From assembly GCF_021513255.1 (NCBI RefSeq), contig NZ_CP090977.1:1674001-1738000 (forward strand): DNA of 64,000 nt, written 5' to 3'. The DNA is from Planococcus sp. 107-1. Lineage in GTDB: Bacteria; Bacillota; Bacilli; Bacillales_A; Planococcaceae. The notes beneath the pieces were generated by a model. The model did no database searches. It was not told the DNA's origin and saw nothing but the letters and a program-made list of their open reading frames with translations. The translations under genes and the position numbers were made by a program. Below, piece after piece: positions 1 to 64,000 of this stretch. The stretch's first letter is position 1. The number at the start of each line of letters is the position of its first letter.

Positions 1-819
1 TGTGTTATGATTTTCCTTTATCGAAAGCGGTTTTAGCTCTTTGATGACGGAGCGTATGGTATGGAGCGTATCCCATTCTCTTTCCGAATACAAAACAATT
101 GGGTAGTTCCCTGGAAACAAGGCTTCATTGATATCTTCGACGGATAAGCCCTCAGCATCCAGTTGTAAAATTTTCTCGGTCATTTCGCGGAGTTTCTCCA
201 ATTTCTGTTGAAGAATTTCTTTGCCATTTGGAAAATAGCCGGCATGGCTGCAATATAAATGCGTAAAGTGGCAGGCCAATAATGTTTCAAGAGAATCCAT
301 CATCTGTTTAACTGATTCTGTTGCCATCGTCACTTTTGTATGGGGCGAAACGTATAGATCCCCGCTAAACAGACGCCCAGTTTCTTCGTTTAGAAACGAT
401 ACATGGTCGCTAGCATGTCCTGGTGTATAAATGACTTTCCATTCCAAGTTTTTCGAACGGATCACTTCTGAAATCGGTTTTGCTGTGAACGCTTTTCTTT
501 GTCCCCAAATTAGCTGACGGTAAAGCGGGTACTCCCCGTCCGCTAGGCAAAGCGAGATCCCTTTTTCATTCATCAATAGCGGGACTTGAAAATTCTCTGC
601 AAGAAATGCAGCATTCCCAGTGTGGTCTTCATGGTTATGGGTAAAAACCACTTGATCAAAATCATGTTCTTCAAAAAAAGGCTCGAGTTCGGTTAAGAGT
701 ACTTCAGGACCTGAATCAATCAGCATGCCATCGACTAAATAGACAAATACTTTTCTTCCGTATTTCTCTATAGTTCCTTCTGCACAAAGGACCCCTTCTT
801 TAACGTAGCTGGTTAACAT
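1..819 (-). CDS. MBL-fold metallo-hydrolase, 3' end beyond window
   Basis: Metallo-beta-lactamase fold hydrolase, probably cytosolic; the substrate cannot be told. The metal-binding signature HNHEDH lies at residues 61-66, followed by a TPGHASDH segment and a SGD motif, which supply the later metal ligands of the family. The ATG at 819 is preceded by AAGGGGGA at a good distance. The frame stays open to base 1 (273 codons), so the C-terminus is outside the window. It resembles the small Bacillus glyoxalase-II-like proteins. The gene stands alone downstream of the Yip1 pair and is separated from it by a terminator. Confidence 0.85.
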   Translation of the reverse strand, partial: MLTSYVKEGVLCAEGTIEKYGRKVFVYLVDGMLIDSGPEVLLTELEPFFEEHDFDQVVFTHNHEDHTGNAAFLAENFQVPLLMNEKGISLCLADGEYPLYRQLIWGQRKAFTAKPISEVIRSKNLEWKVIYTPGHASDHVSFLNEETGRLFSGDLYVSPHTKVTMATESVKQMMDSLETLLACHFTHLYCSHAGYFPNGKEILQQKLEKLREMTEKILQLDAEGLSVEDINEALFPGNYPIVLYSEREWDTLHTIRSVIKELKPLSIKENHNT

Positions 820-960
820 CGTATTCCCCCTTAAAACGCGTTTCTTTCATCATACGCATCGCTTTATTTTCTGTCATCTTCTTGAAGAATTTCTTTTATT
901 GCGTTTTTGTTTTTTATATTATTTTCCTTATATAAGAATCTACAAATGATTATTTTTAGC

Positions 961-984
961 AAAAAAAAAGAGACCGAAGTCTCC
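961..984 (-). terminator. Rho-independent terminator with UUCG loop
   Basis: On the minus strand the stem GAGAC/GTCTC closes a TTCG tetraloop and runs into nine T residues, directly after the stop of the Yip1-family gene at 986. Its core is identical to the hairpin at 1653-1670. Confidence 0.85.
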
Positions 985-985
985 C

Positions 986-1618
986 TTAAAAACCGGCTAA
1001 CGCAAAAACGAGCAGAATAATTACGTAAGTCATGATCCCCCACATTACGGCGCTTGGCACGAGAAAAGTCAAAAATCCTTTCCAAGTCGCCATCCGGTGG
1101 GCTTCTGCTATCGCTTTGCTCTGGATTACGATGCTCCAAAGGCTTGTAGCCAATACAATCAAAAAATACGCTGCATATAAAAAGAGCCTAAACGGACCCT
1201 CCTTCGGCGTTTGCGACAGGAAAATTTCGGGGGCAATGATCAAGAAAAGGAAAATGAGCGGAAGCAGCCAAATCTGCGGAATCAATCCGGTAATCACCGC
1301 TTTAAAAATGGCTATATAAGCAGCTGAGCCTTTCATTATTTTCCCGAACCATAAATAAAGGGCTGACATAAAAGCGGCTGCGATTAAAAGCAGAACTGGT
1401 GAAATGACAAAAGCGAATAACAGCGCTGGCTCCAATGGCAGTTCAAGCATGGCGGATTGGGACAAGCTGATAAATCCGACGCTAATGCCTGCCAAATAAA
1501 GCAGAAAGAAAAAATAAGGCCACGCTTTAGTCGCCAGGACCCAGCGAATCGCCTCGCGGGTATTCAGCCAGATGGCTGTAAATGGATTGAGTTGCTGTTC
1601 TTTCTCAAGTTCGTCCAT
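986..1618 (-). CDS. Yip1-family membrane protein (copy 1)
   Basis: A 210-residue polytopic membrane protein of the Yip1/YIP family. A short polar N-terminus with the motif NPFTAIWLNTR precedes about five hydrophobic segments. The exact role of bacterial Yip1 proteins is not established. The ATG at 1618 is chosen because AAGGAG sits 8 nt upstream; the longer GTG start at 1627 would place the SD too close. It is a tandem paralogue of the next gene upstream (1669-2322): both share the N-terminal NPF..WLNTR motif and a QSKAI.EAHRM..WKGF segment near the C-terminus. Confidence 0.8.
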   Translation of the reverse strand: MDELEKEQQLNPFTAIWLNTREAIRWVLATKAWPYFFFLLYLAGISVGFISLSQSAMLELPLEPALLFAFVISPVLLLIAAAFMSALYLWFGKIMKGSAAYIAIFKAVITGLIPQIWLLPLIFLFLIIAPEIFLSQTPKEGPFRLFLYAAYFLIVLATSLWSIVIQSKAIAEAHRMATWKGFLTFLVPSAVMWGIMTYVIILLVFALAGF

Positions 1619-1652
1619 TCCCTGCACTCCTTCCGTATTCAGTTAATAAAAA

Positions 1653-1670
1653 AAGAGACCGAAGTCTCTT
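1653..1670 (-). terminator. Rho-independent terminator with UUCG loop
   Basis: On the minus strand AAGAGAC and GTCTCTT close a TTCG loop followed by a T-run. The stop codon of the gene at 1669 overlaps the stem. It repeats the terminator of the neighbouring paralogue. Confidence 0.8.
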
Positions 1671-2322
1671 AAATTGTCGATGCCCCAATGATCAAAAATA
1701 GGATGATGAAAATAAAAACGAAAACGACAAATCCGATAATGACCGATGGGATCAATAAGGTGAAGAACCCTTTCCAGCTGGACATACGGTGCGCTTCCCC
1801 AATGGCTTTGCTCTGAATCACAATCCCCCACACTGTTACAATGGCTAGAATAATCGCAGAAAACGCCATAAAGAATAATGCGCCATTTGAAGCGGGTTCA
1901 GTGCTTCCGAAAAACGAATCTGGTGAAACAATCATCAAAATGATGAACAGCGGCAGCAGCCAGATTTGCGGAATCATGGAAGTCGTCACCGCTTTAAACA
2001 GTTCGTTATAGGTTCCGGTCCCTTGGAACATTTTCCCGACTAGTAAATAGATGCCGGACATAATAGCGATTCCGATTGCCACAGCAATCGGCGAAATAAT
2101 CGCGCTCCCTACGATTAAGATCCCGATAGGAATCCCAATACCATCTGTTCCTTGGTACATGCTGACAAAAGTACTGGTGACACCCGCAAGCAAAATGAGC
2201 AGAAAAACATAGACCATCGATTTTTCTTCGATTACATAACGCACCGTGTTCCGTGTGTTCAACCACACGGATAAAAATGGATTGAGTTTGCTGTTGTAAG
2301 TCGTTTCATGTTGTTCATTCAT
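1669..2322 (-). CDS. Yip1-family membrane protein (copy 2)
   Basis: A 217-residue paralogue of the downstream gene with the same plan: a polar N-terminus containing LNPFLSVWLNTRNTVRYV, then about five membrane spans and the QSKAIGEAHRMSSWKGFF loop. The ATG at 2322 follows AGAGGGGGA. About 50 bp and a terminator separate the pair, so each is probably a separate transcription unit or shares read-through. A bacterial function is unknown. The duplication includes the terminator hairpin, which suggests the whole gene was copied as one unit. Confidence 0.8.
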   Translation of the reverse strand: MNEQHETTYNSKLNPFLSVWLNTRNTVRYVIEEKSMVYVFLLILLAGVTSTFVSMYQGTDGIGIPIGILIVGSAIISPIAVAIGIAIMSGIYLLVGKMFQGTGTYNELFKAVTTSMIPQIWLLPLFIILMIVSPDSFFGSTEPASNGALFFMAFSAIILAIVTVWGIVIQSKAIGEAHRMSSWKGFFTLLIPSVIIGFVVFVFIFIILFLIIGASTI

Positions 2323-2486
2323 AAGACTTTCCCCCTCTATTCTCTATAGTCTTTATACGTAGTATAGCTACATCGGTTTCAAATAATATAGAAATCTTTT
2401 ACTTCTAAGTTTCTTGACGGCATTTTTTGTTTTTAAACGGTTATTCCTTATGTAATATTCTACATGTATTTTTGAAAAGCGATTAG

Positions 2487-2993
2487 TTAGATTCTTTTTT
2501 CGAATATAGTCGTTAATGCTGCTTCCGATGAATTAGAAATAATAGTTTTGTTAGGATAAACTTGAAATTTCTTTAAAAATTCGGGCTTCATCTTATCTTC
2601 ATAGTAGCGGTTCCATGTAAACATCTTCTGGAGCATCTTGAATTTCGGTTTATAATTTGCACTCTCTACTCCCGCTAGTTGTTTAAAAAATCGTTTGATA
2701 ATGCGTCTCTTCCGTTCTTTTAATGGGAGATCCAAAAAGATAATCCAATCTGCCTGGTCGATCGCAGCGTCCGTCCAATCAATGTGGACCCCTTCAACGA
2801 TCCATTGCGGCTGCATCAATGCTTCCGCTAAATGAGCATTCCTTTGCTCTTCTGAGTTCCGAATATCTCCGCCCGGTGCACGTTTCCAGACAAAATTATC
2901 CGTCTCGAAATGGAGCAGACCCAGTTCAGCCGCCAAACGTTTTGCCAATGTTGTCTTTCCGCTCCCTACCGAACCCGTTATGTAGATTTTCAA
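2487..2993 (-). CDS. P-loop NTPase, FlaR/adenylate-kinase-like
   Basis: A 168-residue small nucleoside-kinase-like ATPase. The Walker A motif GSVGSGKTT is at residues 7-15, followed by a DNFVWKRAP segment, a WIVEGVH strand and an LDLPLKERKRRIIKRF lid. This matches the family annotated as DNA topology modulation protein FlaR or AAA/adenylate kinase-like; the substrate is unknown. It starts with TTG, supported by AAAGGCG 9 nt upstream. It is monocistronic. Confidence 0.75.
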   Translation of the reverse strand: MKIYITGSVGSGKTTLAKRLAAELGLLHFETDNFVWKRAPGGDIRNSEEQRNAHLAEALMQPQWIVEGVHIDWTDAAIDQADWIIFLDLPLKERKRRIIKRFFKQLAGVESANYKPKFKMLQKMFTWNRYYEDKMKPEFLKKFQVYPNKTIISNSSEAALTTIFEKRI

Positions 2994-3091
2994 TGATTTT
3001 CACGCCTTTATGCAGACTTGGGCAGTGCTTTCATCAATTATACCGAAGAGCTTTACGGAAAAAGCGAGTTTGCCGAAAATGGGCAAAAAAA

Positions 3092-3130
3092 TACATCAGC
3101 CTAAGAAAATTACGCTTAGGCTGATGTATT
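3092..3130 (-). terminator. Terminator, perfect 15-bp stem
   Basis: ATACATCAGCCTAAG at 3092-3106 pairs exactly with 3116-3130 across a 9-nt loop. The minus strand continues into TTTTTT. It can end transcripts from the SRPBCC gene at 3294-3740, about 160 bp upstream. I see no convincing gene in 3131-3293. Confidence 0.7.
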
Positions 3131-3293
3131 TTAAATATAAAGGAGCTCATTGTTTATTTGCTGCCATGCCGTTTCAGTGCTCTTTTACACTTTCTCTAAC
3201 GAGTTAAAGACGGTGAAGAAAATTTTCTTATCAATCACTAGAAAGACCAACCTGCTGCGTTACAATTTCTTCCAGGATAGTTGATCATTAAGC

Positions 3294-3740
3294 TTATGTC
3301 GCTTCTATTTTAACCCGTTCCATGAATGCGCGAACTGTTTCCTCGCGTTTTCGCTTTGATCCTGCAAGCAGCATGGCTTTGGCGGTCATATTCGCTCCTT
3401 TATTGGAGCCTTCGTAGTGGAACTTCGTCTGATTTTCGCCCATTTTTTCGAGCGTATATCGGTATTCCACTTCGAACATGCCGCTCATAAGAAACTTTAC
3501 CGCTTTATGCTTGCGCTCAGGGGTGTCTTCAAAAGCGGTCGTTTCCACGAGATAGCTTTCGAGCTGGCTGCCTGCATAATAGCTTTGTGAATGCTTCGCG
3601 CCGAGTGTATCGTCTTCTTTTTCAAGCAACAGATGCTCTTCCACTTTCGGCATGATTCTTTTGATGTTGCGGTCCATGAATAATTGCCAGACCTGTTCAA
3701 TAGGTGCATCGATGATGATTTCTTCTTTCCACTTGACCAC
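3294..3740 (-). CDS. SRPBCC (START-like) family protein
   Basis: A 148-residue SRPBCC helix-grip protein expected to bind a small hydrophobic ligand. The N-terminal strand EEIIIDAPIEQVWQLF is diagnostic; the middle and C-terminal helix (AFMERVKIEA) complete the fold. A GTG at 3740 is preferred over the ATG at 3761 because AAAGGAG lies 8 nt before it. The ligand is unknown. A second, unrelated-looking SRPBCC gene lies at 44455-44907. Confidence 0.75.
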   Translation of the reverse strand: MVKWKEEIIIDAPIEQVWQLFMDRNIKRIMPKVEEHLLLEKEDDTLGAKHSQSYYAGSQLESYLVETTAFEDTPERKHKAVKFLMSGMFEVEYRYTLEKMGENQTKFHYEGSNKGANMTAKAMLLAGSKRKREETVRAFMERVKIEAT

Positions 3741-3871
3741 GGTGATTGCTCCTTTTTCCAAATGAAGGATTTACTTGCCTATCGCGTTAAAATACGATCC
3801 GTCAGGCTGGAAATACTGTCCTTAGCCGGCGATTTACTGTCGGTTCCAGCCCAAATACTGTCCGCCGCCTC

Positions 3872-4592
3872 TTAAAACGGGTTCGTCGCCCATTGGCTAG
3901 ACGTTGGAATGAAAATACGGGTGCAATTTCAGTTGCGCTACGATATATTCCGCGATGTCTTCCGGCTGCATGAACTTTTCTTGGCTGTTTTCCGGTTCTT
4001 CCGTCGAACCGCCGAATTCCGTAATGACCCGGCTCGGCGTCAAAGCGAAAACGCGGATATTATGTTTGCGGACTTCCTGCGACAAGGATTGGGTAAACCC
4101 GAGCACTCCGAATTTCGAAGCACTGTAAGCACTCGACCCCGGATCGCCTTTCAGTCCGGACATGGATGAAATATTGATGACGTCTCCGCCATTTTTTTCA
4201 ACAAGTTGCGGAAGGACAGTACGCGTCACATAAAACATGCCCATTAAATTCACATCGATGACTTGTTTCCAGTCTTCCGGCGAAGTTTCAAGAACCGTTC
4301 CGAATTTGCCGATGCCTGCATTATTGATCAGGATGTCTGCCGAACCAAGCGCTTCCGTTAATGCCGAAATCGCCGCTTCCACTTCTTCAAGCGAGGATAC
4401 ATCGGCCACCGCAAAAGCTGCACGGACGCCTTCTTTTTCAGCTTCTTCCACGACTTTTTGCAAATCGCTTTCGGTGCGGGCGATTAAACCGAGGTTCACG
4501 CCTTCTTTCGCAAGCGCAAGGGCAGCCGCTCGTCCGATCCCTTTACCCGCTCCTGTAATAAATGCTGTTTTCCCAGTCAACGATTGTGCCAT
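3872..4592 (-). CDS. SDR-family 3-ketoacyl-ACP reductase-like, frameshift near the 3' end
   Basis: Short-chain dehydrogenase/reductase of about 240 residues. It has the Rossmann motif TGAGKGIG near residue 14, NNAGIG and the catalytic YSASK. As read, the frame ends at 3897 with the odd tail HPYFHSNV. Shifting frame near 3917-3922 restores the family-like tail RIFIPTSSQWATNPF, ending at a stop at 3872. The length modulo 3 fits loss of two bases (CCCGCG read as CCCG) or one extra base. I judge this a sequencing error in an intact gene. SD GGTGGAG precedes ATG 4592. Confidence 0.8.
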
Positions 4593-4677
4593 TCGATCTC
4601 CACCTTTTCATTTATTCATAATTTCAGTTTGAATGAATTTCAATTAAAACGCAAAAATTCCATACGGCTTTTCTTAT

Positions 4678-4706
4678 CTGACCGATTTCCACTTTTGAGG
4701 TACAAT
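4678..4706 (+). promoter_or_regulatory. Sigma-A promoter for small membrane protein
   Basis: A CTGACC -35-like box, 17-bp spacer and TACAAT -10 box end 31 bp before the ATG at 4738. Confidence 0.55.
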
Positions 4707-4737
4707 AGAGGAAAGACAGACAGATAAGGATGGCTCT

Positions 4738-4944
4738 ATGAAAACTTCAACCGTTTTACTCTTAACGCTCGGCTTAATGCATCTTTTAACCATGCTGAAT
4801 ATCGTATTCCTTGACGGCGCATTGAACGACTTGGTCTTTTTCTTTAATACAGCACTTTTCTTTTTTGCTTTTTCCTTCTACCTTTGGAAACGCGACAAAG
4901 ACACTAAAGAAACAGCGGCAACTCCAACAAAATCCAAAAAATGA
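4738..4944 (+). CDS. Small two-span membrane protein
   Basis: 68 residues: two hydrophobic segments (about residues 4-24 and 31-49) and a Lys/Thr-rich C-terminal tail that should lie in the cytosol. AAGGA precedes the ATG. No family is recognised. Its stop codon sits inside the shared hairpin that separates it from the convergent transporter gene. Confidence 0.6.
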   Translation: MKTSTVLLLTLGLMHLLTMLNIVFLDGALNDLVFFFNTALFFFAFSFYLWKRDKDTKETAATPTKSKK

Positions 4945-4970
4945 AGCCATCGAAATGGCTTCATTTTTTA
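4941..4970. terminator. Bidirectional terminator
   Basis: ATGAAGCCAT and ATGGCTTCAT form a 10-bp stem with a 4-nt loop. T-runs follow on the plus strand and A/T-rich sequence on the minus strand, so it serves both convergent genes. Confidence 0.8.
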
Positions 4971-6194
4971 TTTGCGTTTAAGTTTCAATTGGCGCTTTTG
5001 CTTTTTTTCGGAAAAGACCGGCTGCGGGGCCGGATTAAAATCATCATCGTAAAGGCCGGTATACGCCTTATACCAAAGGAATAAATGAATGAACACCACT
5101 TTGATAACGGCATAGGCTGGAATTCCAAGGATGACGCCCGGAATGCCGAACAGATTCCCGGCAGTCAGTAACACTGCAATGATTGTAACCGGATGGATAT
5201 TCAAATTATTGCCGAGGATTAAAGGCTGGATGACCCGGCCTTCCAAGGTTTGCTCGACAAAAAACACGGCCGCGATTTTCACGAGCATAAGCGGCGGATG
5301 AAGCACGATTGCGATAATGACGACTGGAATAAATGCGATGAACGAGCCTAGAAAAGGAATCAAGTTCAATGCCCCCGCCATGATGCCGAGAATCAACGCG
5401 TATTCAAGGCCAATTACGCTGAAGCCGATCCAGAACATCAAGCCGACGAAAAAAGCGACTATCAGCTGGCCACGGATATACTGGCTGATTTGCAGATTCA
5501 TTTCTCTCAGCAATTCATACGATTTTATCCGCATCTTGGACGGAACGAACGGCATGAGGTAGTACGGTAAATGATGCCCGTCTTTCAGCAAGTAAAATAA
5601 GATGAATGGCGTCGTAATTACCGCAAGCACCGTAGTGGAAAGGACGCCGACCACACTGCCGATCCCCGTGACCGTCGTATCCACCACATCATCCGCCTGC
5701 CCGCTGATGGAATCGGAAATGCCGTCTTCCTCTCCGGTAAGCTGCTTTTGCAGCTCAGCGAGTACATCACTTTGAAAAAATCCATTTACTTGAGAGATGA
5801 AACGATTTAAATAATCCTGCCAATTGTCAATCAGGCTCAAAGTCTGTTCACGGAGAATCGGAATCAGTGTAGCAACGCCCCATGCGACTAATCCCAGGAT
5901 GACGAGAAAGACAATTGCGATGCCGCCTGCGCGGTGAATCTTTTTCGTTTCCATCCAATCGATCAAAGGATTCAAGAGATAATACAAAACGCCTGCCATG
6001 ACAATCGGCAGCCCCATGACGTCAAAAAAAGCAGCGAATGGCCGAAATACGAAGCTGACTTTCGGCAACAAAAAGAGAATCAGCAGCACCAATAGGAGGA
6101 TGAACAAAATCGATACGGCTTTATTGTTCAACACCCATTTCATAAACCAGCTGGCAGCGAGTTTCAACATCTGCTTATCCTTTTGCTCTTCCAT
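4968..6194 (-). CDS. AI-2E family transporter (PerM/YtvI-like)
   Basis: A 408-residue integral membrane protein of the AI-2E exporter/PerM family with about eight spans. Two hydrophobic segments come first. A long extracytosolic region around residues 120-170 follows, and then the conserved C-terminal block (GQLIVAFFVG, NLIPFLGSFIAFIP, GRVIQPLILGNNLNIHP). The C-terminus is basic (KKQKRQLKLKRK). Members export autoinducer-2 or take part in Na+/H+ exchange; which applies here is unknown. The ATG at 6194 follows a G-rich SD. Monocistronic. Confidence 0.85.
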   Translation of the reverse strand: MEEQKDKQMLKLAASWFMKWVLNNKAVSILFILLLVLLILFLLPKVSFVFRPFAAFFDVMGLPIVMAGVLYYLLNPLIDWMETKKIHRAGGIAIVFLVILGLVAWGVATLIPILREQTLSLIDNWQDYLNRFISQVNGFFQSDVLAELQKQLTGEEDGISDSISGQADDVVDTTVTGIGSVVGVLSTTVLAVITTPFILFYLLKDGHHLPYYLMPFVPSKMRIKSYELLREMNLQISQYIRGQLIVAFFVGLMFWIGFSVIGLEYALILGIMAGALNLIPFLGSFIAFIPVVIIAIVLHPPLMLVKIAAVFFVEQTLEGRVIQPLILGNNLNIHPVTIIAVLLTAGNLFGIPGVILGIPAYAVIKVVFIHLFLWYKAYTGLYDDDFNPAPQPVFSEKKQKRQLKLKRK

Positions 6195-6430
6195 AACGAA
6201 GCCCCCCTTTGGTAAATTTGAGGACCGCTTGATGCCTCTATGTATAGGGGAATGCCTTGCTCATTTTCTAAAAGCTTTTATAAGGATAAAATACCCGACT
6301 GAGTAAATCTTAAGCGTTTAAAGGGTTTAGGCCATACGGATTAATTGCATTTTTTTATCGCGATGATGTTTTTTTGATTATTCAAAGGGAATAACAGAAA
6401 CAAATAAAAAATAGAGAAAGGATGAGAAAA

Positions 6431-6583
6431 ATGGCGTTGGATGATAAATTTAAAGATGCAAAAGACCAAGCGACGGAAAAAGGCAAAGACCATTATGACG
6501 AGCACAAAGATGAATACAAAGAACAAGGTAAAGACAAAGCCCAACAAGAAGGAAAAGAGTTGAAAGAAAAGTTTTCTAAATAA
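6431..6583 (+). CDS. Very hydrophilic 50-residue protein, CsbD/LEA-like
   Basis: A short gene of 50 codons starting at the ATG at 6431, with AAAGGA 8 nt upstream, and ending at a TAA at 6583 before a strong terminator. It is made almost entirely of Lys, Asp, Glu, Gln and Ala with recurring K-D-x-x motifs and no hydrophobic core. This resembles CsbD-like general-stress or LEA-like disordered proteins; the assignment rests on composition only. The complementary strand is also open, but lacks an SD and would start inside the terminator side. Confidence 0.65.
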   Translation: MALDDKFKDAKDQATEKGKDHYDEHKDEYKEQGKDKAQQEGKELKEKFSK

Positions 6584-6587
6584 GCGC

Positions 6588-6628
6588 AAAAAAACCGGCT
6601 GGATCTCAACAGATCCAGCCGGTTTTTT
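6588..6628. terminator. Bidirectional terminator, 15-bp stem
   Basis: AAACCGGCTGGATCT at 6592-6606 pairs perfectly with 6611-6625 around CAAC, with T-runs on both strands. It ends both the hydrophilic gene (+) and the fru operon (-). Confidence 0.9.
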
Positions 6629-6630
6629 AA

Positions 6631-8543
6631 TTATACTGCTGCAGCCACTTTTTTCTTTAATAGCCCTGCAACGATTGCCGTAATGACAGCACCTGCAATA
6701 ATTGCAAGTGCATAGAACAACACTTTTGTTATGCCGCCGTCAACGAGACCCATAACGAACACGCCCCCGTGCGGTGCACGCAGTCCGATATCAAACAGCA
6801 TCACCAAAGCGCCCGTAGCGGCTGCACCTGCAACACACGCCGGAATGACGCGAGCCGGGTCAGCTGCTGCAAAAGGAATAACGCCTTCTGTGATAAAGCA
6901 AGCACCAAGAACGTAAGCTGTTTTCCCGGCTTCCCGTTCCGGCTTCGTGAATTTATTTTTGAAAAGCGTCGTAGCAATCGCCATGCCAAGCGGCGGCACC
7001 ATGCCGGCCGCCATGACGGTTGCCATGAAATTGAAATTCTGCGCATCCAGCATCGCGATGCCGAATGTATAAGCTGCTTTATTGACAGGGCCGCCCATAT
7101 CGATCGCCATCATACCGCCGAGGAGCAAGCCGACCAAGACCAGATTCGTTCCGCCCAGGCTTTCCAGGAATGATGAAATCGCTGTATAAACTTTTGTCAG
7201 CTGCGGGTTCACAAGCATCATGATGATGCCGGTGATGGCGATGCTGAATACCGGGAAGAACAGGACCGGTTTAAGCCCTTCGAGTGCATCAGGCAACACC
7301 GAGAAGGCTTTTTTAACGAGAAGCGTCACATAACCTGCCAGGAATCCGGCGATCAAGCCGCCCAGGAAACCGGAGCCGCCGCTTGCTTCTTCCACACCCG
7401 TGACAGTAATGGCAATCAAACCGCCGATCATCCCCGGCGCAAATCCTGGCCGCTCGGCAATGCTCATCGCGATAAATCCAGCAAGCACCGGCACCATCAA
7501 GAAGAAGGCATTGCCGCCGCCGATTGTGTTCAACATCGCCGCAAATTCATTGTAATCCGGGCTTGATGGGTCTGATGCATTGATGCCCCAGAAGAAAGAA
7601 ATCGCAATCAAGATCCCGCCGCCTACGACAAATGGCAGCATATTCGAAACGCCGTTCATCAAATGCTTGTAAAAGCCGCCTTTTGAGTCGCCGTCGTTTG
7701 CGTCTTCTTTTGTCCGGTCGTGTTTGTATTCCGGTGCATCTCCGCCAATTGCCCGGTCGAGCAGATCGTCCGTTTCGTAGATCGCTTTTCCGACTTTCGT
7801 TTGGATTACCGGTTTACCGGCAAAACGGGCCATTTCCACTTTCGTGTCTGCCGCCACTATGATGGCGTCCGCTTCTGCGATTTCTGCATCCGTCAACCGG
7901 TTTTTCACACCACTCGAGCCATTCGTTTCCACTTTCAATTGGATGCCGCGCTCTTTCGCGCGTTCATTCAGTTTCTCAGCAGCCATATACGTATGGGCAA
8001 TGCCTGTCGGACAAGCAGTGACCGCTAGAATTTTCTTGCCTGAAGCTGCAGGTGTGCTCGCTTCAGCTTCTCCGTCTGTGCCGTCCACTTCCGCTTCTTT
8101 GTCAGTGACCGCTTGGAGCACTTCTTCCTTGGTTGTTGCGGCAAGCATTCGATCACGGAACTTGCTGTCCATCAGAAATGTTGCAAGGCGAGACAGCGCT
8201 TCCAAATGATCGTCATTTGCACCTTCTGTAGCAGCGATCATGAAGAACAAATGAGCGGGCTGGCCATCGAGTGATTGATAGTCCAGTCCTTCTCGCGAGC
8301 GTCCGAATCCAATCGCCGGCGATTTCACCGCTTTCGATTTAGCATGCGGAATCGCAATACCATCGCCGATTCCAGTTGTGCTTTGTTCTTCCGCGCTAGG
8401 ATATCAGCTTGGAAAAGCTTCGAATCGGTTAATTTCCCCGCTTTGTCCAATTGGCTGATCATTTCAGCAAGCACTTCTTGTTTCGAACCAGCCTTAAGAT
8501 CCAAGATGATGGTTTGTTCAGTCAATAATTGTGTGATTCTCAT
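6631..8543 (-). CDS. fruA: PTS fructose transporter, IIABC, one frameshift
   Basis: Fructose-specific phosphotransferase permease that imports fructose as fructose-1-phosphate. Domain order is IIA (about residues 1-145, phospho-His in GIAIPHAKS), IIB (phospho-Cys in TACPTGIAHTYMAAE) and a polytopic IIC. The frame breaks at 8389-8393, within IIA, where one C of CCCGC appears missing: the minus-strand reading changes from ILAREEQSTTG to ILARKNKAQLE. Restoring one base joins both halves perfectly. The ATG at 8543 overlaps the fruK stop (ATGA), indicating translational coupling. Last gene of fruR-fruK-fruA. Confidence 0.93.
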
Positions 8544-9470
8544 ACGCTCACGTCCCCATGTTTTATTTCCTTCACGTGCACTTCCCCGATCAACGCTTCC
8601 ACATCTTCTTTTTGGCAAAGATCTGAACGAAAAGCGGTGGCGCTCCCACTAGCTACGCCGTATTTAAACGCTTCAAGCGGATTTTCCGTTTTGCAAAACG
8701 ATGCGATAAATCCAGAAACGAGTGAATCTCCCGATCCCACGGTGTTGACCACTTTACCCACTGGCGCTTTTGCTTCAAATGCCAATTTTTCATTGACGAA
8801 TAATGCACCATCGCCTCCGAGAGAAACAATCACGTTCTTAACTCCACCGTCCACTAATTTCTTGGCATATTGCAAAGCTTCCGTTTTTGTAGCAATGTCT
8901 GCATCAAAAAGTTCTCCTAACTCATGGATGTTCGGTTTGATCAGAAAAGGCGAAAACTTCACCAGCTCTTTTAAAGCCGGCCCTGATGTATCCAAAACAA
9001 AACGGATATTCCGCTCCCTGCAAAGTTCAGCGAGGCCGCTGTAATACGATGCTGGAACCGAATCCGGCAAACTGCCGGCAAGAACCAGCCAATCCCCTTC
9101 ACACATATTGTTTATTTTTTCAGTCAATTGAGCCAAGTCATCCGCATTAAGCGCAGGTCCCGGGCCATTCAATTCCGTTTCTTCTGCCGCTTTGATCTTG
9201 ACATTTATGCGGTGATTTCAGCAGTTTCAATAAAATCTGTCTCAACACCTTCACGCAGAAGGAAATCTTCTATATAATTGCCTGTAAATCCACCTATGAA
9301 CCCTAGCGCCTTATTGTGGGCTCCCAATCGCTTTAAGACGCGGAGACATTGATTCCTTTGCCTCCGGGATAATAGAATACCTCTGATGTACGGTTCAGTT
9401 TTCCGTTTTCAAAAGAGGGTAAATACGTGGTGTAGTCAACAGACGGCGTAATCGTACAAGTATAGATCAT
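8540..9470 (-). CDS. fruK: 1-phosphofructokinase, two frameshifts
   Basis: PfkB-family kinase converting fructose-1-phosphate to fructose-1,6-bisphosphate. The N-terminus MIYTCTITPSVDY, the PGGKGINVS substrate motif and the C-terminal GSGDSLVSGF (GxGD catalytic Asp) are all present. Two single-base losses interrupt it. One is near 9341-9350 (TCTCC-GCGTC, needing VSRVLKRLG). The other is near 9209-9215 (ATCACC-GCAT, needing EITRINVKI). Both are CCC runs followed by GC. With both restored the length is a multiple of three and about 310 residues, normal for FruK. Confidence 0.92.
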
Positions 9471-9483
9471 CGTTTCTCCACCT

Positions 9484-10218
9484 TTACTGTCGTCTTTTTT
9501 CCAGTTGTTCCATCATTTGCTGATCGATTTCATTCACAATCAAATCAGCGCCATCCAGATCCATGATTTTAGCGAAGCTGACTTGATTCGCTTTTGTATG
9601 GTCTGCAAGGATGTAGGTTTTTCGCGCGTAAGAACTGGCAAGCCTTTTGACAGCCGCTTCTTCCGGATCCGGTGTCGTATAGCCGTAATCGGGATGAAAA
9701 CCGTTTACGCCAAGAAAGCAAAGGTCAAAGCGGTAATTCATCAAAGATTGAATGGTCTGGGAGCCGACCATAGCACCGGTACGGGATTTCATCAATCCGC
9801 CCGTCAGATATGTCGTAATGCCGTGTTCGTTCAGGGAATCCACTAAGGTTAACCCGTTGGTGACAACGACCACATCTTTGTCTTTTAGAAAAGGAATCAT
9901 TTGAAAAGTTGTGGTTCCGGCATCAAGAAAAACACTATCGCCTTCTTGGACAAACGATGCAGCAAATTTCGCGAGCTTGATTTTTTCTTCAAGATTCCGT
10001 GTCGACTTGTCGGAGATGCTCGGTTCAGAAAGGTTGCGGCCAGGCGCAACGGCACCGCCGAATACACGCACTAAAAGCTGCCGGTTTTCAAGTTCCGTCA
10101 AATCTCGGCGGATGGTTGATTCAGAAGCTCCAGTTTCATCTACGATTTCCTGAATTTTGATGGTCTGTTTTTGGTCAAGCAAGCCCAAAATATATTCGTG
10201 GCGTTCATTCGTCAGCAT
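9484..10218 (-). CDS. fruR: DeoR-family fructose operon repressor
   Basis: A 244-residue DeoR-type repressor. The N-terminal helix-turn-helix (NERHEYILGLLDQ, ASESTIRRDLTELE) is followed by a sugar-phosphate-sensing domain with FLDAGTTTFQMIPFL. It is first in the operon with fruK and fruA, the usual arrangement for a repressor that responds to fructose phosphates. The ATG at 10218 is chosen because GAGGGTG lies just upstream; the longer start at 10278 would run through the promoter. It probably binds the hexamer array at 10276-10311. Confidence 0.9.
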   Translation of the reverse strand: MLTNERHEYILGLLDQKQTIKIQEIVDETGASESTIRRDLTELENRQLLVRVFGGAVAPGRNLSEPSISDKSTRNLEEKIKLAKFAASFVQEGDSVFLDAGTTTFQMIPFLKDKDVVVVTNGLTLVDSLNEHGITTYLTGGLMKSRTGAMVGSQTIQSLMNYRFDLCFLGVNGFHPDYGYTTPDPEEAAVKRLASSYARKTYILADHTKANQVSFAKIMDLDGADLIVNEIDQQMMEQLEKRRQ

Positions 10219-10249
10219 TTTTGCACCCTCTTTATTTAAGGTTAAGTAG

Positions 10250-10278
10250 ATAATACTTGAAAACCCTTCCAAAATCAA
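10250..10278 (-). promoter_or_regulatory. fru operon promoter
   Basis: Minus-strand TTGATT (-35, 10278-10273), 17-bp spacer and TATTAT (-10, 10255-10250). It lies 32 bp before the fruR ATG. The -35 box overlaps the first operator hexamer. Confidence 0.65.
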
Positions 10279-10311
10279 TCATAATCATTCATAAGCAATC
10301 AAAAACATTCA
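10276..10311. promoter_or_regulatory. FruR operator candidate: four hexamers at 10-bp period
   Basis: CAATCA, CATTCA, CAATCA and CATTCA begin at 10276, 10286, 10296 and 10306, exactly 10 bp apart, so all face one side of the helix. The array overlaps and extends upstream of the fru -35 box. Direct repeats are typical of DeoR-family operators; the assignment to FruR is inferred. Confidence 0.6.
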
Positions 10312-10327
10312 AACAGCTATTTTACCT

Positions 10328-10356
10328 TTCAAAATCGCTCATGAATGATTTGATAT
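10328..10356 (+). promoter_or_regulatory. Possible ptsHI promoter
   Basis: TTCAAA, 17-bp spacer, TGATAT. The boxes are weak but lie 40 bp before the ptsH ATG in a gene-free divergent region. Confidence 0.4.
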
Positions 10357-10395
10357 CAAGCAAACTCAATCACATTTTCTTAGGAGGAATTTTAC

Positions 10396-10665
10396 ATGGT
10401 AGAAAAACAATTCACTATTACAGATGAAGCAGGTATCCACGCACGTCCAGCATCCGCTTTAGTCGGCTCATTAGCTAAATTTAAATCGGACATTACATTG
10501 GAGCATAAAGGCAAAAAAGTAAACTTGAAATCAATTTTAGGCGTTATGTCTTTAGGCGTTTCTTCAGGATCAACCGTTACAATCGCAGCTGATGGCGAAG
10601 ATGAAAACGAAGCCATCGAACAAATTACAAACGTGATGAAATCTGAAGGGCTTGCTGATCAATGA
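10396..10665 (+). CDS. ptsH: Phosphocarrier protein HPr
   Basis: 89-residue HPr, the general phosphocarrier of the PTS. The active histidine is in GIHARPA (His15), and the regulatory serine used by HPr kinase in Firmicutes is in [12 protein letters not shown] (Ser46). Phosphorylated Ser46-HPr is the corepressor of CcpA, relevant to the cre-like sites in this window. A strong AGGAGG precedes the ATG. The stop overlaps the ptsI start (ATGA). Confidence 0.97.
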
Positions 10666-12377
10666 GCACTTCCCTCTCTGGAATTGCGGCTTCAAACGGA
10701 ATCGCTTTTGCTAAAGCTTTCAGATTGGAAAACCCAAAGCTGAACGTGGAAAAAACGACGGTTGAAAATCCCGAAAAAGAAGTTTCGCGGTTAGATGCTG
10801 CCTTAGCTAAATCCGTTGCCGAACTTGAAGTGATCCAACAACGGACGCGCGAGCAGATTAGCGACAAAGAAGCTGCAATTTTTGGTGCACACTTGCTCGT
10901 ACTCAGCGATCCCGAATTGATTGGACCGATCAAAGAAAAAATTACGAATGATAAACAAAATGCTGAATCCGCTTTGAAAGAAACAGCGGACGGTTTCGTT
11001 GAAATGTTTGAAGCGATGGACAATGAGTATATGAAGGAACGTGCTGCCGATATCCGTGATGTGACGAAGCGGGTCCTCGCCCACCTTCTTGGTGTCTCGA
11101 TTCAAAACCCAAGCATGATTTCAGAAGAAGTGATCATCATTGCGGAGGATTTGACGCCTTCTGATACGGTTCAATTAAATCCGCAATTTGTGCAAGGCTT
11201 CGTCACTGAAATCGGCGGGCGCACGTCGCATTCTGCGATTCTTGCGCGCACGCTTGAAATTCCTGCTGTCGTCGGTGCAAAATCACTGATGGCGACGATC
11301 GAAAACGGCGTCTTTGTGATTGTCGACGGATTGGATGGCAAAGTCATCATCAATCCAGACGCGGCAACCATTTCCGAGTACCAAGTGAAAAAAGCCCAGC
11401 ACGAAGAACAAAAAGCCGAATGGGCAAAATTGAAAAATGAAGCCACTGTTACGGCTGACGGCCAAGCAGTCGAAATCGGCGCAAATATCGGAACCCCTAA
11501 AGATACGACAGGTGTTCTTGAAAATGGCGGCGAAGCGATCGGCCTTTACCGGACAGAGTTTCTCTATATGGGACGAGAAGAATTTCCGACAGAAGAACAG
11601 CAGTACGAAGCGTATGCATCGGTTCTTAAAGCAATGGAAGGCAAACCAACCGTTGTCCGCACCTTGGATATCGGCGGCGACAAAGAGCTGTCCTACTTGG
11701 ATTTACCAAAAGAACTCAATCCGTTCCTAGGCCTTCGAGCTATCCGCTTATGCCTGGAAATGCCGGATATGTTCCGGACCCAGCTTCGTGCGCTGCTTCG
11801 TGCCAGCATCCACGGCAATTTGAAAATCATGTTCCCGATGATTGCGACTTTGGAAGAATTCCGCAATGCGAAGGCATTGCTGCTTGAAGAAAAAGCGAAA
11901 TTGCTTGAAGAAGGCATTGAAGTGAGCGACAGCATCGAAGTGGGCATCATGGTGGAAATTCCGTCCACTGCTGTTATGGCCGATGTGTTTGCCAAAGAAG
12001 TGGACTTCTTCTCTATCGGTACGAACGATTTGATTCAGTACACGATGGCTGCAGACCGTATGAACGAACAAGTTTCTTATTTATACCAGCCATTCAACCC
12101 GGCGATTTTGCGCCTGGTCAAAATGGTCATTGATGCGTCGCATCGTGAAGGGAAATGGACAGGCATGTGCGGAGAAATGGCTGGCGATGAAATTGCCATC
12201 CCGATCTTGCTCGGCCTCGGGCTTGATGAATTTTCAATGAGCGCTTCTTCCATCCTTAAAGCGCGTGCACAAATCAGCAAATTATCAAAAGCCGATATGG
12301 CTAGCCACACAGAACGCATTTTAGCGCTTGGCACTTCGGATGAAGTCGAAGCGTATGTAAAATCGATCGTTTCATAA
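10662..12377 (+). CDS. ptsI: PTS Enzyme I
   Basis: 571-residue phosphoenolpyruvate-protein phosphotransferase that starts the PTS relay. The phospho-histidine motif [12 protein letters not shown] is near residue 185-195, the PEP-binding barrel motif (MFPMI) is present, and the C-terminus carries the catalytic-cysteine motif GMCGEMAGD. The gene is intact and overlaps ptsH by 4 nt. It ends at a strong terminator. Confidence 0.97.
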
Positions 12378-12378
12378 G

Positions 12379-12431
12379 AAAAGGGGTTGTCCAATAAGTC
12401 TTTATTTGACTTATTGGATAGCCCCTTTTTT
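12379..12431 (+). terminator. ptsHI terminator
   Basis: A 20-bp stem (12381-12400 with 12408-12427, one mismatch region) followed by seven T residues. Confidence 0.9.
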
Positions 12432-12436
12432 GCATC

Positions 12437-12597
12437 TTATTCTTTTTCATGATCTTCTTTTCCGGTATTTGCCGTTTTCTTGAACTGCTCCAGCTGTTTT
12501 TCTTCATCTTGTTCCGGCTCGAAATCCGGAAGATCCGCATTCGGCATTTCTGTAAATTCTTCTTGTTCTTTATCTTCTTGCTTTTTTTATCTTCCAT
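12437..12597 (-). CDS. Small acidic protein, frameshift in an A-run
   Basis: An ATG at 12597 with AAAGGAG upstream starts MEDKK. The frame then fails at a seven-A run (12582-12588 on the plus strand as T). With eight A residues it reads on as a 53-residue Glu/Gln/Asp-rich protein containing EEFTEMPNADLPDFEPEQ and ending at the TAA at 12437. As given, the frame instead yields an implausible Lys/Arg-rich chain. Function unknown; the composition is that of a disordered acidic protein. Confidence 0.55.
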
Positions 12598-12664
12598 CGT
12601 CTCACTCCTTTGATTATTTTTCCCTCTTACAGAATGTTTACCCGAAATTGAGCGAAGCAATCCC

Positions 12665-13591
12665 TTATTTGCTGAGTGAGTCCATCAAGCCCATGGAGCT
12701 GACTTCAAGATCCAATTGGATAATTTCGTATACTTTATGGTTTTCCGGGACACCCAATGCATCCAAATGGATCTTTACTTGCTTCATTAATCTACCGGCT
12801 AACTCGGCAGGGTTCCCTCCTTCTGCCATTACTGATTTTGCTTCATCTACGAAGATGCCGAGCCACTGTTCCACTTGAACCAATGCTTCTTCCGGAATGG
12901 TAGACATGCTGTAATGGCCATAATAAATCGCAGCAAACCGCGCGCTTCGAAAACGTTCGATAGCTGACTGCATGACAAGAGGATCAAATTGGTTCGGTGA
13001 AGTCGAAGGCAGAAAGAAATCAATGCCGTCTTTCGCCAATTGTTCATAGCGGATGCCCACTGTATCCCCTGCAAAGATCCCGTTGCTCGGTGGATGGACG
13101 ATGGAAAAATGATGCTTCGCATGGCCCGGCGTGTCCCAGAATTCCAATCGGCAGCCAGGGCCGATATCCAGATGGTCCCCTTCTGTTTTAACAAGCAGCC
13201 GTTCTTCTGGGATGGGTGCAATCGGATCGAATAATTGCTCGAATTTATCGCCATAGACCATTTTTGCTCCAGCGATCAACCGGCTCGGATCCGCTAAATG
13301 ACGCGCTCCCTTAGGATGGACGACCACTTTCGCGTTTGGACATTCCTGAAGCAATAAACCTGCTCCTCCGGCATGATCCAGGTGGATATGGGTGACAATT
13401 ATGTATTTCACCTGGTCCAAAGAAAATCCCATTTCCTTGAGCCCCTTTTTAATAAAAGGAACAGATGGACTGGCACACGTGTCGATCAAGGTCAGCTCGT
13501 CTTCGGTTAAGACATACGTACCCGTCCGTTCTTCGACATTCAAATCATGGTCGTCAATGATAAAAACCCGATCCCTTAATTGCTGCGGCAT
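12665..13591 (-). CDS. MBL-fold metallo-hydrolase
   Basis: 308-residue metallo-beta-lactamase-fold protein, intact. The THIHLDHAGG signature near residue 65-74 gives HxHxDH. GHAKHH and FAGDTVG provide the remaining metal ligands. The C-terminal helical extension is seen in glyoxalase II-like and lactonase-like members. Substrate unknown. AGGAGGAG precedes the ATG. Monocistronic. Confidence 0.85.
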   Translation of the reverse strand: MPQQLRDRVFIIDDHDLNVEERTGTYVLTEDELTLIDTCASPSVPFIKKGLKEMGFSLDQVKYIIVTHIHLDHAGGAGLLLQECPNAKVVVHPKGARHLADPSRLIAGAKMVYGDKFEQLFDPIAPIPEERLLVKTEGDHLDIGPGCRLEFWDTPGHAKHHFSIVHPPSNGIFAGDTVGIRYEQLAKDGIDFFLPSTSPNQFDPLVMQSAIERFRSARFAAIYYGHYSMSTIPEEALVQVEQWLGIFVDEAKSVMAEGGNPAELAGRLMKQVKIHLDALGVPENHKVYEIIQLDLEVSSMGLMDSLSK

Positions 13592-13671
13592 AGTTTCTCT
13601 CCTCCTGTCGAATAAATAGAATATTCATCCATTTTAGCAAACTTCCAAAATATGACCAACGGATAAGGTGA

Positions 13672-13711
13672 AAATAAAAAAAGCAAGAAGACCGGTTCGG
13701 CCCTCCTGCTT
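13672..13711 (-). terminator. Terminator of yfkAB
   Basis: Imperfect stem AAGCAGGAGGGCC/GGTCTTCTTGCTT with GAACC-type loop on the minus strand, followed by a seven-T run, 6-50 bp past the yfkAB stop. Confidence 0.65.
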
Positions 13712-13721
13712 CCATATCATT

Positions 13722-14843
13722 TTATATCCTTGCTTTATTCTTCAAAAAATCCTGATCCGCGTAATAAGCGTCTTTTACGAGCAGATTCGGCCCTAGGCAT
13801 TTGACAGCAGGGCAATGGCAAGCAATTGTTTTTGCCAGCGGACGTTCGAGCCAGCGATCAAGCATCACAGGGAGCGAGTCGTTCTGGATATTGCCCATTG
13901 GCGGAGTGTCGCCAAAATCGGTAACAATCACTTCACCCGTAAAGACGTTGACATTCAACCGGGAGCGGCCATCCGGATCATTCCGGACCGTGACATTTTT
14001 GCTGCTTCGAATTCGGTTCAATAATTTGATGTCTTCGTCATTCATGCTGCAAGGATAAAACGGAAGCGTACCGAAGAGCATCCACACTTCTTCATTTCGC
14101 TCATCCAGCAATTCGTGGATCGCTTTTCGTGTTTCATCGAGCGACAGCACTTCGAGCTGGCTCGCAAAATCGCTTGGGTACATTGGATGCACTTCATGGC
14201 GTGCGCATTTCATTTCTTCAATCACTTGCTTGTGGATTTTTGCAAGATGCGGCAAAGTCCGCTTGTTAAGCATCGTTTCAGCAGATACCATGACGCCTGC
14301 TTCTGCGAGAGCGCGGCTATTATCGATCATGCGTTGAAATTGTTCAGCACGCCGCTCTCGCGGAGGCTTCCGTTCCATATTGGCAAATCCGCCATCCACA
14401 AAATCGTCAATCGTGCCCCAGTTATGGGAAATATGCAAGACGTCCAAATAAGGGGCAATCAGCATATACCGTTCAAGCGGCATCGTCAGGTTCGAGTTCA
14501 TCTGGGTACGGATGCCGCGATCATGTGCATATTTCATCAACGGCAAAACGATTTGCTCGACAGACTTTTTGGAAAACATCGGTTCGCCGCCTGTAATGCT
14601 GATGGTCCGTAAATGCGGAATTTCCTCAAGGCGGGCGATCAACAAATCGATCGGCAAGGCATCCGGGTCTTTATGCTGCAGCATATAGCCGACCGCGCAA
14701 TGCTCACAGCGCATATTACAAAGATACGTCGTTGTAAATTCAATGCTCGACAAAGTCAATTTGCCGTGCTGTTCGATGTCCATATACGCTTCCCAAGGAT
14801 CAAATTCCGGCGTTATTTTTTTCATTTGCTGTGGTGTATTCAT
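13722..14843 (-). CDS. yfkAB: Radical SAM protein YfkAB
   Basis: 373-residue radical S-adenosylmethionine enzyme. The [4Fe-4S] motif CNMRCEHC near residue 42-49 is CxxxCxxC. TGGEP follows, and a C-terminal CHCPAVKC matches the CxCxxxxC motif that defines the YfkAB family. In B. subtilis the equivalent is annotated as YfkA/YfkB. The reaction is unknown to me; the C-terminal cysteines suggest an auxiliary cluster. Intact, own terminator. Confidence 0.85.
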   Translation of the reverse strand: MNTPQQMKKITPEFDPWEAYMDIEQHGKLTLSSIEFTTTYLCNMRCEHCAVGYMLQHKDPDALPIDLLIARLEEIPHLRTISITGGEPMFSKKSVEQIVLPLMKYAHDRGIRTQMNSNLTMPLERYMLIAPYLDVLHISHNWGTIDDFVDGGFANMERKPPRERRAEQFQRMIDNSRALAEAGVMVSAETMLNKRTLPHLAKIHKQVIEEMKCARHEVHPMYPSDFASQLEVLSLDETRKAIHELLDERNEEVWMLFGTLPFYPCSMNDEDIKLLNRIRSSKNVTVRNDPDGRSRLNVNVFTGEVIVTDFGDTPPMGNIQNDSLPVMLDRWLERPLAKTIACHCPAVKCLGPNLLVKDAYYADQDFLKNKARI

Positions 14844-15072
14844 GCTAAAGTCTCCTTACTTTTCTTCAGCTATTAATTATGAGCTTCGAAGTTAATCGGC
14901 GCAAGGCTATTCAAAAAGTCAGTTTTTTGATACTGTTCAAAAAATTATTCTTACTATGAGCGATTAAAGATGGATTTCACAGTGGATGGCTTTCTTTTGT
15001 TAAACGAATGGCGTTTATGGGTATATTCTAACATCAAGATTTCTTTAAAATACGAAAGGCGGTTGAATAATA

Positions 15073-15939
15073 TTGCCAGCTCATTATGAGACCGTTCCAG
15101 CTTGGGACGAACAGCAAGTCAAATCCACTTTGCCTATTCGCAGCGCAGATGGGCATAAAGGAAGCTTCGGGACAGGTTTATTGATTGCCGGAACACGTGA
15201 TATGCCCGGTGCTGCACTTCTCGCAGGTCTTGGCGCCATGAGGAGCGGTTTAGGGAAACTCGAAATTGCAACAGAATCGGAAGTAATTCCGATGATCCTC
15301 CCTTCTTTGCCTGAAGCCACCTATATAAGAAACATCGAAGAAACACTTTATACCAACAACTTTAAATTAGATGCATATAAAGCGATCGCCATCGGTCCCG
15401 GTAAAGTCCCGGATAGCCAGATGGAACAGAACTTAATGAAGTTATTTGAGTCAGCAGTTCCGGTCATACTCGATGCCGGAGCTTTATCAAAACGGACATA
15501 TCCCATAAGAAATGCACCCACCATCTTGACGCCGCATCCCGGTGAGTTCTCTAGAATCAGTGGAATCCCGGTAGAACAGATCGCGAAAGATAAGGCACAA
15601 TATGCAAAACGCTTAGCAAAAGAACTCGATGCCACAATCGTCCTGAAAGGTCCCAAAACGGTGATTGCCTTTCCGGACGGTGAAGCTTGGACAAATCCGA
15701 CCGGCAATTCCGCACTTTCAAAAGGCGGCACAGGCGATACGCTGACTGGGATGATGCTCGGGATGCTTTGCTGCCATGACAACTGGAAACACGCGGTATT
15801 AAATGCAGTTTATTTGCACGGTGCATGCGCAGAACATTGGACGAAAACGAAATCGCCCCATACCTTATTGGCCCACGAACTCTCTTCTATGCTTCCGGAA
15901 GTTTGGAAAAGCCTGGAGGGCCTTTCATCAGAGGAATAA
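15073..15939 (+). CDS. nnrD: ADP-dependent NAD(P)H-hydrate dehydratase
   Basis: 288-residue repair enzyme that dehydrates damaged NAD(P)HX back to NAD(P)H (YjeF C-terminal/NnrD family, ribokinase-like fold). Motifs: GSFGTGLLIAG, TPHPGEFSR, and KGGTGDTLTGM near residue 215. It starts with TTG at 15073 with AAAGGCGG upstream; no in-frame ATG lies nearby. The epimerase domain NnrE is absent, so it would be encoded elsewhere. Followed at 42 bp by the MpsC-like gene. Confidence 0.88.
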   Translation: MPAHYETVPAWDEQQVKSTLPIRSADGHKGSFGTGLLIAGTRDMPGAALLAGLGAMRSGLGKLEIATESEVIPMILPSLPEATYIRNIEETLYTNNFKLDAYKAIAIGPGKVPDSQMEQNLMKLFESAVPVILDAGALSKRTYPIRNAPTILTPHPGEFSRISGIPVEQIAKDKAQYAKRLAKELDATIVLKGPKTVIAFPDGEAWTNPTGNSALSKGGTGDTLTGMMLGMLCCHDNWKHAVLNAVYLHGACAEHWTKTKSPHTLLAHELSSMLPEVWKSLEGLSSEE

Positions 15940-15981
15940 TAGACCTGTTAGTAAAATTTATGTGTGTCGGGAGGAATTGCT

Positions 15982-16689
15982 ATGGCAAAAGAAAAAACAA
16001 CAGAATCTTTGATTGGCGGCTATTTCTCGACTTTATTGCGTACCAATTTCGGCAAGGGCCCCACTTCCGTATTCGTCGCTATCAATGGTCCTTATTTAGC
16101 CATCCATCTTCGCGGATTTATAGGGCCGATGGAAAAAATTCTATTGAAACAAAATGAAATGAAACGCATTATGGAAATCCGGGATCTATTGTTGAATGAG
16201 TTGCGATCGGATATCATTTTGGAATTATGGAAAATTGCCAACCTTGAAATTCAGGAAATCTATGCAGACTGGGATTTGCAGAATGAAACAGGTTTGATCA
16301 TCGGTGTGATTAAAGCGGATGACGGAAAAAAAGAGATGACGTGGCCTAAAGAAGTTGATCATAAGGCTTTTGAAGGCGAAATCAATAAAGCGAGTGCAAA
16401 AGCTGAAAAAACTCCAGAACAGACGAAGCTTGTCTGGTTGAATGACCGCATGATTTTGGTGGAACGGTCCGGAATCTTAATCCAGCTCGAGAAAGAACTG
16501 ATCGGCATCGGCGTTATAGAAGAATTAAAAATGGCCAAACGGCCCTTAGAGCGGAAAATGTTGGATATCAGCAGCATAGAAGCTATTGTTGAAAGAAAAG
16601 TCATCGAGACATTTGTTGATTGGAATTTCGAAAAAGATTTAGGTTATATGGTGTTCATCTTGGAAGCCCCTTCAAAAACAGGAAAATAA
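15982..16689 (+). CDS. DUF2294 / MpsC-family protein, two repeats
   Basis: 235-residue soluble protein with two copies of a domain resembling DUF2294. The N-terminal copy is around SLIGGYFSTLLRTNFGKGPTS; the C-terminal copy is around PEQTKLVWLNDRMILVERSG. DUF2294 is now called MpsC, third component of a Na+-coupled membrane-potential system in staphylococci. No mpsA or mpsB partner lies in this window. The ATG at 15982 has GGGAGGA at the right spacing; the GTG at 15964 does not. Confidence 0.7.
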   Translation: MAKEKTTESLIGGYFSTLLRTNFGKGPTSVFVAINGPYLAIHLRGFIGPMEKILLKQNEMKRIMEIRDLLLNELRSDIILELWKIANLEIQEIYADWDLQNETGLIIGVIKADDGKKEMTWPKEVDHKAFEGEINKASAKAEKTPEQTKLVWLNDRMILVERSGILIQLEKELIGIGVIEELKMAKRPLERKMLDISSIEAIVERKVIETFVDWNFEKDLGYMVFILEAPSKTGK

Positions 16690-16728
16690 AAACTGGTCGA
16701 ACTCCAATGAGTTCGGCCAGTTTTTTTA
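16689..16728. terminator. Terminator after the MpsC-like gene
   Basis: AACTGGTCGAACTC/GAGTTCGGCCAGTT stem with CAAT loop and seven T residues, between two convergent genes. Confidence 0.85.
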
Positions 16729-18159
16729 TCACTCTACGGCTACGGCGGTTTCCACATTGTCAATGCGGTTCTTCCTTGCTTTCGCATAGAACATTGCCAC
16801 GATGACAATTGTTAAGATCAAACCGACAATAAAGGAAATATTCAAATCGAGATTGAAACCGATTTTTTGATTTAGTATATAAACGAACACCATATACGTG
16901 ATGAAAATGGCCGGTGCCATCGCAACCAAGTAATTCTTGCCTTGGATGTATAGATACATCGTACCGATCCATAAAGCGATGGCAGCAGTTGCCTGATTTG
17001 CCCAGGAAAAATATCTCCATAAGAGGTTAAAGTCAATTTGAGTGAGCATGATAGACACTGCAAATAATGGGATTGCAATGATCAAACGCTTCATTATTTT
17101 CTGCTGGTCCAATTTGATGTAGTCGGCAATAATCGATCTGGCGGCACGGAAAGCCGTGTCCCCTGAAGTGATTGGCAGAACAATAGCACCGAGAACGGCG
17201 ATGGTCCCCCCCACAGCACCAAGCAATGTCATCGAAACTTCATTTACGACAGCTGATGGTGTACCTGAGTTGATCATCGAACTTAATGTCTGCCCATCGA
17301 AAATACTCATTGATGCAGCAGCCCAAATCATCGCGATGATCGCTTCAGCAATCATCATACCGTAAAAGATGTATCGGCCCTGTGATTCTTTTTGTACAGT
17401 CCGTGAAATGATTGGTGATTGTGTTGCATGGAATCCGGATAAAGCTCCGCATGTAATTGTAAAGAACAGCATTGGGAAGATCGGTAAATTATCCGGATGC
17501 AAATTCGTCAATGACAATTCAGGAATCTTATAATCCGAGAAGACAAGTGCAATACCGACACCGAGTGTACCAATCAGCAAAACCGCTCCGAAATACGGAT
17601 ACAGGCGTCCGATAATTTTGTCGATTGGCAAGATGGTCGACAAGAAATAATACAAAAAGATAACGCCAATCAGTACAGCTACAGCCACTTTCCCGTCCAA
17701 TAAAATGGATAACAGCGATGCCGGTGTCGTAACGAATACCGTACCGACCAATAAAAGAAGCAATAACGCGAACACGTTTACGATATGTTTTGAAACGCTT
17801 CCGAGGAATTTCCCAGCCAGTTCTGGAATATGCGCCCCTTTATTGCGGATGGAAATCATTCCTGTAAGATAATCGTGGACAGCTCCAGCGAAAATCGAAC
17901 CGATGACAATCCATAGGAAAGCGACAGGACCATATAAAGCTCCCATAATCGGACCAAAAATCGGACCCGTTCCTGCGATATTCAAAAGTTGGATCATTGC
18001 ATTTTTATGTTTGTTCATCGGGACAAAGTCTACTCCGTCGCCGTTCGCATAAGCCGGCGTCTTTCGGGACTCTGCAGGTGCAAACATTTTTTCAATGAAT
18101 TTTCCGTATGTAAAATAAGCAATGATAAGAATAATAATCGATACAAAAAATGTAATCAT
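16729..18159 (-). CDS. cstA: Carbon starvation CstA-family transporter
   Basis: 476-residue membrane transporter of the CstA/BtsT family, which carries pyruvate or peptides in other bacteria. It has about 12-14 spans. The conserved N-terminal block has VPMNKHKNAMIQLLNIAGTGPIFGP and the AGAVHDYLTGMIS loop. It is intact and shorter than E. coli CstA. A CcpA-like cre lies 24 bp before the ATG and a LacI-type palindrome lies further upstream, so repression in sugar-rich medium is likely. SD AAAGAGGTG. Confidence 0.88.
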   Translation of the reverse strand: MITFFVSIIILIIAYFTYGKFIEKMFAPAESRKTPAYANGDGVDFVPMNKHKNAMIQLLNIAGTGPIFGPIMGALYGPVAFLWIVIGSIFAGAVHDYLTGMISIRNKGAHIPELAGKFLGSVSKHIVNVFALLLLLLVGTVFVTTPASLLSILLDGKVAVAVLIGVIFLYYFLSTILPIDKIIGRLYPYFGAVLLIGTLGVGIALVFSDYKIPELSLTNLHPDNLPIFPMLFFTITCGALSGFHATQSPIISRTVQKESQGRYIFYGMMIAEAIIAMIWAAASMSIFDGQTLSSMINSGTPSAVVNEVSMTLLGAVGGTIAVLGAIVLPITSGDTAFRAARSIIADYIKLDQQKIMKRLIIAIPLFAVSIMLTQIDFNLLWRYFSWANQATAAIALWIGTMYLYIQGKNYLVAMAPAIFITYMVFVYILNQKIGFNLDLNISFIVGLILTIVIVAMFYAKARKNRIDNVETAVAVE

Positions 18160-18182
18160 ATGGCACCTCTTTCTATCTATTT

Positions 18183-18196
18183 AGTAAACGCTTTCA
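18183..18196 (-). promoter_or_regulatory. cre-like CcpA site of cstA
   Basis: Minus-strand TGAAAGCGTTTACT matches the catabolite-responsive element consensus except at its last base. Confidence 0.6.
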
Positions 18197-18249
18197 TAAA
18201 ATAGCAATTACAATAGAATTTTAATTTCAAGAATGACTTCTTTTTAATT

Positions 18250-18263
18250 TGATTACGTATTCA
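18250..18263. promoter_or_regulatory. LacI-type operator candidate upstream of cstA
   Basis: TGATTACGTATTCA is a near-palindrome centred on CG. Its reverse complement differs by one base in 14 from the site at 28108-28121 before the permease operon. Confidence 0.5.
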
Positions 18264-18362
18264 TCCTCCTTAAAAAGTGATATTTATTACGAATGCCTCT
18301 AATTATATTATTAGAATTTTCTTAAGTCAATATACTGCAATATTATTTCTCCAAAAAATACA

Positions 18363-18396
18363 ATAAAAAACTGCCAGGAGCAAACCTGGCAGTTTT
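18363..18396 (-). terminator. Terminator of the SGNH gene
   Basis: ACTGCCAGG/CCTGGCAGT stem with a six-base loop; the minus strand runs into TTTTTT. Confidence 0.75.
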
Positions 18397-18400
18397 AAAG

Positions 18401-19127
18401 TTAAGAATGTCTTATGGGAGTGGCAGCTTCTCTGGCTGGAATGGAGATGCCTGTAGAAGCCAAGGTTTTTAAGAGAAGCTCATGCATCATTTTATAGCCT
18501 TCTTCATTCGGATGGATTGAGTCCAGCCAGATGGAAGGATTTTTCCCCATCGGTTCCGTACGTGAGATAATGATTCCTTCTTCACCGATTGCTGAATTCC
18601 ACATCCGGAATAGCAAATTGGTGAAACCGAAATATTGCACTTCTTTTTTCATGGAATTATACAGGTTATTTTGGACAATCAACAGTTTTTCATTGAGGCT
18701 CCGCAGATGCTGATAGATTTCCAACAAGTTTTTACGGTAAATTTTCTTCAAATTCGAAAACTGTTTGACCAGCCCTTTTGCGCCGCTCCCTTTAAAGCCA
18801 CGGAGCAGATCATTGCCGCCAATATTCAAAAGTACCATATCTGCAGATGCTAAGGTCTCGTCCCAGTTGCCGGTTCGAAGGCGATCGACTAACCTCGCTG
18901 CTCGTTAAGCCATTGATCCCTAAATTTGTTACTGTGCTGGTGTGGAAAGTTTCTTTCAGGTATTTTGCAATACCCCCTCTTGTTCCATAACCATAAGCTA
19001 CCGAATCGCCTAATATGACAATATGTTTTATTTCAATATTTCCGTTAAAATTTTCAGTGGATTTTGGCCCTTTAATAAGGGACTTTGAGATTTTCGCATT
19101 AGCCAAATTGCAGCACATCCCTTTCAA
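18401..19127 (-). CDS. SGNH/GDSL hydrolase, one frameshift
   Basis: Lipase/esterase of the SGNH superfamily, about 240 residues. The nucleophile block is ILGDSVAYGYG, block III is NIGGNDLL and the C-terminal dyad is in DSIHPNEEGY. The N-terminal half ends in frame one after NGLTSSEV. The second half (LVDRLRTGNWDETLASADMVLLNIGG) follows in another frame, joined near 18888-18896. The length needs two more bases or one fewer. The start is uncertain: TTG 19127 or a codon shortly after. No clear signal peptide. Confidence 0.75.
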
Positions 19128-19376
19128 AGTAGATAATATTATTTTACCATAAAAAGGGCGAAAATCCGACTGAAACGCTTTTGCACAGCGGTTTTAGCAT
19201 ATTAAATTTATGTGTTTTCGCCCGCCCTTAAATTCGGAATTAATCTTAAACTCCTTCGGGAAAGCCCTTTATATAAGACGTTCTTTAAGCCCGCTTCAAT
19301 CTCAATCTCTTGCATTTAAATACAGCTTAGCTTATCTTCAACAATAGGATAACCTTTACAGACAGGAGAAATAGTT

Positions 19377-19943
19377 ATGGATCATTTCGATCAAACCCTT
19401 GAAACGTTCATTGAAAGCTTTGGGTGGCTAGCTCCTATTCTTTTTGTGATTTTGCATTTAATCAGACCGATCTTATTCCTCCCTGTTATTGTCGTATGTA
19501 TCGTGGGCGGCGTGGTTTTTGGATTTTTTGAAGGAGCGCTGCTTTCTTTTATCGGCTTGTCTCTCATGAGCTTCGTCTCTTATGTATTGGTCAATAAATT
19601 CCCGAATTTCCGCGATAAAATGTCCAGGCTTAAAGACAAAATGTTTCCGGACCGGACGCTATCTGTCGGTCAAGTGATGATATTACGCATTATGCCTTTT
19701 ATTCATTTCCATTTATTGTCCTTGTATCTAATGGAAATGACCAAAAACTTGCGGGAGTATATGTACTTTTCAACATTGGGGCTTATCATGCCTGCTATTC
19801 TCTACACGGCATTCGGCCAAGCGATAACGGAAATGCCGTGGTATGTCAGCCTTTTGATGTTTGTCATCCTCGCTATCTTATTTGCGGCCATCGACCGCTA
19901 CAACAAGCATCATCTCAATGCCAGCAACAACAAATACTCCTAA
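19377..19943 (+). CDS. TVP38/TMEM64 (VTT-domain) membrane protein
   Basis: 188-residue integral membrane protein of the DedA-related VTT family (YdjX/YtxB type). The segment LPVIVVCIVGGVVFGFFEGALLSF and the re-entrant region RIMPFIHFHLLSLYLMEMTK are characteristic. About five spans. Members are linked to membrane lipid scrambling or proton-dependent export; the cargo here is unknown. GGAGAAATAGTT precedes the ATG. It ends at a strong terminator. Confidence 0.8.
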   Translation: MDHFDQTLETFIESFGWLAPILFVILHLIRPILFLPVIVVCIVGGVVFGFFEGALLSFIGLSLMSFVSYVLVNKFPNFRDKMSRLKDKMFPDRTLSVGQVMILRIMPFIHFHLLSLYLMEMTKNLREYMYFSTLGLIMPAILYTAFGQAITEMPWYVSLLMFVILAILFAAIDRYNKHHLNASNNKYS

Positions 19944-19962
19944 CCATCTAAAAAATCGATAG

Positions 19963-19998
19963 AAAAAAGCCGAATGCGAAATGCGTTCGGCTTTTTTT
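19963..19998. terminator. Terminator
   Basis: AGCCGAATGC pairs with the GCGTTCGGCT side, with A- and T-runs on each flank. Bidirectional between the VTT gene and the EAL relic. Confidence 0.8.
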
Positions 19999-20450
19999 CA
20001 AGCGGATCTCTCAATTCCTTTAGCTTGTAGCCACCTCTCGAACTTAGCTACAGCCAGCGGCGGGCTGAACAAATAGCCTTGTCCGTAATGGCAGCCTTTG
20101 TCGATGAGTAAACTTAACTGGTTCCCATCTTCGATTCCTTCAGCGACTAATCGGAAATTTAAATTGTCTCCCATTTCTATAATGGTTTTAACCAAGACCG
20201 AAGCATTTCTGCTCGATAACATATCCTTGATAAAGGAACGGTCAATTTTCACGATATCGATCGGCAAATTATTCAACAAACTAAGCGAAGAATAGCCGGT
20301 TCCAAAATCAGTTATTAAAATCAACACACCGATTTCCTTTAACTCGTTAATGATTGCGGCTGAATGGCTCGTATTTTGCATGACGCTCTCGGTTTATTCT
20401 AATTTTTAATCAGGAAATTCAACGATCACTAGCCTTTCCTTTTCCAGTAA
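19998..20450 (-). pseudogene. Remnant of an EAL-domain c-di-GMP phosphodiesterase
   Basis: Only the C-terminal half of an EAL domain remains. It includes TESVMQNTS, ITDFGTGYSSLSLLNNLPIDIVKIDRSFI, LVAEGIED and GCHYGQGYLFSPP, all highly conserved. Upstream of the ATG-like codon at 20381 the same frame continues recognisably (EFPD-KLE-TES) but holds two TAA codons where Leu would be expected. It then stops at the neighbouring terminator. The catalytic EAL motif itself and any GGDEF or sensor region are gone, so it cannot be an active phosphodiesterase. Confidence 0.8.
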
Positions 20451-20461
20451 GTTTATAGTAC

Positions 20462-20502
20462 AAAAAAGAGCGCTTTGAATGACGACCAAAGCGCTCTTTT
20501 TT
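20462..20502 (-). terminator. Terminator of the PAP2-like gene
   Basis: A 16-bp stem, AAAAAAGAGCGCTTTG at 20462-20477 with its complement at 20487-20502, with T-run on the minus strand. Confidence 0.85.
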
Positions 20503-20516
20503 GTATCATTCAATTT

Positions 20517-21062
20517 TTATTTTCGGTTCATCCGCAAGTTTCTACCGGAGCGTCTGCGTGCTCGTCTATGCTTGCCTCTTTCTTCATTTTCAATTTTTGC
20601 TGAAATCAGCCCAAGAACAACACCGAATAATGCTCCACCGAGCACTTCGATTGGCTGATGCCCAAGAAGCTCTTTTAATTCTTTCTCCCTTTTTTCAAAC
20701 TTCAAGCTCGGAAAATCTCCTGTCAATGAAACAAAGCTATCTTCCAGATCATTGACCAATTGGGCAATTTCCCCCGTATGGCGTCTGATTCCTTGCGCAT
20801 CATACATGACGATCGTGCCGAATACGACGGCAAGCGCCGTTTCCGTATGGCCTGTCCCTTTGTTAGCTGCCACATAAGAAGCTAAAGCAGATACACCTGC
20901 TGAGTGGGAACTCGGCATGCCTCCTGTCGTAAATGCCTGCTTCCAATCCCAATTGCCAGTTACTTTCTTATGGGTTAAAATTTTCAGTCCTTGTGCAATG
21001 CCGATTGCTGATAAGGCTGTCACAATTCCCCTGTTCATATTTTCAATCGCTTTGGTTTCCAT
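20517..21062 (-). CDS. Divergent PAP2-family membrane protein
   Basis: 181-residue DUF212/divergent PAP2 protein. Conserved GGMPSSHSAGVSALA (acid-phosphatase-like SSHS), VMYDAQGIRRHTGEIAQ and a LLGHQPIEVLGGALFG C-terminal segment define it. The tail is Arg-rich. The catalytic role of this branch is unproven. The ATG at 21062 is preferred: GGAGGC lies just upstream, whereas the longer frame to 21140 lacks an SD. Confidence 0.82.
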   Translation of the reverse strand: METKAIENMNRGIVTALSAIGIAQGLKILTHKKVTGNWDWKQAFTTGGMPSSHSAGVSALASYVAANKGTGHTETALAVVFGTIVMYDAQGIRRHTGEIAQLVNDLEDSFVSLTGDFPSLKFEKREKELKELLGHQPIEVLGGALFGVVLGLISAKIENEERGKHRRARRRSGRNLRMNRK

Positions 21063-21335
21063 AAGCCACTGCCTCCAGTCCAAGTCTAATTGCCTGTTTT
21101 CTATTGATTGCCGTGCGTGCACTGCATCGTACATCCGCAAATTTCAACTGACGCTCCGGCATCCGGATTGTAAATTCCATTCTTTCTCTTATACCCCAAG
21201 TAAAATCATTTTATGCCCACTGTCATGAAACTTTTAATGCATGAAGCGGAATATAAACGAAATAGTGATGCTGCAAGAGGAATATTTTGAAACTTACAGC
21301 ATCACGATACGTAAATTAGAAAGAGGTGATGACAA

Positions 21336-23004
21336 ATGCAGGTCAAAAAATTAATGCCCCTGCTCGTAATGTTTCTGTTTCTCCTGCCTGTCACGGTTTT
21401 AGCAGTGGATTTTGAAATAAACGAAGCAACCATCGATGCGCAACTGCTGGAAAATGGCGATGTTGCAGTTGAAGAAGAGTTCACTTATGAATTCGATGGG
21501 GATTTTGAAGGAATTACAAGGGAACTCAAACCAAAATCCGGCACTGAAATCACCGGATTTACAGCACATGATAAAATGAAAAAATTAAAAGTCGACAAAG
21601 AAGAAAGTATTTATAAAATTTATCGTAATGGCGACGATGAAACGATTACAATTTCACTCAATTATGTAATTGAAGGAGCTATTGAAAAATTTGAAGATGG
21701 CGCTGAATTTTATTGGCCGTTTTTCGATGATCGAAACGAAAGTGATTACGAACAAATGACGATTGCCATCCATCCTCCCTCTTCAACTGATGAAGTTTTA
21801 TTTCTCGGATACGATGAAGCGTTTGAAAAAGGGATCGCCAGCGACGAAGGCTCAGTGGTCTTTAAATTAGGAAAAGTGCCTGAAGGAAGCAACGGAGATA
21901 TCCGGGTTATCTATGATGGGGAATTATTTCCCGGCATCTCTCAATCAGGTGGAACTGTGAAAGATTTGCTGCTTGAAGACCGTAAACAGCAGGAAGAGGA
22001 AGCCGCGGCTTTCGCAGCTAACCAAAACACGGCCTCAGTAATCGGGAAATCCGCGTTGCCAACACTCGGATTAACGCTTGCATTGCTGCTTCTTTTTGCA
22101 TATTGGAATGCCAGAAAGAACAAAGAGGAAATTGTAGACAAACAAAGGGTTTTATGTGCCTGATGAAAAACTCAGCCTTCCTGCCACCGTCCATTTCACC
22201 CATTCCCCTTATTTAACACCGGATGCAATAGCTGCCGCTTTAATGGAGATGGTGCGGAAAAAGAATGTGAGACAACTTTCAGAGGATCAATTTGAATTAA
22301 CTGGTAAAAAAGCCCAATGGCCGCATGAACAGACTTTGATCGATTTATTATTCCATAAAATCGGTGATGGCCAGACTTTTAACTTATCCGAAGTGGAGGC
22401 TTATTCAAAGAAAGAATTGAATCACTCCGCTTATAATGATGCGATAGCGAAATGGAATCGGGAAGTGGCGGATGAAGTGAAAGCCCATCATTTTAAAGAA
22501 AAAGTTTCTGGTATCAGGCTCCTTTCTGGCGCAATCAGTGCCGCCGCCGCAGGGCTTGCAATCTATACAGGGATCTATGAAATTTACCCAGTTATGGCGC
22601 TTTTTATTTTAGTTTCTTTAATCGCAGTAAGCTTTGCCCTCTTCTATTCACCGTTGACAGTAGAAGGACATACCGTTAAAGCCCAATGGAAAAAAATGCG
22701 CAAGGCAATGGAAAACTTGCCTGCCAGTGAATGGAAAAAATTAACTGCAGATGATAAACTCCGCGCTTATGCCTATCTTCTCGCAGTAGACGGCAAACAG
22801 CTTGACAAAAAATCACGAAGCTTTTCCGTAGCTGGACAATATGCAGAAGAAACGGATTCTGCCTTGTACTTCAATCCAATTCTATTGTCAGGTGTGTTCG
22901 TGGCAGCAAGTTCCAATACTTCCGCTTCTGCAAGCGGCGGCAGTTCGAGTGTTTCATCAGGCGGAGGAGTTGGCGGCGGTGGCGGCGGATCCGGCGCATT
23001 TTAA
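21336..23004 (+). CDS. DUF2207 membrane protein, one frameshift
   Basis: About 555 residues. An N-terminal signal peptide (VMFLFLLPVTVLA) precedes an extracytosolic DUF2207 beta domain. A membrane span follows near residue 245, then a cytosolic region with two more hydrophobic segments and a Gly-rich C-terminus ending GGSGAF, which is typical of DUF2207 proteins. The frame breaks at 22148-22155 (AGGGTTTTATG). One base fewer joins RVLCA to the continuation YVPDEKLSLPATVHF. Function unknown; AGAGGTG serves the ATG at 21336. Confidence 0.8.
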
Positions 23005-23122
23005 CTGCCAGCAAATTCACATCCAAAATTCCGAACTTTAATAGAAGCAAAAGGTTTCGGCCTTCAGTTGCGTCCGTGCTATGATAATGGCATGTTATTA
23101 AACGGAAAAGGATGCTGATGTT

Positions 23123-23896
23123 ATGGATACAACTGCTTATTTGAAACGTTTTAACGCTTATCCGGTTGAAGAGCTTTATTTGCAGGATCTGGCCCGGCTC
23201 CAGTCGCTGCATATGCAAAATGTGCCATTTGAAAACTTGGATGTCATTCGTTCAGTACCGATTTATTTAAACCTTGAAAACATTTATGAAAAGATCGTCA
23301 CCCACCAGCGCGGAGGCTATTGCTATGAAATCAACGGCCTATTCCATTGGTTGTTGAAAGAGCTCGGGTTCGATGCAAAATTGATTTCCGCAACCGTTAT
23401 GAAACCCGACGGCACTTGGACAAAAGCCGACACCCATGCTGCGATTCTCGTTAATCTGGATAGACCTTATTTAGTGGATGCTGGGTTCGGGGACTCAACC
23501 GTCAATCCAATTCCACTTGGCGGCGAACGCCATACAGACAATAGCGGGACTTATTCAGTGATTGAACGTGATGGGCTTTGCTATGATTTAGTCCGTGAGA
23601 ATGAGGGAAATCAGCAGATTCTCTACCGATTCACTACTGACGAACGCATGCTTGCAGAGTTCCACGAAGGCTGTATTTTCAATCAAGTCTCAAGAGAATC
23701 GCCATTCACCCATGACGATTTGGTCACTAAAGCAACGCCGAACGGCCGCGTTACTTTATCCGGCATGCAGCTGACCATTTCAGAAAATGGCGGGAAAACG
23801 AAGAAAGAATTGTCCGCAGAAGAAAAGTCAAAGCTATTAAAAGAAAAGTTTGGCATCCTCTTGGACTCAGAAGAAGCAGTTGAGACCACCACTTGA
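23123..23896 (+). CDS. Arylamine N-acetyltransferase
   Basis: 257-residue NAT enzyme that moves acetyl groups from acetyl-CoA to aromatic amines or hydrazines. The catalytic triad is visible: Cys in RGGYCYEINGLF (about residue 69), His in TKADTHAAI (about 108) and Asp in LVDAGFGDS (about 123). Intact, cytosolic, monocistronic, with its own terminator. Confidence 0.9.
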   Translation: MDTTAYLKRFNAYPVEELYLQDLARLQSLHMQNVPFENLDVIRSVPIYLNLENIYEKIVTHQRGGYCYEINGLFHWLLKELGFDAKLISATVMKPDGTWTKADTHAAILVNLDRPYLVDAGFGDSTVNPIPLGGERHTDNSGTYSVIERDGLCYDLVRENEGNQQILYRFTTDERMLAEFHEGCIFNQVSRESPFTHDDLVTKATPNGRVTLSGMQLTISENGGKTKKELSAEEKSKLLKEKFGILLDSEEAVETTT

Positions 23897-23919
23897 AACC
23901 ATGCATTTATAAAGAGAAA

Positions 23920-23965
23920 AGAACCGGAAACCGGGATTTACTCCCTTGGTTTCCGATTCTTTTTC
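23920..23965. terminator. Terminator between nat and adh
   Basis: AGAACCGGAAACCGGG pairs with the CCCTTGGTTTCCGATTCT side with one bulge. It is followed by TTTTTC on the plus strand. Confidence 0.75.
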
Positions 23966-23978
23966 TTCGAGCAGCCAT

Positions 23979-25153
23979 TTATTTTTCTTTGATTTCGCCG
24001 TAATAAGCCGATTGGTAAATCGTGAAAATATCATCGCGTTCAAGAGGCATTGGGCTTCTTGCAAGAATCCGCTGCTGTTTGATGGCGTCATCCGCTAAGG
24101 AATCGAGGGCCTCTTGTGTGATGCCAAACCCTTGCAGGTTCAATGGAATGTTGACATCCGCCACTAATCGCTTCAGCTCTTCCACGCATTTGTAGGAAGC
24201 TTCCTGCTGCGACAATTGATTTGAGCTGACTCCCATCGCCTCCAGTATATCCTTCATGCGCTTTTCGCAGCTCGAACGGATATAACCCATAACATACGGA
24301 AGCAAGACCGCATTCGATTCGCCGTGTGAAATATGGAATTGGCCGCCGAGCGGATAAGCGAGTGCATGAACTCCGGCAACACCCGCATTAAAGAACGCGA
24401 GTCCTGCTAAATAGCTGCCATAGCTCATGTCCGAACGCGCTTGTTTATGATCCCCTTCATTTACCGCTGTGCGAATAGAGCCGCTGATCAAGCGGATTGC
24501 CTGCAGCGCCAAGGAGTCGGTCACAGGATTGGCATTTACGGAAACATAGGATTCTATCGCATGAGTCAATGCATCGATGCCAGTCGCAGCTGTTACTTTT
24601 GGCGGCAATGAAACGGTTAATTCGGGATCCACGATCGCGACATCCGCCAACAAGCAATTATGAGTTACCACATCTTTGGTTGTTTCAAGCGATAAGACAG
24701 CGATATCTGTCACTTCAGATCCGGTTCCGGAAGTTGTAGGAATCAGGATTTTCGGGATGCCTTTATTTGAAATTTCACGCGTTCCAGTCAGATTCAAGTA
24801 ATCTGCAGCTTTCCCTTCGTGAGTAGCTAATACTGCCGCTAATTTTGCAAGGTCCAAGGCGCTGCCGCCCCAAGCCCGATTACCAAATCGAATTGATGCT
24901 CTTTTGTATAAGCAACCAATTTTTCGCCAACCTCAAGCGGCGGTTCTGGAACCACTTCAGTATAAATGCTCGTTTTCCAGCCTTGTTCTTTTAAAGGTGC
25001 TTCAATCTTATCCGCAATTCCAAGATCCACTAAAAAAGGATCTGTGACGATTAAAATATTGCTGGCTTTCATTTTTTTCACTTCATCTGTTAAATGGTCG
25101 AGCGCTCCCCATCCAGTATAACTGAGTGGTGTAAAAGTAATTTTATGCGACAT
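23979..25153 (-). CDS. Iron-containing alcohol dehydrogenase, one frameshift
   Basis: Group III Fe-dependent alcohol dehydrogenase of about 391 residues. It has IPTTSGTGSEVTD, GIDALTHAIESYVS and GVHALAYPLGGQFHISHGESNAVLLP, which supply the Asp and His metal ligands. The frame breaks at 24868-24871: the sequence has four C where five give the expected VIGLGGGSALDLAKL. The ATG at 25153 is preceded by AAGGAGGCG. Last gene of the permease-aldehyde dehydrogenase-alcohol dehydrogenase operon. The substrate is not evident. Confidence 0.88.
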
Positions 25154-25174
25154 CGTTTCCACGCCTCCTTCGGT

Positions 25175-26604
25175 TTATTGCAGTGGGTTGTGGTTCCACA
25201 CAACCAATTTCATTTCCGTCATTTCTTCAATTGCGTATTTTAGCCCTTCTTTGCTGTTGCCGCTTTCTTTTACGCCGCCATAAGGCATTTGGTCAACCCG
25301 GAATGTCGGAATGTCATTGATGATAACGCCTCCCACTTCCAGGCTTCGTGAAGCGCTAAATGCAGTGCTGATATCGTTCGTGAATATTCCCGCCTGCAAG
25401 CCGAAATCGGAATCGTTGATTTCCCGTATCCCATCTTCAACCGAGTCAATCGGATTGACGATGACAAGCGGCGCAAATACTTCCATACAGGAAACTTTTG
25501 AATTTCGTCGGACATTCGCCAAAATCGTCGGCCGGAAAATGCCGTTTTCTATTGTCCCTCCGGTGATTAACGCTGCCCCTTCCGAAACCGCTTCCTGCAC
25601 CCAAGATTCCGCACGCGTTTGCTCTTTTTGTGAAATCATGGCAGAAAGGTCCGTCATGCCATCCAGTGGGTCACCGATCACAATGCGCTCCGTTGCCGCT
25701 TTAAATTGAACAAGAAATTCTTCCATCTGTTCTTTTACAATGTAAATGCGCTGAAGGGAAATACAGACTTGCCCCTGATTTGAGAAGGCCCCTGTAACCG
25801 CCTTTTCGACTACCGCTTCCATATTTACCCCTTTATCGATGATCACACCCGCATTTGAACCGAGTTCAAGTGATACTTTTTTCAATCCTGCTTTGTCGCG
25901 GATGCCTTTTCCGACTTCAGGGCTGCCGGTGAACGTGATCATCCGGACTGACTCGCTTTCGACTAAAGCGTCGCCAACCGTTTTGCCGCTTCCAGTCACC
26001 ACGTTAAAAGCCCCTTTTGGCAAATTCGTCTGATCGAGAAGCTCTGCCAAGAAAAGAGCAGAAAGCGGTGTTTGGGAAGCCGGTTTTAAGATGATTGTAT
26101 TTCCGCTGCGATAGCTGGACCGACTTTATGGGCCACTAAATTTTGTGGGAAATTGAATGGCGTAATCGCTGCCACCACACCGATCGGCTCTCGCATCGTA
26201 TAGCCAATCCGATTTGCTCCGCCTTTTGCGGCATCCAGCGGGATCATTTCACCCGTCAATCTTTTTGCTTCTTCTGCTGCAAATTTATAGGTTTCAATCG
26301 TCCGGTCAATTTCGGCCAAGGCGTATTTCAACGGCTTGGCCGATTCCAACGCAATGATTTCCGCTGCTTTCTGTTTATGTTCGATAAAGAGTGAAGTCAG
26401 CTGCTCTAAAATCTGTGCACGTTCATAAGCAGTCAAACGAGACATCGCTTTTTTTGCAGCTTCTGCTGAATCGATTGCAAGTTGTACATCTGCCAAACTC
26501 GCTTTTGGTATTTCAGCAATTTTTTCATAAGAATAAGGCGACAGCAAATCCGAGTATTCTTCAGCCTCTGCCCATTCTCCGTTTCTATATAACTTTTTTC
26601 TCAC
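25175..26604 (-). CDS. NAD(P)-dependent aldehyde dehydrogenase, one frameshift
   Basis: Aldehyde dehydrogenase superfamily, about 476 residues. TPFNFPQNLVAHKVGPA, the general-base region LELGSNAGVI and the catalytic Cys in GQVCISLQRIY are all present. Near 26102-26106 one base is missing (GCGGAAAT for GCGGGAAAT); restoring it joins AIAAG to NTIILKPASQTP. It starts with GTG at 26604, overlapping the end of the permease gene by 20 nt, with GGAGG 9 nt upstream. It sits between the permease and the alcohol dehydrogenase, suggesting oxidation of an imported or locally made aldehyde. Confidence 0.9.
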
Positions 26605-28006
26605 GTTTTTCAGCCTCCAATTCCAATTTATCTTGCAGACCTTCTACATCTTTTGTGAAAGTCTGGTCGGTTTCACCCTTAAAGAAGTCTTTGCCGTAAA
26701 TCAGTAAGCACAGGCCAATTCCGATGGCAAACGCCCAAGCAGCGCCTTTGACACATAATACTGCGCCCATGATTCCAGCAATTCCAAGGTCACGTTGGCT
26801 TTTCGCCTCCAGGATTCCGACTTTGACGCTGACATATCCTTGGATCAATAAAGTCAAGGCGAGCGCAACTCCGAGAATCGGTTGTACTAAAGTGACAATC
26901 GGCAGCAGGAATAATCCTGTATTCGTTCCCCAGCGGAAAGATCCCGCGCCTCCAAAGAACGAATCCATCGCTTTACGCCCTTCTTTAAACCGTTCGACAA
27001 GGACTACTTGCATCGCTGACCATAAAGGTCCGGCCATGGTAACGTCTGGTCCGATAACGCTCATTACAGAGTTTCTTGTACCAAAGATCAAATGGGCACG
27101 GCTCGGATTGTAATCCAATTTTTCGTCAGGCCGTGCTTTGCCTCCCTCTTTAACCAATGCACTGGTCTGGAGTACATCCCCAAAAAGAACGATGTAGGTA
27201 GCCAAGACTGTCGGGAGCCCTGTTAAAAACAACATTAACGGCGGGAACCCAAGTCCGAACAGCGTATAATTGGTCCACAGCCCTATGAAGTCTGGTGAAC
27301 TGATGCCCCATTCAATTTTCGGCCATGAAGCTTCGCCGAAAAGCGGCGCCAAAATAATGGCCAAAACAATAATCGGAAAGACCCCTAATTTTCCGATTGT
27401 GTTCCAAAATATATTTTTGTTTCGCAGCTTGCTAAAATGTTTAGAGAACAAGAGATAAAATCCAATGCCGATAGCGATTGAAATCGTCCATGGGAAGGTT
27501 TCAAAACGGCCGCCCACTTCAAAAACAGAAATGACGGCTGCAAATCCTGCACCGAGAATTACCCCAGATTTAATCGCAGAAGGGACCAATTGCACAACTT
27601 TCGATGCCAACCCTGTCGCACCCAAGAATAGCGATAAGATCCCTAAAGTCATTTGGAACGCAATAAGTGCATGCACCCTTTCCGGCCCTTCCGGGAATTG
27701 CATGCAATAAAGCATAATTAAAGGAATAGCCGGCGTAATCCAGCCAGGAACTGCCGGGTCGCCTAGCAAATGGTGCAGCAAATAGAAAGCACCATTCAAA
27801 ACAACGATCGCTAATGCCACTTCAAAAGGCATTCCCAGTAATTCAATCAATAAAGGAATAGCAGATAAGTCTACTGCGCACATCAATAATCCTTGAATGT
27901 AATCCGGCCATTCAAACCGGTAATGGATAAATGGCAATCTGATTTTAAACGGGCCAGCCGGTATGTATGGCGACTCTTCCCCGAACTTACGGTCTTTCCA
28001 TTTCAT
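26585..28006 (-). CDS. Multi-span permease, NCS2-like
   Basis: 473-residue polytopic membrane protein with about 12-14 hydrophobic segments. The overall plan and motifs (GDPAVPGWITPAIPL, SAIKSGVILGAGFAAV) suggest the NCS2/SLC23-like fold. I do not recognise its exact family, so the cargo is unknown. The C-terminus is charged. It is the first gene of the operon with the aldehyde and alcohol dehydrogenases, downstream of a cre-like site and a LacI-type operator, so it probably imports the substrate of those enzymes. Confidence 0.7.
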   Translation of the reverse strand: MKWKDRKFGEESPYIPAGPFKIRLPFIHYRFEWPDYIQGLLMCAVDLSAIPLLIELLGMPFEVALAIVVLNGAFYLLHHLLGDPAVPGWITPAIPLIMLYCMQFPEGPERVHALIAFQMTLGILSLFLGATGLASKVVQLVPSAIKSGVILGAGFAAVISVFEVGGRFETFPWTISIAIGIGFYLLFSKHFSKLRNKNIFWNTIGKLGVFPIIVLAIILAPLFGEASWPKIEWGISSPDFIGLWTNYTLFGLGFPPLMLFLTGLPTVLATYIVLFGDVLQTSALVKEGGKARPDEKLDYNPSRAHLIFGTRNSVMSVIGPDVTMAGPLWSAMQVVLVERFKEGRKAMDSFFGGAGSFRWGTNTGLFLLPIVTLVQPILGVALALTLLIQGYVSVKVGILEAKSQRDLGIAGIMGAVLCVKGAAWAFAIGIGLCLLIYGKDFFKGETDQTFTKDVEGLQDKLELEAEKREKKVI

Positions 28007-28076
28007 TTTTTCTTCCCCTTTTCTGTTTGCTAGATGTTGTTGAAACTAATATGAATGAGCGCTCTCCCCCTTTTTA

Positions 28077-28090
28077 TGAAACCGCATACA
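28077..28090 (+). promoter_or_regulatory. cre-like CcpA site of the permease operon
   Basis: TGAAACCGCATACA fits the relaxed cre consensus at all specified positions. It lies 71 bp before the permease ATG. Confidence 0.5.
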
Positions 28091-28107
28091 TAAAAGCTTT
28101 TTAAAAA

Positions 28108-28121
28108 TGAATACGTAACCA
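28108..28121. promoter_or_regulatory. LacI-type operator candidate of the permease operon
   Basis: TGAATACGTAACCA, CG-centred, about 100 bp before the permease start. It is 13/14 identical to the site before cstA. Confidence 0.5.
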
Positions 28122-28135
28122 TTTATCCGGAAAAA

Positions 28136-28165
28136 TAAATTCATATAAATGATTATATGAATTTA
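28136..28165 (-). terminator. AT-rich terminator of the LacI gene
   Basis: AAATTCATATA at 28137-28147 pairs with 28154-28164; the minus strand continues TTTATTTTT. The lacI stop codon lies within it. Confidence 0.6.
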
Positions 28166-29163
28166 TGGTCCATGGTTGTATTTCTTTCGAATAGTCTAAC
28201 AGACTTTTGGATTTGGATGCAAGACTTATTTTTCTGATAAATCATTTCAAATAACTTCTCCACCGCTAAGAATCCCAATCCCCGCTCATCTTCCATGCCG
28301 ATTGTCGTTAAATTCAAGGAGGCATGCCGGCTCAATTCCACGTTATCGATGCCGATAATGCTGAGATCTTCCGGGATGCGAATCCCCGCAGAAATATAAA
28401 AATCCATGAGGCGAATCGCAATGGCATCAGTTGCTGCACAAATGGCAGTCGGCTTTTCTGTTGATTTTTGCAGTGCGAGAAACGTATCGTATAGTTCTTC
28501 CCTCTTTGTATCGGTGATGACGATCCGTTCTTTTGGAATAGTGACTTGATGGTCTTCAAGTGCCTGGATAAAACCTTCCATCCGCCCTTTGAAAGTACTG
28601 ATTGTAAGAGGGCCGCCGATCCAGACGATGTTTTTATGGCCCTTATCCAATAGATGCGCTGCCGCTAAATAGCCCGCTTGCCGATTATCGATTTCCACAT
28701 AGTTTTTCTCACTTTGATGCTTTCGGTTGAACAATATAAATGGAATACCCGACTTCTCCAATTTATTAAAGATTGGATCGTCGAGATAAATCGAAGATAA
28801 AATGATGCCGTCCACTTTATTTTCAAATACGGAATTATAGACTTCTTCGCTATTTTCATCATTAATGAAATGTACATTGGTCCGGAATCCTTCGGCATTC
28901 GCATAATTGATGATGGCTGTGGTTGTTTCAGAGAAAAACGGATTATGCAATGGACCGGAAATCAATGCAATCGTCCGCGTTTTCCGCTGCACCAATGAAC
29001 GTGCATTGCCGTCCGGGATATAATTCAATTCATCGATTGCATCCATCACTTTTTTCAATGTCGGTTTTTTCACGCGCTCCGGCGTATTTAAAACCCGCGA
29101 TACAGTCGTTTGAGATACACCTGCATGTTTCGCTACATCTTTTGAAGATACCAATTCATTCAC
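28153..29163 (-). CDS. LacI-family transcriptional regulator
   Basis: 336-residue LacI/GalR repressor. The N-terminal DNA-binding domain reads SSKDVAKHAGVSQTTVSRVLN, followed by the hinge NARSLVQRKT and a periplasmic-binding-like effector domain. It lies just upstream of the permease/aldehyde dehydrogenase/alcohol dehydrogenase operon on the same strand but behind its own terminator. The two near-identical CG-centred palindromes at 28108 and 18250 are its likely targets. Effector unknown. Confidence 0.88.
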   Translation of the reverse strand: MNELVSSKDVAKHAGVSQTTVSRVLNTPERVKKPTLKKVMDAIDELNYIPDGNARSLVQRKTRTIALISGPLHNPFFSETTTAIINYANAEGFRTNVHFINDENSEEVYNSVFENKVDGIILSSIYLDDPIFNKLEKSGIPFILFNRKHQSEKNYVEIDNRQAGYLAAAHLLDKGHKNIVWIGGPLTISTFKGRMEGFIQALEDHQVTIPKERIVITDTKREELYDTFLALQKSTEKPTAICAATDAIAIRLMDFYISAGIRIPEDLSIIGIDNVELSRHASLNLTTIGMEDERGLGFLAVEKLFEMIYQKNKSCIQIQKSVRLFERNTTMDHKFI

Positions 29164-29273
29164 CTAACTTTCTGTACCAGCCGTAAAACCATCTGCTTAT
29201 ATTTTGATGGATAGGCAATTCATACTAATAATGTACCATAGGATTTCAGTAGAATGCCAAACAGAAATAGAAT

Positions 29274-29306
29274 TAGAAAAAGCCTGAGCATCTGCCCAGG
29301 CTTTTT
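29274..29306 (-). terminator. Terminator of the antiporter gene
   Basis: AAAAGCCTG/CAGGCTTTTT hairpin directly after the stop at 29311 on the minus strand. Confidence 0.75.
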
Positions 29307-29310
29307 CAAG

Positions 29311-31344
29311 TTATTCACTGTATTCATATAATGTAATGCTTTCGATATGGTTTAAGTAGCGTCGCAGCTCTTTTGCTTGTTCCCGTGAAATTTCACCTTC
29401 TTCATACATTTTATAAATTTTTGAACGGCCCATGTCCATGATCACCAAGCGCAGTTCTTCTTTTTGCATTTCATATTGTTCATTGAAATGCGATTCAGGC
29501 GTTTTTAGCCCTTTAATCATCCGTTTATAGTCGTGTATGACGGAACTCGCCATTTTTTCTTTGCCATCTTTTGAAGCTTCCACCAGATAATCCATCGCTT
29601 TTTGCAAGGCTTCTAACTGTATATCTTTGCCTACTTGAAGATTAACCAACCGTGTTTCGTCATCTTTTAAGTATTCGCCTTTAAAGCGTCGCCAAGCTCG
29701 AATCAGCTTGCTTTGGATATAAACATTCAAGGAATGCACATTTTTTTCGATGGCCGCTTCTCTTCTTCTGAAAGATTTCGCAAAAGCTTTTCTAATTTTT
29801 TCATCATCGTAGTTTTCCTCTTTCAACCGCATATCTATATGTGATTTTTCAATAGATAACGCCTGCAGCCGGATTTTCTTCAAGCTTTTTCGTCGCTGTT
29901 TATTTTCATCCGATCTCAATTCTTCCTCCGGCAAAATTTGTTCGAGCCGCAATTTGTATTCTTCGATCAATTCATAAGCAACGGTTTCATTTTCTTCAGT
30001 TGTTTCAGCTTTCAATTTCTTAATAGAGGCAAGCAAGAGCCGTTTTCTCGCTTCTTCCGTATCGATCTTCCCTAAATTTTGCCCTTCAATTGTCTCGCCG
30101 CGGCTCAATAGCGGCAATAAAATCGTGGCAGCGAGCAAAGTGAAGAGAATTGTACCAGCAGCTAAAAAGACGATCAGCGAGCGATTCGGAAAGTCTTCGC
30201 CAGATTCCAAGGCATACGGAATTGACAAGACCCCGACCATCGTAACCGTACCTCTAACACCGGTCAGACTAGTAAACAAAGTTTGTTTAAAACTTGGTTT
30301 TTCCACTTCATCGGTTTTGTTAAAACGGGATTCGAAACTTGCAAAAAGATAAGACCAGATAAACCGGACCCCTAAGATGAAGACCCCGAGGCCGATCACA
30401 TAGGAGAACAACAGTAAATAGCCTATATCCGGATTTTCCAGAACCCCGCTCATGGATGAAGGGATATTTAACCCGAGCAATAAGAAAACGATGCCGTTTA
30501 GAACAAACAAAATAATCGTCCAAATATTTTCAGCTAACATCTGTTCTTCAGCAACTAAAGTTTCCGTTCGTTCCCTGACAAGTGAATGGATAATACCGGC
30601 CACAACCACAGAAATGACACCCGAAGCATGCAGCAATTCTTCCGTTACGATAAAAATGAAAAACGGCGTCATGATATGCAGCAAAGACTGGAAGGTCACA
30701 TCGTTGATCCCTTGCTTCCGAAGGATATGGCGGATCCAGATGACGAGTAGTCCAAGTACAATGCCAAGCACTCCGCCCGCTACAAATTTATAGGAAAAGT
30801 CAAAAATCGCTTCTTGAAGCGAGAAATAACCGGTGACGACTGCAGCCACCGCATAATTGAATGCAACGAGTCCGGATGCATCGTTGATCAAGGACTCGCC
30901 TCGCACTAAATTCAGCACTTTATCGGGAATATGAATGCGTTTGGCAATACCGTTTACTGCAACTGGATCTGTCGGCGATAAGATCGCTGCTAGCGCAAAT
31001 GCTGCATAGAGCGGTATCGCGGCAATCATCCAGTGAATAAAATAGCCACCAAGAATCGTGGTGAGAAGAACGAGTATAATGGCGTTTCCGAGTATCGGGC
31101 CCCGCATGCGCCACAGCTCTTCCCTTGGAAAATGGCGGCCATCATTATATAAAAGAGGGGCAATAAATAGCAGCAAGAACCATTCGGTGTCGATATCAAA
31201 CGATATATCCTCAAAAAACAGCACCAATAGAACCCCTAAAGCGATTTGGATCAATGCCGTTGGGATAAATGGTGTGTAATGGCTGATAACATTTGAGATG
31301 AGCAATGCTAAAAGCAAAAGAAGGATCGTCATTAAAATATCCAT
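29311..31344 (-). CDS. CPA1-family Na+/H+ antiporter
   Basis: 677-residue sodium/proton exchanger (NhaP/NhaG/YjcE type). About 12 spans include the ion-binding segment AAILSPTDPVAVNGIAK and the RGESLINDASGLVAF block. A long cytosolic C-terminal region of about 260 charged residues, probably helical, follows. Role: pH and sodium homeostasis. Intact, monocistronic. Confidence 0.9.
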   Translation of the reverse strand: MDILMTILLLLLALLISNVISHYTPFIPTALIQIALGVLLVLFFEDISFDIDTEWFLLLFIAPLLYNDGRHFPREELWRMRGPILGNAIILVLLTTILGGYFIHWMIAAIPLYAAFALAAILSPTDPVAVNGIAKRIHIPDKVLNLVRGESLINDASGLVAFNYAVAAVVTGYFSLQEAIFDFSYKFVAGGVLGIVLGLLVIWIRHILRKQGINDVTFQSLLHIMTPFFIFIVTEELLHASGVISVVVAGIIHSLVRERTETLVAEEQMLAENIWTIILFVLNGIVFLLLGLNIPSSMSGVLENPDIGYLLLFSYVIGLGVFILGVRFIWSYLFASFESRFNKTDEVEKPSFKQTLFTSLTGVRGTVTMVGVLSIPYALESGEDFPNRSLIVFLAAGTILFTLLAATILLPLLSRGETIEGQNLGKIDTEEARKRLLLASIKKLKAETTEENETVAYELIEEYKLRLEQILPEEELRSDENKQRRKSLKKIRLQALSIEKSHIDMRLKEENYDDEKIRKAFAKSFRRREAAIEKNVHSLNVYIQSKLIRAWRRFKGEYLKDDETRLVNLQVGKDIQLEALQKAMDYLVEASKDGKEKMASSVIHDYKRMIKGLKTPESHFNEQYEMQKEELRLVIMDMGRSKIYKMYEEGEISREQAKELRRYLNHIESITLYEYSE

Positions 31345-31427
31345 AAATGACCTCCAATCATTTTCATAATCTCTTACTGTATACCCCTATAACACCTTGC
31401 TCTAGACAGAAACTAACAGGGAATAAT

Positions 31428-31467
31428 AAAAAAACCATTGCAGGCGATCATTCGCCTGCAATGGTTT
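31428..31467 (-). terminator. Terminator, perfect 16-bp stem
   Basis: AAACCATTGCAGGCGA at 31432-31447 pairs exactly with 31452-31467; T-run on the minus strand. It overlaps the end of the EVE-HNH gene. Confidence 0.88.
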
Positions 31468-32417
31468 CTTCCCTAGAATCTGAATTGGTTGTTTTTCTTT
31501 TATCGACAAAAATCTCTCTTTTATGCCATCTGAAGAATTCGCCGTTGTCAGGGTAAACCGAGATTTTCTTCCCTTTTTTCAATCCGTATTCGGCGTAGCG
31601 CTCCTCTGGTATCTGTTGTGCGATGTGCAGCTTTCCGCCAGCTGTGAAACTGATTAATCCGGAAGTAAACATGGCTTCGTGATTATTGCAGAGCAACAAG
31701 CCGTTATAAGGATTGATTTTTTCCGCATCCGTGCTATCTTTCCACGGTTTTGCATAGCCAGCTTTTAACGCGGCATCGATGTCCATGCCGCATAGCGGAC
31801 ATTCTTTATGCCATAAAGGCAAAAGCGATTTTCTGAATTGCAGCTGCCCGCTGGATTTTCGTTTTCATTTCCATGATGGTTTCTGCGATTAGCGTGATTA
31901 ACGGATTGTGTTCCGTCACTCGGACCACTTCCATTGCGAGTTCCAATTGCTCCGCTTCGGGTACATACACATTCAAGCGGCTAATGCCTTCCAGCAATTC
32001 GATGGCGAGCTCTTCGTTGCAAGGATAAAGGTATCCGGGATTGCCTGTACCGTCTTCTTTAAAAGCCGCATATTTCACTGGCAGAAGACTCGAAATATCG
32101 TCCAAACATTCTTTGATCGATAACGGATTCTCCAACTCCCGATATTCAACCTGCACCAAATAGCCAACCGCTGATTCTTTTTCAGGACTCTCTTCTTCAA
32201 AAGGCTTCCGTTCTTTTTTGAAGGCTCCTTTTGCTACGCTGATGGCCACGATCGCCCCTTTGACGTAATGGAAAATCCGGTCTCCTTTTTTCACTTCCAT
32301 CAACCGCTGATAGGAATGCGGAACCATTCCTGCTTTGTCCGTTTCCGGAGCCCAGATCAAACCGGCATTCTTTTCTTCATGATACGTTTCACCCTGCATG
32401 ACGATATATGCGTTCAA
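31448..32417 (-). CDS. EVE-like/HNH endonuclease fusion, one frameshift
   Basis: About 322 residues as one protein. The N-terminal domain (MNAYIVMQGETYHEEKN...IWAP) has the look of an EVE/PUA-type modified-base reader. The C-terminal domain is an HNH nuclease with CPLCG, a central AGYAKPWKDSTDAEK...NGLLLCNNHEAMF segment, and zinc and catalytic residues intact. The halves lie in different frames joined at an A-run near 31830-31834, where one extra A separates AIQK from SLLPLWHKECPLCG. EVE-HNH fusions are known modification-dependent (type IV) restriction enzymes. Whether the split is real is unresolved, but it is probably an error. Confidence 0.75.
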
Positions 32418-32550
32418 AACTTTTCCTCCTAATTGCTCAGCCGGATCGGCATTTCATTTTAGCGATGCAAATCCGTTTATGTAAACTTCTATGCTTCTAT
32501 CATAACCCAAATTCCTGTTGAATGTTTGACAAGAAGCCTAAACGGAGACA

Positions 32551-32595
32551 ATAAAAAGGAGTTGTCCCAAAAGTAATTTGGGGCAACTCCTTTTC
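32551..32595 (-). terminator. Terminator of the sugar ABC operon
   Basis: AAAAGGAGTTGTCCC/GGGGCAACTCCTTTT stem; TTTTTATTG follows on the minus strand. The 80 bp between it and the permease stop hold nothing recognisable. Confidence 0.8.
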
Positions 32596-32675
32596 GCAAT
32601 GAAGCTAGCGCAGCGATACAGAGACAGGAGCAATGGTATAATCACATGCTTTAAAAGAATCACAAGTGCTTTGCT

Positions 32676-33507
32676 TCACTTTATGCCTGAACTGATGACG
32701 CTTCGGACAAAATAACGGTTTGCAGCGACAAATAGGATGAATGCCGGCAAAGTAGCCACAACCGTTGCCGCCATCATCCTCCCTGGATTCACGAAATTAG
32801 AGCCTTGGACGAGGTTTGCGACTCCGACTGTGACCGTTTTCATTTCATCTGCACTGGTCACAACAGATGGCCAAAGAAAATCATTGTAGATGGTCAGAAA
32901 AGTCAAGACGGACAATGTGGCAACGACTGGGCGGATTGCTGGGAAAATAACAAACCGCAAAACTTGCCATAACGAAGCCCCATCGATGATCGCCGCTTTT
33001 TCCAAGTCTTTCGGGAATCCCCTCAAAAAAGCTGTAAATTAGGAAGACGCCCATCGTGTTCGCGGAATAGACCAAAATCAACGGAGCATACGTATCAATC
33101 AAATTAAATTGCCGGAATAAGTAGAACATCGGAAACAAAGTGACGATCGTTGGAACTGTAAGAGCTGCCACAACCACAAGGAAAAAGAACCTCTTGCCGG
33201 GCAGATTCAAACGGGCAATCGAATAGGCCGCAAGAACATCTACGAAAACCACCAGCAAGGTCCCAATTGCTGTAACGATAGCGGTATTCAAAAGCCAGCG
33301 GAGCACCGGAACGTCTGCAGTGATGCCGAAGATGCTTTTGTAATTCTCTAAAGTCCAAGTTTTCGGCAGTAATGAAGAAGTCGACATCGCCTCTCCCAAC
33401 GCTTTGAATGACGTCAACACCATAAAAATCAGAGGCAGCAGAAACAACAATGCAAGCAATGTCGCCAATAAAAGAATGAGGAAATTTTTGCTTTTGGATT
33501 TTTTCAT
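32676..33507 (-). CDS. Sugar ABC transporter permease (MalG-like), one frameshift
   Basis: Carbohydrate ABC importer inner-membrane subunit of about 276 residues and six spans. The EAA loop that docks the ATPase reads EGIPKDLEKAAIIDGAS, but the frame breaks inside it at 33013-33015, where three C stand for two. Removing one base joins the halves. Third gene of binding protein - MalF-like - MalG-like; no ATPase gene lies here, so a shared MsmX-type ATPase is likely. Confidence 0.88.
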
Positions 33508-33518
33508 TTTCTGCCTCC

Positions 33519-34397
33519 TTATTGTTTTCTGAACGAATAGAAGTATTGTGCAGCAACGATAGCGACCATGACGGTCCCCATCGCCATTGCCATGGCTGAT
33601 GCAATGCCCAAATTATTTTGGCTGAAGACCATTTGCTGGATCACCATGATCAATGACTGGGTGCTTTGCCCCGGCCCGCCTGCTGTGATGAGCAATGTCT
33701 GGCCGTAAAGATTGAATGAAGCAATGACTGTGATGATCGTTAAAAAGACAAAGACGCCTTTGATGGATGGAAATGTGATGTGGCGGAACTGCTGCCACGC
33801 CCCAGCACCATCCAAGCTTGCCGCTTCATATAAATTTTCATCCACTTCATCTAAAGCATTGATGAACAAGATCATATTAAAGCCGATCGTCCACCAGACC
33901 GTGGCGATTAAAATAGCGATCCAGGCAAGCGGCTGGTCGTTCAGCCAATTGAATGACCAGCCGCCAACATTATTCAGGACATTGTTGACATAGCCGCCAT
34001 TTCCGGTAAAAAGCCATTTGAAAATAGCCGACACTGCCGTTACCGATACCGCATAGGATATGAAAAAGACAGTCCGATAAAATACCTTGAATTTTTTAGG
34101 GATGCTGTTAACCAGCAGCGCCAATGCCAAGCTGATTAAAACGAGCGGTATGACACTGATCGCAACAAAAATAAGCGTGTTTTTCAAACCATTATAGAAG
34201 GCATCTCCAAACACCGTGCCAGGGGTTAAAATGGAGATATAATTGTCGAATCCGACAAAACCGCCATTTCCGGCAAAGATGGACCACTGATGAAAGCTGA
34301 TGTAAATGCCAAAAGCTAACGGAATGACTAAAAACAGCAGAAAACAAATCAAGAATGGCAGAAACAAGACCGTTGACCAGGTTCTGGAAATCCGCAT
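33519..34397 (-). CDS. Sugar ABC transporter permease (MalF-like)
   Basis: 292-residue carbohydrate ABC permease with six spans and the EAA loop YEAASLDGAGAWQQFRHITFP. Intact. It sits between the binding protein and the MalG-like permease. The sugar cannot be deduced from sequence. Confidence 0.9.
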   Translation of the reverse strand: MRISRTWSTVLFLPFLICFLLFLVIPLAFGIYISFHQWSIFAGNGGFVGFDNYISILTPGTVFGDAFYNGLKNTLIFVAISVIPLVLISLALALLVNSIPKKFKVFYRTVFFISYAVSVTAVSAIFKWLFTGNGGYVNNVLNNVGGWSFNWLNDQPLAWIAILIATVWWTIGFNMILFINALDEVDENLYEAASLDGAGAWQQFRHITFPSIKGVFVFLTIITVIASFNLYGQTLLITAGGPGQSTQSLIMVIQQMVFSQNNLGIASAMAMAMGTVMVAIVAAQYFYSFRKQ

Positions 34398-34478
34398 ATT
34401 CCAATCCTCACCCCTTTCGTCAGTTTAAAGGCACTCCACTTAACAAACATGAAATGCCTCTACGTAGCAGTTATTTAG

Positions 34479-35739
34479 TTATTGAGGAGCAGTTTCAGCA
34501 ACTTGTTTTGATTGTTCCGTTGCTTTTTCAAGCTCACCCATCAATTTCTCTTTCGTCATGCCTTCTTCTGAAATAATTTGAGGATAGACGTTTTCCACCA
34601 AATAACGGACTTGTTCACGGTATTGATAAAGTTTAGGTGCTCCGACAAACGAATCGAATTGCTGAATGTTTTGAGCGGATAACGGGTATTTCTCAACATC
34701 ACCTTCAACCAGCTCCATCGTCGGAATGTGGGTCGGCGCCTGGCCGCTTTCTGCCCAGTTCGCCAAATTCTCAGGTTGATACATGTAGTTCAGGAATTCC
34801 GCAATACCTGCCATTTTCGCTTCATCGTTTACTGAAGACGGCAAAGCGAGCGTATGGCCAGCTCCGTAGACGCCTTTTTGCTCCCCAAGCTGCGGGATGG
34901 AAGCAATGCCTAAATCATCTCCATAAGCTTCTTTTACCGCTGCGTAATACCAAGGGCCAGTTAGGGAAGTAGCAGTCTGAACTGCGCTGTTCCCTTCTTC
35001 CACTTGTTTCATAAATGCTTGGAACTCACCGTCAAGGCCCAGCCCCGGCGGAGAGATTTTGTCTTTGAAGACCATATCGTGGTAAATCATAAGGGCATCC
35101 GCCAATTCTTCCTGCGCCAAATTCATATGGTCATCTTCCACCAAATCGATGTTATTTTGAGCGGCAATCGTCATGATGAACCATTCAGCAAGTCCAGCAC
35201 TTGGAATCCCTGTTGCAAAAAGGTTGGGGTCGTCTCCATTAAGCTTCTTCGATAATGCCATTAAGTCTTCGTATGTGGCCGGCGGCTCAGAAGCAAGCTT
35301 CTTATTGTAGAACATCGTTAACGGATGGATATCAAGCGGTACTGCAAAAACACCATCATCAAATGTCACATACTCCTGAGCTGTCGGGTGGAAATCATCC
35401 ATACTGATTTCAGCTGTTTCCATGGCAGAGCTGATATCTTGGATCATGCCATCCTGTTTAAATGTTTCAAGCATATCCGTATGGATAACAACTAAATCAT
35501 AATTTCCAGTCTTGAACTTTGTATAATGATCTTTTTCCTGGGATTCTTCGACGACATACTGATCTTGTGACTCATTAAAACCATCCGTTATTTTTTCATG
35601 TAATCCCCATCACCGCCAGTAAATCCGTTAATAAAGGTAATTTTTGTTTTGCCATCCGCGGTTTCACTGTCTGCTCCCCGCCGCATGCAGCCAAAATCAG
35701 TGCACTCATTAACATGACGGCTAATAATATCTTCTTCAT
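34479..35739 (-). CDS. Sugar-binding lipoprotein of ABC importer, two frameshifts
   Basis: Extracellular solute-binding protein (family 1), about 420 residues. A lipoprotein signal MKKILLAVMLMSALILAACGG shows the lipobox LAAC. Two breaks lie near the N-terminus. At 35676-35679 four C stand for five (CGGGADSETADG restored). At 35591-35596 six T stand for seven (YMKKITDGFNES restored). Downstream the protein is intact to the stop. Start at ATG 35739, 7 nt after GGAG; the ATG at 35745 would be too close. Confidence 0.88.
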
Positions 35740-35832
35740 TTTCATTCTCCTTTCTTTCATCGAAAAGTGTGCTGAAATTTTGTGAGCTTCCGTACCCAAG
35801 CCCTCCTTTTTAATTGCCATATTAAGGATTTG

Positions 35833-35869
35833 TTAGTTTTCTTAATTTTAATACAATTCAGAAAACTAA
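35833..35869. promoter_or_regulatory. Inverted repeat upstream of the sugar ABC operon
   Basis: TTAGTTTTCT and AGAAAACTAA form 10-bp arms 17 bp apart. The outer TTAGTTT...AAACTAA resembles ROK/XylR-type operators, but the spacing differs from the standard XylR box. It is a candidate operator lying 94 bp before the binding-protein start. Confidence 0.4.
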
Positions 35870-35899
35870 TAAATTCTATTCGACCCTGTAAAACAAATC

Positions 35900-35931
35900 A
35901 AAAAGGAACCACCACTTCAGTGGAAGTTCCT
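35900..35931 (-). terminator. Terminator of the YwqK-like gene
   Basis: AGGAAC...CCACT/AGTGG...GTTCCT interrupted stem; on the minus strand TTTTTGATTTG follows. Confidence 0.6.
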
Positions 35932-35985
35932 CGTTAGAAAAATAGAACAGTTAGTGGACTGCTTTGCATTTCATTTCCCTTTCAT

Positions 35986-36246
35986 TCATCCGCGATTGGT
36001 CGTTTTGTACTCATCGCCTTTACTATCATAAGTGACCCATTCTCCCACCGGATCTCCTTTTTCAAAGTACCCCGAGCGTTTGATCTTGCCATCAGCACGG
36101 TACCACTCCCAATAACCATCTGGCTTGCCTTCTGACATTTTTCCTTTTGACCAAACTGTTTTTCCGTTGGCATGATATTTTATGGTATAGCCGTCAATCA
36201 CTTCCTGCTTTTTATCTTTGACTTCGTTGCATTTTTTGTCTTCCAT
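35986..36246 (-). CDS. YwqK/MORN-variant small protein
   Basis: 86 residues with two to three short repeats of the pattern GYWEWYRADGKIKRSGYFEKG, the MORN-variant repeat of the YwqK family. That family is annotated as the antitoxin part of a toxin-antitoxin pair in some bacteria; no toxin gene is adjacent here, so the role is unknown. GGAGGTG precedes the ATG. Confidence 0.7.
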   Translation of the reverse strand: MEDKKCNEVKDKKQEVIDGYTIKYHANGKTVWSKGKMSEGKPDGYWEWYRADGKIKRSGYFEKGDPVGEWVTYDSKGDEYKTTNRG

Positions 36247-36266
36247 TTGGCACCTCCTGCCGGATA

Positions 36267-37082
36267 TTATGTATCAGCTAGCTCATCATTTAAAGCCGAG
36301 ATGTAACGCGCTGCAGAATTCAGGACTTTTTGTCTTGCATCCATTTCCATGACCCGCTGAAAAGCGTCATACAGTTGTTCGAAAGAGAGCTGCTTCACTT
36401 GATTTGCCATTCTTTTTACGACCTTCGAAGAAAGCGGAATGAAATTAGGGTAGCTGTACATGAACGTCGCCCAGTTCCGATCTGCCGCCACCCGAATAAC
36501 GTCACCAGTAAACAGCTTGCCGTTATCTTTAGTCCAGTGGGCAATTGCCGCACCTTTAAAATGTCCGCCTATCCGGTGAAGTGTGATTGTTGGATGAAGC
36601 GCCAGAGAATCTCCCTGCCAGTAGCGGATCCGCTCACTTTCCCTCGTGATAAACTGCCGGTCATCTTCATGAATATAAATAAGGGCATCAAACGTTTCAG
36701 CCCACTCGACTTGGGAAGCATAATAATGCGGATGAGACAACGCGATCGCATCTATGCCCCCCTTACCCTTAATTTGACGGATGGTTTCCTCGTCCAAATA
36801 AGTAATGCAGTCCCAAAGAAGATTAAACCCTTTATTTCGAATTAAATAAGCGGACTGCCCAATCGCATACTTCGGCTTGGTTTGGAGCATTAACAAATTG
36901 TCGGTGATCTCTGAAATTTCATTTTGATAGAAGCCGCTTGCCTGCATTTCTTCTAATGTTGTCCAGGTTTGTCCAGATGGATTGACGTATTGCCTTTCTT
37001 CATTGCAGATGATGCATTTATCGGGAGGCGTTTCTGACTTGCTGTATTGCACACCGCATGTTTCACAAATAAATTTAGGCAT
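36267..37082 (-). CDS. MBL-fold protein with N-terminal zinc ribbon
   Basis: 271 residues. The N-terminus is a rubredoxin-like ribbon (CETCG near residue 6-10, CIICNE near 24-29), followed by a metallo-beta-lactamase fold. The usual HxHxDH is degenerate, SHPHYYASQ. A later histidine (IGGHFKG) and Asp (FTGDVI) are present, so full dinuclear metal binding is doubtful. The ATG at 37082 with AAAGGAAG is preferred to 37103. It sits 20 bp from the YwqK-like gene and may be co-transcribed with it. Confidence 0.75.
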   Translation of the reverse strand: MPKFICETCGVQYSKSETPPDKCIICNEERQYVNPSGQTWTTLEEMQASGFYQNEISEITDNLLMLQTKPKYAIGQSAYLIRNKGFNLLWDCITYLDEETIRQIKGKGGIDAIALSHPHYYASQVEWAETFDALIYIHEDDRQFITRESERIRYWQGDSLALHPTITLHRIGGHFKGAAIAHWTKDNGKLFTGDVIRVAADRNWATFMYSYPNFIPLSSKVVKRMANQVKQLSFEQLYDAFQRVMEMDARQKVLNSAARYISALNDELADT

Positions 37083-37185
37083 GAATTTCTTCCTTTCTTT
37101 CATTAGATGCGAATGCTTTAGAGTTTAGTTAACTATAGAATTGTTTTACAATTCCGTCATCATCCATTAGTCCAGTTATGAACAC

Positions 37186-37222
37186 AGAAAAGCCGATGAA
37201 GAAAAATTCTTCATCGGCTTTT
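37186..37222 (-). terminator. mtl operon terminator
   Basis: AAAAGCCGATGAAGAA and its exact complement around AAA, just after the mtlD stop. Confidence 0.85.
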
Positions 37223-37237
37223 AGGGCTGCAATCTTT

Positions 37238-38391
37238 TTATTTTCTTTGAAGTTCTTCCACACGTTTCATAATAATCGGAATGAGCGGATCATCCGCGTC
37301 CAATTCTGCCACTTCTCGAAGTGTTTTTTCAAATCCCTGCGCTGCTATCATTTCCTGCAATTGTTTGGCTTCAGGATCTTCGTCATTTACGTAAAGCAAG
37401 ACAGCCGCAATGACCGTTGCTAAATGGACAGGCTCTTTTCCTGTCAGTTGCCAGTAAAGACTTGCCGGGCGAATCAAGCGGTCGTTTTTGCCTAATTTAC
37501 GCAACGGGCCTCTTCCGACACGCGTCACATGGTCCGAGATATTCGGATTCTGGAAGCGGCCAATGATTTTTTGGATGTACGCTTCGTGTTCTGCCCGGTC
37601 AAAGCCATGCTCTTGAATGATCACTTCACCGGTTTCACTTAAAGCTCCTTCAAGAAGCTCTTCAATCTCTTCGTCCTGCATCGCATCGAAAATCGTCTGG
37701 AACCCTTTATAACGGCCAAAATACGCGGAACCGTATGGCCTGTATTGACAGTGAACAATTTCCGTTCAATGAACGGGCTTAAATCGTCCACATACGTAAT
37801 GCCTTCTACAGCAGGAACTTCACCTTTTAATACCGGTTTTTCAACCACCCATTCGTAGTAGGGTTCAACTGCGACAGCTAACACATCATCGCTTGTCTGA
37901 TCCGGGACGATCCGGTCGACCGCTGCATTCGGAAAACCAATCAGCCGGTCCGCTGTTTCTTTTTCCTGTTCGGTTAAATGCGTATAAACATGTTCTTTCA
38001 ACAAAGAACTGGCATTAATCATGTTTTCGCACGCAATGATATTCAGCGGCTGGGGGTTTTTCTCAAATCTCACTCTCAGCCCTTCTGCAATAAGACTTGA
38101 AATCATCGGCAATACTTTCGGGCCGACAGCCGCAGTCACTAAGTCAGACTGGACGATGGCATCTGCGCCTTCTGCTGGATGGCTCAGTGTATTGATGCCG
38201 TGAACCTTTTCAACGTGAATAGTTTGTTGTTCTGAACCCATTAATGTCACGTCATAGCTATTTCGCTCATTCAAGGCATCAACAACCGTCCCATTGACAT
38301 CCAAAAAAACCGTTTCGTAATTTGATTCATATAACAGGGCGCCGATAAACCCTCTTCCGATATTGCCGGCGCCAAAGTGAACAGCTTTCAT
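37238..38391 (-). CDS. mtlD: Mannitol-1-phosphate 5-dehydrogenase, one frameshift
   Basis: Oxidises mannitol-1-phosphate to fructose-6-phosphate with NAD+. N-terminal HFGAGNIGRGFIG is the Rossmann motif, and KLFTVNTGHTV matches the conserved catalytic region. At 37725-37728 one base is missing (GTTCC-GCGTA), and restoring CCCGCG gives VPAYFGRYKGFQTIFDAMQDE. It then reads to the end, about 384 residues, the normal length. It follows mtlF directly with no gap. Confidence 0.93.
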
Positions 38392-38828
38392 TCAGCTCAC
38401 CTCGCTGAATAGTTCCAAAATTTCTTCTTCAGTCGTCGCATTCAAAATTTTATCGATATTTTCTTCTTCTGAACAAACAATCGCGATGTTCGAAAGGATT
38501 TCCAGATGTTCATTTCCTTTTCCGGCAATGCCGATCAAGATTTTAGCAATATTGCCCCCGCCAAAATCGATGCCGTCCGGAACAGTCACGACCGAAATTC
38601 CGGTTTCAAGCACATTTTTTTCGCATCTTCTGTGCCGTGTGGAATTGCGAGTGAATTCCCCATGAATGTAGAAGTCAGCTCTTCCCGCTCCAACATTTTT
38701 TCGATATAAGCTTCATCGACATATCCGCCATCGACCAGAATGCTTCCGGTATAGCGGATAGCTTCTTCTTTTCCGGATAACGAAACATTTAATTTGATAT
38801 TTTCTTTGCTCAATACTTCTTTTGCCAT
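38392..38828 (-). CDS. mtlF: Mannitol PTS IIA, one frameshift
   Basis: Mannitol-specific enzyme IIA, about 145 residues, which passes phosphate from HPr to MtlA. The phospho-histidine is in SLAIPHGTEDAKK. The frame breaks right after it in a run of seven A (eight needed), restoring AKKNVLETGISVVTVPDG. The ATG at 38828 is favoured because the GTG at 38840 overlaps the SD. Middle gene of mtlA-mtlF-mtlD. Confidence 0.92.
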
Positions 38829-38861
38829 TCGTTCAACCACTCCTTTAAAGGTCTATTAGCC

Positions 38862-40341
38862 TCACTTGTCAGTTTTCAAACGTTGGGCTAGTTTATCGTA
38901 TTCCGGGCTGTTCATAAAATTCTCTACTGAAATATGTTCAGCTCCAGGCAGTTTCGCTTTCGCACGATCCGTTAAATCTTTGTGCGTCACCACAATATCT
39001 GCATCAGCCGGCAGCTGATTGATCGCTGTATTGGAAACTGGAATATCAATATTTTCTTTCTTGAACTTGTTGCGGAGTAATGAAGCTCCCATAGCGCTCG
39101 ATCCCATACCCGCATCACAAGCAAATACCACTTTGTGGACATCTTCCGGTGCAAGCATCGTTGAATCGACCGGCTGTGTATTATCCGTTTCCACTCGTTC
39201 CCCTGCTGCCGCACCAACAGCTGCTTGTGCAGGTTTCGGAGTCAAATAACCAGTTGCATCACTTTTCTTGCCTTTCATTTCTTCCATTTTGCCAGCTGCT
39301 GCAGCTAAATCTTCATCTTCTACCTTGCTCGTTTTCAAGATAACGGAAGCAATCGCGAAAGAAACAGCGGCAGCGACAACGACGCCTGAGATAACGCCGA
39401 GGTAATTTCCTTGAGGCGTCAATGCCAACAAGGCGAAGATACTGCCTGGTGACGGTGTCGCCGGAAGGCCCGCATCAAATAGTGTAAACATGAATACACC
39501 GCTCATGCCCCCGCCAATAGCCGCTAACAGCAGCATCGGTTTCATTAAGATGTACGGGAAGTAAATTTCATGGATACCACCGAGAAATTGGATGATTGCT
39601 GCACCGGGAGCCGAAGCTTTTGATACCCCTTTGCCGAAAATACTGAAAGCCAAGAGAATTCCAAGACCTGGCCCCGGGTTTGTTTCAAGCAAGAATAGAA
39701 TTGATTTTCCTGCTTCTGCCGCTTGATCGACGCCAAGCGGGCTCAAGATCCCGTGGTTGATCGCATTGTTTAGGAAGAGAACTTTTGCCGGCTCGATAAT
39801 AATGCTTGCGAGCGGCAACAAGCCCATGTCTACGATCACTTCAACCCCATCAGCCAGGATATTAGTCAAAGAACTAACGACCGGTCCGATGATGTAAACG
39901 GAAAAGCCGGCGAGAATTGCCCCTAAGATACCGGCAGAAAAGTTATTGTAAAGCATTTCGAAACCGGTTCTGATTTTTGCCAAAAACAAGTTATCAATCA
40001 CTTTCATTAAATAACCCCGCAAGCGGCCCCATAATCATGGCCCCTAAGAACATCGGAACATCAGCGCCAACAATTACTCCTAAAGTGGCCGTTGCACCAA
40101 CTACGCCCCCTCTGAAATCATAGACAAGCCGTCCACCGGTAAAACCGATCAATAATGGAAGCAAGTATTTGATCATCGGATCGACAAGGCTGCCAAGCGT
40201 TTCATTCGGAATCCAGCCATCCGGTATGAACAGGGCTGTGATAATCCCCCAAGCAATGAATGCTCCGATATTCGGCATAATCATGCCGCTTAAATAGCTC
40301 CCAAAACGCTGAACTTTTGCACGAACATTTGTCTCCGCCAT
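38862..40341 (-). CDS. mtlA: Mannitol PTS IICB, one frameshift
   Basis: Mannitol permease with IIC membrane domain ([19 protein letters not shown] start) and C-terminal IIB domain ([17 protein letters not shown], phospho-Cys), about 492 residues. At 40015-40018 an extra base (CCCC for CCC before GC) changes [14 protein letters not shown] into a premature end. Removing it restores the standard reading. The IIA function is on the separate mtlF. A cre-like site precedes it; no mtlR activator is in the window. Confidence 0.93.
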
Positions 40342-40716
40342 TTAAATCCCCCTTTTTCATATTTAGTTGAATGAAGGTACCGCTTTCATCTTACATAACC
40401 ACCAAGCCCTTTCTTTTTAGAAATTTTGTCCAATATTAAGTTTGTACCCTATTTAAACCATTACTTAATCCCCAAATTAAAAATAGTCGAATTTAAAGAT
40501 CAAGCATTTGGATAGCTGAACATAAAAATCGCTTAATTTTAATGTAGCATAATCTTTTGTTAAGAAGGTTAAAAAATTCATAATAATCTAATTAATTAGA
40601 TTTAGACCTTTGTTTAAAATTGAATAAAATCAGAAAATATTTTTATTATGTCATCTAAATTTATTGTGCATAAAGATGCACATTCTTCATAACCCGCTTC
40701 TAGCTTACTCTGACAA
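40342..40716. other. AT-rich gene-free region upstream of mtlA
   Basis: About 375 bp without a credible ORF. Apart from the cre-like site at 40375-40388 it holds A/T-rich tracts and no hairpin with a T-run, consistent with a long regulated promoter region. I cannot place the mtl promoter with confidence. Confidence 0.6.
40375..40388 (-). promoter_or_regulatory. cre-like CcpA site of the mtl operon
   Basis: Minus-strand TGAAAGCGGTACCT matches the cre consensus except at the last base. It lies 34-47 bp before the mtlA ATG. Confidence 0.55.
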
Positions 40717-41310
40717 TCAAAAATCTTCGCTGCAAATCGAATTCAGATGATAAACAATGATCCGCTTCAATTTATGCGTTTCCATCAAATGCGGCCTGAT
40801 CATCCCATCGAGCGCCAATCCATCCAGTAAGGAATACATCCTTTCTGTCTCCAGATGAAGATCCGCCTCCTTCTTTAATAAATTGAGCAAGACGAGATAA
40901 GACATCACTTCTTTGATCGCAAGGTAGACACTGTCTCTCTCAGCATCAAACACCTCCCCTTTATGGCGGGCATGGATTTTAAACACCAATCTTACTTCGG
41001 CTTCCAGTTTTATTTTTCCTGCCGCTGGCATTAAATCCAATAGAACTTGGACAATTTTTTCTTTCGGCGGCATGTCCAATTTAAAAACTCTCGTCATCCT
41101 TTCAGCTGTTTTTTGGTAGACCAAATCTCTGGAAAAACCTAATAATTCACTCTGCGAAGCAAAATAATAGCGCAAAGATCCTAAAGACAATCCAGCTTCC
41201 TTCGCAATATTCCGTACAGACGCCCCTTCCATTCCCTGCTCTAAAATAACTTTCCATGCGGCTTCAGCAATCATTTCTTTACGTTTAGTATGTTCAATAA
41301 ATTTTGGCAT
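40717..41310 (-). CDS. TetR-family repressor
   Basis: 197 residues. The N-terminal helix-turn-helix ASVRNIAKEAGLSLGSLRYYFASQSELL is clear; the rest is the ligand-binding helical bundle. No obvious target gene lies divergently. Two copies of an 18-bp palindrome lie in its own upstream region, suggesting autoregulation. The SD is weak. Ligand unknown. Confidence 0.85.
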   Translation of the reverse strand: MPKFIEHTKRKEMIAEAAWKVILEQGMEGASVRNIAKEAGLSLGSLRYYFASQSELLGFSRDLVYQKTAERMTRVFKLDMPPKEKIVQVLLDLMPAAGKIKLEAEVRLVFKIHARHKGEVFDAERDSVYLAIKEVMSYLVLLNLLKKEADLHLETERMYSLLDGLALDGMIRPHLMETHKLKRIIVYHLNSICSEDF

Positions 41311-41348
41311 AAACCCATTTTATCAGAATACTATTAATATTCAATATT

Positions 41349-41408
41349 TTAATACAAGTGTATTAATTAAAAATATGCATAATCTTTTATTTAGTACGAA
41401 TGTATTAA
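41349..41408. promoter_or_regulatory. Two TetR-type operators 42 bp apart
   Basis: TTAATACAAGTGTATTAA at 41349-41366 is a perfect palindrome apart from its 2-bp centre. TTAGTACGAATGTATTAA at 41391-41408 is an imperfect second copy. They begin 38 bp before the tetR ATG. Confidence 0.6.
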
Positions 41409-41496
41409 CAAAAATATGATAACTTTATCGCAATGTGGATAACTCTCTTTAGCTGTGGGTTACTGTAAATGCATACTCAAAACCGTCTCCAATGCA

Positions 41497-41541
41497 TAAA
41501 AAAAATGCCTACCCCGCTTTAGCGAAGATTAGACATTCCTT
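41497..41541 (-). terminator. Terminator of the DUF1648 gene
   Basis: AATGTCTA...CGC/GCG...TAGGCATT stem with TAAA loop, then eight T residues on the minus strand. Confidence 0.65.
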
Positions 41542-41554
41542 TCCATAAACAAAT

Positions 41555-42043
41555 TCACATTTTAAGCATTCGATACATGAAGAAAAACGTACTTCCGAAA
41601 ATGACTACAAGGAATATCGGCAAAAATGCAGCACCCAATCCTTCTACTGCTCCTTTAGCAATTTGAATGGTCTGATAAGTAATGAAACTGAAGAATAACA
41701 CGATTGCATTTTTCAGTACATTCATCATTAAACGTGCGTTTTTATATTGCGCTTCGATATTATCTTCCCGTAGATTGAGGTAATTGAACGTATGCGGGTA
41801 TTTTGAAACGGCTGTCAACAGAAGCCATAAGCCGCCTCCAACTAATGGCAATATCCATAATTCCATCTTGCTTCCCCAGCGGTCCGCTTCACCGCTCCCA
41901 TTAAAATGTCCAGGTACTTCATCCGGCAGACTCCCGAATACGGAAACCAAGTAAATAATTGAAAGTAGAAAGACGGTAATGCCTATTGCATCAAATATTT
42001 GTTCAAACCGCGTTTTAGGAAGATCGATTTTAGGTTGTTTCAT
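41555..42043 (-). CDS. DUF1648 membrane protein
   Basis: 162 residues with four predicted spans. The extracytosolic loop LPDEVPGHFNGSGEADRWGSK is the DUF1648 signature, also found in SdpI-type immunity proteins. SdpI-like function is possible but this protein is shorter and has no toxin gene nearby. Intact. Confidence 0.8.
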   Translation of the reverse strand: MKQPKIDLPKTRFEQIFDAIGITVFLLSIIYLVSVFGSLPDEVPGHFNGSGEADRWGSKMELWILPLVGGGLWLLLTAVSKYPHTFNYLNLREDNIEAQYKNARLMMNVLKNAIVLFFSFITYQTIQIAKGAVEGLGAAFLPIFLVVIFGSTFFFMYRMLKM

Positions 42044-42108
42044 TTGATAGATCCCCTCCCCTCTTCTTCCTTTTTACGAATTTTTTTTGAAATGGTTTCA
42101 AAAAATAC

Positions 42109-42141
42109 AAAAAGCCGATTTGCGTTATTCACAAATCGGCC
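42109..42141 (-). terminator. Terminator of the SDR gene
   Basis: GCCGATTTG/CAAATCGGC stem, then TTTTTG on the minus strand. Confidence 0.75.
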
Positions 42142-42161
42142 TATATATTCATATTCTATTT

Positions 42162-42896
42162 TTACGGCTGCTGTCTTGGACGAATCAAAATTTCATTGAC
42201 ATCAACATTCACCGGCTGCTGAACGGCATAGCCAATCGCGCGTGCAATGTCTTCCGGCTGAAGGAATTCCATCTCCGGCCCATCTTTGAAGCTATCCAAT
42301 ACATCGTCATCGGTAATCGTATTGACCAGTTCCGTTGCCACTGCACCTGGTGATACAATCGTCACCCGAATATCCATGGAAGGATCAATTTCCTGGCGCA
42401 ACCCTTCGGAAATTGCCCGTACCGCAAATTTCGTTCCGCTATACACTGCACTTCCTGGCGTGACCGAATGCCCGGCTACAGAGGAAATATTGATGATATG
42501 CCCTTCTTTTTGGCTTTCCATATGCGGAAGGACAGCCGCAATTCCATAGAGGACGCCTTTGATGTTCACATCCACCATCCGGTCCCATTCGTCCAATTTT
42601 AATTTATTCATGAACGAAAGCGGCATTAAGCCCGCATTATTTAATAGCACATCAATGCGTCCGAAGCGTTCGATAGCCGCCTCAGCCAAAGCTTTCATCT
42701 GTTCAGCTGAAGTTACATCCGTCACTACGTATTCTGCAGTGCCTCCCGTCTCTTCAATTGCCTGTTTCAATTCCATAAGCCGGTCTTCGCGTCTTGCGGC
42801 CAGCATGACCGAGTAACCTTGCCCTGCTAACTCTTTTGCGGCAGCCTGTCCAATTCCGCTGCTCGCTCCTGTAATGATCGCTGTTTTCGTCGCCAT
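42162..42896 (-). CDS. SDR-family oxidoreductase
   Basis: 244 residues, classical short-chain dehydrogenase. TGASSGIG at residues 10-17 binds NAD(P), then NNAG and the active site YSGTKFA. Overall it resembles YdfG-type 3-hydroxy acid or serine dehydrogenases, but the substrate is unknown. Intact. GGAGATG precedes the ATG. Confidence 0.88.
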   Translation of the reverse strand: MATKTAIITGASSGIGQAAAKELAGQGYSVMLAARREDRLMELKQAIEETGGTAEYVVTDVTSAEQMKALAEAAIERFGRIDVLLNNAGLMPLSFMNKLKLDEWDRMVDVNIKGVLYGIAAVLPHMESQKEGHIINISSVAGHSVTPGSAVYSGTKFAVRAISEGLRQEIDPSMDIRVTIVSPGAVATELVNTITDDDVLDSFKDGPEMEFLQPEDIARAIGYAVQQPVNVDVNEILIRPRQQP

Positions 42897-42997
42897 ATGT
42901 AATCATCTCCATTTCAAAATTACTATCACGTTTATTATGTACCCATTCTCTGGACTTTGACACTTAAAGAATTAACCTTCATGTACAGCTTAATTCT

Positions 42998-43681
42998 TTA
43001 ATTTATTAAATTGCTTAATGAGCAAGCTTTTTCGATATGCATTTCTTCTCCAACTGCCTTTAAGGTGATATCAAAGTTTCGGCTAGAAGGATGCATAAAA
43101 ATTTCGTATTGAATTCGCCGCTCTACATGCGACTGACGCAAATATTCAAGTTCTGCTCCTCTTTCTAAGACATCTCGGCCAGCTCTTCTTTCAAACTCTG
43201 TTTGGCCATCCGTGTAAAGATAAATTTTTAAATCAAATAAGGACGGATTTAAAAAAGCGACACTCATCCCTTCAACAATCGACAGTTTTTTATCCGCCGA
43301 AAGGAGTTCACTCTCCATATAATGAGGATCAATCGTTCTTACACTCAACCCATCCCGAATCATTCGGACGTCTCGCTCCAAAGATGGAAGGTGATGGGCG
43401 CCTGGGTGGCAGGCAGTCATTTTAAACCGATGAAGTTGATCTTCATATGCATATTCGAGCATCGTATTTTTACGAACACTCGAACTGATGATATAGGGAT
43501 CCGTGTTCAGGTAATTCGCTTTGTTTCGGCCGATCCTATCCATCAATTTATTGGCAAATACGGTTTTCCCGGCAGCTCCGTGTCCTGAGATGCCAATCAG
43601 TAGTCTTTTCTCTGAATGGCCAATCCTTTCGGCTAACTCTTGAATAAATCCGTCCATTGCTCGCCTGCTTTCTATTGTCAA
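42998..43681 (-). CDS. Uridine-kinase-like P-loop protein
   Basis: About 219-227 residues. The Walker A motif GISGHGAAGKTVFANKL, a TDPYI segment and IVEGMSVAF resemble the uridine kinase/phosphoribulokinase fold. Substrate not established. Two starts are possible. TTG 43681 overlaps the stop of the upstream VOC gene (translational coupling). ATG 43657 has only a weak SD. Downstream member of a probable two-gene unit with the VOC gene. Confidence 0.7.
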   Translation of the reverse strand: MTIESRRAMDGFIQELAERIGHSEKRLLIGISGHGAAGKTVFANKLMDRIGRNKANYLNTDPYIISSSVRKNTMLEYAYEDQLHRFKMTACHPGAHHLPSLERDVRMIRDGLSVRTIDPHYMESELLSADKKLSIVEGMSVAFLNPSLFDLKIYLYTDGQTEFERRAGRDVLERGAELEYLRQSHVERRIQYEIFMHPSSRNFDITLKAVGEEMHIEKACSLSNLIN

Positions 43682-44127
43682 TTTCCGAGTTCCTCTGCCA
43701 ACCCCACTAAAATCCCTTCAGGACCCCGAATGTAGCAAAGACGGTACGATTCTTCGTATTGAACCACTTCACCTACAAGCTGTGCTCCTTTTTCGGTCAA
43801 CCGTAAAACCAGTTCGTCCAGCTCTTTAACCGTAAACATGACGCGCAAATAGCCGAGTGAATTCACAGGTTCCGTCCGGTGATCAGCAATCACTCCAGGA
43901 CTGATAAATCGCGAAAGCTCGAGCCGGCTATAGCCATCAGGTGTTGCCATCATCGCAATTTCGACAACTTGCGAACCCAGTCCAGTGACACGGCCTGCCC
44001 ACTCTCCTTCAACATTCATTCGCCCTTCTAGTTTCAAACCGATTTCCTCAAAAAACGATATGGCATCATCTAAAGATTCGACAACAATGCCGACATTGTC
44101 CATCCGAAGCAATCTATTCGTTTCCAT
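43678..44127 (-). CDS. VOC-family (glyoxalase-like) protein
   Basis: 149 residues, vicinal oxygen chelate fold. It has VGIVVESLDDAISFFEEIGLKLEGR at the start, a second beta-alpha half (GYLRVMFTVKELDELVLRL) and the conserved terminal RGPEGILVGLAEELG. A metalloenzyme or antibiotic-binding role is possible; unknown. AAAGGAG precedes the ATG. Confidence 0.82.
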   Translation of the reverse strand: METNRLLRMDNVGIVVESLDDAISFFEEIGLKLEGRMNVEGEWAGRVTGLGSQVVEIAMMATPDGYSRLELSRFISPGVIADHRTEPVNSLGYLRVMFTVKELDELVLRLTEKGAQLVGEVVQYEESYRLCYIRGPEGILVGLAEELGN

Positions 44128-44169
44128 GGATGCAACTCCTTTAATGGATCGATTTAGTAGGTGGATATA

Positions 44170-44385
44170 TTAGATACCCGTAGTCATTTTTTCGATTTGC
44201 CATTCCTTTTTAAACTGCCTGTATTTCCAAACTTCAAGTACAAAGAAGCCGATCAAGGCACCGCCTGGGGCTGAGTAAGTTACAGGACCTCCGATTAAAA
44301 TAACACTTGATGCATATCCAACCAACATCGTCAGCAGGAAAAGAATGATGTTCGTTCTTTCTTGATTGATAAATGCTGCTTTCAA
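44170..44385 (-). CDS. Small membrane protein
   Basis: 71 residues from TTG 44385 (AGGTGG 8 nt upstream) or 75 from GTG 44397. Two hydrophobic stretches around residues 12-30 and 37-55, basic ends. No family recognised. Confidence 0.55.
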   Translation of the reverse strand: MKAAFINQERTNIILFLLTMLVGYASSVILIGGPVTYSAPGGALIGFFVLEVWKYRQFKKEWQIEKMTTGI

Positions 44386-44454
44386 CTTCTTTTCCACCTC
44401 GTATGTCTTATATAGTAGATATCGTATATTTTGATACCGCCTCAGTGAAAAGGC

Positions 44455-44907
44455 TTAATAATTTTCAGCAATTTTCTTTAATTCATTTGCGCGGTCGATT
44501 ATAAAGCGTTTCATGTACCTTTGCAAAAATATTTTATCTGCTAAGATCCCCAGAAAACCAAGAGGAGAACGGTAGACAAAATGGTCTTTCATAATGGTCC
44601 CATTCTCTTTTTTGGTAAATTCATGTGTATGGGTAAATGAGTGAAATGCACCGTTGACCATAACATCCGTAAATCGGCAAGGCCTGTCCATTTCAATTAT
44701 TTTAGCCGTAAGTTTTTGCTTGATTCCTAGATGGACTGCTTCCCAAGTGACCTGGTCGCCTTCTTCCATTAGTCCTGACGTAACTCCAGCAACTGCTCGC
44801 TCTTTTGTTTTAGCGGTCGTTTTCGTGTGGATCTCCACATCCCGAGTAAGATCAAAACAAACCTCGATTGGGGCATTAATATAAACTTCATAACTAATAA
44901 CGGGCAT
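44455..44907 (-). CDS. SRPBCC family protein
   Basis: 150 residues. SYEVYINAPIEVCFDLTRDVEIH, a central beta-sheet with PCRFTDVMVNGAFHSFTHTHEF, and a long terminal helix mark the START-like fold (YgaP-like/cyclase-like). Ligand unknown. Intact. Confidence 0.78.
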   Translation of the reverse strand: MPVISYEVYINAPIEVCFDLTRDVEIHTKTTAKTKERAVAGVTSGLMEEGDQVTWEAVHLGIKQKLTAKIIEMDRPCRFTDVMVNGAFHSFTHTHEFTKKENGTIMKDHFVYRSPLGFLGILADKIFLQRYMKRFIIDRANELKKIAENY

Positions 44908-44993
44908 AAAAGTTCCTTTCTTCTACGGATTTCGACTTTATAGAATTCCAATTGCATCTAAAGAAATTTCCAAGTCAACGGCAATACCCTACC

Positions 44994-45857
44994 TCACTCC
45001 CGGTGCTCAGTGACAATGATTCCTTCCATATTATCTCCTGAAATTTCATAGGAGCTATCCTTTTGTATCCGAATGTTTTCTGTTCCTAAAACCGGATAGT
45101 AGCTGATGAGATAGTTTTTATCGTTTGCTTTCACAGAAATGCGTTTCTCGTTTTTTAAATAAGCAAGGTATTCTTCTAAAACGAAATTCTTTTCTTTCAT
45201 AATAACACTATGGGGCAATCCAACGTAACGGATGTGCCAAGGCTCATATTCGATTCCGGTTATATGCGTTTTGTCTTTAGGGTACCGCAAGATGAATCCG
45301 TATTTCCAGGAGTTTTCTTCAATCCATTTTCCTTCAGGCGCTTTCTCCATCTTCATTTCGGTGCTTCCAATATCGAGCGAGAGCCCAAGATGGTGTTCGC
45401 TATGGCCTGCAGGCAACGCAAAAGAAGAGCCCATCTCCTGATACAGGGACTCTTGTTGTTCAAAACTCCGGTAACCGCTCGTGATGATGAAATTTGAAAC
45501 TCCATCTGCTTGAGCGTCTGCCATCATCTTGGAAAATTTCTCTGTAATATCTTTAGACAAGAAGAGCTGATTTTCATAGAGTGAAAAGCCTTCGATAAGT
45601 TCTGGGTGCGACGGAAGGTCAACCAAATCTTTTTTGATTCCATGCTTTTCAGCTGCATTCTCACGGTTTACCAAAAGTAAATCGCCTTCATACAGTTGAT
45701 GTTCCCCTACTTGTACTTCTTCTAGTTCTTTGGAATTCTTAACCTGCTCATAAGAGCTGAGTTGACTTTTCAACTCGATGTCCAGACTGGGTGAGTAAAC
45801 TTGTCCGCCGATGAAAAAAATAATGATGATGAATAATAAAAATCCCCATTTTTTCAT
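44994..45857 (-). CDS. VanY-type D,D-carboxypeptidase (M15)
   Basis: 287 residues, anchored by an N-terminal hydrophobic segment (about residues 4-21) and otherwise extracytosolic. The M15B zinc motifs are intact: SGYRSFEQQESLY, GHSEHHLGLSLDIG (H..D ligands) and EPWHIRYVG (catalytic and ligand His). It trims D-Ala from peptidoglycan precursors; there is no vancomycin-resistance gene nearby, so housekeeping trimming is likelier. Confidence 0.88.
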   Translation of the reverse strand: MKKWGFLLFIIIIFFIGGQVYSPSLDIELKSQLSSYEQVKNSKELEEVQVGEHQLYEGDLLLVNRENAAEKHGIKKDLVDLPSHPELIEGFSLYENQLFLSKDITEKFSKMMADAQADGVSNFIITSGYRSFEQQESLYQEMGSSFALPAGHSEHHLGLSLDIGSTEMKMEKAPEGKWIEENSWKYGFILRYPKDKTHITGIEYEPWHIRYVGLPHSVIMKEKNFVLEEYLAYLKNEKRISVKANDKNYLISYYPVLGTENIRIQKDSSYEISGDNMEGIIVTEHRE

Positions 45858-45986
45858 ATCTCAGTCTCCTTCTATTCTTCTTATGAAAAGGATACCGAAA
45901 AGATATGAAGGAAATGCGAGGGTAAATCTTAACTTTCTCTTAAGTTCACGCTACATGAACTGAAGAAAAATTCGGCTGCTCTTAAC

Positions 45987-46553
45987 TTATTTGCTTCTAT
46001 TAAAAGTATGGAACGAACAAGATTTAATGTGATCATCCACCATGCCAATCGCCTGCAAAAATGAATAGGTTGTTACTGGGCCTACAAACTTGAACCCTCG
46101 TTTTTTCAGTTCTTTGCTGAGGCGGATGGATAAAGGAGATTCAGCAGGCATCTGTGTGTCGTTCTCCCATTCATTGACTACTGGCTCAAAATCAACGAAT
46201 TTCCACAAGAAGTCAGCCAAACTTCCAAATTCATTTTGGATTTCTAAAGCTGCTTTCGCATTGGTGCGAACCGATTGAAGCTTTGTTAAGTGCTTGATAA
46301 CATTATGATTTTCTTTTATATTTTCCAAATCCGCATCGCTTAATCCAGCACAATAGCCGATATCGAAATGATGAAAAGCATCCTGGTAAGCTTCTCTTTT
46401 TCTTAAAACGATACTCCACGATAAGCCCGCCTGCGCTCCTTCTAACGTCAGCATTTCAAAAATATAGCGGTCATCTCGGCTCGGACGGCACCATTCTCTA
46501 TCGTGGTAAGCTTGCATAAGTTCACTTGACTGTGGCCACAGGCATTGTTTCAT
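45987..46553 (-). CDS. tag: DNA-3-methyladenine glycosylase I
   Basis: 188 residues. Base-excision repair enzyme that removes 3-methyladenine. The zinc-binding residues are conserved: Cys4 in MKQC, His17 in AYHDREW, and HIKSC near the end. The ATG at 46553 has GGAAGG at normal spacing; the longer reading to 46604 enters the upstream gene. Confidence 0.9.
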   Translation of the reverse strand: MKQCLWPQSSELMQAYHDREWCRPSRDDRYIFEMLTLEGAQAGLSWSIVLRKREAYQDAFHHFDIGYCAGLSDADLENIKENHNVIKHLTKLQSVRTNAKAALEIQNEFGSLADFLWKFVDFEPVVNEWENDTQMPAESPLSIRLSKELKKRGFKFVGPVTTYSFLQAIGMVDDHIKSCSFHTFNRSK

Positions 46554-46600
46554 AAAGCACCTTCCCCTTCCGGTAATGTATAAAGAGCTTACAAGTACGC

Positions 46601-48190
46601 TCAATCCCTTGAAAGCGTAATTCGATTTCGTCCTTCAGCTTTTGACCGGTAGAGCGCTTTATCAGCCAAACTAAAAAGCTTTTCCAAGGAGCTGGTTTGT
46701 GCAGGGAACTCTGCTATTCCGATAGAAACCGTAACTGCTTGGTGCGGAATCAAACGGGTTCCTTCTATTTTTAGCCGGATTTTTTCGGCTGTTTGATAAG
46801 CGGATGGACCGGTTTGTTCCGGAAGCAACAAGACGAATTCCTCGCCGCCATATCGGAAACAATGATCTTTATCCCCTAGCATAGCTTGTACGGTTTCAGC
46901 TAGTTTCTTTAAAGTTTCATCCCCGGTCTGATGTCCGAATGCATCATTGATGGATTTAAAATGATCAATATCCAGGACGAGCATCGAAAATTGCTGTTTG
47001 TCGCTTGCCCACTCGGCTAATACTTCTTCAAGTTTACGACGATTCGGAAGGCCTGTTAATGAGTCCGTGACAGCGGACTCTGTAAGTTGTTGATTATTGC
47101 GCTCGATAATCTCAAAGGCCATGACAGCGCTCTTGGTTAATAGGTCGGCTTCCCGGTTCCAATGGGGCTTCATCAAGCTTTCTTTTAAAGGCTGGGCGAC
47201 TTTTTTGCCCTCCGCTAATCCGTTGACCAAGTTCCCTAATTGGATGAAAGGAGCTGCTAATTTACGCGCAATAAAAATAGAAAATAAAAGCAGGATTAAA
47301 AATGGAATTAATACAAACTTCAGCGTTTGCCGCAATTGTTCAAACAGCAAGTCCTGAACAAATGAATAAGGAGTTTGCTGCACAATCCCCCATTTTGCTT
47401 CGGATACATAGCTGTATGCTGCAAGCATTTTTAATCCACTTGTGTTCGTAATTAACTCCATGCCATTATTTCCTAGCGTCAGTTGGCGAACTACCGGATT
47501 TTCATAAACACCTTTCCCAATCTGATTGGTGTCCGGATGAAACAGCAGCGTCCCTTTCGGACCAACTACAAAGTAATACGAACCATTTTCTTCAACTGCA
47601 TCATTCCCAAGAAGCTGATTTAGAACGTTCTGTTCTTGCAGAAAAATGGTGCCGCCAATCACGCCTTTATAAGTTCCGTCTTTCGCATAGATAGGGTGGC
47701 TCATTAGAACGATTAAACGATCGGATAATCCTGTATAAGGAAGACTCAAACCAGGTTTCTGGGCATCCAATGCTTCTTTTGCAGCGCCGTCTTCTATTTT
47801 TTTCCCTTTTAATCCAATACTGCCCGGGCTGATCGCGCGGATGGTGCCCGTTTCATCAATCCAAGAGAGCGAATTGAAATAGCCGCTGCTTACATGCAGT
47901 AGGTCTAATTGCGTTTGAAGTTCCGGTTCACTGATCCCCTCAGGATCCTCTAAAAATTCCGCAGTGGTTTCTAAGTTTTTATTCATTGAAAGAAATAAAG
48001 AGTCAGCTGAATGACTCATCTTTTCTGCCTTTGAATAGTTGAGGGCTAAATAAGTTTCCGTCAAAGACTGCTTGTTCGATTGATAATACGAGACTGTCAA
48101 AATTAACAATGTCAAAATGACGGAAGCGGAGACAAGAGAAGTCAACACTACGGCAAGGTTCACTTTCCGTCTCTTTCCTAACTTCTTCAC
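46601..48190 (-). CDS. Membrane diguanylate cyclase
   Basis: 529 residues. An N-terminal span (residues 13-35), an extracytosolic dCache-like sensor (about 40-290), a second span (about 300-318) and a C-terminal GGDEF domain. The active site is RYGGEEF. The inhibitory I-site RxxD before it reads GDKD, so product feedback at this site seems lost. It makes c-di-GMP in response to an unknown signal. GTG start at 48190 after AAAGGAGG. Confidence 0.88.
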   Translation of the reverse strand: MKKLGKRRKVNLAVVLTSLVSASVILTLLILTVSYYQSNKQSLTETYLALNYSKAEKMSHSADSLFLSMNKNLETTAEFLEDPEGISEPELQTQLDLLHVSSGYFNSLSWIDETGTIRAISPGSIGLKGKKIEDGAAKEALDAQKPGLSLPYTGLSDRLIVLMSHPIYAKDGTYKGVIGGTIFLQEQNVLNQLLGNDAVEENGSYYFVVGPKGTLLFHPDTNQIGKGVYENPVVRQLTLGNNGMELITNTSGLKMLAAYSYVSEAKWGIVQQTPYSFVQDLLFEQLRQTLKFVLIPFLILLLFSIFIARKLAAPFIQLGNLVNGLAEGKKVAQPLKESLMKPHWNREADLLTKSAVMAFEIIERNNQQLTESAVTDSLTGLPNRRKLEEVLAEWASDKQQFSMLVLDIDHFKSINDAFGHQTGDETLKKLAETVQAMLGDKDHCFRYGGEEFVLLLPEQTGPSAYQTAEKIRLKIEGTRLIPHQAVTVSIGIAEFPAQTSSLEKLFSLADKALYRSKAEGRNRITLSRD

Positions 48191-48689
48191 GCAAATGCCT
48201 CCTTTCAAAAAAATAATCGGCATTTCTTCTATTATATAAGGTTCTGAAATAAATTGCGTAGTAAAATGGAAAATAATAGATGATTTTTGACACTCCAGTG
48301 CTAGTACGAAAAAGAATGTTGTGAAAACGCTCTTTTCTACCGTATTCTGTACTTATCCTGCAAAGATATAAAAAAAGATCATATAATTCAGAAGAAAAAA
48401 TGCACGTTCGTATACCGCATGTTCGTAAAGACGCTTGTATCAATACAACTTTTATTTCCATTAACTTGATTCTTTTTCACCTTTCCCTTTAATTCTGTCC
48501 ATCAAATACACTAAGCGAGACATGGGATAGCTAACAATTTAAGGAAACCTTTTCATTGATTTTCAAAGTTTAGTCGAGTATTTTCGCCATATTTACCGAC
48601 GTACAACCCTAAAAGCAGGAATTATCGTTATTTTCGAGAAGATAACTATATATAAATTGCAGGATATTAAGCGAAAAGGAAGAGTAGCC
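48191..48689. other. Gene-free divergent region
   Basis: About 500 bp between the diguanylate cyclase and the pentapeptide-repeat gene. No credible ORF. It has a short direct repeat, ACGTTCGTA / ATGTTCGTA near 48403-48427, otherwise A/T-rich sequence; no terminator hairpin was seen. Confidence 0.5.
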
Positions 48690-49547
48690 ATGACTCCATC
48701 CCAACCGATTGAACAGCTTCAAGCAAAAGAAATTAGATCCCGGCTGAAAGCAGATTGTTCTCAATGTTTCGGACTGTGCTGCACGGCTCTTAACCTGATT
48801 GCTTCAAACGATTTTGCCATTAATAAGCCTGCAGGAATGCCTTGCCCGAATTTACAACAGGACTTTCGATGTCAAATTCACAGCAAACTGCGCGAAAAAG
48901 GATTTAAAGGATGCACGGTTTTTGATTGTCTTGGCGCCGGCCAAATGATTGCACAGTCCACTTTCGGCGGAAACAGCTGGCAGACCCATCCAGAGAACGC
49001 CGAAAGAATGTTCCAGGCTTTTCCGGTCATGGAACAATTATTTGAAATGATTGCCTTTATCGCTGAAGCATTGTCTTATAAAAGCAGCGCTGCGCTGCAG
49101 CAGGAACTCACAGATCAATTGGATTTACTGCAAAGATTGGCGAAGCTGAGTGCAGATGAATTGCTGAACTTGGATTTGGTTGCTTATCGCCATCCGGTCA
49201 AAGAGCTATTAGTGAAAGCCAGCAAAGAAATTCGAAGCAAAATTGGCGATGGGAAACGAAAACTTGAACACCCAGGCGTTGATTGGATGGGCAAAAGATT
49301 GGTTGGCCAGGATTTGAGAGGCGCGAATCTAAGAGGGGCTTATTTGATTGCAGCTGACTTGGGAAAATCGGATTTGCGCGCAGTCGATTTCATCGGGGCA
49401 GATTTACGGGACGCTAATCTAAATGGAGCGAACCTATCAACCAGCCTGTTCTTGACTCAGATGCAAATTAACTCAGCAAAAGGAAATCAAGAAACGAAAT
49501 TGCCTGATCATTTGGATCGTCCTTCGCACTGGAAAGACGAGCGATAA
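48690..49547 (+). CDS. Pentapeptide-repeat protein with N-terminal Cys cluster
   Basis: 285 residues. The first third holds eight cysteines (CSQCFGLCC, MPCPNL, FRCQIH, GCTVFDC) in a YkgJ-like pattern that could bind iron or zinc. A helical middle follows. Residues about 205-260 form pentapeptide repeats of the A(D/N)LxG type. Pentapeptide proteins can mimic DNA to shield gyrase, but this short right-handed helix (about ten repeats) is not evidence of that. The ATG at 48690 is preferred. Confidence 0.8.
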   Translation: MTPSQPIEQLQAKEIRSRLKADCSQCFGLCCTALNLIASNDFAINKPAGMPCPNLQQDFRCQIHSKLREKGFKGCTVFDCLGAGQMIAQSTFGGNSWQTHPENAERMFQAFPVMEQLFEMIAFIAEALSYKSSAALQQELTDQLDLLQRLAKLSADELLNLDLVAYRHPVKELLVKASKEIRSKIGDGKRKLEHPGVDWMGKRLVGQDLRGANLRGAYLIAADLGKSDLRAVDFIGADLRDANLNGANLSTSLFLTQMQINSAKGNQETKLPDHLDRPSHWKDER

Positions 49548-49574
49548 AATAAATTCTCGGTAAATAGTTAAAAG

Positions 49575-49615
49575 GAAGATCACTGCTTTCGAAAGCTAAA
49601 TGATCTTCATTTTTA
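49575..49615 (+). terminator. Terminator of the pentapeptide-repeat gene
   Basis: GAAGATCA/TGATCTTC outer stem with an inner CTTTCGAAAG hairpin, then ATTTTTAT. Confidence 0.7.
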
Positions 49616-49650
49616 TATTCAGCTAATGTTCACCTCACACCCATAAATGA

Positions 49651-50319
49651 TTATAAGGTGCGTGTTTTTTCGCTGTCAATCAGCTTGAAACGGATGTTAA
49701 ATGACCCGCCACCATCAATGTGTTTGTGGACTCCTGATAAATTGAGGAGTTCGTCCATATGAATCGGCTTTTTTTCATTCGCTTTCATCGTAATCTTATA
49801 CGGTCCAGCTAAATTCATAAGCGATTCCATTCGCACGTCATCATCCATAAAACCTGAATCGATAAATTCTAATTCAAAGGATACGTCCTCATTGCTTCGA
49901 TTATGCAATACCAAATCGCATTGACCCATCATTTTTTGGTCGATCACCTCAAAACTGCAGTGGCCGTTGTTATCGTATGAGACAGCTGTAATCCCTCTTG
50001 CAAAGGTTTCTTGATATGCCGTAATTAAAAGGTTCGGCAAAATTATATAAAGGATCATAACGATTAGGATGGTTCTTCCTTGGTATTTACTCAAGCTGAT
50101 GAAAAGTAAAATAAAAGCGAGGATAAAGAGAATCGACCCCACAATTCCAAGCGGGATATATCCATCTTGATTTTGAATCGGAAAGGACATAAACATAAAT
50201 TTCGGTTCTCGCATCACGTTATTCGGAAATGGAAAAAACAAATACATACAGATTCCAAGGATCACAAAAGAACTAAAGAATGCAACTTTGTTTTTAATCC
50301 ATTCAACTCTTTCTTCCAT
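49651..50319 (-). CDS. Membrane protein of unknown function
   Basis: 222 residues. Two or three spans in the first half (AFFSSFVILGICMYLFF, IPLGIVGSILFILAFILLF, IVMILYIILPNLLI), then an extracytosolic beta-rich domain. No family recognised. The ATG at 50319 with GGAAGAGG is chosen over the longer frame. Confidence 0.65.
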   Translation of the reverse strand: MEERVEWIKNKVAFFSSFVILGICMYLFFPFPNNVMREPKFMFMSFPIQNQDGYIPLGIVGSILFILAFILLFISLSKYQGRTILIVMILYIILPNLLITAYQETFARGITAVSYDNNGHCSFEVIDQKMMGQCDLVLHNRSNEDVSFELEFIDSGFMDDDVRMESLMNLAGPYKITMKANEKKPIHMDELLNLSGVHKHIDGGGSFNIRFKLIDSEKTRTL

Positions 50320-50633
50320 GCGAGCACCTCTTCCTTTTCTAATTATACGGATATCTTGCAGCAAAGTTTCGCAGAGAGGCGGAAAGTCATCTTGGATAGA
50401 AATAATTGTCCAAAATGTAAATTGGCAAATGGGTTTAAGTTTGGAGCTGAAATTTTTTCCATCCTATTCAAGTTTCTGAAATAAGATTATAACTATTTAT
50501 TTGAAGCGGTTTGTGAAACGGCGAATCTTTACTTCTTATAAAATACACCGCTTAATGAGTAAAGTTTACTTTAGTTAAACGGAGGTATTAAGTACGTATA
50601 CTACGAGTGACGATACGAGAGAGGATGAGCGCA
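50320..50633. other. Upstream region of the aldo/keto reductase
   Basis: Contains a possible 30-codon ORF (50392-50484) and a palindrome TAAAGT-TT-ACTTTA at 50560-50573. The palindrome is a candidate operator of the aldo/keto reductase. GTATACT near 50596 recalls the HxlR-linked boxes but only over seven bases. Confidence 0.4.
50392..50484 (+). CDS. Possible tiny CxxC protein or remnant
   Basis: A TTG at 50392 opens 30 codons including NNCPKCKLANGF. The CPKC knuckle looks like half a zinc ribbon. SD is marginal and no homologue is known to me. It may be a relic. Confidence 0.2.
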   Translation: MDRNNCPKCKLANGFKFGAEIFSILFKFLK

Positions 50634-51572
50634 TTGAAAACGAAGAAATTAGGCCAAAGCGATTTAGAAGTATCAGCGATTGGATTGGGGTTGATGGGCA
50701 TGTCCCCGATTTACGGACAAGTGAATGACGAAGAATCGATAAAGACCATCCACCGTGCTTTGGAATTTGGGGTTACGCTGCTTGATACAGCGGATGTCTA
50801 TGGCAACGGACATAATGAAGAGTTGTTGGCTAAAGCTTTAAAAGGCCGCCGCGATCAAGCGGTTATCGCCAGCAAGTTTGCATTCGGACCCAATTTTCAA
50901 GGCATCAATGGCCATCCGGACTATGTTAAGGAATCCATCGATAAAAGCTTAAAACGGCTAGACCTCGATTATCTCGACTTGTATTATCAGCACCGGGTAG
51001 ATCCTGATGTTCCTATCGAAGAAACTGTAGGGGCGATGGCGGATTTGGTGCAGGCCGGAAAAGTGCGGGCGATCGGTTTGTCAGAAGCGACTCCTGACCA
51101 AATTCGCCGGGCCCATGCGACGCACCCGATTACCGCTTTGCAAACTGAATATTCGCTTTGGAGCCGGGACGTTGAAGCGGAGGTTTTGCCGACCGTTAAC
51201 GAACTCGGAATTAGTTTTGTAGCTTACAGCCCGTTAAGCCGAGGATTTTTATCCGGAGAACTGCGCAAATTTGAAGATTTGGATGAAAATGATGGGCGCA
51301 GAAATCTCCCCCGTTTCCAGCCGGAAAACTTTTCTATAAATCTAGAGTTAGTGGATAAAGTTAAAGAGATGGCTTCGGAGAAGAATTGTACGCCTTCCCA
51401 ACTGGCCATTGCTTGGACGATTGCCAATGGAGCTATACCGATTCCCGGAACGAAGCGCATCAAATACTTGGAAGAAAACGTTGCATCTCTCCAAGTTGAA
51501 TTGACAGATGAAGATTTACAGCGCATTGATGCGCTTATGCCAAAGAACGCAGCGCTTGGAAGCCGCTATTAA
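50634..51572 (+). CDS. Aldo/keto reductase
   Basis: 312 residues, NADPH-dependent TIM-barrel oxidoreductase. [16 protein letters not shown] (Asp/Tyr of the tetrad), ASKF (Lys), [15 protein letters not shown] (His) and the terminal IPIPGTKR cofactor motif are present. It resembles YakC/IolS-type enzymes. Start: TTG at 50634 ([10 protein letters not shown]) with GAGAGG upstream, or ATG 50625. Neighbour of the formaldehyde module; a detoxification role is possible. Confidence 0.85.
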
Positions 51573-51692
51573 TTAATAAAAAAATAAAAAACTTAACCCT
51601 ATTACTAAGAGCCCTTGATGGAAAAGAAGATGATATACTCTATAAAAACTCCGGCTTGGAGAGATTCAGAAGTATAGGAGCAAAATTTCTAA

Positions 51693-51735
51693 AAAACAGG
51701 ACGGATTTCATTTTACTGAAATCCGTCCTGTTTTT
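51693..51735. terminator. Bidirectional terminator, 18-bp stem
   Basis: AAAACAGGACGGATTTCA at 51693-51710 pairs perfectly with 51717-51734; T-runs on both strands. Confidence 0.92.
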
Positions 51736-51766
51736 TTAAAAATATCCTATTGGCTGACTAATTTAC

Positions 51767-52120
51767 TTATTTATTTTCTATTTTCTTATCCAAATTACGA
51801 TCTATATACTCTTTTCCCCATTCATACATCGAGTCAAGTATAGGGATAAGGGTTCTTCCTTGTTCAGTAAGAGAATATTCCACTTTAGGCGGAACCACAG
51901 GATAAACTTCCCGGTGGACAATCAAGTGATCTTCAAGTTCACGCAACTGATTAACAAGCATGCGTTGTGTGATCCCAGGCATAAGGTTTTTTAATTCCCC
52001 AAAACGTTTAGTTCCTTCTTTACCTAAATGCCATAGCACTAACATTTTCCACTTTCCTCCAATAATCGAAAGCGTCAGCTCTTTTTCACAATTAAAAACT
52101 TTCTCTCCTAAATTGGGCAT
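51767..52120 (-). CDS. hxlR: HxlR-family transcriptional activator
   Basis: 117 residues, winged helix-turn-helix. It has the conserved Cys-containing start [17 protein letters not shown] and [14 protein letters not shown]. In B. subtilis HxlR activates hxlAB in response to formaldehyde. Here hxlB-hxlA lie 1.1 kb upstream on the same strand, separated by a HAD gene. A 12-bp box is shared by the two promoters, so this is likely the true HxlR and not a generic relative. Confidence 0.85.
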
Positions 52121-52156
52121 GCGCTTCCTTCCTTCCTTCCTTGCTAGTTCCTCATC

Positions 52157-52178
52157 GTATACTTTTTGCTGGTACTAG
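52157..52178. promoter_or_regulatory. HxlR box candidate upstream of hxlR
   Basis: GTATACTTTTTG followed by CTGGTACT, beginning 37 bp before the hxlR start. The first 12 bases are identical to the box before hxlA. Confidence 0.5.
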
Positions 52179-52294
52179 ATGAAAAATCATGTACTGTAAA
52201 TAATGCAGCTTATCAATTGTACTTGAAATTGTAGGGTTAGTAAATTTTCCTGCAACGGAATAATCTTTTTGCTTTTCTACTTACATGACTCTAA

Positions 52295-53130
52295 TTAAAC
52301 TGGCATTTTTCCTTCTTTGTCCCTCTTAACACGCGCTGGCTCTAAAATGAATCTTTCTAACACATGAAGAACCCCTTCCTCATTGTTCGTAAAGGTAGTG
52401 TAATCAGCTTTTTCTTTCACTTCCTTTACGGCATTTCCCATTGCTATTCCTAGACCAGCCGCATCAATGAGTTCGAGGTCATTGTAGTTGTCGCCAATGC
52501 CTATTATCTCTGAAGGATCTATATCCAGTTGTTTTGCTAAGTGTAGTAGGGCACTGCCTTTGTTGGCCTCTGGGTGGGTGACTTCCAGGTAGTTTTTCTT
52601 TGATTTTGCGATGTGGGCATACTTGCTGTATAAAGTCTGCAATTCTTGCTGCAGCTGATCGAGGACGTCGGGGTCTTCGATAAACAGTAATTTTGTAATC
52701 CCTTTAGACGCTAATTTCTTAAGATCCGGTTCAATCGTATAAGGAACTTTAACTGCTTGAGAATAAGCGATTAGCTTTTCATTTTCTTCGGCACTAAAGA
52801 GAATGTCATCTTGATATACTTGTAGATGTATTTTTTTCTCAAGAGCAATTTCGATTAGCTTTGTGTAACCTCAGGAGGAACAGTGCGCTCATACATTACT
52901 TCTCTTCCGTTTACATCCTTGATTAGTGCACCCTGATACGTAATGAGCGGTACATTTATATTCAATTGCCGGGCAATGAGACTCGCTGAAGCAAACATGC
53001 GCCCCGTAGCAATTGTCACGACTATTCCCTCCGCAACCACTTTTTGAATGGCAGCCACTGTATCTTGTGGAATCACTAAGTCATCTGTGAGCAGTGTTCC
53101 ATCAAGATCGATCGCAATCAATTTATACAT
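52295..53130 (-). CDS. Cof-type HAD phosphatase, one frameshift
   Basis: About 278 residues, HAD-IIB/Cof hydrolase acting on sugar phosphates or similar. Motif I is AIDLDGTLL, and the later motif IGIGDNYNDLELI supplies Asp pairs. The frame breaks near 52857-52862 after PPEVTQ. One extra A in CAAAGC (giving CAAAAGC) restores QKLIEIALEKKIHLQVYQDD, which reads through to the stop at 52295. It lies between hxlR and hxlB on the same strand. Confidence 0.88.
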
Positions 53131-53212
53131 AGACTCTCTCCCTGCAATTATGTTTTATCCTTCATGGCAACAGAAATACTCTTTCATCATTTTGCTGCCC
53201 TTCGGCTAAAGA

Positions 53213-53252
53213 AAACAAGCCCGAGTCCGCATAAATCTCAGACTCGGGTTTG
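53213..53252 (-). terminator. hxlAB terminator
   Basis: AAGCCCGAGTC pairs with GACTCGGGTTT; follows the hxlB stop on the minus strand. Confidence 0.8.
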
Positions 53253-53261
53253 TTCGTCGAA

Positions 53262-53816
53262 CTATTCCAAATTGGCATGCCTGCCATACATGACATCAGC
53301 TTTGAGCCCTTTTTTATCCATGAATCTCAAAATCAATGCATCGTAAAACAAGAGAAGCGATTGTTCAAATAATGAGCCCATCGGTTGAATCGATTTACCC
53401 GTGGCGCCTTCCCCTTTTGCTTGTGCAGGAATTTCAATTCGAATATCCGCTAGTTTCCCTATTGTGGAATCAGGATGGATGGTAACAGCCACTATAGTCG
53501 CGCCGATATCTTTTGCTTTCTTCGTCATGGCTGCGAGGCTTTGGGTCTCGCCAGAACCAGAACCAACGATAAAGAGATCATCCGGCTCCAAATTAGGTGT
53601 TACTGTTTCTCCAACGACATAGGCATCCAGGCCAGAGTGCATCATGCGCATTACAAATGCTTTAGCCATAAAGCCGGACCGGCCACCACCTGCAACAAAG
53701 ATTTTTTTCGCATGCATGAGGCCATCCACTGCCTTTTCGGCTTCATCATCATCAATGAGCGAAGTGGTCCGCTTCAATTCAGTCAGGATTTCGTCGGTAT
53801 AGGCTGTTATGTTCAT
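53262..53816 (-). CDS. hxlB: 6-phospho-3-hexuloisomerase
   Basis: 184 residues, SIS-domain isomerase. Converts 3-hexulose-6-phosphate to fructose-6-phosphate. GGGRSGFMAKAF is the phosphate-binding loop, GSGSGETQSL the second SIS motif, and IQPMGSLFEQSLLLFYDA the conserved end. Intact; starts 2 bp after the hxlA stop. Confidence 0.93.
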   Translation of the reverse strand: MNITAYTDEILTELKRTTSLIDDDEAEKAVDGLMHAKKIFVAGGGRSGFMAKAFVMRMMHSGLDAYVVGETVTPNLEPDDLFIVGSGSGETQSLAAMTKKAKDIGATIVAVTIHPDSTIGKLADIRIEIPAQAKGEGATGKSIQPMGSLFEQSLLLFYDALILRFMDKKGLKADVMYGRHANLE

Positions 53817-53817
53817 G

Positions 53818-54459
53818 TTACGCCGTTACGCTTTCTTTCATCAGCTTTTGAATTTTTTCAGCTTCTGCACTCTTGTTTTCTTTGCTAGTGATTCCCCCAC
53901 CGACAATAATCAAGTCAGGTTGTGCTTTAATCACTTCCGGCAATGTCTCGAGTTTGATGCCTCCAGCGATTGCTGTTTTAGCATTTTTCACTACGCTTTT
54001 GATTGTACGGAGATCTTCGAACGAATCTTTCCCTTCTGCTTGCAAATCGTAGCCTGTGTGGACACAGATATAATCCGCACCAAGTTGATCAAGTTCTGCT
54101 GCACGTGTTTTGATGTCTTTAACAACAATCATGTCTACCAGGATTTTTTTTCCTTGTTTCTTCGCTTCTTCAACTGCGCCTTTGATGGACGAGTCTTCTG
54201 CTTGAGCAAGAATTGTAATAATGTCTGCCCCTGCTGCTGAAGCATTTGATACTTCATACGCTGCAGCATCCATAATTTTCACATCTGCAAGAACTTCTAA
54301 GTTAGGGAAAGCGGCTTTCATTTCTGCAACAGCTGCAAGCCCTTCTTTATTGATTACGGGCGTTCCAATTTCAACAATATCGATAAACGCTTCTACTTCT
54401 TTAACCACTTCGATTGCTTGTGGAATATTTACTAAATCTAATGCTAATTGTAATTTCAT
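53818..54459 (-). CDS. hxlA: 3-hexulose-6-phosphate synthase
   Basis: 213 residues, orotidine-phosphate-decarboxylase-like barrel. Condenses formaldehyde with ribulose-5-phosphate. LALDL at the start, the DxKxxD motif ADVKIMD, the GYD loop and IAGGIKLETLP are conserved. The ATG at 54459 has GGGGAGA upstream; the longer frame to 54546 runs through the promoter. First gene of hxlA-hxlB. Confidence 0.93.
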   Translation of the reverse strand: MKLQLALDLVNIPQAIEVVKEVEAFIDIVEIGTPVINKEGLAAVAEMKAAFPNLEVLADVKIMDAAAYEVSNASAAGADIITILAQAEDSSIKGAVEEAKKQGKKILVDMIVVKDIKTRAAELDQLGADYICVHTGYDLQAEGKDSFEDLRTIKSVVKNAKTAIAGGIKLETLPEVIKAQPDLIIVGGGITSKENKSAEAEKIQKLMKESVTA

Positions 54460-54498
54460 ATATCTGTCTCCCCGTTTTTTGTATTTCGATGCAAACTT

Positions 54499-54527
54499 AG
54501 TGTATGTTACACAAGCATCCTTGTGAA
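54499..54527 (-). promoter_or_regulatory. hxlA promoter
   Basis: Minus-strand TTCACA (-35), 17-bp spacer, TACACT (-10). Confidence 0.5.
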
Positions 54528-54545
54528 GTACGCACTTTAACAACA

Positions 54546-54565
54546 CATACTGACAAAAAGTATAC
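54546..54565 (-). promoter_or_regulatory. HxlR box candidate upstream of hxlA
   Basis: Minus-strand GTATACTTTTTGTCAGTATG lies just upstream of the hxlA -35 box, where an activator should bind. It shares 12 contiguous bases with the site before hxlR. Confidence 0.55.
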
Positions 54566-54861
54566 TGTGAGGATAAATATAAGCTGAAGTTCTTATTTAA
54601 TCTGCATGCGAAGAATAGGAAAAAATCAGAAAGTATTTTCTTAATTGAAGAAGAGGCATATATGTATTTTCTAGCGGTTAAAAGCTTCCATTCTCTTTTT
54701 TACATCATTTTCTCTTACGTCTATTTATTTGCAGGTTTGGAGTTATGAAGCTTGATTGGTAAGTGGGATTCTTTATCATAATCCAGAGTTCAATCTAAAA
54801 AACTTGGATTCATGTGAACTTTTTGCATACCGATGCCATAACTTCAACCAAACTTTATGAG

Positions 54862-56118
54862 TCATTTTTTATGTCCACCGATCAATTGGGTTCGGGCAAT
54901 TGCGGTACCAGCTTCGGTTTTTGAAACCGCCCGAAAAATAGCCGCATAGCCATAGCGGTTCCGGATCTCGTCCATGGCCGCAGCCAATTTTCTACGTTCC
55001 CATTTCCGCTCTTCAAACAGGCTCAGCTGCACAGAAGATTCATCCTCCAACTTGCTGATGGATAAATGAATCTGGCGAACAGGCAGGTTCTGATGGAATT
55101 CGTGGAACAAGTCCTGGCAGATCCGGTAAATTTTCATGGTGTCATTGGTCGCTTCATGGATCGTACGCGAACGAGAAAAGCCGCCGCCGTAAGCGGATTT
55201 GCTGTAGCCGATTCCAAGCTGGATGGTGCGCCCTGCCATTCCTGCTTCCCGGGTCCGTTTGCATACATCCTCGCACATCTCCAAAATAACTGTAAGAATA
55301 TCTTCCGTCTCAATATAATCCCGATACAGGATCTGTCCTTTTCCGTAACTGATCTGTCCCTCAACAAGCGGCGCGCCGAGTTCCGAAAAGTCGATGCCAT
55401 TGGCATGCTGGTACAATTGGTGGCCCATGATGCCGAATTTGGCTTCTAATAACTCGAGGTCCGTCTGTGCTAAATCACCGACCGAGAAAATCCCCATATG
55501 GTTAAGATTGGTTTCCATGCGGGAACCGATCCCCCACATTTTGCTGAGCGGCGTGACGGGCCATAATTTCTTCGGAACATCTTCCATTTCCCAGTGCACC
55601 ACGCCCTTCTTTTTCGCCTCAAGGTCCAGGGCTAGTTTCGCCAGCAACATGTTCGGCCCGATGCCGATCGCGGAAGGCAATCCGAATTGCCGCTGAATGG
55701 CATCTTGGATATCCACCGCAATTTCCTCTGGGCTGTTCCACTGGCTCAAGATGCCCGTGAAGTCGATGAAACTTTCATCAACGCTGTAGACATGAATGTC
55801 CTCCTCCGCCACATAACGACCCAACAGCTCCGTAATTGCCATTGAGACTTTCAGGAAAAAATGCATTTTCGGTTCAATCAGTTGAATCCGCGGGTCGTCC
55901 GGTATTTCAAAAAGCCGGGTGCCGGTCTTCACGCCAAATTCCATTTTCATGCGCGGCGAAGCTGCCAAAACCACACTGCCTTTTCGCTCCTGATTTCCCA
56001 CCACCGCAATACAGGCCTGCATCGGATCTTGCCCCATCTCTACAGCCAGGCAGCTCGCATAGAAACTGCGCATATCGATGCAGGCAATCACCCGTTTTCT
56101 TCCTGAGTAACCTGTCAT
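54862..56118 (-). CDS. uvrX: Y-family DNA polymerase, UvrX-type
   Basis: 418 residues, error-prone translesion polymerase (ImpB/MucB/SamB family). ACIDMRSFYASC is the first catalytic Asp motif and YSVDESFIDFTG the second (Asp-Glu). A little-finger domain and a QLSLFEE motif (beta-clamp binding) lie near residue 365. The ATG at 56118 with AGGGG is preferred to GTG 56127. A perfect LexA box lies 18 bp upstream, so it belongs to the SOS response. Could be the chromosomal YqjW equivalent. Confidence 0.9.
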   Translation of the reverse strand: MTGYSGRKRVIACIDMRSFYASCLAVEMGQDPMQACIAVVGNQERKGSVVLAASPRMKMEFGVKTGTRLFEIPDDPRIQLIEPKMHFFLKVSMAITELLGRYVAEEDIHVYSVDESFIDFTGILSQWNSPEEIAVDIQDAIQRQFGLPSAIGIGPNMLLAKLALDLEAKKKGVVHWEMEDVPKKLWPVTPLSKMWGIGSRMETNLNHMGIFSVGDLAQTDLELLEAKFGIMGHQLYQHANGIDFSELGAPLVEGQISYGKGQILYRDYIETEDILTVILEMCEDVCKRTREAGMAGRTIQLGIGYSKSAYGGGFSRSRTIHEATNDTMKIYRICQDLFHEFHQNLPVRQIHLSISKLEDESSVQLSLFEERKWERRKLAAAMDEIRNRYGYAAIFRAVSKTEAGTAIARTQLIGGHKK

Positions 56119-56135
56119 TTGATTCACCCCTAAAA

Positions 56136-56147
56136 GAACACTTGTTC
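56136..56147. promoter_or_regulatory. LexA (SOS) box
   Basis: GAACACTTGTTC fits the Gram-positive core GAAC-N4-GTTC exactly. Confidence 0.8.
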
Positions 56148-56227
56148 TTATTCTATACCACAGATTTCAAGTGAACAATCCTTCCGGGCAAATAAATTTT
56201 GGCTGCAAGGCGCAAAACGTATACAAA

Positions 56228-56275
56228 TAAAAACGCCATGAGAGTTCTTAAGCTGTTAAAAGCTCTCATGACGTT
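56228..56275 (-). terminator. Terminator ending the small-gene cluster
   Basis: Stem AACGCCATGAGAG with CTCTCATGACGTT across a 19-base loop; TTTTTATTTG follows on the minus strand. Confidence 0.75.
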
Positions 56276-56295
56276 GGATCCGATTCAATTTTTCG

Positions 56296-56574
56296 TTAGA
56301 CAAGTTGTTTAAAAAGCTGCCGCTCTTTAGAAGTATGCAGCAGCCTGCGGAGTTTCTTGCTGGAAGTTAAATAGATCTTTAGCTCTTCCTCTTCTATCAT
56401 CCAATCAGCCTCAAAAGGAGATTCCCTAATAAGCTGCTCGAACCAGTATTTCTTCTGAAGCTGATTTAAGTTAAATTCCACTTTTTGATTTTTTGAAAGA
56501 AAACCATATTTCATTTTTCCAATCAGTGCTTTCAGTAGATCCCAAAGACTTTCTCCAGCAAGCTCTAACATCAT
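56296..56574 (-). CDS. Unknown 92-residue protein
   Basis: Basic, probably helical soluble protein. It overlaps the end of the leucine-rich gene by 4 nt (ATGA), so it is translationally coupled to it. No domain recognised. It may be a partner of the leucine-rich protein. Confidence 0.6.
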   Translation of the reverse strand: MMLELAGESLWDLLKALIGKMKYGFLSKNQKVEFNLNQLQKKYWFEQLIRESPFEADWMIEEEELKIYLTSSKKLRRLLHTSKERQLFKQLV

Positions 56575-57446
56575 TCTACTCCATCCTTTAAGTGAATATT
56601 TCGGCTCCCTCTAACTTCTAATTCTATTTTATAAGCTTCTTGCAAAGACCGGAATCGCTCCTCATATTTCTTCATTTTTACTGAATCTTTGTTTGAGTTT
56701 AAGAACGGCTTCCGTTTTCCAACCACCATAAGATCTAAACCATCCGGAAGAGCAACTCGCACAAAAGGGGAAAACTTGTCACAAGTGGTATTCGGAAGCG
56801 CAACCGACAGCTTTGCAAATTCCTCTGTAGAAAATTGGTTGGATATCGCTAATTCTTTTAATCCCTTCAGTTCTGAAAGCGGCTGTAGAGACTCGTCCGC
56901 TACCTTAATATTGGATAAGCCAAGATAGGTCAACTGCTTTAACTCCTTCAGCGGCTGAAGCGTTTCAAGCAGCAACGGATGCGTATGATCCACCTCCAAT
57001 TCGAGCAGTTGAATGTTTGGGGCTTGGGCGAGTGAAGTGATGTCCCGCAGCTTAGAAAACCCTTTGATCGTGAGCGCTGTGAGGTTCAGGTTTTTGGAAA
57101 GATCCCATAACTGCATTGCTTTTGGATTCCATTCCAGTCCTAAGACGTGCAAATTGGACAAATTCCCGAGCAGCGACAAATCTTCCACCCGCATCCCGTA
57201 CATATACAGCATTTCAGGATTCACGCTGTTTAAAATCCGGGTAAATTCCTTTTGGCTAACAGAATGAATCCATAATTTAGTCAACTGGCGAAAAGAAGCA
57301 AGCAAGTCCAATCCTTTGGTTTTTCCGTGGATAAAAAGTTCTGTTGCATGGGGATCTGTGTTTCGGAGGTCTTCAACCAACTCTGGCTGAATAGCGGTCC
57401 GAAATAAGTATTGGGGGCTGTTATTTGCATAATTTATCTGGAACAT
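56571..57446 (-). CDS. Leucine-rich-repeat protein
   Basis: 291 residues with roughly eight LRR-like units such as LQPLKELKQLTYLGLSNIKV and LSPL-type turns (ELKGLKELAISNQF). No signal peptide, so cytosolic. The C-terminus is charged and helical. A second LRR protein lies at 63179-64000. Such proteins bind partners; in Firmicutes they also occur among immunity genes, but no toxin is seen here. Confidence 0.75.
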   Translation of the reverse strand: MFQINYANNSPQYLFRTAIQPELVEDLRNTDPHATELFIHGKTKGLDLLASFRQLTKLWIHSVSQKEFTRILNSVNPEMLYMYGMRVEDLSLLGNLSNLHVLGLEWNPKAMQLWDLSKNLNLTALTIKGFSKLRDITSLAQAPNIQLLELEVDHTHPLLLETLQPLKELKQLTYLGLSNIKVADESLQPLSELKGLKELAISNQFSTEEFAKLSVALPNTTCDKFSPFVRVALPDGLDLMVVGKRKPFLNSNKDSVKMKKYEERFRSLQEAYKIELEVRGSRNIHLKDGVE

Positions 57447-57480
57447 TCCACCTTCTCCTTTTTTCTTTGCTGCTTCCTCG

Positions 57481-57687
57481 TCACGCTTTCCACCTGTTCA
57501 CGATTACACTGGACAGCACAAACGAAACAACCGCAAGAACTGGAAGCACAACAATGAGCGAGATGAGCTGCGTTTGCACAGTAAACGGCAGATAAGCGTT
57601 TTCGATCCAGCCATATATGTTGAGGAATAAAAGAAACAAACCAAAAGCGATTATACAATAAATTGCTTTCGATAAAATATTTTTCAA
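57481..57687 (-). CDS. Two-span membrane protein
   Basis: 68 residues from TTG 57687, which has AAAGGAGG at proper distance. Spans around residues 8-26 and 40-62. Chosen over the overlapping frame 57434-57658, which lacks an SD and is Cys/Arg-rich. Function unknown. Confidence 0.6.
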   Translation of the reverse strand: MKNILSKAIYCIIAFGLFLLFLNIYGWIENAYLPFTVQTQLISLIVVLPVLAVVSFVLSSVIVNRWKA

Positions 57688-57770
57688 GGGAACCTCCTTT
57701 TAAATTTGAAGTATAGCAAGAGAATCCAGCTCAAGTTACGTTCTTTCGCGCGATTTCTTCAAATCTCTAA

Positions 57771-58067
57771 TTAATTGAAATACACGTACCAAGACAAATA
57801 AATCAGTCCCATCATCAACAAGGCCATCACAAGTGCGGCTCCCCTAAAAACAATCAGCTGAACCGGTGGCGAAAATAATTTGTTGCTTCCCCATAAAACA
57901 AAAGCAAAAAACAGTCCGATAATCGCAAACGGTCCATCGCTGTATGAAAAAGCGTCATCAAACCCCCGCTCTTCATTTTCTTGATACGGCTTCACTCCTG
58001 CATAGAAGCTGACGAGCCCAAAGTACCCAAACAATGCAGTCGCAAGCAAAGGTATCCATATTTCCAT
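57771..58067 (-). CDS. Membrane protein, three spans
   Basis: 98 residues from ATG 58067 (GGAG 6 nt upstream); the ATG at 58079 would overlap its own SD. Three hydrophobic segments; the loop YQENEERGFDDAFSYSDGPF is acidic. No family recognised. Confidence 0.6.
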   Translation of the reverse strand: MEIWIPLLATALFGYFGLVSFYAGVKPYQENEERGFDDAFSYSDGPFAIIGLFFAFVLWGSNKLFSPPVQLIVFRGAALVMALLMMGLIYLSWYVYFN

Positions 58068-58117
58068 AGGTTTCTCCATTCTCCTGGTCGCTTATAGCAA
58101 TGTTTCATGTACCCACG

Positions 58118-58570
58118 TCACTTTTCAAACAGTTCTTTTTTCTCGTCTGTCGTAAGGCCCGTAAAAAACACTTTATGAACTCTCAGTTGCCTTGTATTCG
58201 ATAACGGTATTTCTAGCCAAGTCGCTGCCATTGGCGTATGTTCGGGTTGCGCGTTTACTTTTTCTAAAAACTGTTCATATTCTTTTATCACTTCATCATT
58301 CAAACTTACAGGGTCCATATTTCTGCTTTCATAATCCTTTGCAGCCAGTTCTAGTGCCGTGATAGGCTCTGACAATTTTTTAACTACGCCAATCTCGCAG
58401 GGCATGCGCTGGTCATCCAATGAGACGAAGTAATAATGGTCTCTTGGAAGGCGGAACAATCCCTTCTTCGCATCCTTTTTACTCGCAAGATAGAGCCAGC
58501 TTCCTTTACTGCCGTGGCAATTAAGCTCAGGTTCATCAATAGCCAGCAGCATTTTCTCAAACTTCTTCAA
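58118..58570 (-). CDS. Unknown soluble protein
   Basis: 150 residues, TTG start at 58570 after GGGGG. Mixed alpha/beta composition with GSKGSWLYLASKKDAKKGLFRLPRDHYYFVSLDD. No family recognised. Sits in the run of small same-strand genes. Confidence 0.55.
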   Translation of the reverse strand: MKKFEKMLLAIDEPELNCHGSKGSWLYLASKKDAKKGLFRLPRDHYYFVSLDDQRMPCEIGVVKKLSEPITALELAAKDYESRNMDPVSLNDEVIKEYEQFLEKVNAQPEHTPMAATWLEIPLSNTRQLRVHKVFFTGLTTDEKKELFEK

Positions 58571-58595
58571 TATATCCCCCTTTTTTATCGGTACT

Positions 58596-58964
58596 TCAAT
58601 CTCCCAGCGCGATTACTTTTTTGCTATTATCGAGCGCATTCAAACAAAGCACTTTTAATTCTTTAGCGAATGCATTGATTCCCCTTACCCGTTCATTTAC
58701 CTCCCACTGTCTCTCAGTATGGACGTCATATTCTTGAAGCAGTTCCTCACAAATGAGGACCAGTTCCTCCACCTCTCTAGCTGAAAACACCCGGTCCTTA
58801 TATTGGTCAAGATTTAAAAGAAGGCCGAAGCTTTTTGCTGGATAACCCTCCTTTTCCAACAAATAAGCTTGAAGTTCTTCTTCAAATTTCACATGTTTTT
58901 CAGAATGAAAAACTTCACCACGAGTATTGGCAACATAAAAATCAAGCCCAACGCCGCTTAACAT
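58596..58964 (-). CDS. Unknown soluble protein
   Basis: 122 residues. Acidic, helical; includes FYVANTRGEVFHSEKHVKFEEEL. AGGGAGG precedes the ATG. Ends 25 bp before the start of the next gene downstream (58118-58570); probably one transcript. Confidence 0.55.
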   Translation of the reverse strand: MLSGVGLDFYVANTRGEVFHSEKHVKFEEELQAYLLEKEGYPAKSFGLLLNLDQYKDRVFSAREVEELVLICEELLQEYDVHTERQWEVNERVRGINAFAKELKVLCLNALDNSKKVIALGD

Positions 58965-59040
58965 GCAAATTCCTCCCTATAAAAACATATCTATATTCGT
59001 TCATTGATAGATTAAATCCCAACTGCTAGATTTCATTCTC

Positions 59041-59350
59041 TCAATGAATCCGGTCGCGCTGCCTTCTCTCCATTGTGTCTGGCAGCTTGTAGATTCCAAG
59101 TTCCTTATCGGTGCACCGAATGTGAAGCTTTTTCAAATAAGGCAGAATGTTTTTTGTAAATAATCAAAGTGATAAGCGAAAGGCAAAAGAAACCAATGGC
59201 GAACAAGGTATTCCTTACTAGATTTTCGGTATTATTGGTGTATACATTGTGAATTATACGTATAAGAGAGCCTCCTAGGAATAACGTATATAAAACGGGG
59301 ACATATATTACAGGTCTCTCCAGATCTACATTTTGCTTTTTCTGAAACAT
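59041..59350 (-). CDS. Membrane protein with basic tail, one frameshift
   Basis: As read it ends at 59105 (81 residues). One extra A in the run near 59156-59161 appears to hide the true end: removing it continues the frame as YKNILPYLKKLHIRC and ends RRQRDRIH at a TGA at 59041, giving about 102 residues. Two spans (VIYVPVLYTLFLGG, LFAIGFFCLSLITLIIY). Function unknown. Confidence 0.5.
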
Positions 59351-59434
59351 CGTACATCCCTTTCATTTTAGAAGCATGAGATCATGCTATTCACTTAATT
59401 AACGGTAACGTGCAGTTTCCTCCGCATTCCGCCA

Positions 59435-59890
59435 TTATTCCTCATCCCTTAATACGCCATACCGCTGCCTTTCACCCATCCAGGGACTGGCGTCACGCCA
59501 GTAAACTTCTTGTGCAGAAATCCAGCTAACCGAATGACGAATCGGCTGATCGATTTGCCAATCTTCGTCTTGTGCCCAATAAAATTGTCCGTCGAATGCC
59601 ATTAACTTGGCGCTATAAATAACCGAATCACTATTTTTTGATGAAGGACAAATATGAAAATTCGTGACGCCTTTAAAGAGCAATTCGACTGCGGATGGCG
59701 CTAGGGCTTGTCGTTGAAATAAAATCCGTGCGCAAGTGTCTAAATCAGTCGACATACTCATAGCGAGATCCTCATCCACAAACGTCTCGGTCCACATGTA
59801 AAGCTCTTTCAAGCAGCTGTCATGAAAACCGCCGAAAAGTTCCATAAAATCTGCGATCGCTGTAGAATCGTCGATTTGATGCCAGGTCAT
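59435..59890 (-). CDS. Unknown protein, possibly immunity-type
   Basis: 151 residues, acidic and Trp-rich (seven Trp). It has GGFHDSCLKELYMWTE and YWAQDEDWQIDQPIRHSVSWISAQEVYWRDASPW. A FHD start and W-rich sheet recall some small immunity-protein families, but I cannot name one. GAAGGAGGC precedes the ATG. Confidence 0.6.
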   Translation of the reverse strand: MTWHQIDDSTAIADFMELFGGFHDSCLKELYMWTETFVDEDLAMSMSTDLDTCARILFQRQALAPSAVELLFKGVTNFHICPSSKNSDSVIYSAKLMAFDGQFYWAQDEDWQIDQPIRHSVSWISAQEVYWRDASPWMGERQRYGVLRDEE

Positions 59891-59937
59891 TTAGTGCCTC
59901 CTTCTTTTAAAACGAAATTCGAAAACGATTGGTCTCC

Positions 59938-60459
59938 TCACTTCTCATTATGGCAGAGTTCTTCCGCAATCTTTTGGATCCGGTCGAGGGTCATGCCATT
60001 TCTTTGCTCCATCGCCAGCGGGTGATCCGTTGGCTCGAGTTCAATGAACGGAATCATTCCAACTGAACGCGTATGGACCATCGTCTTTAGTTCCAACGTT
60101 TCTGGATAACACGGAATGGAAGTGGACAGCCACCCAAACATGGAGCTCAGTTGTTGTTCCCGCCCTTCTGTTTCCCAATATTCCAGTGTCTGATCAAAAT
60201 TAGCTTCACTTAGCGAAACCCAGACGTTCCAGATAAACGGATGGTCTCCGCCCGTTACCGGAATTTCTATCGCTCCTCGTATGAAGAAGTATTCCTCATC
60301 CACATTGCATAAATCATCATTCGCCTCAATCCGGCTTTCCCGCTCTTCTTCAGGAATGTCCAGACAATAATCAGGCAGTGGGCTCCCGTAGCTCATTGGC
60401 AGCGCTGCATGATATTCACCGCAAGTTTTACAGAAATATCCTTGGTCGATTCTGCTCAT
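59938..60459 (-). CDS. DUF2199 protein
   Basis: 173 residues. Starts with a zinc-knuckle-like FCKTCGEYHAALPMSYG and continues PDYCLDIPEEER, FFIRGAIEIPVTGGDHPFIWNVWVSLS, typical of DUF2199. Function unknown. GAGGAGA precedes the ATG. Confidence 0.8.
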   Translation of the reverse strand: MSRIDQGYFCKTCGEYHAALPMSYGSPLPDYCLDIPEEERESRIEANDDLCNVDEEYFFIRGAIEIPVTGGDHPFIWNVWVSLSEANFDQTLEYWETEGREQQLSSMFGWLSTSIPCYPETLELKTMVHTRSVGMIPFIELEPTDHPLAMEQRNGMTLDRIQKIAEELCHNEK

Positions 60460-60659
60460 TCTTATCTTCTCCTCACACCTAATTTCAAGTGTCTAAATGT
60501 CATAAAAATACTAGACTGGCCGTTCTTTCAAGTATATTAAGTACGGATAAAGATAGCTAGCTAAATTTGGGAAATAAAAAAGATGATTTTAGAAACTAGT
60601 AAAGCAACTGAAACAGCGTGCCAATACACTTTCGGATTAATAATTGCTTTTACACAGTT

Positions 60660-61097
60660 TTAAAACAAATCGGTACTCACCTTATTTTTATAGAGATCCA
60701 CTTTAGTGGCACTAAAGTGGAGTTTCCTTAACACTCCATTGATCTGCAGGTGAATCGTGATGGCTACTGGAAAATCGAGCTGCTTGATCTTGTCTTCAAT
60801 CGCATAGTAGTCTGCGCGTTCTTTGTCATAAAGAACGATGGAACTGATGAATGCTTCCTGTCCTTCAATATCCAGGCTGCACATGAGCGGAGACAATTCT
60901 TTGTCGTTTATCGTAGCTTCGCCCAGGACAATTGAGCCGTTTAAGACTGCTGTGAAATTAGTGGTTTCAGCTGGCTGGACCCAAGTTTCGTCCTGCTCTT
61001 CCTCGCCTTCTGAACCGATTGCCCAGTCCCAAATGGGAAATTGTTTCAAATCTTCTATAGTCAATTCGTCGACGGGTTTGCTTTTTTTCCTCATCAT
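60660..61097 (-). CDS. Unknown protein, possibly immunity-type
   Basis: 145 residues. Begins with KKSKPVDELTIEDLKQFPIWDWAIGSEGEEEQDETWVQP; this ELTxEDLKxFPIWxW opening occurs in many small bacterial proteins of unknown role, several near contact-dependent toxins. Rest is beta-rich. AAAGGAGG precedes the ATG. Confidence 0.6.
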   Translation of the reverse strand: MMRKKSKPVDELTIEDLKQFPIWDWAIGSEGEEEQDETWVQPAETTNFTAVLNGSIVLGEATINDKELSPLMCSLDIEGQEAFISSIVLYDKERADYYAIEDKIKQLDFPVAITIHLQINGVLRKLHFSATKVDLYKNKVSTDLF

Positions 61098-61287
61098 TGT
61101 TTCATCCTCCTTTAGAAAAAATTAAAACCCTTAATAACGAGTTGAATCTTCGATATAACATTTTCCGTTCATTATATATCATGGTTTTCATAAGCATTTG
61201 TTATTGGTTTATGCGCAGAATCAACCGAAAAGAAGACAGCAAAACCAAGCAGACGCGCAATTGAATTTTGTACTTTGATTTTCAGGA

Positions 61288-61508
61288 TTAATAAATACCG
61301 GCTGAAGATAAAACAGCAATACTCCAAGTGATAAGCACAAAAGAAGCCGTAAGCCAGAACGTATTTATCGATGTCTTTTCATTTGCCTTCACCTTTTTAA
61401 TAATGGTCACCAAGTTTAGGCAAAAATAATACTTAATGCAGGAACAAGAACCCAAGCTATGTACATAAAAAGAATTATCAAATCATTGCCTACATTTAAT
61501 TGTCTCAT
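61288..61508 (-). CDS. Possible small membrane protein, one frameshift
   Basis: ATG 61508 opens MRQLNVGNDLIILFMYIAWVL and stops at a TAA near 61423. One base added there gives NLVTIIKKVKANEKTSINTF and a second span (WLTASFVLITWSIAVL), ending at 61288, 73 residues. The other frames here are also long, so this reading is tentative. SD weak. Confidence 0.35.
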
Positions 61509-61689
61509 TTACAAGATGAAAACTCGACTTAATAATAACATTAATTTCCATTTTGCCATACACAATTAATAAAGTAGAATAAGTTAACCCTTTACTTTTC
61601 TTCCTGCCTTTCAGTTGATCACCACTAAAAATTCGTATCTCACGGAATAAATGAAAGCTATACAAACAAGCAGATCCTTTGTAATATAA

Positions 61690-61703
61690 AGAAAACGTTT
61701 TCA
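61690..61703. promoter_or_regulatory. cre-like palindrome before the isochorismatase gene
   Basis: AGAAAACGTTTTCA: palindromic GAAAACGTTTTC core, one mismatch to cre consensus, 19 bp before the start codon. Confidence 0.4.
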
Positions 61704-61721
61704 TGAAAAGGAGAATGCCGG

Positions 61722-62240
61722 TTGTCTAAAACTGCGCTCTTAATCGTTGATGCTCAAAATGAGATGTTAGATGCTGCCAACCCTGTCGATCAAAGCGAGA
61801 AACTGCTCGAAAATCTGCAGTCCCTTCTTCAAAAAGCACGGTCAGCTAAGGTTCCGGTCATTTATGTGCAGCATAACGATGCCGGGCTCGTAAAAGGCAC
61901 GGATTTCTGGCAAATCCATTCCTCCCTCACGCCGGAAGAAGGCGACGTCGTCATCCAGAAGTGGGCTGCGGATTCCTTCCAAGAAACTGAGCTGTTGGAA
62001 ACTTTGAAAAATGAAGGCATACAGAAACTCGTAATAGGCGGAAACCAGACCGAACATTGCATTGCTGCGACGACTCGCCGTGCGAGCGATTTGGGGTTTG
62101 ATGTAGTTCTTGTGAAAGATGCCCATGGTACGTGGGATTCTGACGACTTCACCTCCAAGCAAATCATCAACCATCAAAATGAATTATTGAGCCATTTCGC
62201 CACTTTACAAGGAACAAACGAAATCACGTTCGAACAATAG
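61722..62240 (+). CDS. Isochorismatase-family cysteine hydrolase
   Basis: 172 residues. ALLIVDAQNEML supplies the Asp, IQKWAADSF the Lys and TEHCIAATTRRA the nucleophilic Cys. Substrate may be an amide such as nicotinamide. Starts with TTG 61722 (AAAGGAG upstream; the ATG at 61714 stops after four codons). Followed by a HAD hydrolase. Confidence 0.85.
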   Translation: MSKTALLIVDAQNEMLDAANPVDQSEKLLENLQSLLQKARSAKVPVIYVQHNDAGLVKGTDFWQIHSSLTPEEGDVVIQKWAADSFQETELLETLKNEGIQKLVIGGNQTEHCIAATTRRASDLGFDVVLVKDAHGTWDSDDFTSKQIINHQNELLSHFATLQGTNEITFEQ

Positions 62241-62281
62241 CTGCCTGTCAAAAAAGTTGCCATTATTAAGGAGGATTTTAG

Positions 62282-62905
62282 TTGTTTAAATATGTAATTT
62301 TCGATGTGGATGGAACGATTTTGGATACGGAACGGGCCATTTTAAAATCACTGGACCAAGTTTTGCGAGAAGAAGTCCATGCGTATCCGATAGAAGAATT
62401 ACGTTTTGCGCTGGGCATCCCCGGACAAGAAACCTTAAGAAAACTGAAAGTGAACGATATGGAGCGTTCCCATTCAAAATGGTCGCAAGCCGTATTGGAA
62501 TTTTCGCATGAAGTAGAGGTCTTTGAAGGCTTGCGAGAAGTGATACAGTCATTGCCGGTAATCCCGGTTCGAACAGGAATTGTCACGTCAAAAACAAAGC
62601 AGCAATTGGCAGATGAATTCGAACCGTTTGGGTTAACTTCTAATTTTGAACAGATCGTCTGCGCAGATGACACACAAAATCATAAGCCGCATCCGGATCC
62701 GTTATTGCTTTGTTTAGCGAAATTGAACGCGCCTCCAAACGAAGCTCTATACATTGGCGATTCGGTCTATGACATGCAATGCGCTAAGGAGGCAGGCGTG
62801 AAATTCGCGCTTGCGCTATGGGGTGCGAAGCGGCGAAAAGGATTTGAATCCGCTGACTACGTATTGTCGGAACCAAAAGATATGTTGCAATTACTTAACG
62901 AGTGA
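62282..62905 (+). CDS. HAD-superfamily hydrolase, phosphoglycolate-phosphatase-like
   Basis: 207 residues. Motif I FDVDGTILDTE, motif II VTSKTK, Lys in NHKPHPDP and motif IV IGDSVYDMQCAKEAG are complete. TTG start at 62282 after AAGGAGG. Close spacing to the isochorismatase gene suggests one transcript. Confidence 0.88.
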   Translation: MFKYVIFDVDGTILDTERAILKSLDQVLREEVHAYPIEELRFALGIPGQETLRKLKVNDMERSHSKWSQAVLEFSHEVEVFEGLREVIQSLPVIPVRTGIVTSKTKQQLADEFEPFGLTSNFEQIVCADDTQNHKPHPDPLLLCLAKLNAPPNEALYIGDSVYDMQCAKEAGVKFALALWGAKRRKGFESADYVLSEPKDMLQLLNE

Positions 62906-62930
62906 TTATCCTAAAAGGAGGAATGGAACG

Positions 62931-63134
62931 ATGTCGAGAATCGAAAATTCCAAATGGAAACTTAGCACGGCCGGCTTTACAGCGTTTATTTTAGGCTCAA
63001 TCTTCTACTTGATAACAGGGCCTAATCTGCCAGGAATACTCGGTTTTTTTATCTCTGCCATCATTCTGTTCCTTCTAAATGCCGGTTATGTTTTTTACAT
63101 GAAAATAAAAGCGAAGAAAGCCAAAGAGGCGTAA
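62931..63134 (+). CDS. Small two-span membrane protein
   Basis: 67 residues from ATG 62931 with AAGGAGG. Spans around residues 13-30 and 34-56, Lys-rich C-terminus. The longer frame from 62811 is inside the HAD gene. Third gene of the plus-strand unit. Confidence 0.65.
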   Translation: MSRIENSKWKLSTAGFTAFILGSIFYLITGPNLPGILGFFISAIILFLLNAGYVFYMKIKAKKAKEA

Positions 63135-63178
63135 GTCCAATCGCCTAATACTTTTCTTAGCTTTTTTGGAAGCTTGCT

Positions 63179-64000
63179 TTACCATTCGCGCCATTCTTCG
63201 GTAACGTCCTCTTCCGTCTCCAACCCGGCTTCCTGTGCTTTTTCCATAAGGAACTCCTGCAGCTCTTCCCCGCTCCATCGTCTCTATGAAGTAATCGTAT
63301 TGATCATTTAAGGCATTTAAACGGAGCACTGTTTTTTCTACTTGTTTTAAGATTTGCTTTTCAGAAGGATCGTGAAGACGTAAAAGCTTCTTTTGATAAT
63401 CTTCGAGCACGTCTGCAACGGCCGCCAGATTTTCTTCCGTAAATAAGTCATCTTCGTCTTCCTCCATCCGTATTCTCCATGCATCCGTAGGCAAAAGCTG
63501 GGCTGCCGAAGCAGCTTCTCCTGCCTCATTCCGCTTAGGTTTCTCGATAAACGTCGGTGGATATCCATCTTTTAGCCGATGGGAATAATGCTTTTTATTT
63601 GTAAAATACGCGTAGTCCAAATTGATGCATGGTGAAACATCGCCGTCGAGGACCGTCGTATCCCAAAATTGCATGCTTTTCAAGTGAGGTAGTTGCTTAA
63701 TGAACCCGATGGATGGTATGGTTCCGCAGTTATTGAGGTCCAATTGTTCGAGCGACTGGACTTTTCCAATCGGCGATAAGTTTTGAATGTTTTTTACACC
63801 TTCCATTGAAAGTGATACTAAATTGCCCGAAAGTTCCTGGATCGCTTCGATGTCTTTTAAGCTTCTCATTCCATATAACTCCAAGTACTGCAACTGGGTT
63901 AACCCCTGAATGCCGTCTAAAGATGTAATATTGGAAGTAATGAGCTCTAATTTCTCAAGTGCTTCCAGGCTTCTAAATTCCTCTAGATTTTTCCCTTTCG
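63179..64000 (-). CDS. Leucine-rich-repeat protein, 5' end beyond window, one frameshift
   Basis: Open to the window edge; at least 270 residues. LRR-like units include LEKLELITSNITSLDGIQGL, LQYLELYGMRSLKDIEAI and LEQLDLNNCGTIPSIGFI. A charged helical C-terminus follows. At 63268-63271 an extra C (CCCC before GC) shifts the frame. Removing it gives MEREELQEFLMEKAQEAG and a stop at 63179 instead of the Arg-rich tail. Paralogue-like to 56571-57446. Confidence 0.75.

What the first reader, a model, noticed from the sequence alone, without database searches (positions are those of the whole stretch)
3872..64000. About 20 frame-breaking indels in 18 conserved genes
Frames are split in an SDR (3917-3922), fruA, fruK (twice), a small acidic protein, an SGNH hydrolase, DUF2207, alcohol dehydrogenase, aldehyde dehydrogenase, EVE-HNH, ABC permease, binding protein (twice), mtlD, mtlF, mtlA, a Cof phosphatase, two small membrane proteins and an LRR protein. 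In every case shifting by one or two bases restores a continuous family-like sequence, and the total length modulo 3 agrees. Such density in housekeeping sugar operons argues for base-calling error, not gene loss. Any gene call in this assembly is affected.
Basis: partly seen in the sequence, partly recalled or inferred. Interest (0 to 1): 0.7.

Follow-up and report, generated by a model that had tools for sequence, protein, structure and literature searches.

The report
Frame breaks are assembly sequencing errors
The sugar genes that look broken in this Planococcus assembly are almost certainly intact in the cell: the assembly miscounts bases, most often at one five-letter word (CCCGC) that the strain probably methylates.

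Summary
The small acidic protein rests on one short frame; the two small membrane proteins stay unresolved.

Elsewhere the same assembly splits genes a bacterium cannot do without (ribosomal protein L3, EF-Tu, IF-2, NusA, DnaE), while rpoB and ileS are whole. Copies of 23S rRNA disagree with each other, and two 16S copies carry private indels.

CCCGC/GCGGG lies at 23 of 45 clean breaks (background 2.2%), and at 10 of 19 in a region fetched after the motif was noted. CCCGC is hit over 20 times more often per site than CCCGA or CCCGG. The other 22 breaks lack it in both aligned sequences; some sit in A/T runs.

The assembly also holds a BpuJI-like restriction gene, found in none of 29 other genus genomes searched, between two cytosine-5 methyltransferase genes. 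Likely cause: native nanopore reads miscalled at methylated CCCGC, the FauI/SmuI site. Platform and methylation are inferred, not shown.

The parts
3875..4592 (-). SDR-family gene, frame change near 3918
6634..8543 (-). fruA (fructose PTS), frame change near 8379-8451
8543..9470 (-). fruK (1-phosphofructokinase), frame changes near 9342 and 9211
   Evidence: CCCGC in the relative at 9211
12540..12580 (-). possible break in a small acidic protein, beside an A run; weak
   Evidence: one 74-aa frame of G008
18419..19139 (-). SGNH/GDSL hydrolase, frame change 18849-18892
21336..23001 (+). DUF2207 membrane protein, frame change 22133-22147 in a variable stretch
   Evidence: dropped from the clean motif count
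23982..25156 (-). iron-containing alcohol dehydrogenase, frame change near 24860
25175..26604 (-). aldehyde dehydrogenase, frame change near 26104
31451..32417 (-). HNH endonuclease-like gene, frame change near 31848
32679..33507 (-). ABC transporter permease, frame change 33004-33032, by a T run on the coding strand
34482..35742 (-). ABC solute-binding protein, two frame changes (35591-35597 beside an A run; another upstream, where GCGGGG occurs)
37241..38391 (-). mtlD, frame change 37648-37726
38395..38828 (-). mtlF (PTS IIA), frame change 38604-38622, beside an A run
38865..40341 (-). mtlA (mannitol PTS IIC), frame change 40015-40043
52295..53130 (-). Cof-type phosphatase, split between 52642 and 52855
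   Evidence: Hydrolase_3 positions 1-84 and 164-255 lie in two separate frames
63182..64000 (-). LRR protein running past the window end, frame change near 63268

Best explanation
The frame breaks are consensus errors of this assembly; the genes are intact in the cell (my probability 0.97). Most likely cause: native DNA was read on a nanopore instrument and the consensus was not corrected with accurate reads. The strain carries a type II restriction-modification locus with two cytosine-5 methyltransferases, which probably methylate CCCGC/GCGGG. Around that methylated word the base-caller reads the C run one base short or long, or drops two bases, and a small share of sites keeps the error in the consensus. 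A/T homopolymer miscounts add a second, smaller class. Shown: the breaks, broken indispensable genes, discordant rRNA copies, motif enrichment, and the locus. Inferred: the sequencing platform, the methylation, and its link to this locus.
For: Broken genes include L3, EF-Tu, IF-2 and NusA and DnaE. Overall 46 of 295 G008 ORFs are frame-broken in G000, 52 events, 2.06 per 10 kb of coding DNA. CCCGC/GCGGG is in one or both aligned sequences at 23 of 45 clean breaks against 2.2% background; 10 of 19 in the region fetched after the motif was noted; 6 of 9 in the two regions chosen for indispensable genes. Per 1000 sites: CCCGC 67, CCCGA 3, CCCGG 2.6, CCCAC 0, TTTTT 2.8; CCCGC against CCCGA plus CCCGG p = 9e-10. 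23S rRNA: in six G000 copies, 13 indels, 5 of them one shared insertion; of the other 8, 6 are at the motif and vary from copy to copy; 41 indels in 13 copies of two relatives, none at the motif. 16S 3' part: 2 indels private to single G000 copies, both at CCCGC. BpuJI_N gene (E 1e-82) between two C5 methyltransferase genes; BpuJI_N in 1 of 30 genus genomes, G000. FauI and SmuI recognise CCCGC (PMC3949710, passage). About 70% of consensus errors of then-current nanopore base-callers lay in Dcm motifs in a K. pneumoniae test genome (PMC6591954, passages).
Against: No reads or modification data were available. 22 of 45 clean breaks lack CCCGC in both aligned sequences and 15 of 45 lack even CCGC/GCGG. 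In the window only 7 of 16 clean breaks have CCCGC. Other words are raised too: CCGCG 39, ACGCG 26, TCCGC 22, CCCGT 20, CCCCC 23 per 1000 sites, the last from 2 events. Most CCCGC sites are not broken. BpuJI itself recognises CCCGT (recalled), not CCCGC. C5 methyltransferases as a family are not special to G000: 15 of 30 genus genomes have one, G008 included. Of other methyltransferase families only PF01555 was searched. A same-genus nanopore genome made from PCR-amplified DNA also reports 419 pseudogenes (PMC12060695, passages), so error without methylation occurs.
Confidence: 0.78

Rival explanations
1. Sequencing error from an intrinsic base-caller weakness at C runs in GC-rich sequence, unrelated to methylation.
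For: CCGCG, ACGCG and TCCGC are also raised; several breaks sit in A/T runs; an amplified-DNA Planococcus nanopore genome reports 419 pseudogenes (PMC12060695, passages).
Against: C runs of the same length before GA, GG or AC are hardly touched: CCCGA 3.1, CCCGG 2.6, CCCAC 0 per 1000 sites against 67 for CCCGC. A fitting restriction-modification locus is present.
Confidence: 0.17
2. Real pseudogenes: the strain is losing sugar-use genes.
For: Many breaks fall in dispensable sugar operons. The break rate is higher in the window region (3.42 changes per 10 kb against 1.78 and 2.45 in the two other regions). The DUF2207 and LRR genes are not obviously indispensable.
Against: L3, EF-Tu, IF-2, NusA and DnaE are broken too, and single rRNA copies carry private indels at the same word. 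A few individual breaks could still be real.
Confidence: 0.02
3. Programmed frameshifting or another recoding system restores the proteins.
For: Shifting frame restores family-like sequence.
Against: rRNA, which is not translated, shows the same indels; the changes go both ways (26 one-base deletions, 7 two-base deletions, 12 one-base insertions); homologous genes in the relatives compared are mostly unbroken.
Confidence: 0.01

Closest known systems
Nanopore consensus errors at methylated motifs (Dcm CCWGG in Klebsiella; PMC6591954, passages)
   Same: Errors concentrated in one short word; indels that shift frames; A/T homopolymer errors as a second class.
   Different: Word is CCCGC, in a Planococcus; platform of this assembly is unknown; methylation not measured.
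Nanopore-only assemblies with excess false pseudogenes (Homopolish paper PMC8011154, passages)
   Same: Frameshifting indels that intact homologues in relatives expose.
   Different: That paper describes mainly homopolymer errors; here one GC-rich word dominates.
FauI/SmuI restriction-modification specificity CCCGC (PMC3949710 and PMC2749054, passages)
   Same: The five-base word equals the main error word.
   Different: Relationship of this locus to FauI or SmuI by sequence was not tested.
R.BpuJI (PDB 5hlt, 2vla)
   Same: N-terminal DNA-recognition domain matches: PF11564 E 1.4e-82; BpuJI chain E 2.5e-16 over residues 9-242.
   Different: BpuJI site is CCCGT (recalled); the C-terminal part here matches NOV_C.

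Membership tests
Sequencing or assembly artefact | Breaks genes a living cell needs | tested here: met
   L3, EF-Tu, IF-2, NusA, DnaE broken. Their indispensability is recalled knowledge. rpoB and ileS intact.
Sequencing or assembly artefact | Hits non-coding RNA and differs between identical copies | tested here: met
   23S and 16S copies
Sequencing or assembly artefact | Independent accurate reads lack the indels | not testable with these tools
   No reads available
Methylation-linked nanopore error | Errors concentrate at one specific word beyond base composition | tested here: met
   CCCGC 23 of 45 against 2.2%; neighbouring words near baseline
Methylation-linked nanopore error | Cognate methyltransferase encoded | tested here: inconclusive
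   Two C5 methyltransferases around a BpuJI_N gene; their target is not known
Methylation-linked nanopore error | Nanopore platform and methylated CCCGC | not testable with these tools
   No run records or signal data
FauI/BpuJI-like type II restriction-modification system for an asymmetric site | Restriction gene with a BpuJI-type recognition domain | tested here: met
   PF11564; R.BpuJI chains
FauI/BpuJI-like type II restriction-modification system for an asymmetric site | Two methyltransferases, one for each strand of the site | tested here: inconclusive
   Two PF00145 genes flank it; strand roles untested
FauI/BpuJI-like type II restriction-modification system for an asymmetric site | Cuts CCCGC | not tested
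   Needs an assay

The most novel reading that the evidence does not exclude
The errors are an imprint of the strain's methylome: assembly indels alone reveal that it methylates CCCGC, and the BpuJI_N-type enzyme at G000:3144829-3146232 with its two C5 methyltransferases has FauI-type CCCGC specificity, differing from BpuJI's recalled CCCGT in the last base. Unpolished genomes in databases could then be mined for methylation specificities without raw signal.
Probability: 0.5. Interest if true: 0.4.

Novelty: not a real feature. Interest (0 to 1): 0.22.

Why it matters
Gene-loss or pseudogene claims from this genome would be wrong for sugar operons and for indispensable genes alike; my extrapolation from 2.06 breaks per 10 kb of coding DNA is roughly 600 breaks genome-wide. 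If the CCCGC link holds, indel patterns in unpolished assemblies can predict a strain's methylation word and point to its restriction-modification genes.

Tried and rejected
k-mer depletion of CCCGC in G000 against relatives was uninformative: base-composition differences swamp a loss of a few per cent of sites.

G019 as a control gave almost nothing: its contig starts elsewhere, so its stretches hardly overlap those of G000 (0 to 1 ORF compared).

Long homopolymers as the main cause: rejected as sole cause; runs of 6 or more at 5 of 45 clean breaks against 2.5% background. CCGC (AciI/BspACI-type) as the word: CCCGC fits better; no paper held BspACI with methyltransferase. PMC5437673 (passages) was irrelevant: its CCCGT hits are primer tails.

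A second alcohol dehydrogenase break (25138) was not counted: it lies upstream of the likely start. Seven of 52 events (DUF2207 among them) were dropped from the motif count for having more than one gap.

23S copy L194 (18 indels, 2 at the motif) was kept out of the six-copy count and is reported apart.

G000 as the query side is not clean either: 14 of 321 ORFs change frame against G008; from the contexts about half are the same sites seen from the broken side.

Full report
What the window is. The window is G000:C1:1674001-1738000 of a 3,513,248-base single contig. The named relatives listed first for its PTS enzyme I-like gene are Planococcus and Planomicrobium. The assembly scores 94.28 completeness and 4.11 contamination; 23 same-genus genomes in the same table score 99-100 and 0-2.

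The observation. I compared the window with the syntenic stretch of G008, with eight named loci around fruAK and with G045, G006 and G003 loci for the ABC operon, and ran family searches. The small acidic protein has weak support and two small membrane proteins stay open. Against chance: with G000 as target, 50 of 267 ORF comparisons change frame; among pairs without G000, 7 of 366.

Is it only here? No. Over four regions (window with flanks, the ribosomal/rpoB region, the infB region, and 160 kb at 1260001-1420000), 46 of 295 G008 ORFs are broken in G000, 52 events in 84,146 aa, or 2.06 per 10 kb. Broken genes include ribosomal protein L3, EF-Tu, NusA, IF-2, PNPase, LeuC, LeuD, acetolactate synthase, DnaE, pyruvate kinase, a GAPDH, MutS2, EzrA and others. 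Over 30 genus genomes the IF-2 profile is split in G000, G004 and G016; in G016 by a contig end. rpoB and ileS are intact. A strain without L3, EF-Tu, IF-2 or DnaE could not live (general knowledge), so the indels are not in the cell.

rRNA as a test without codons. In six complete 23S copies of G000 there are 13 indels against the consensus; five are one shared insertion. Of the other eight, six are at CCCGC/GCGGG, at three places, and they differ between copies; two lie in other C runs. Thirteen copies of G014 and G009 have 41 indels, none at the motif. In the 1,087-nt 3' part of 16S, two indels occur each in a single G000 copy only, both at CCCGC, in sequence that I recall as near-universal in bacteria; a third deletion (column 1000) is shared with G014 and is ordinary variation.

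The motif. After seeing the first alignments I noted CCCGC/GCGGG, with CCGC/GCGG as the looser form, and then fetched a new region. Of 52 events 45 are clean single gaps: 26 one-base deletions, 7 two-base deletions, 12 one-base insertions. CCCGC is in one or both aligned sequences at 23 of 45 (background 2.2%), 13 of 26 in the first regions and 10 of 19 in the new one. Per 1000 sites the rate is 67 for CCCGC, 3.1 for CCCGA, 2.6 for CCCGG, 0 for CCCAC; CCGCG (39), ACGCG (26), CCCCC (23, two events), TCCGC (22) and CCCGT (20) are also raised. Runs of six or more A or T account for 5 of 45. In the window itself 7 of 16 clean breaks have CCCGC and 10 of 16 have CCGC/GCGG; the permease break and one binding-protein break sit beside T and A runs.

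A candidate cause. G000 carries, at 3136001-3156000 (L173), two cytosine-5 methyltransferase genes (L173:7785-8804 and 10253-11311, minus strand) on either side of a 467-aa gene (8829-10232) with a BpuJI_N recognition domain (E 1.4e-82) and a NOV_C match; the recognition part also matches the solved R.BpuJI chains (E 2.5e-16). BpuJI_N occurs in 1 of 30 genus genomes searched, this one. Such type IIS enzymes see an asymmetric site (PMC9240713, passages), for which two methyltransferases are expected (recalled). BpuJI's site is CCCGT (recalled). CCCGC is the site of FauI and SmuI (PMC3949710, passage; M.FauI in PMC2749054, passage). So the main error word and the locus fit one picture, but no call shows that these enzymes methylate CCCGC. 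C5 methyltransferases in general occur in 15 of 30 genus genomes.

Why nanopore. The literature seen here describes this behaviour: about 70% of consensus errors in Dcm motifs for then-current base-callers in a K. pneumoniae test genome (PMC6591954, passages), frame-shifting systematic indels partly due to species-specific modification (PMC8011154, passages), and a newer study with only 6.5% of errors linked to methylation (PMC12392509, passages). A same-genus MinION genome from PCR-amplified DNA reports 419 pseudogenes (PMC12060695, passages), a reminder that error without methylation occurs. The platform of G000 is not known to me.

Verdict. Artefact: 0.97. Methylated CCCGC read on nanopore as the main cause: about 0.78. 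The kind of error is known; the species and word may be unreported, but I make no claim of absence from print.

Noticed in passing
L173:3947-7311 (G000:C1:3139947-3143311), + strand: Two genes beside the restriction-modification locus: an AAA-type ATPase-like protein and a PD-(D/E)XK_7/DUF2357 nuclease-like protein; layout recalls McrBC-type systems (recalled).
   Followed up: no
L194 (G000:C1:984999-987953): One 23S rRNA copy has 18 indels, mostly insertions and mostly away from CCCGC, and more substitutions (60 against 44-47) than the six other complete G000 copies; either a diverged copy or a badly read one.
   Followed up: partly
G004:C13:1966606-1968308: The IF-2 gene is also split over two frames in a second genus genome, so a similar error may exist there.
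   Followed up: no
window 54862-56127, - strand: Y-family DNA polymerase (IMS domains) with an open frame, next to a SIS-domain protein and an OMPdecase/HUMPS-family protein (53262-54546).
   Followed up: no
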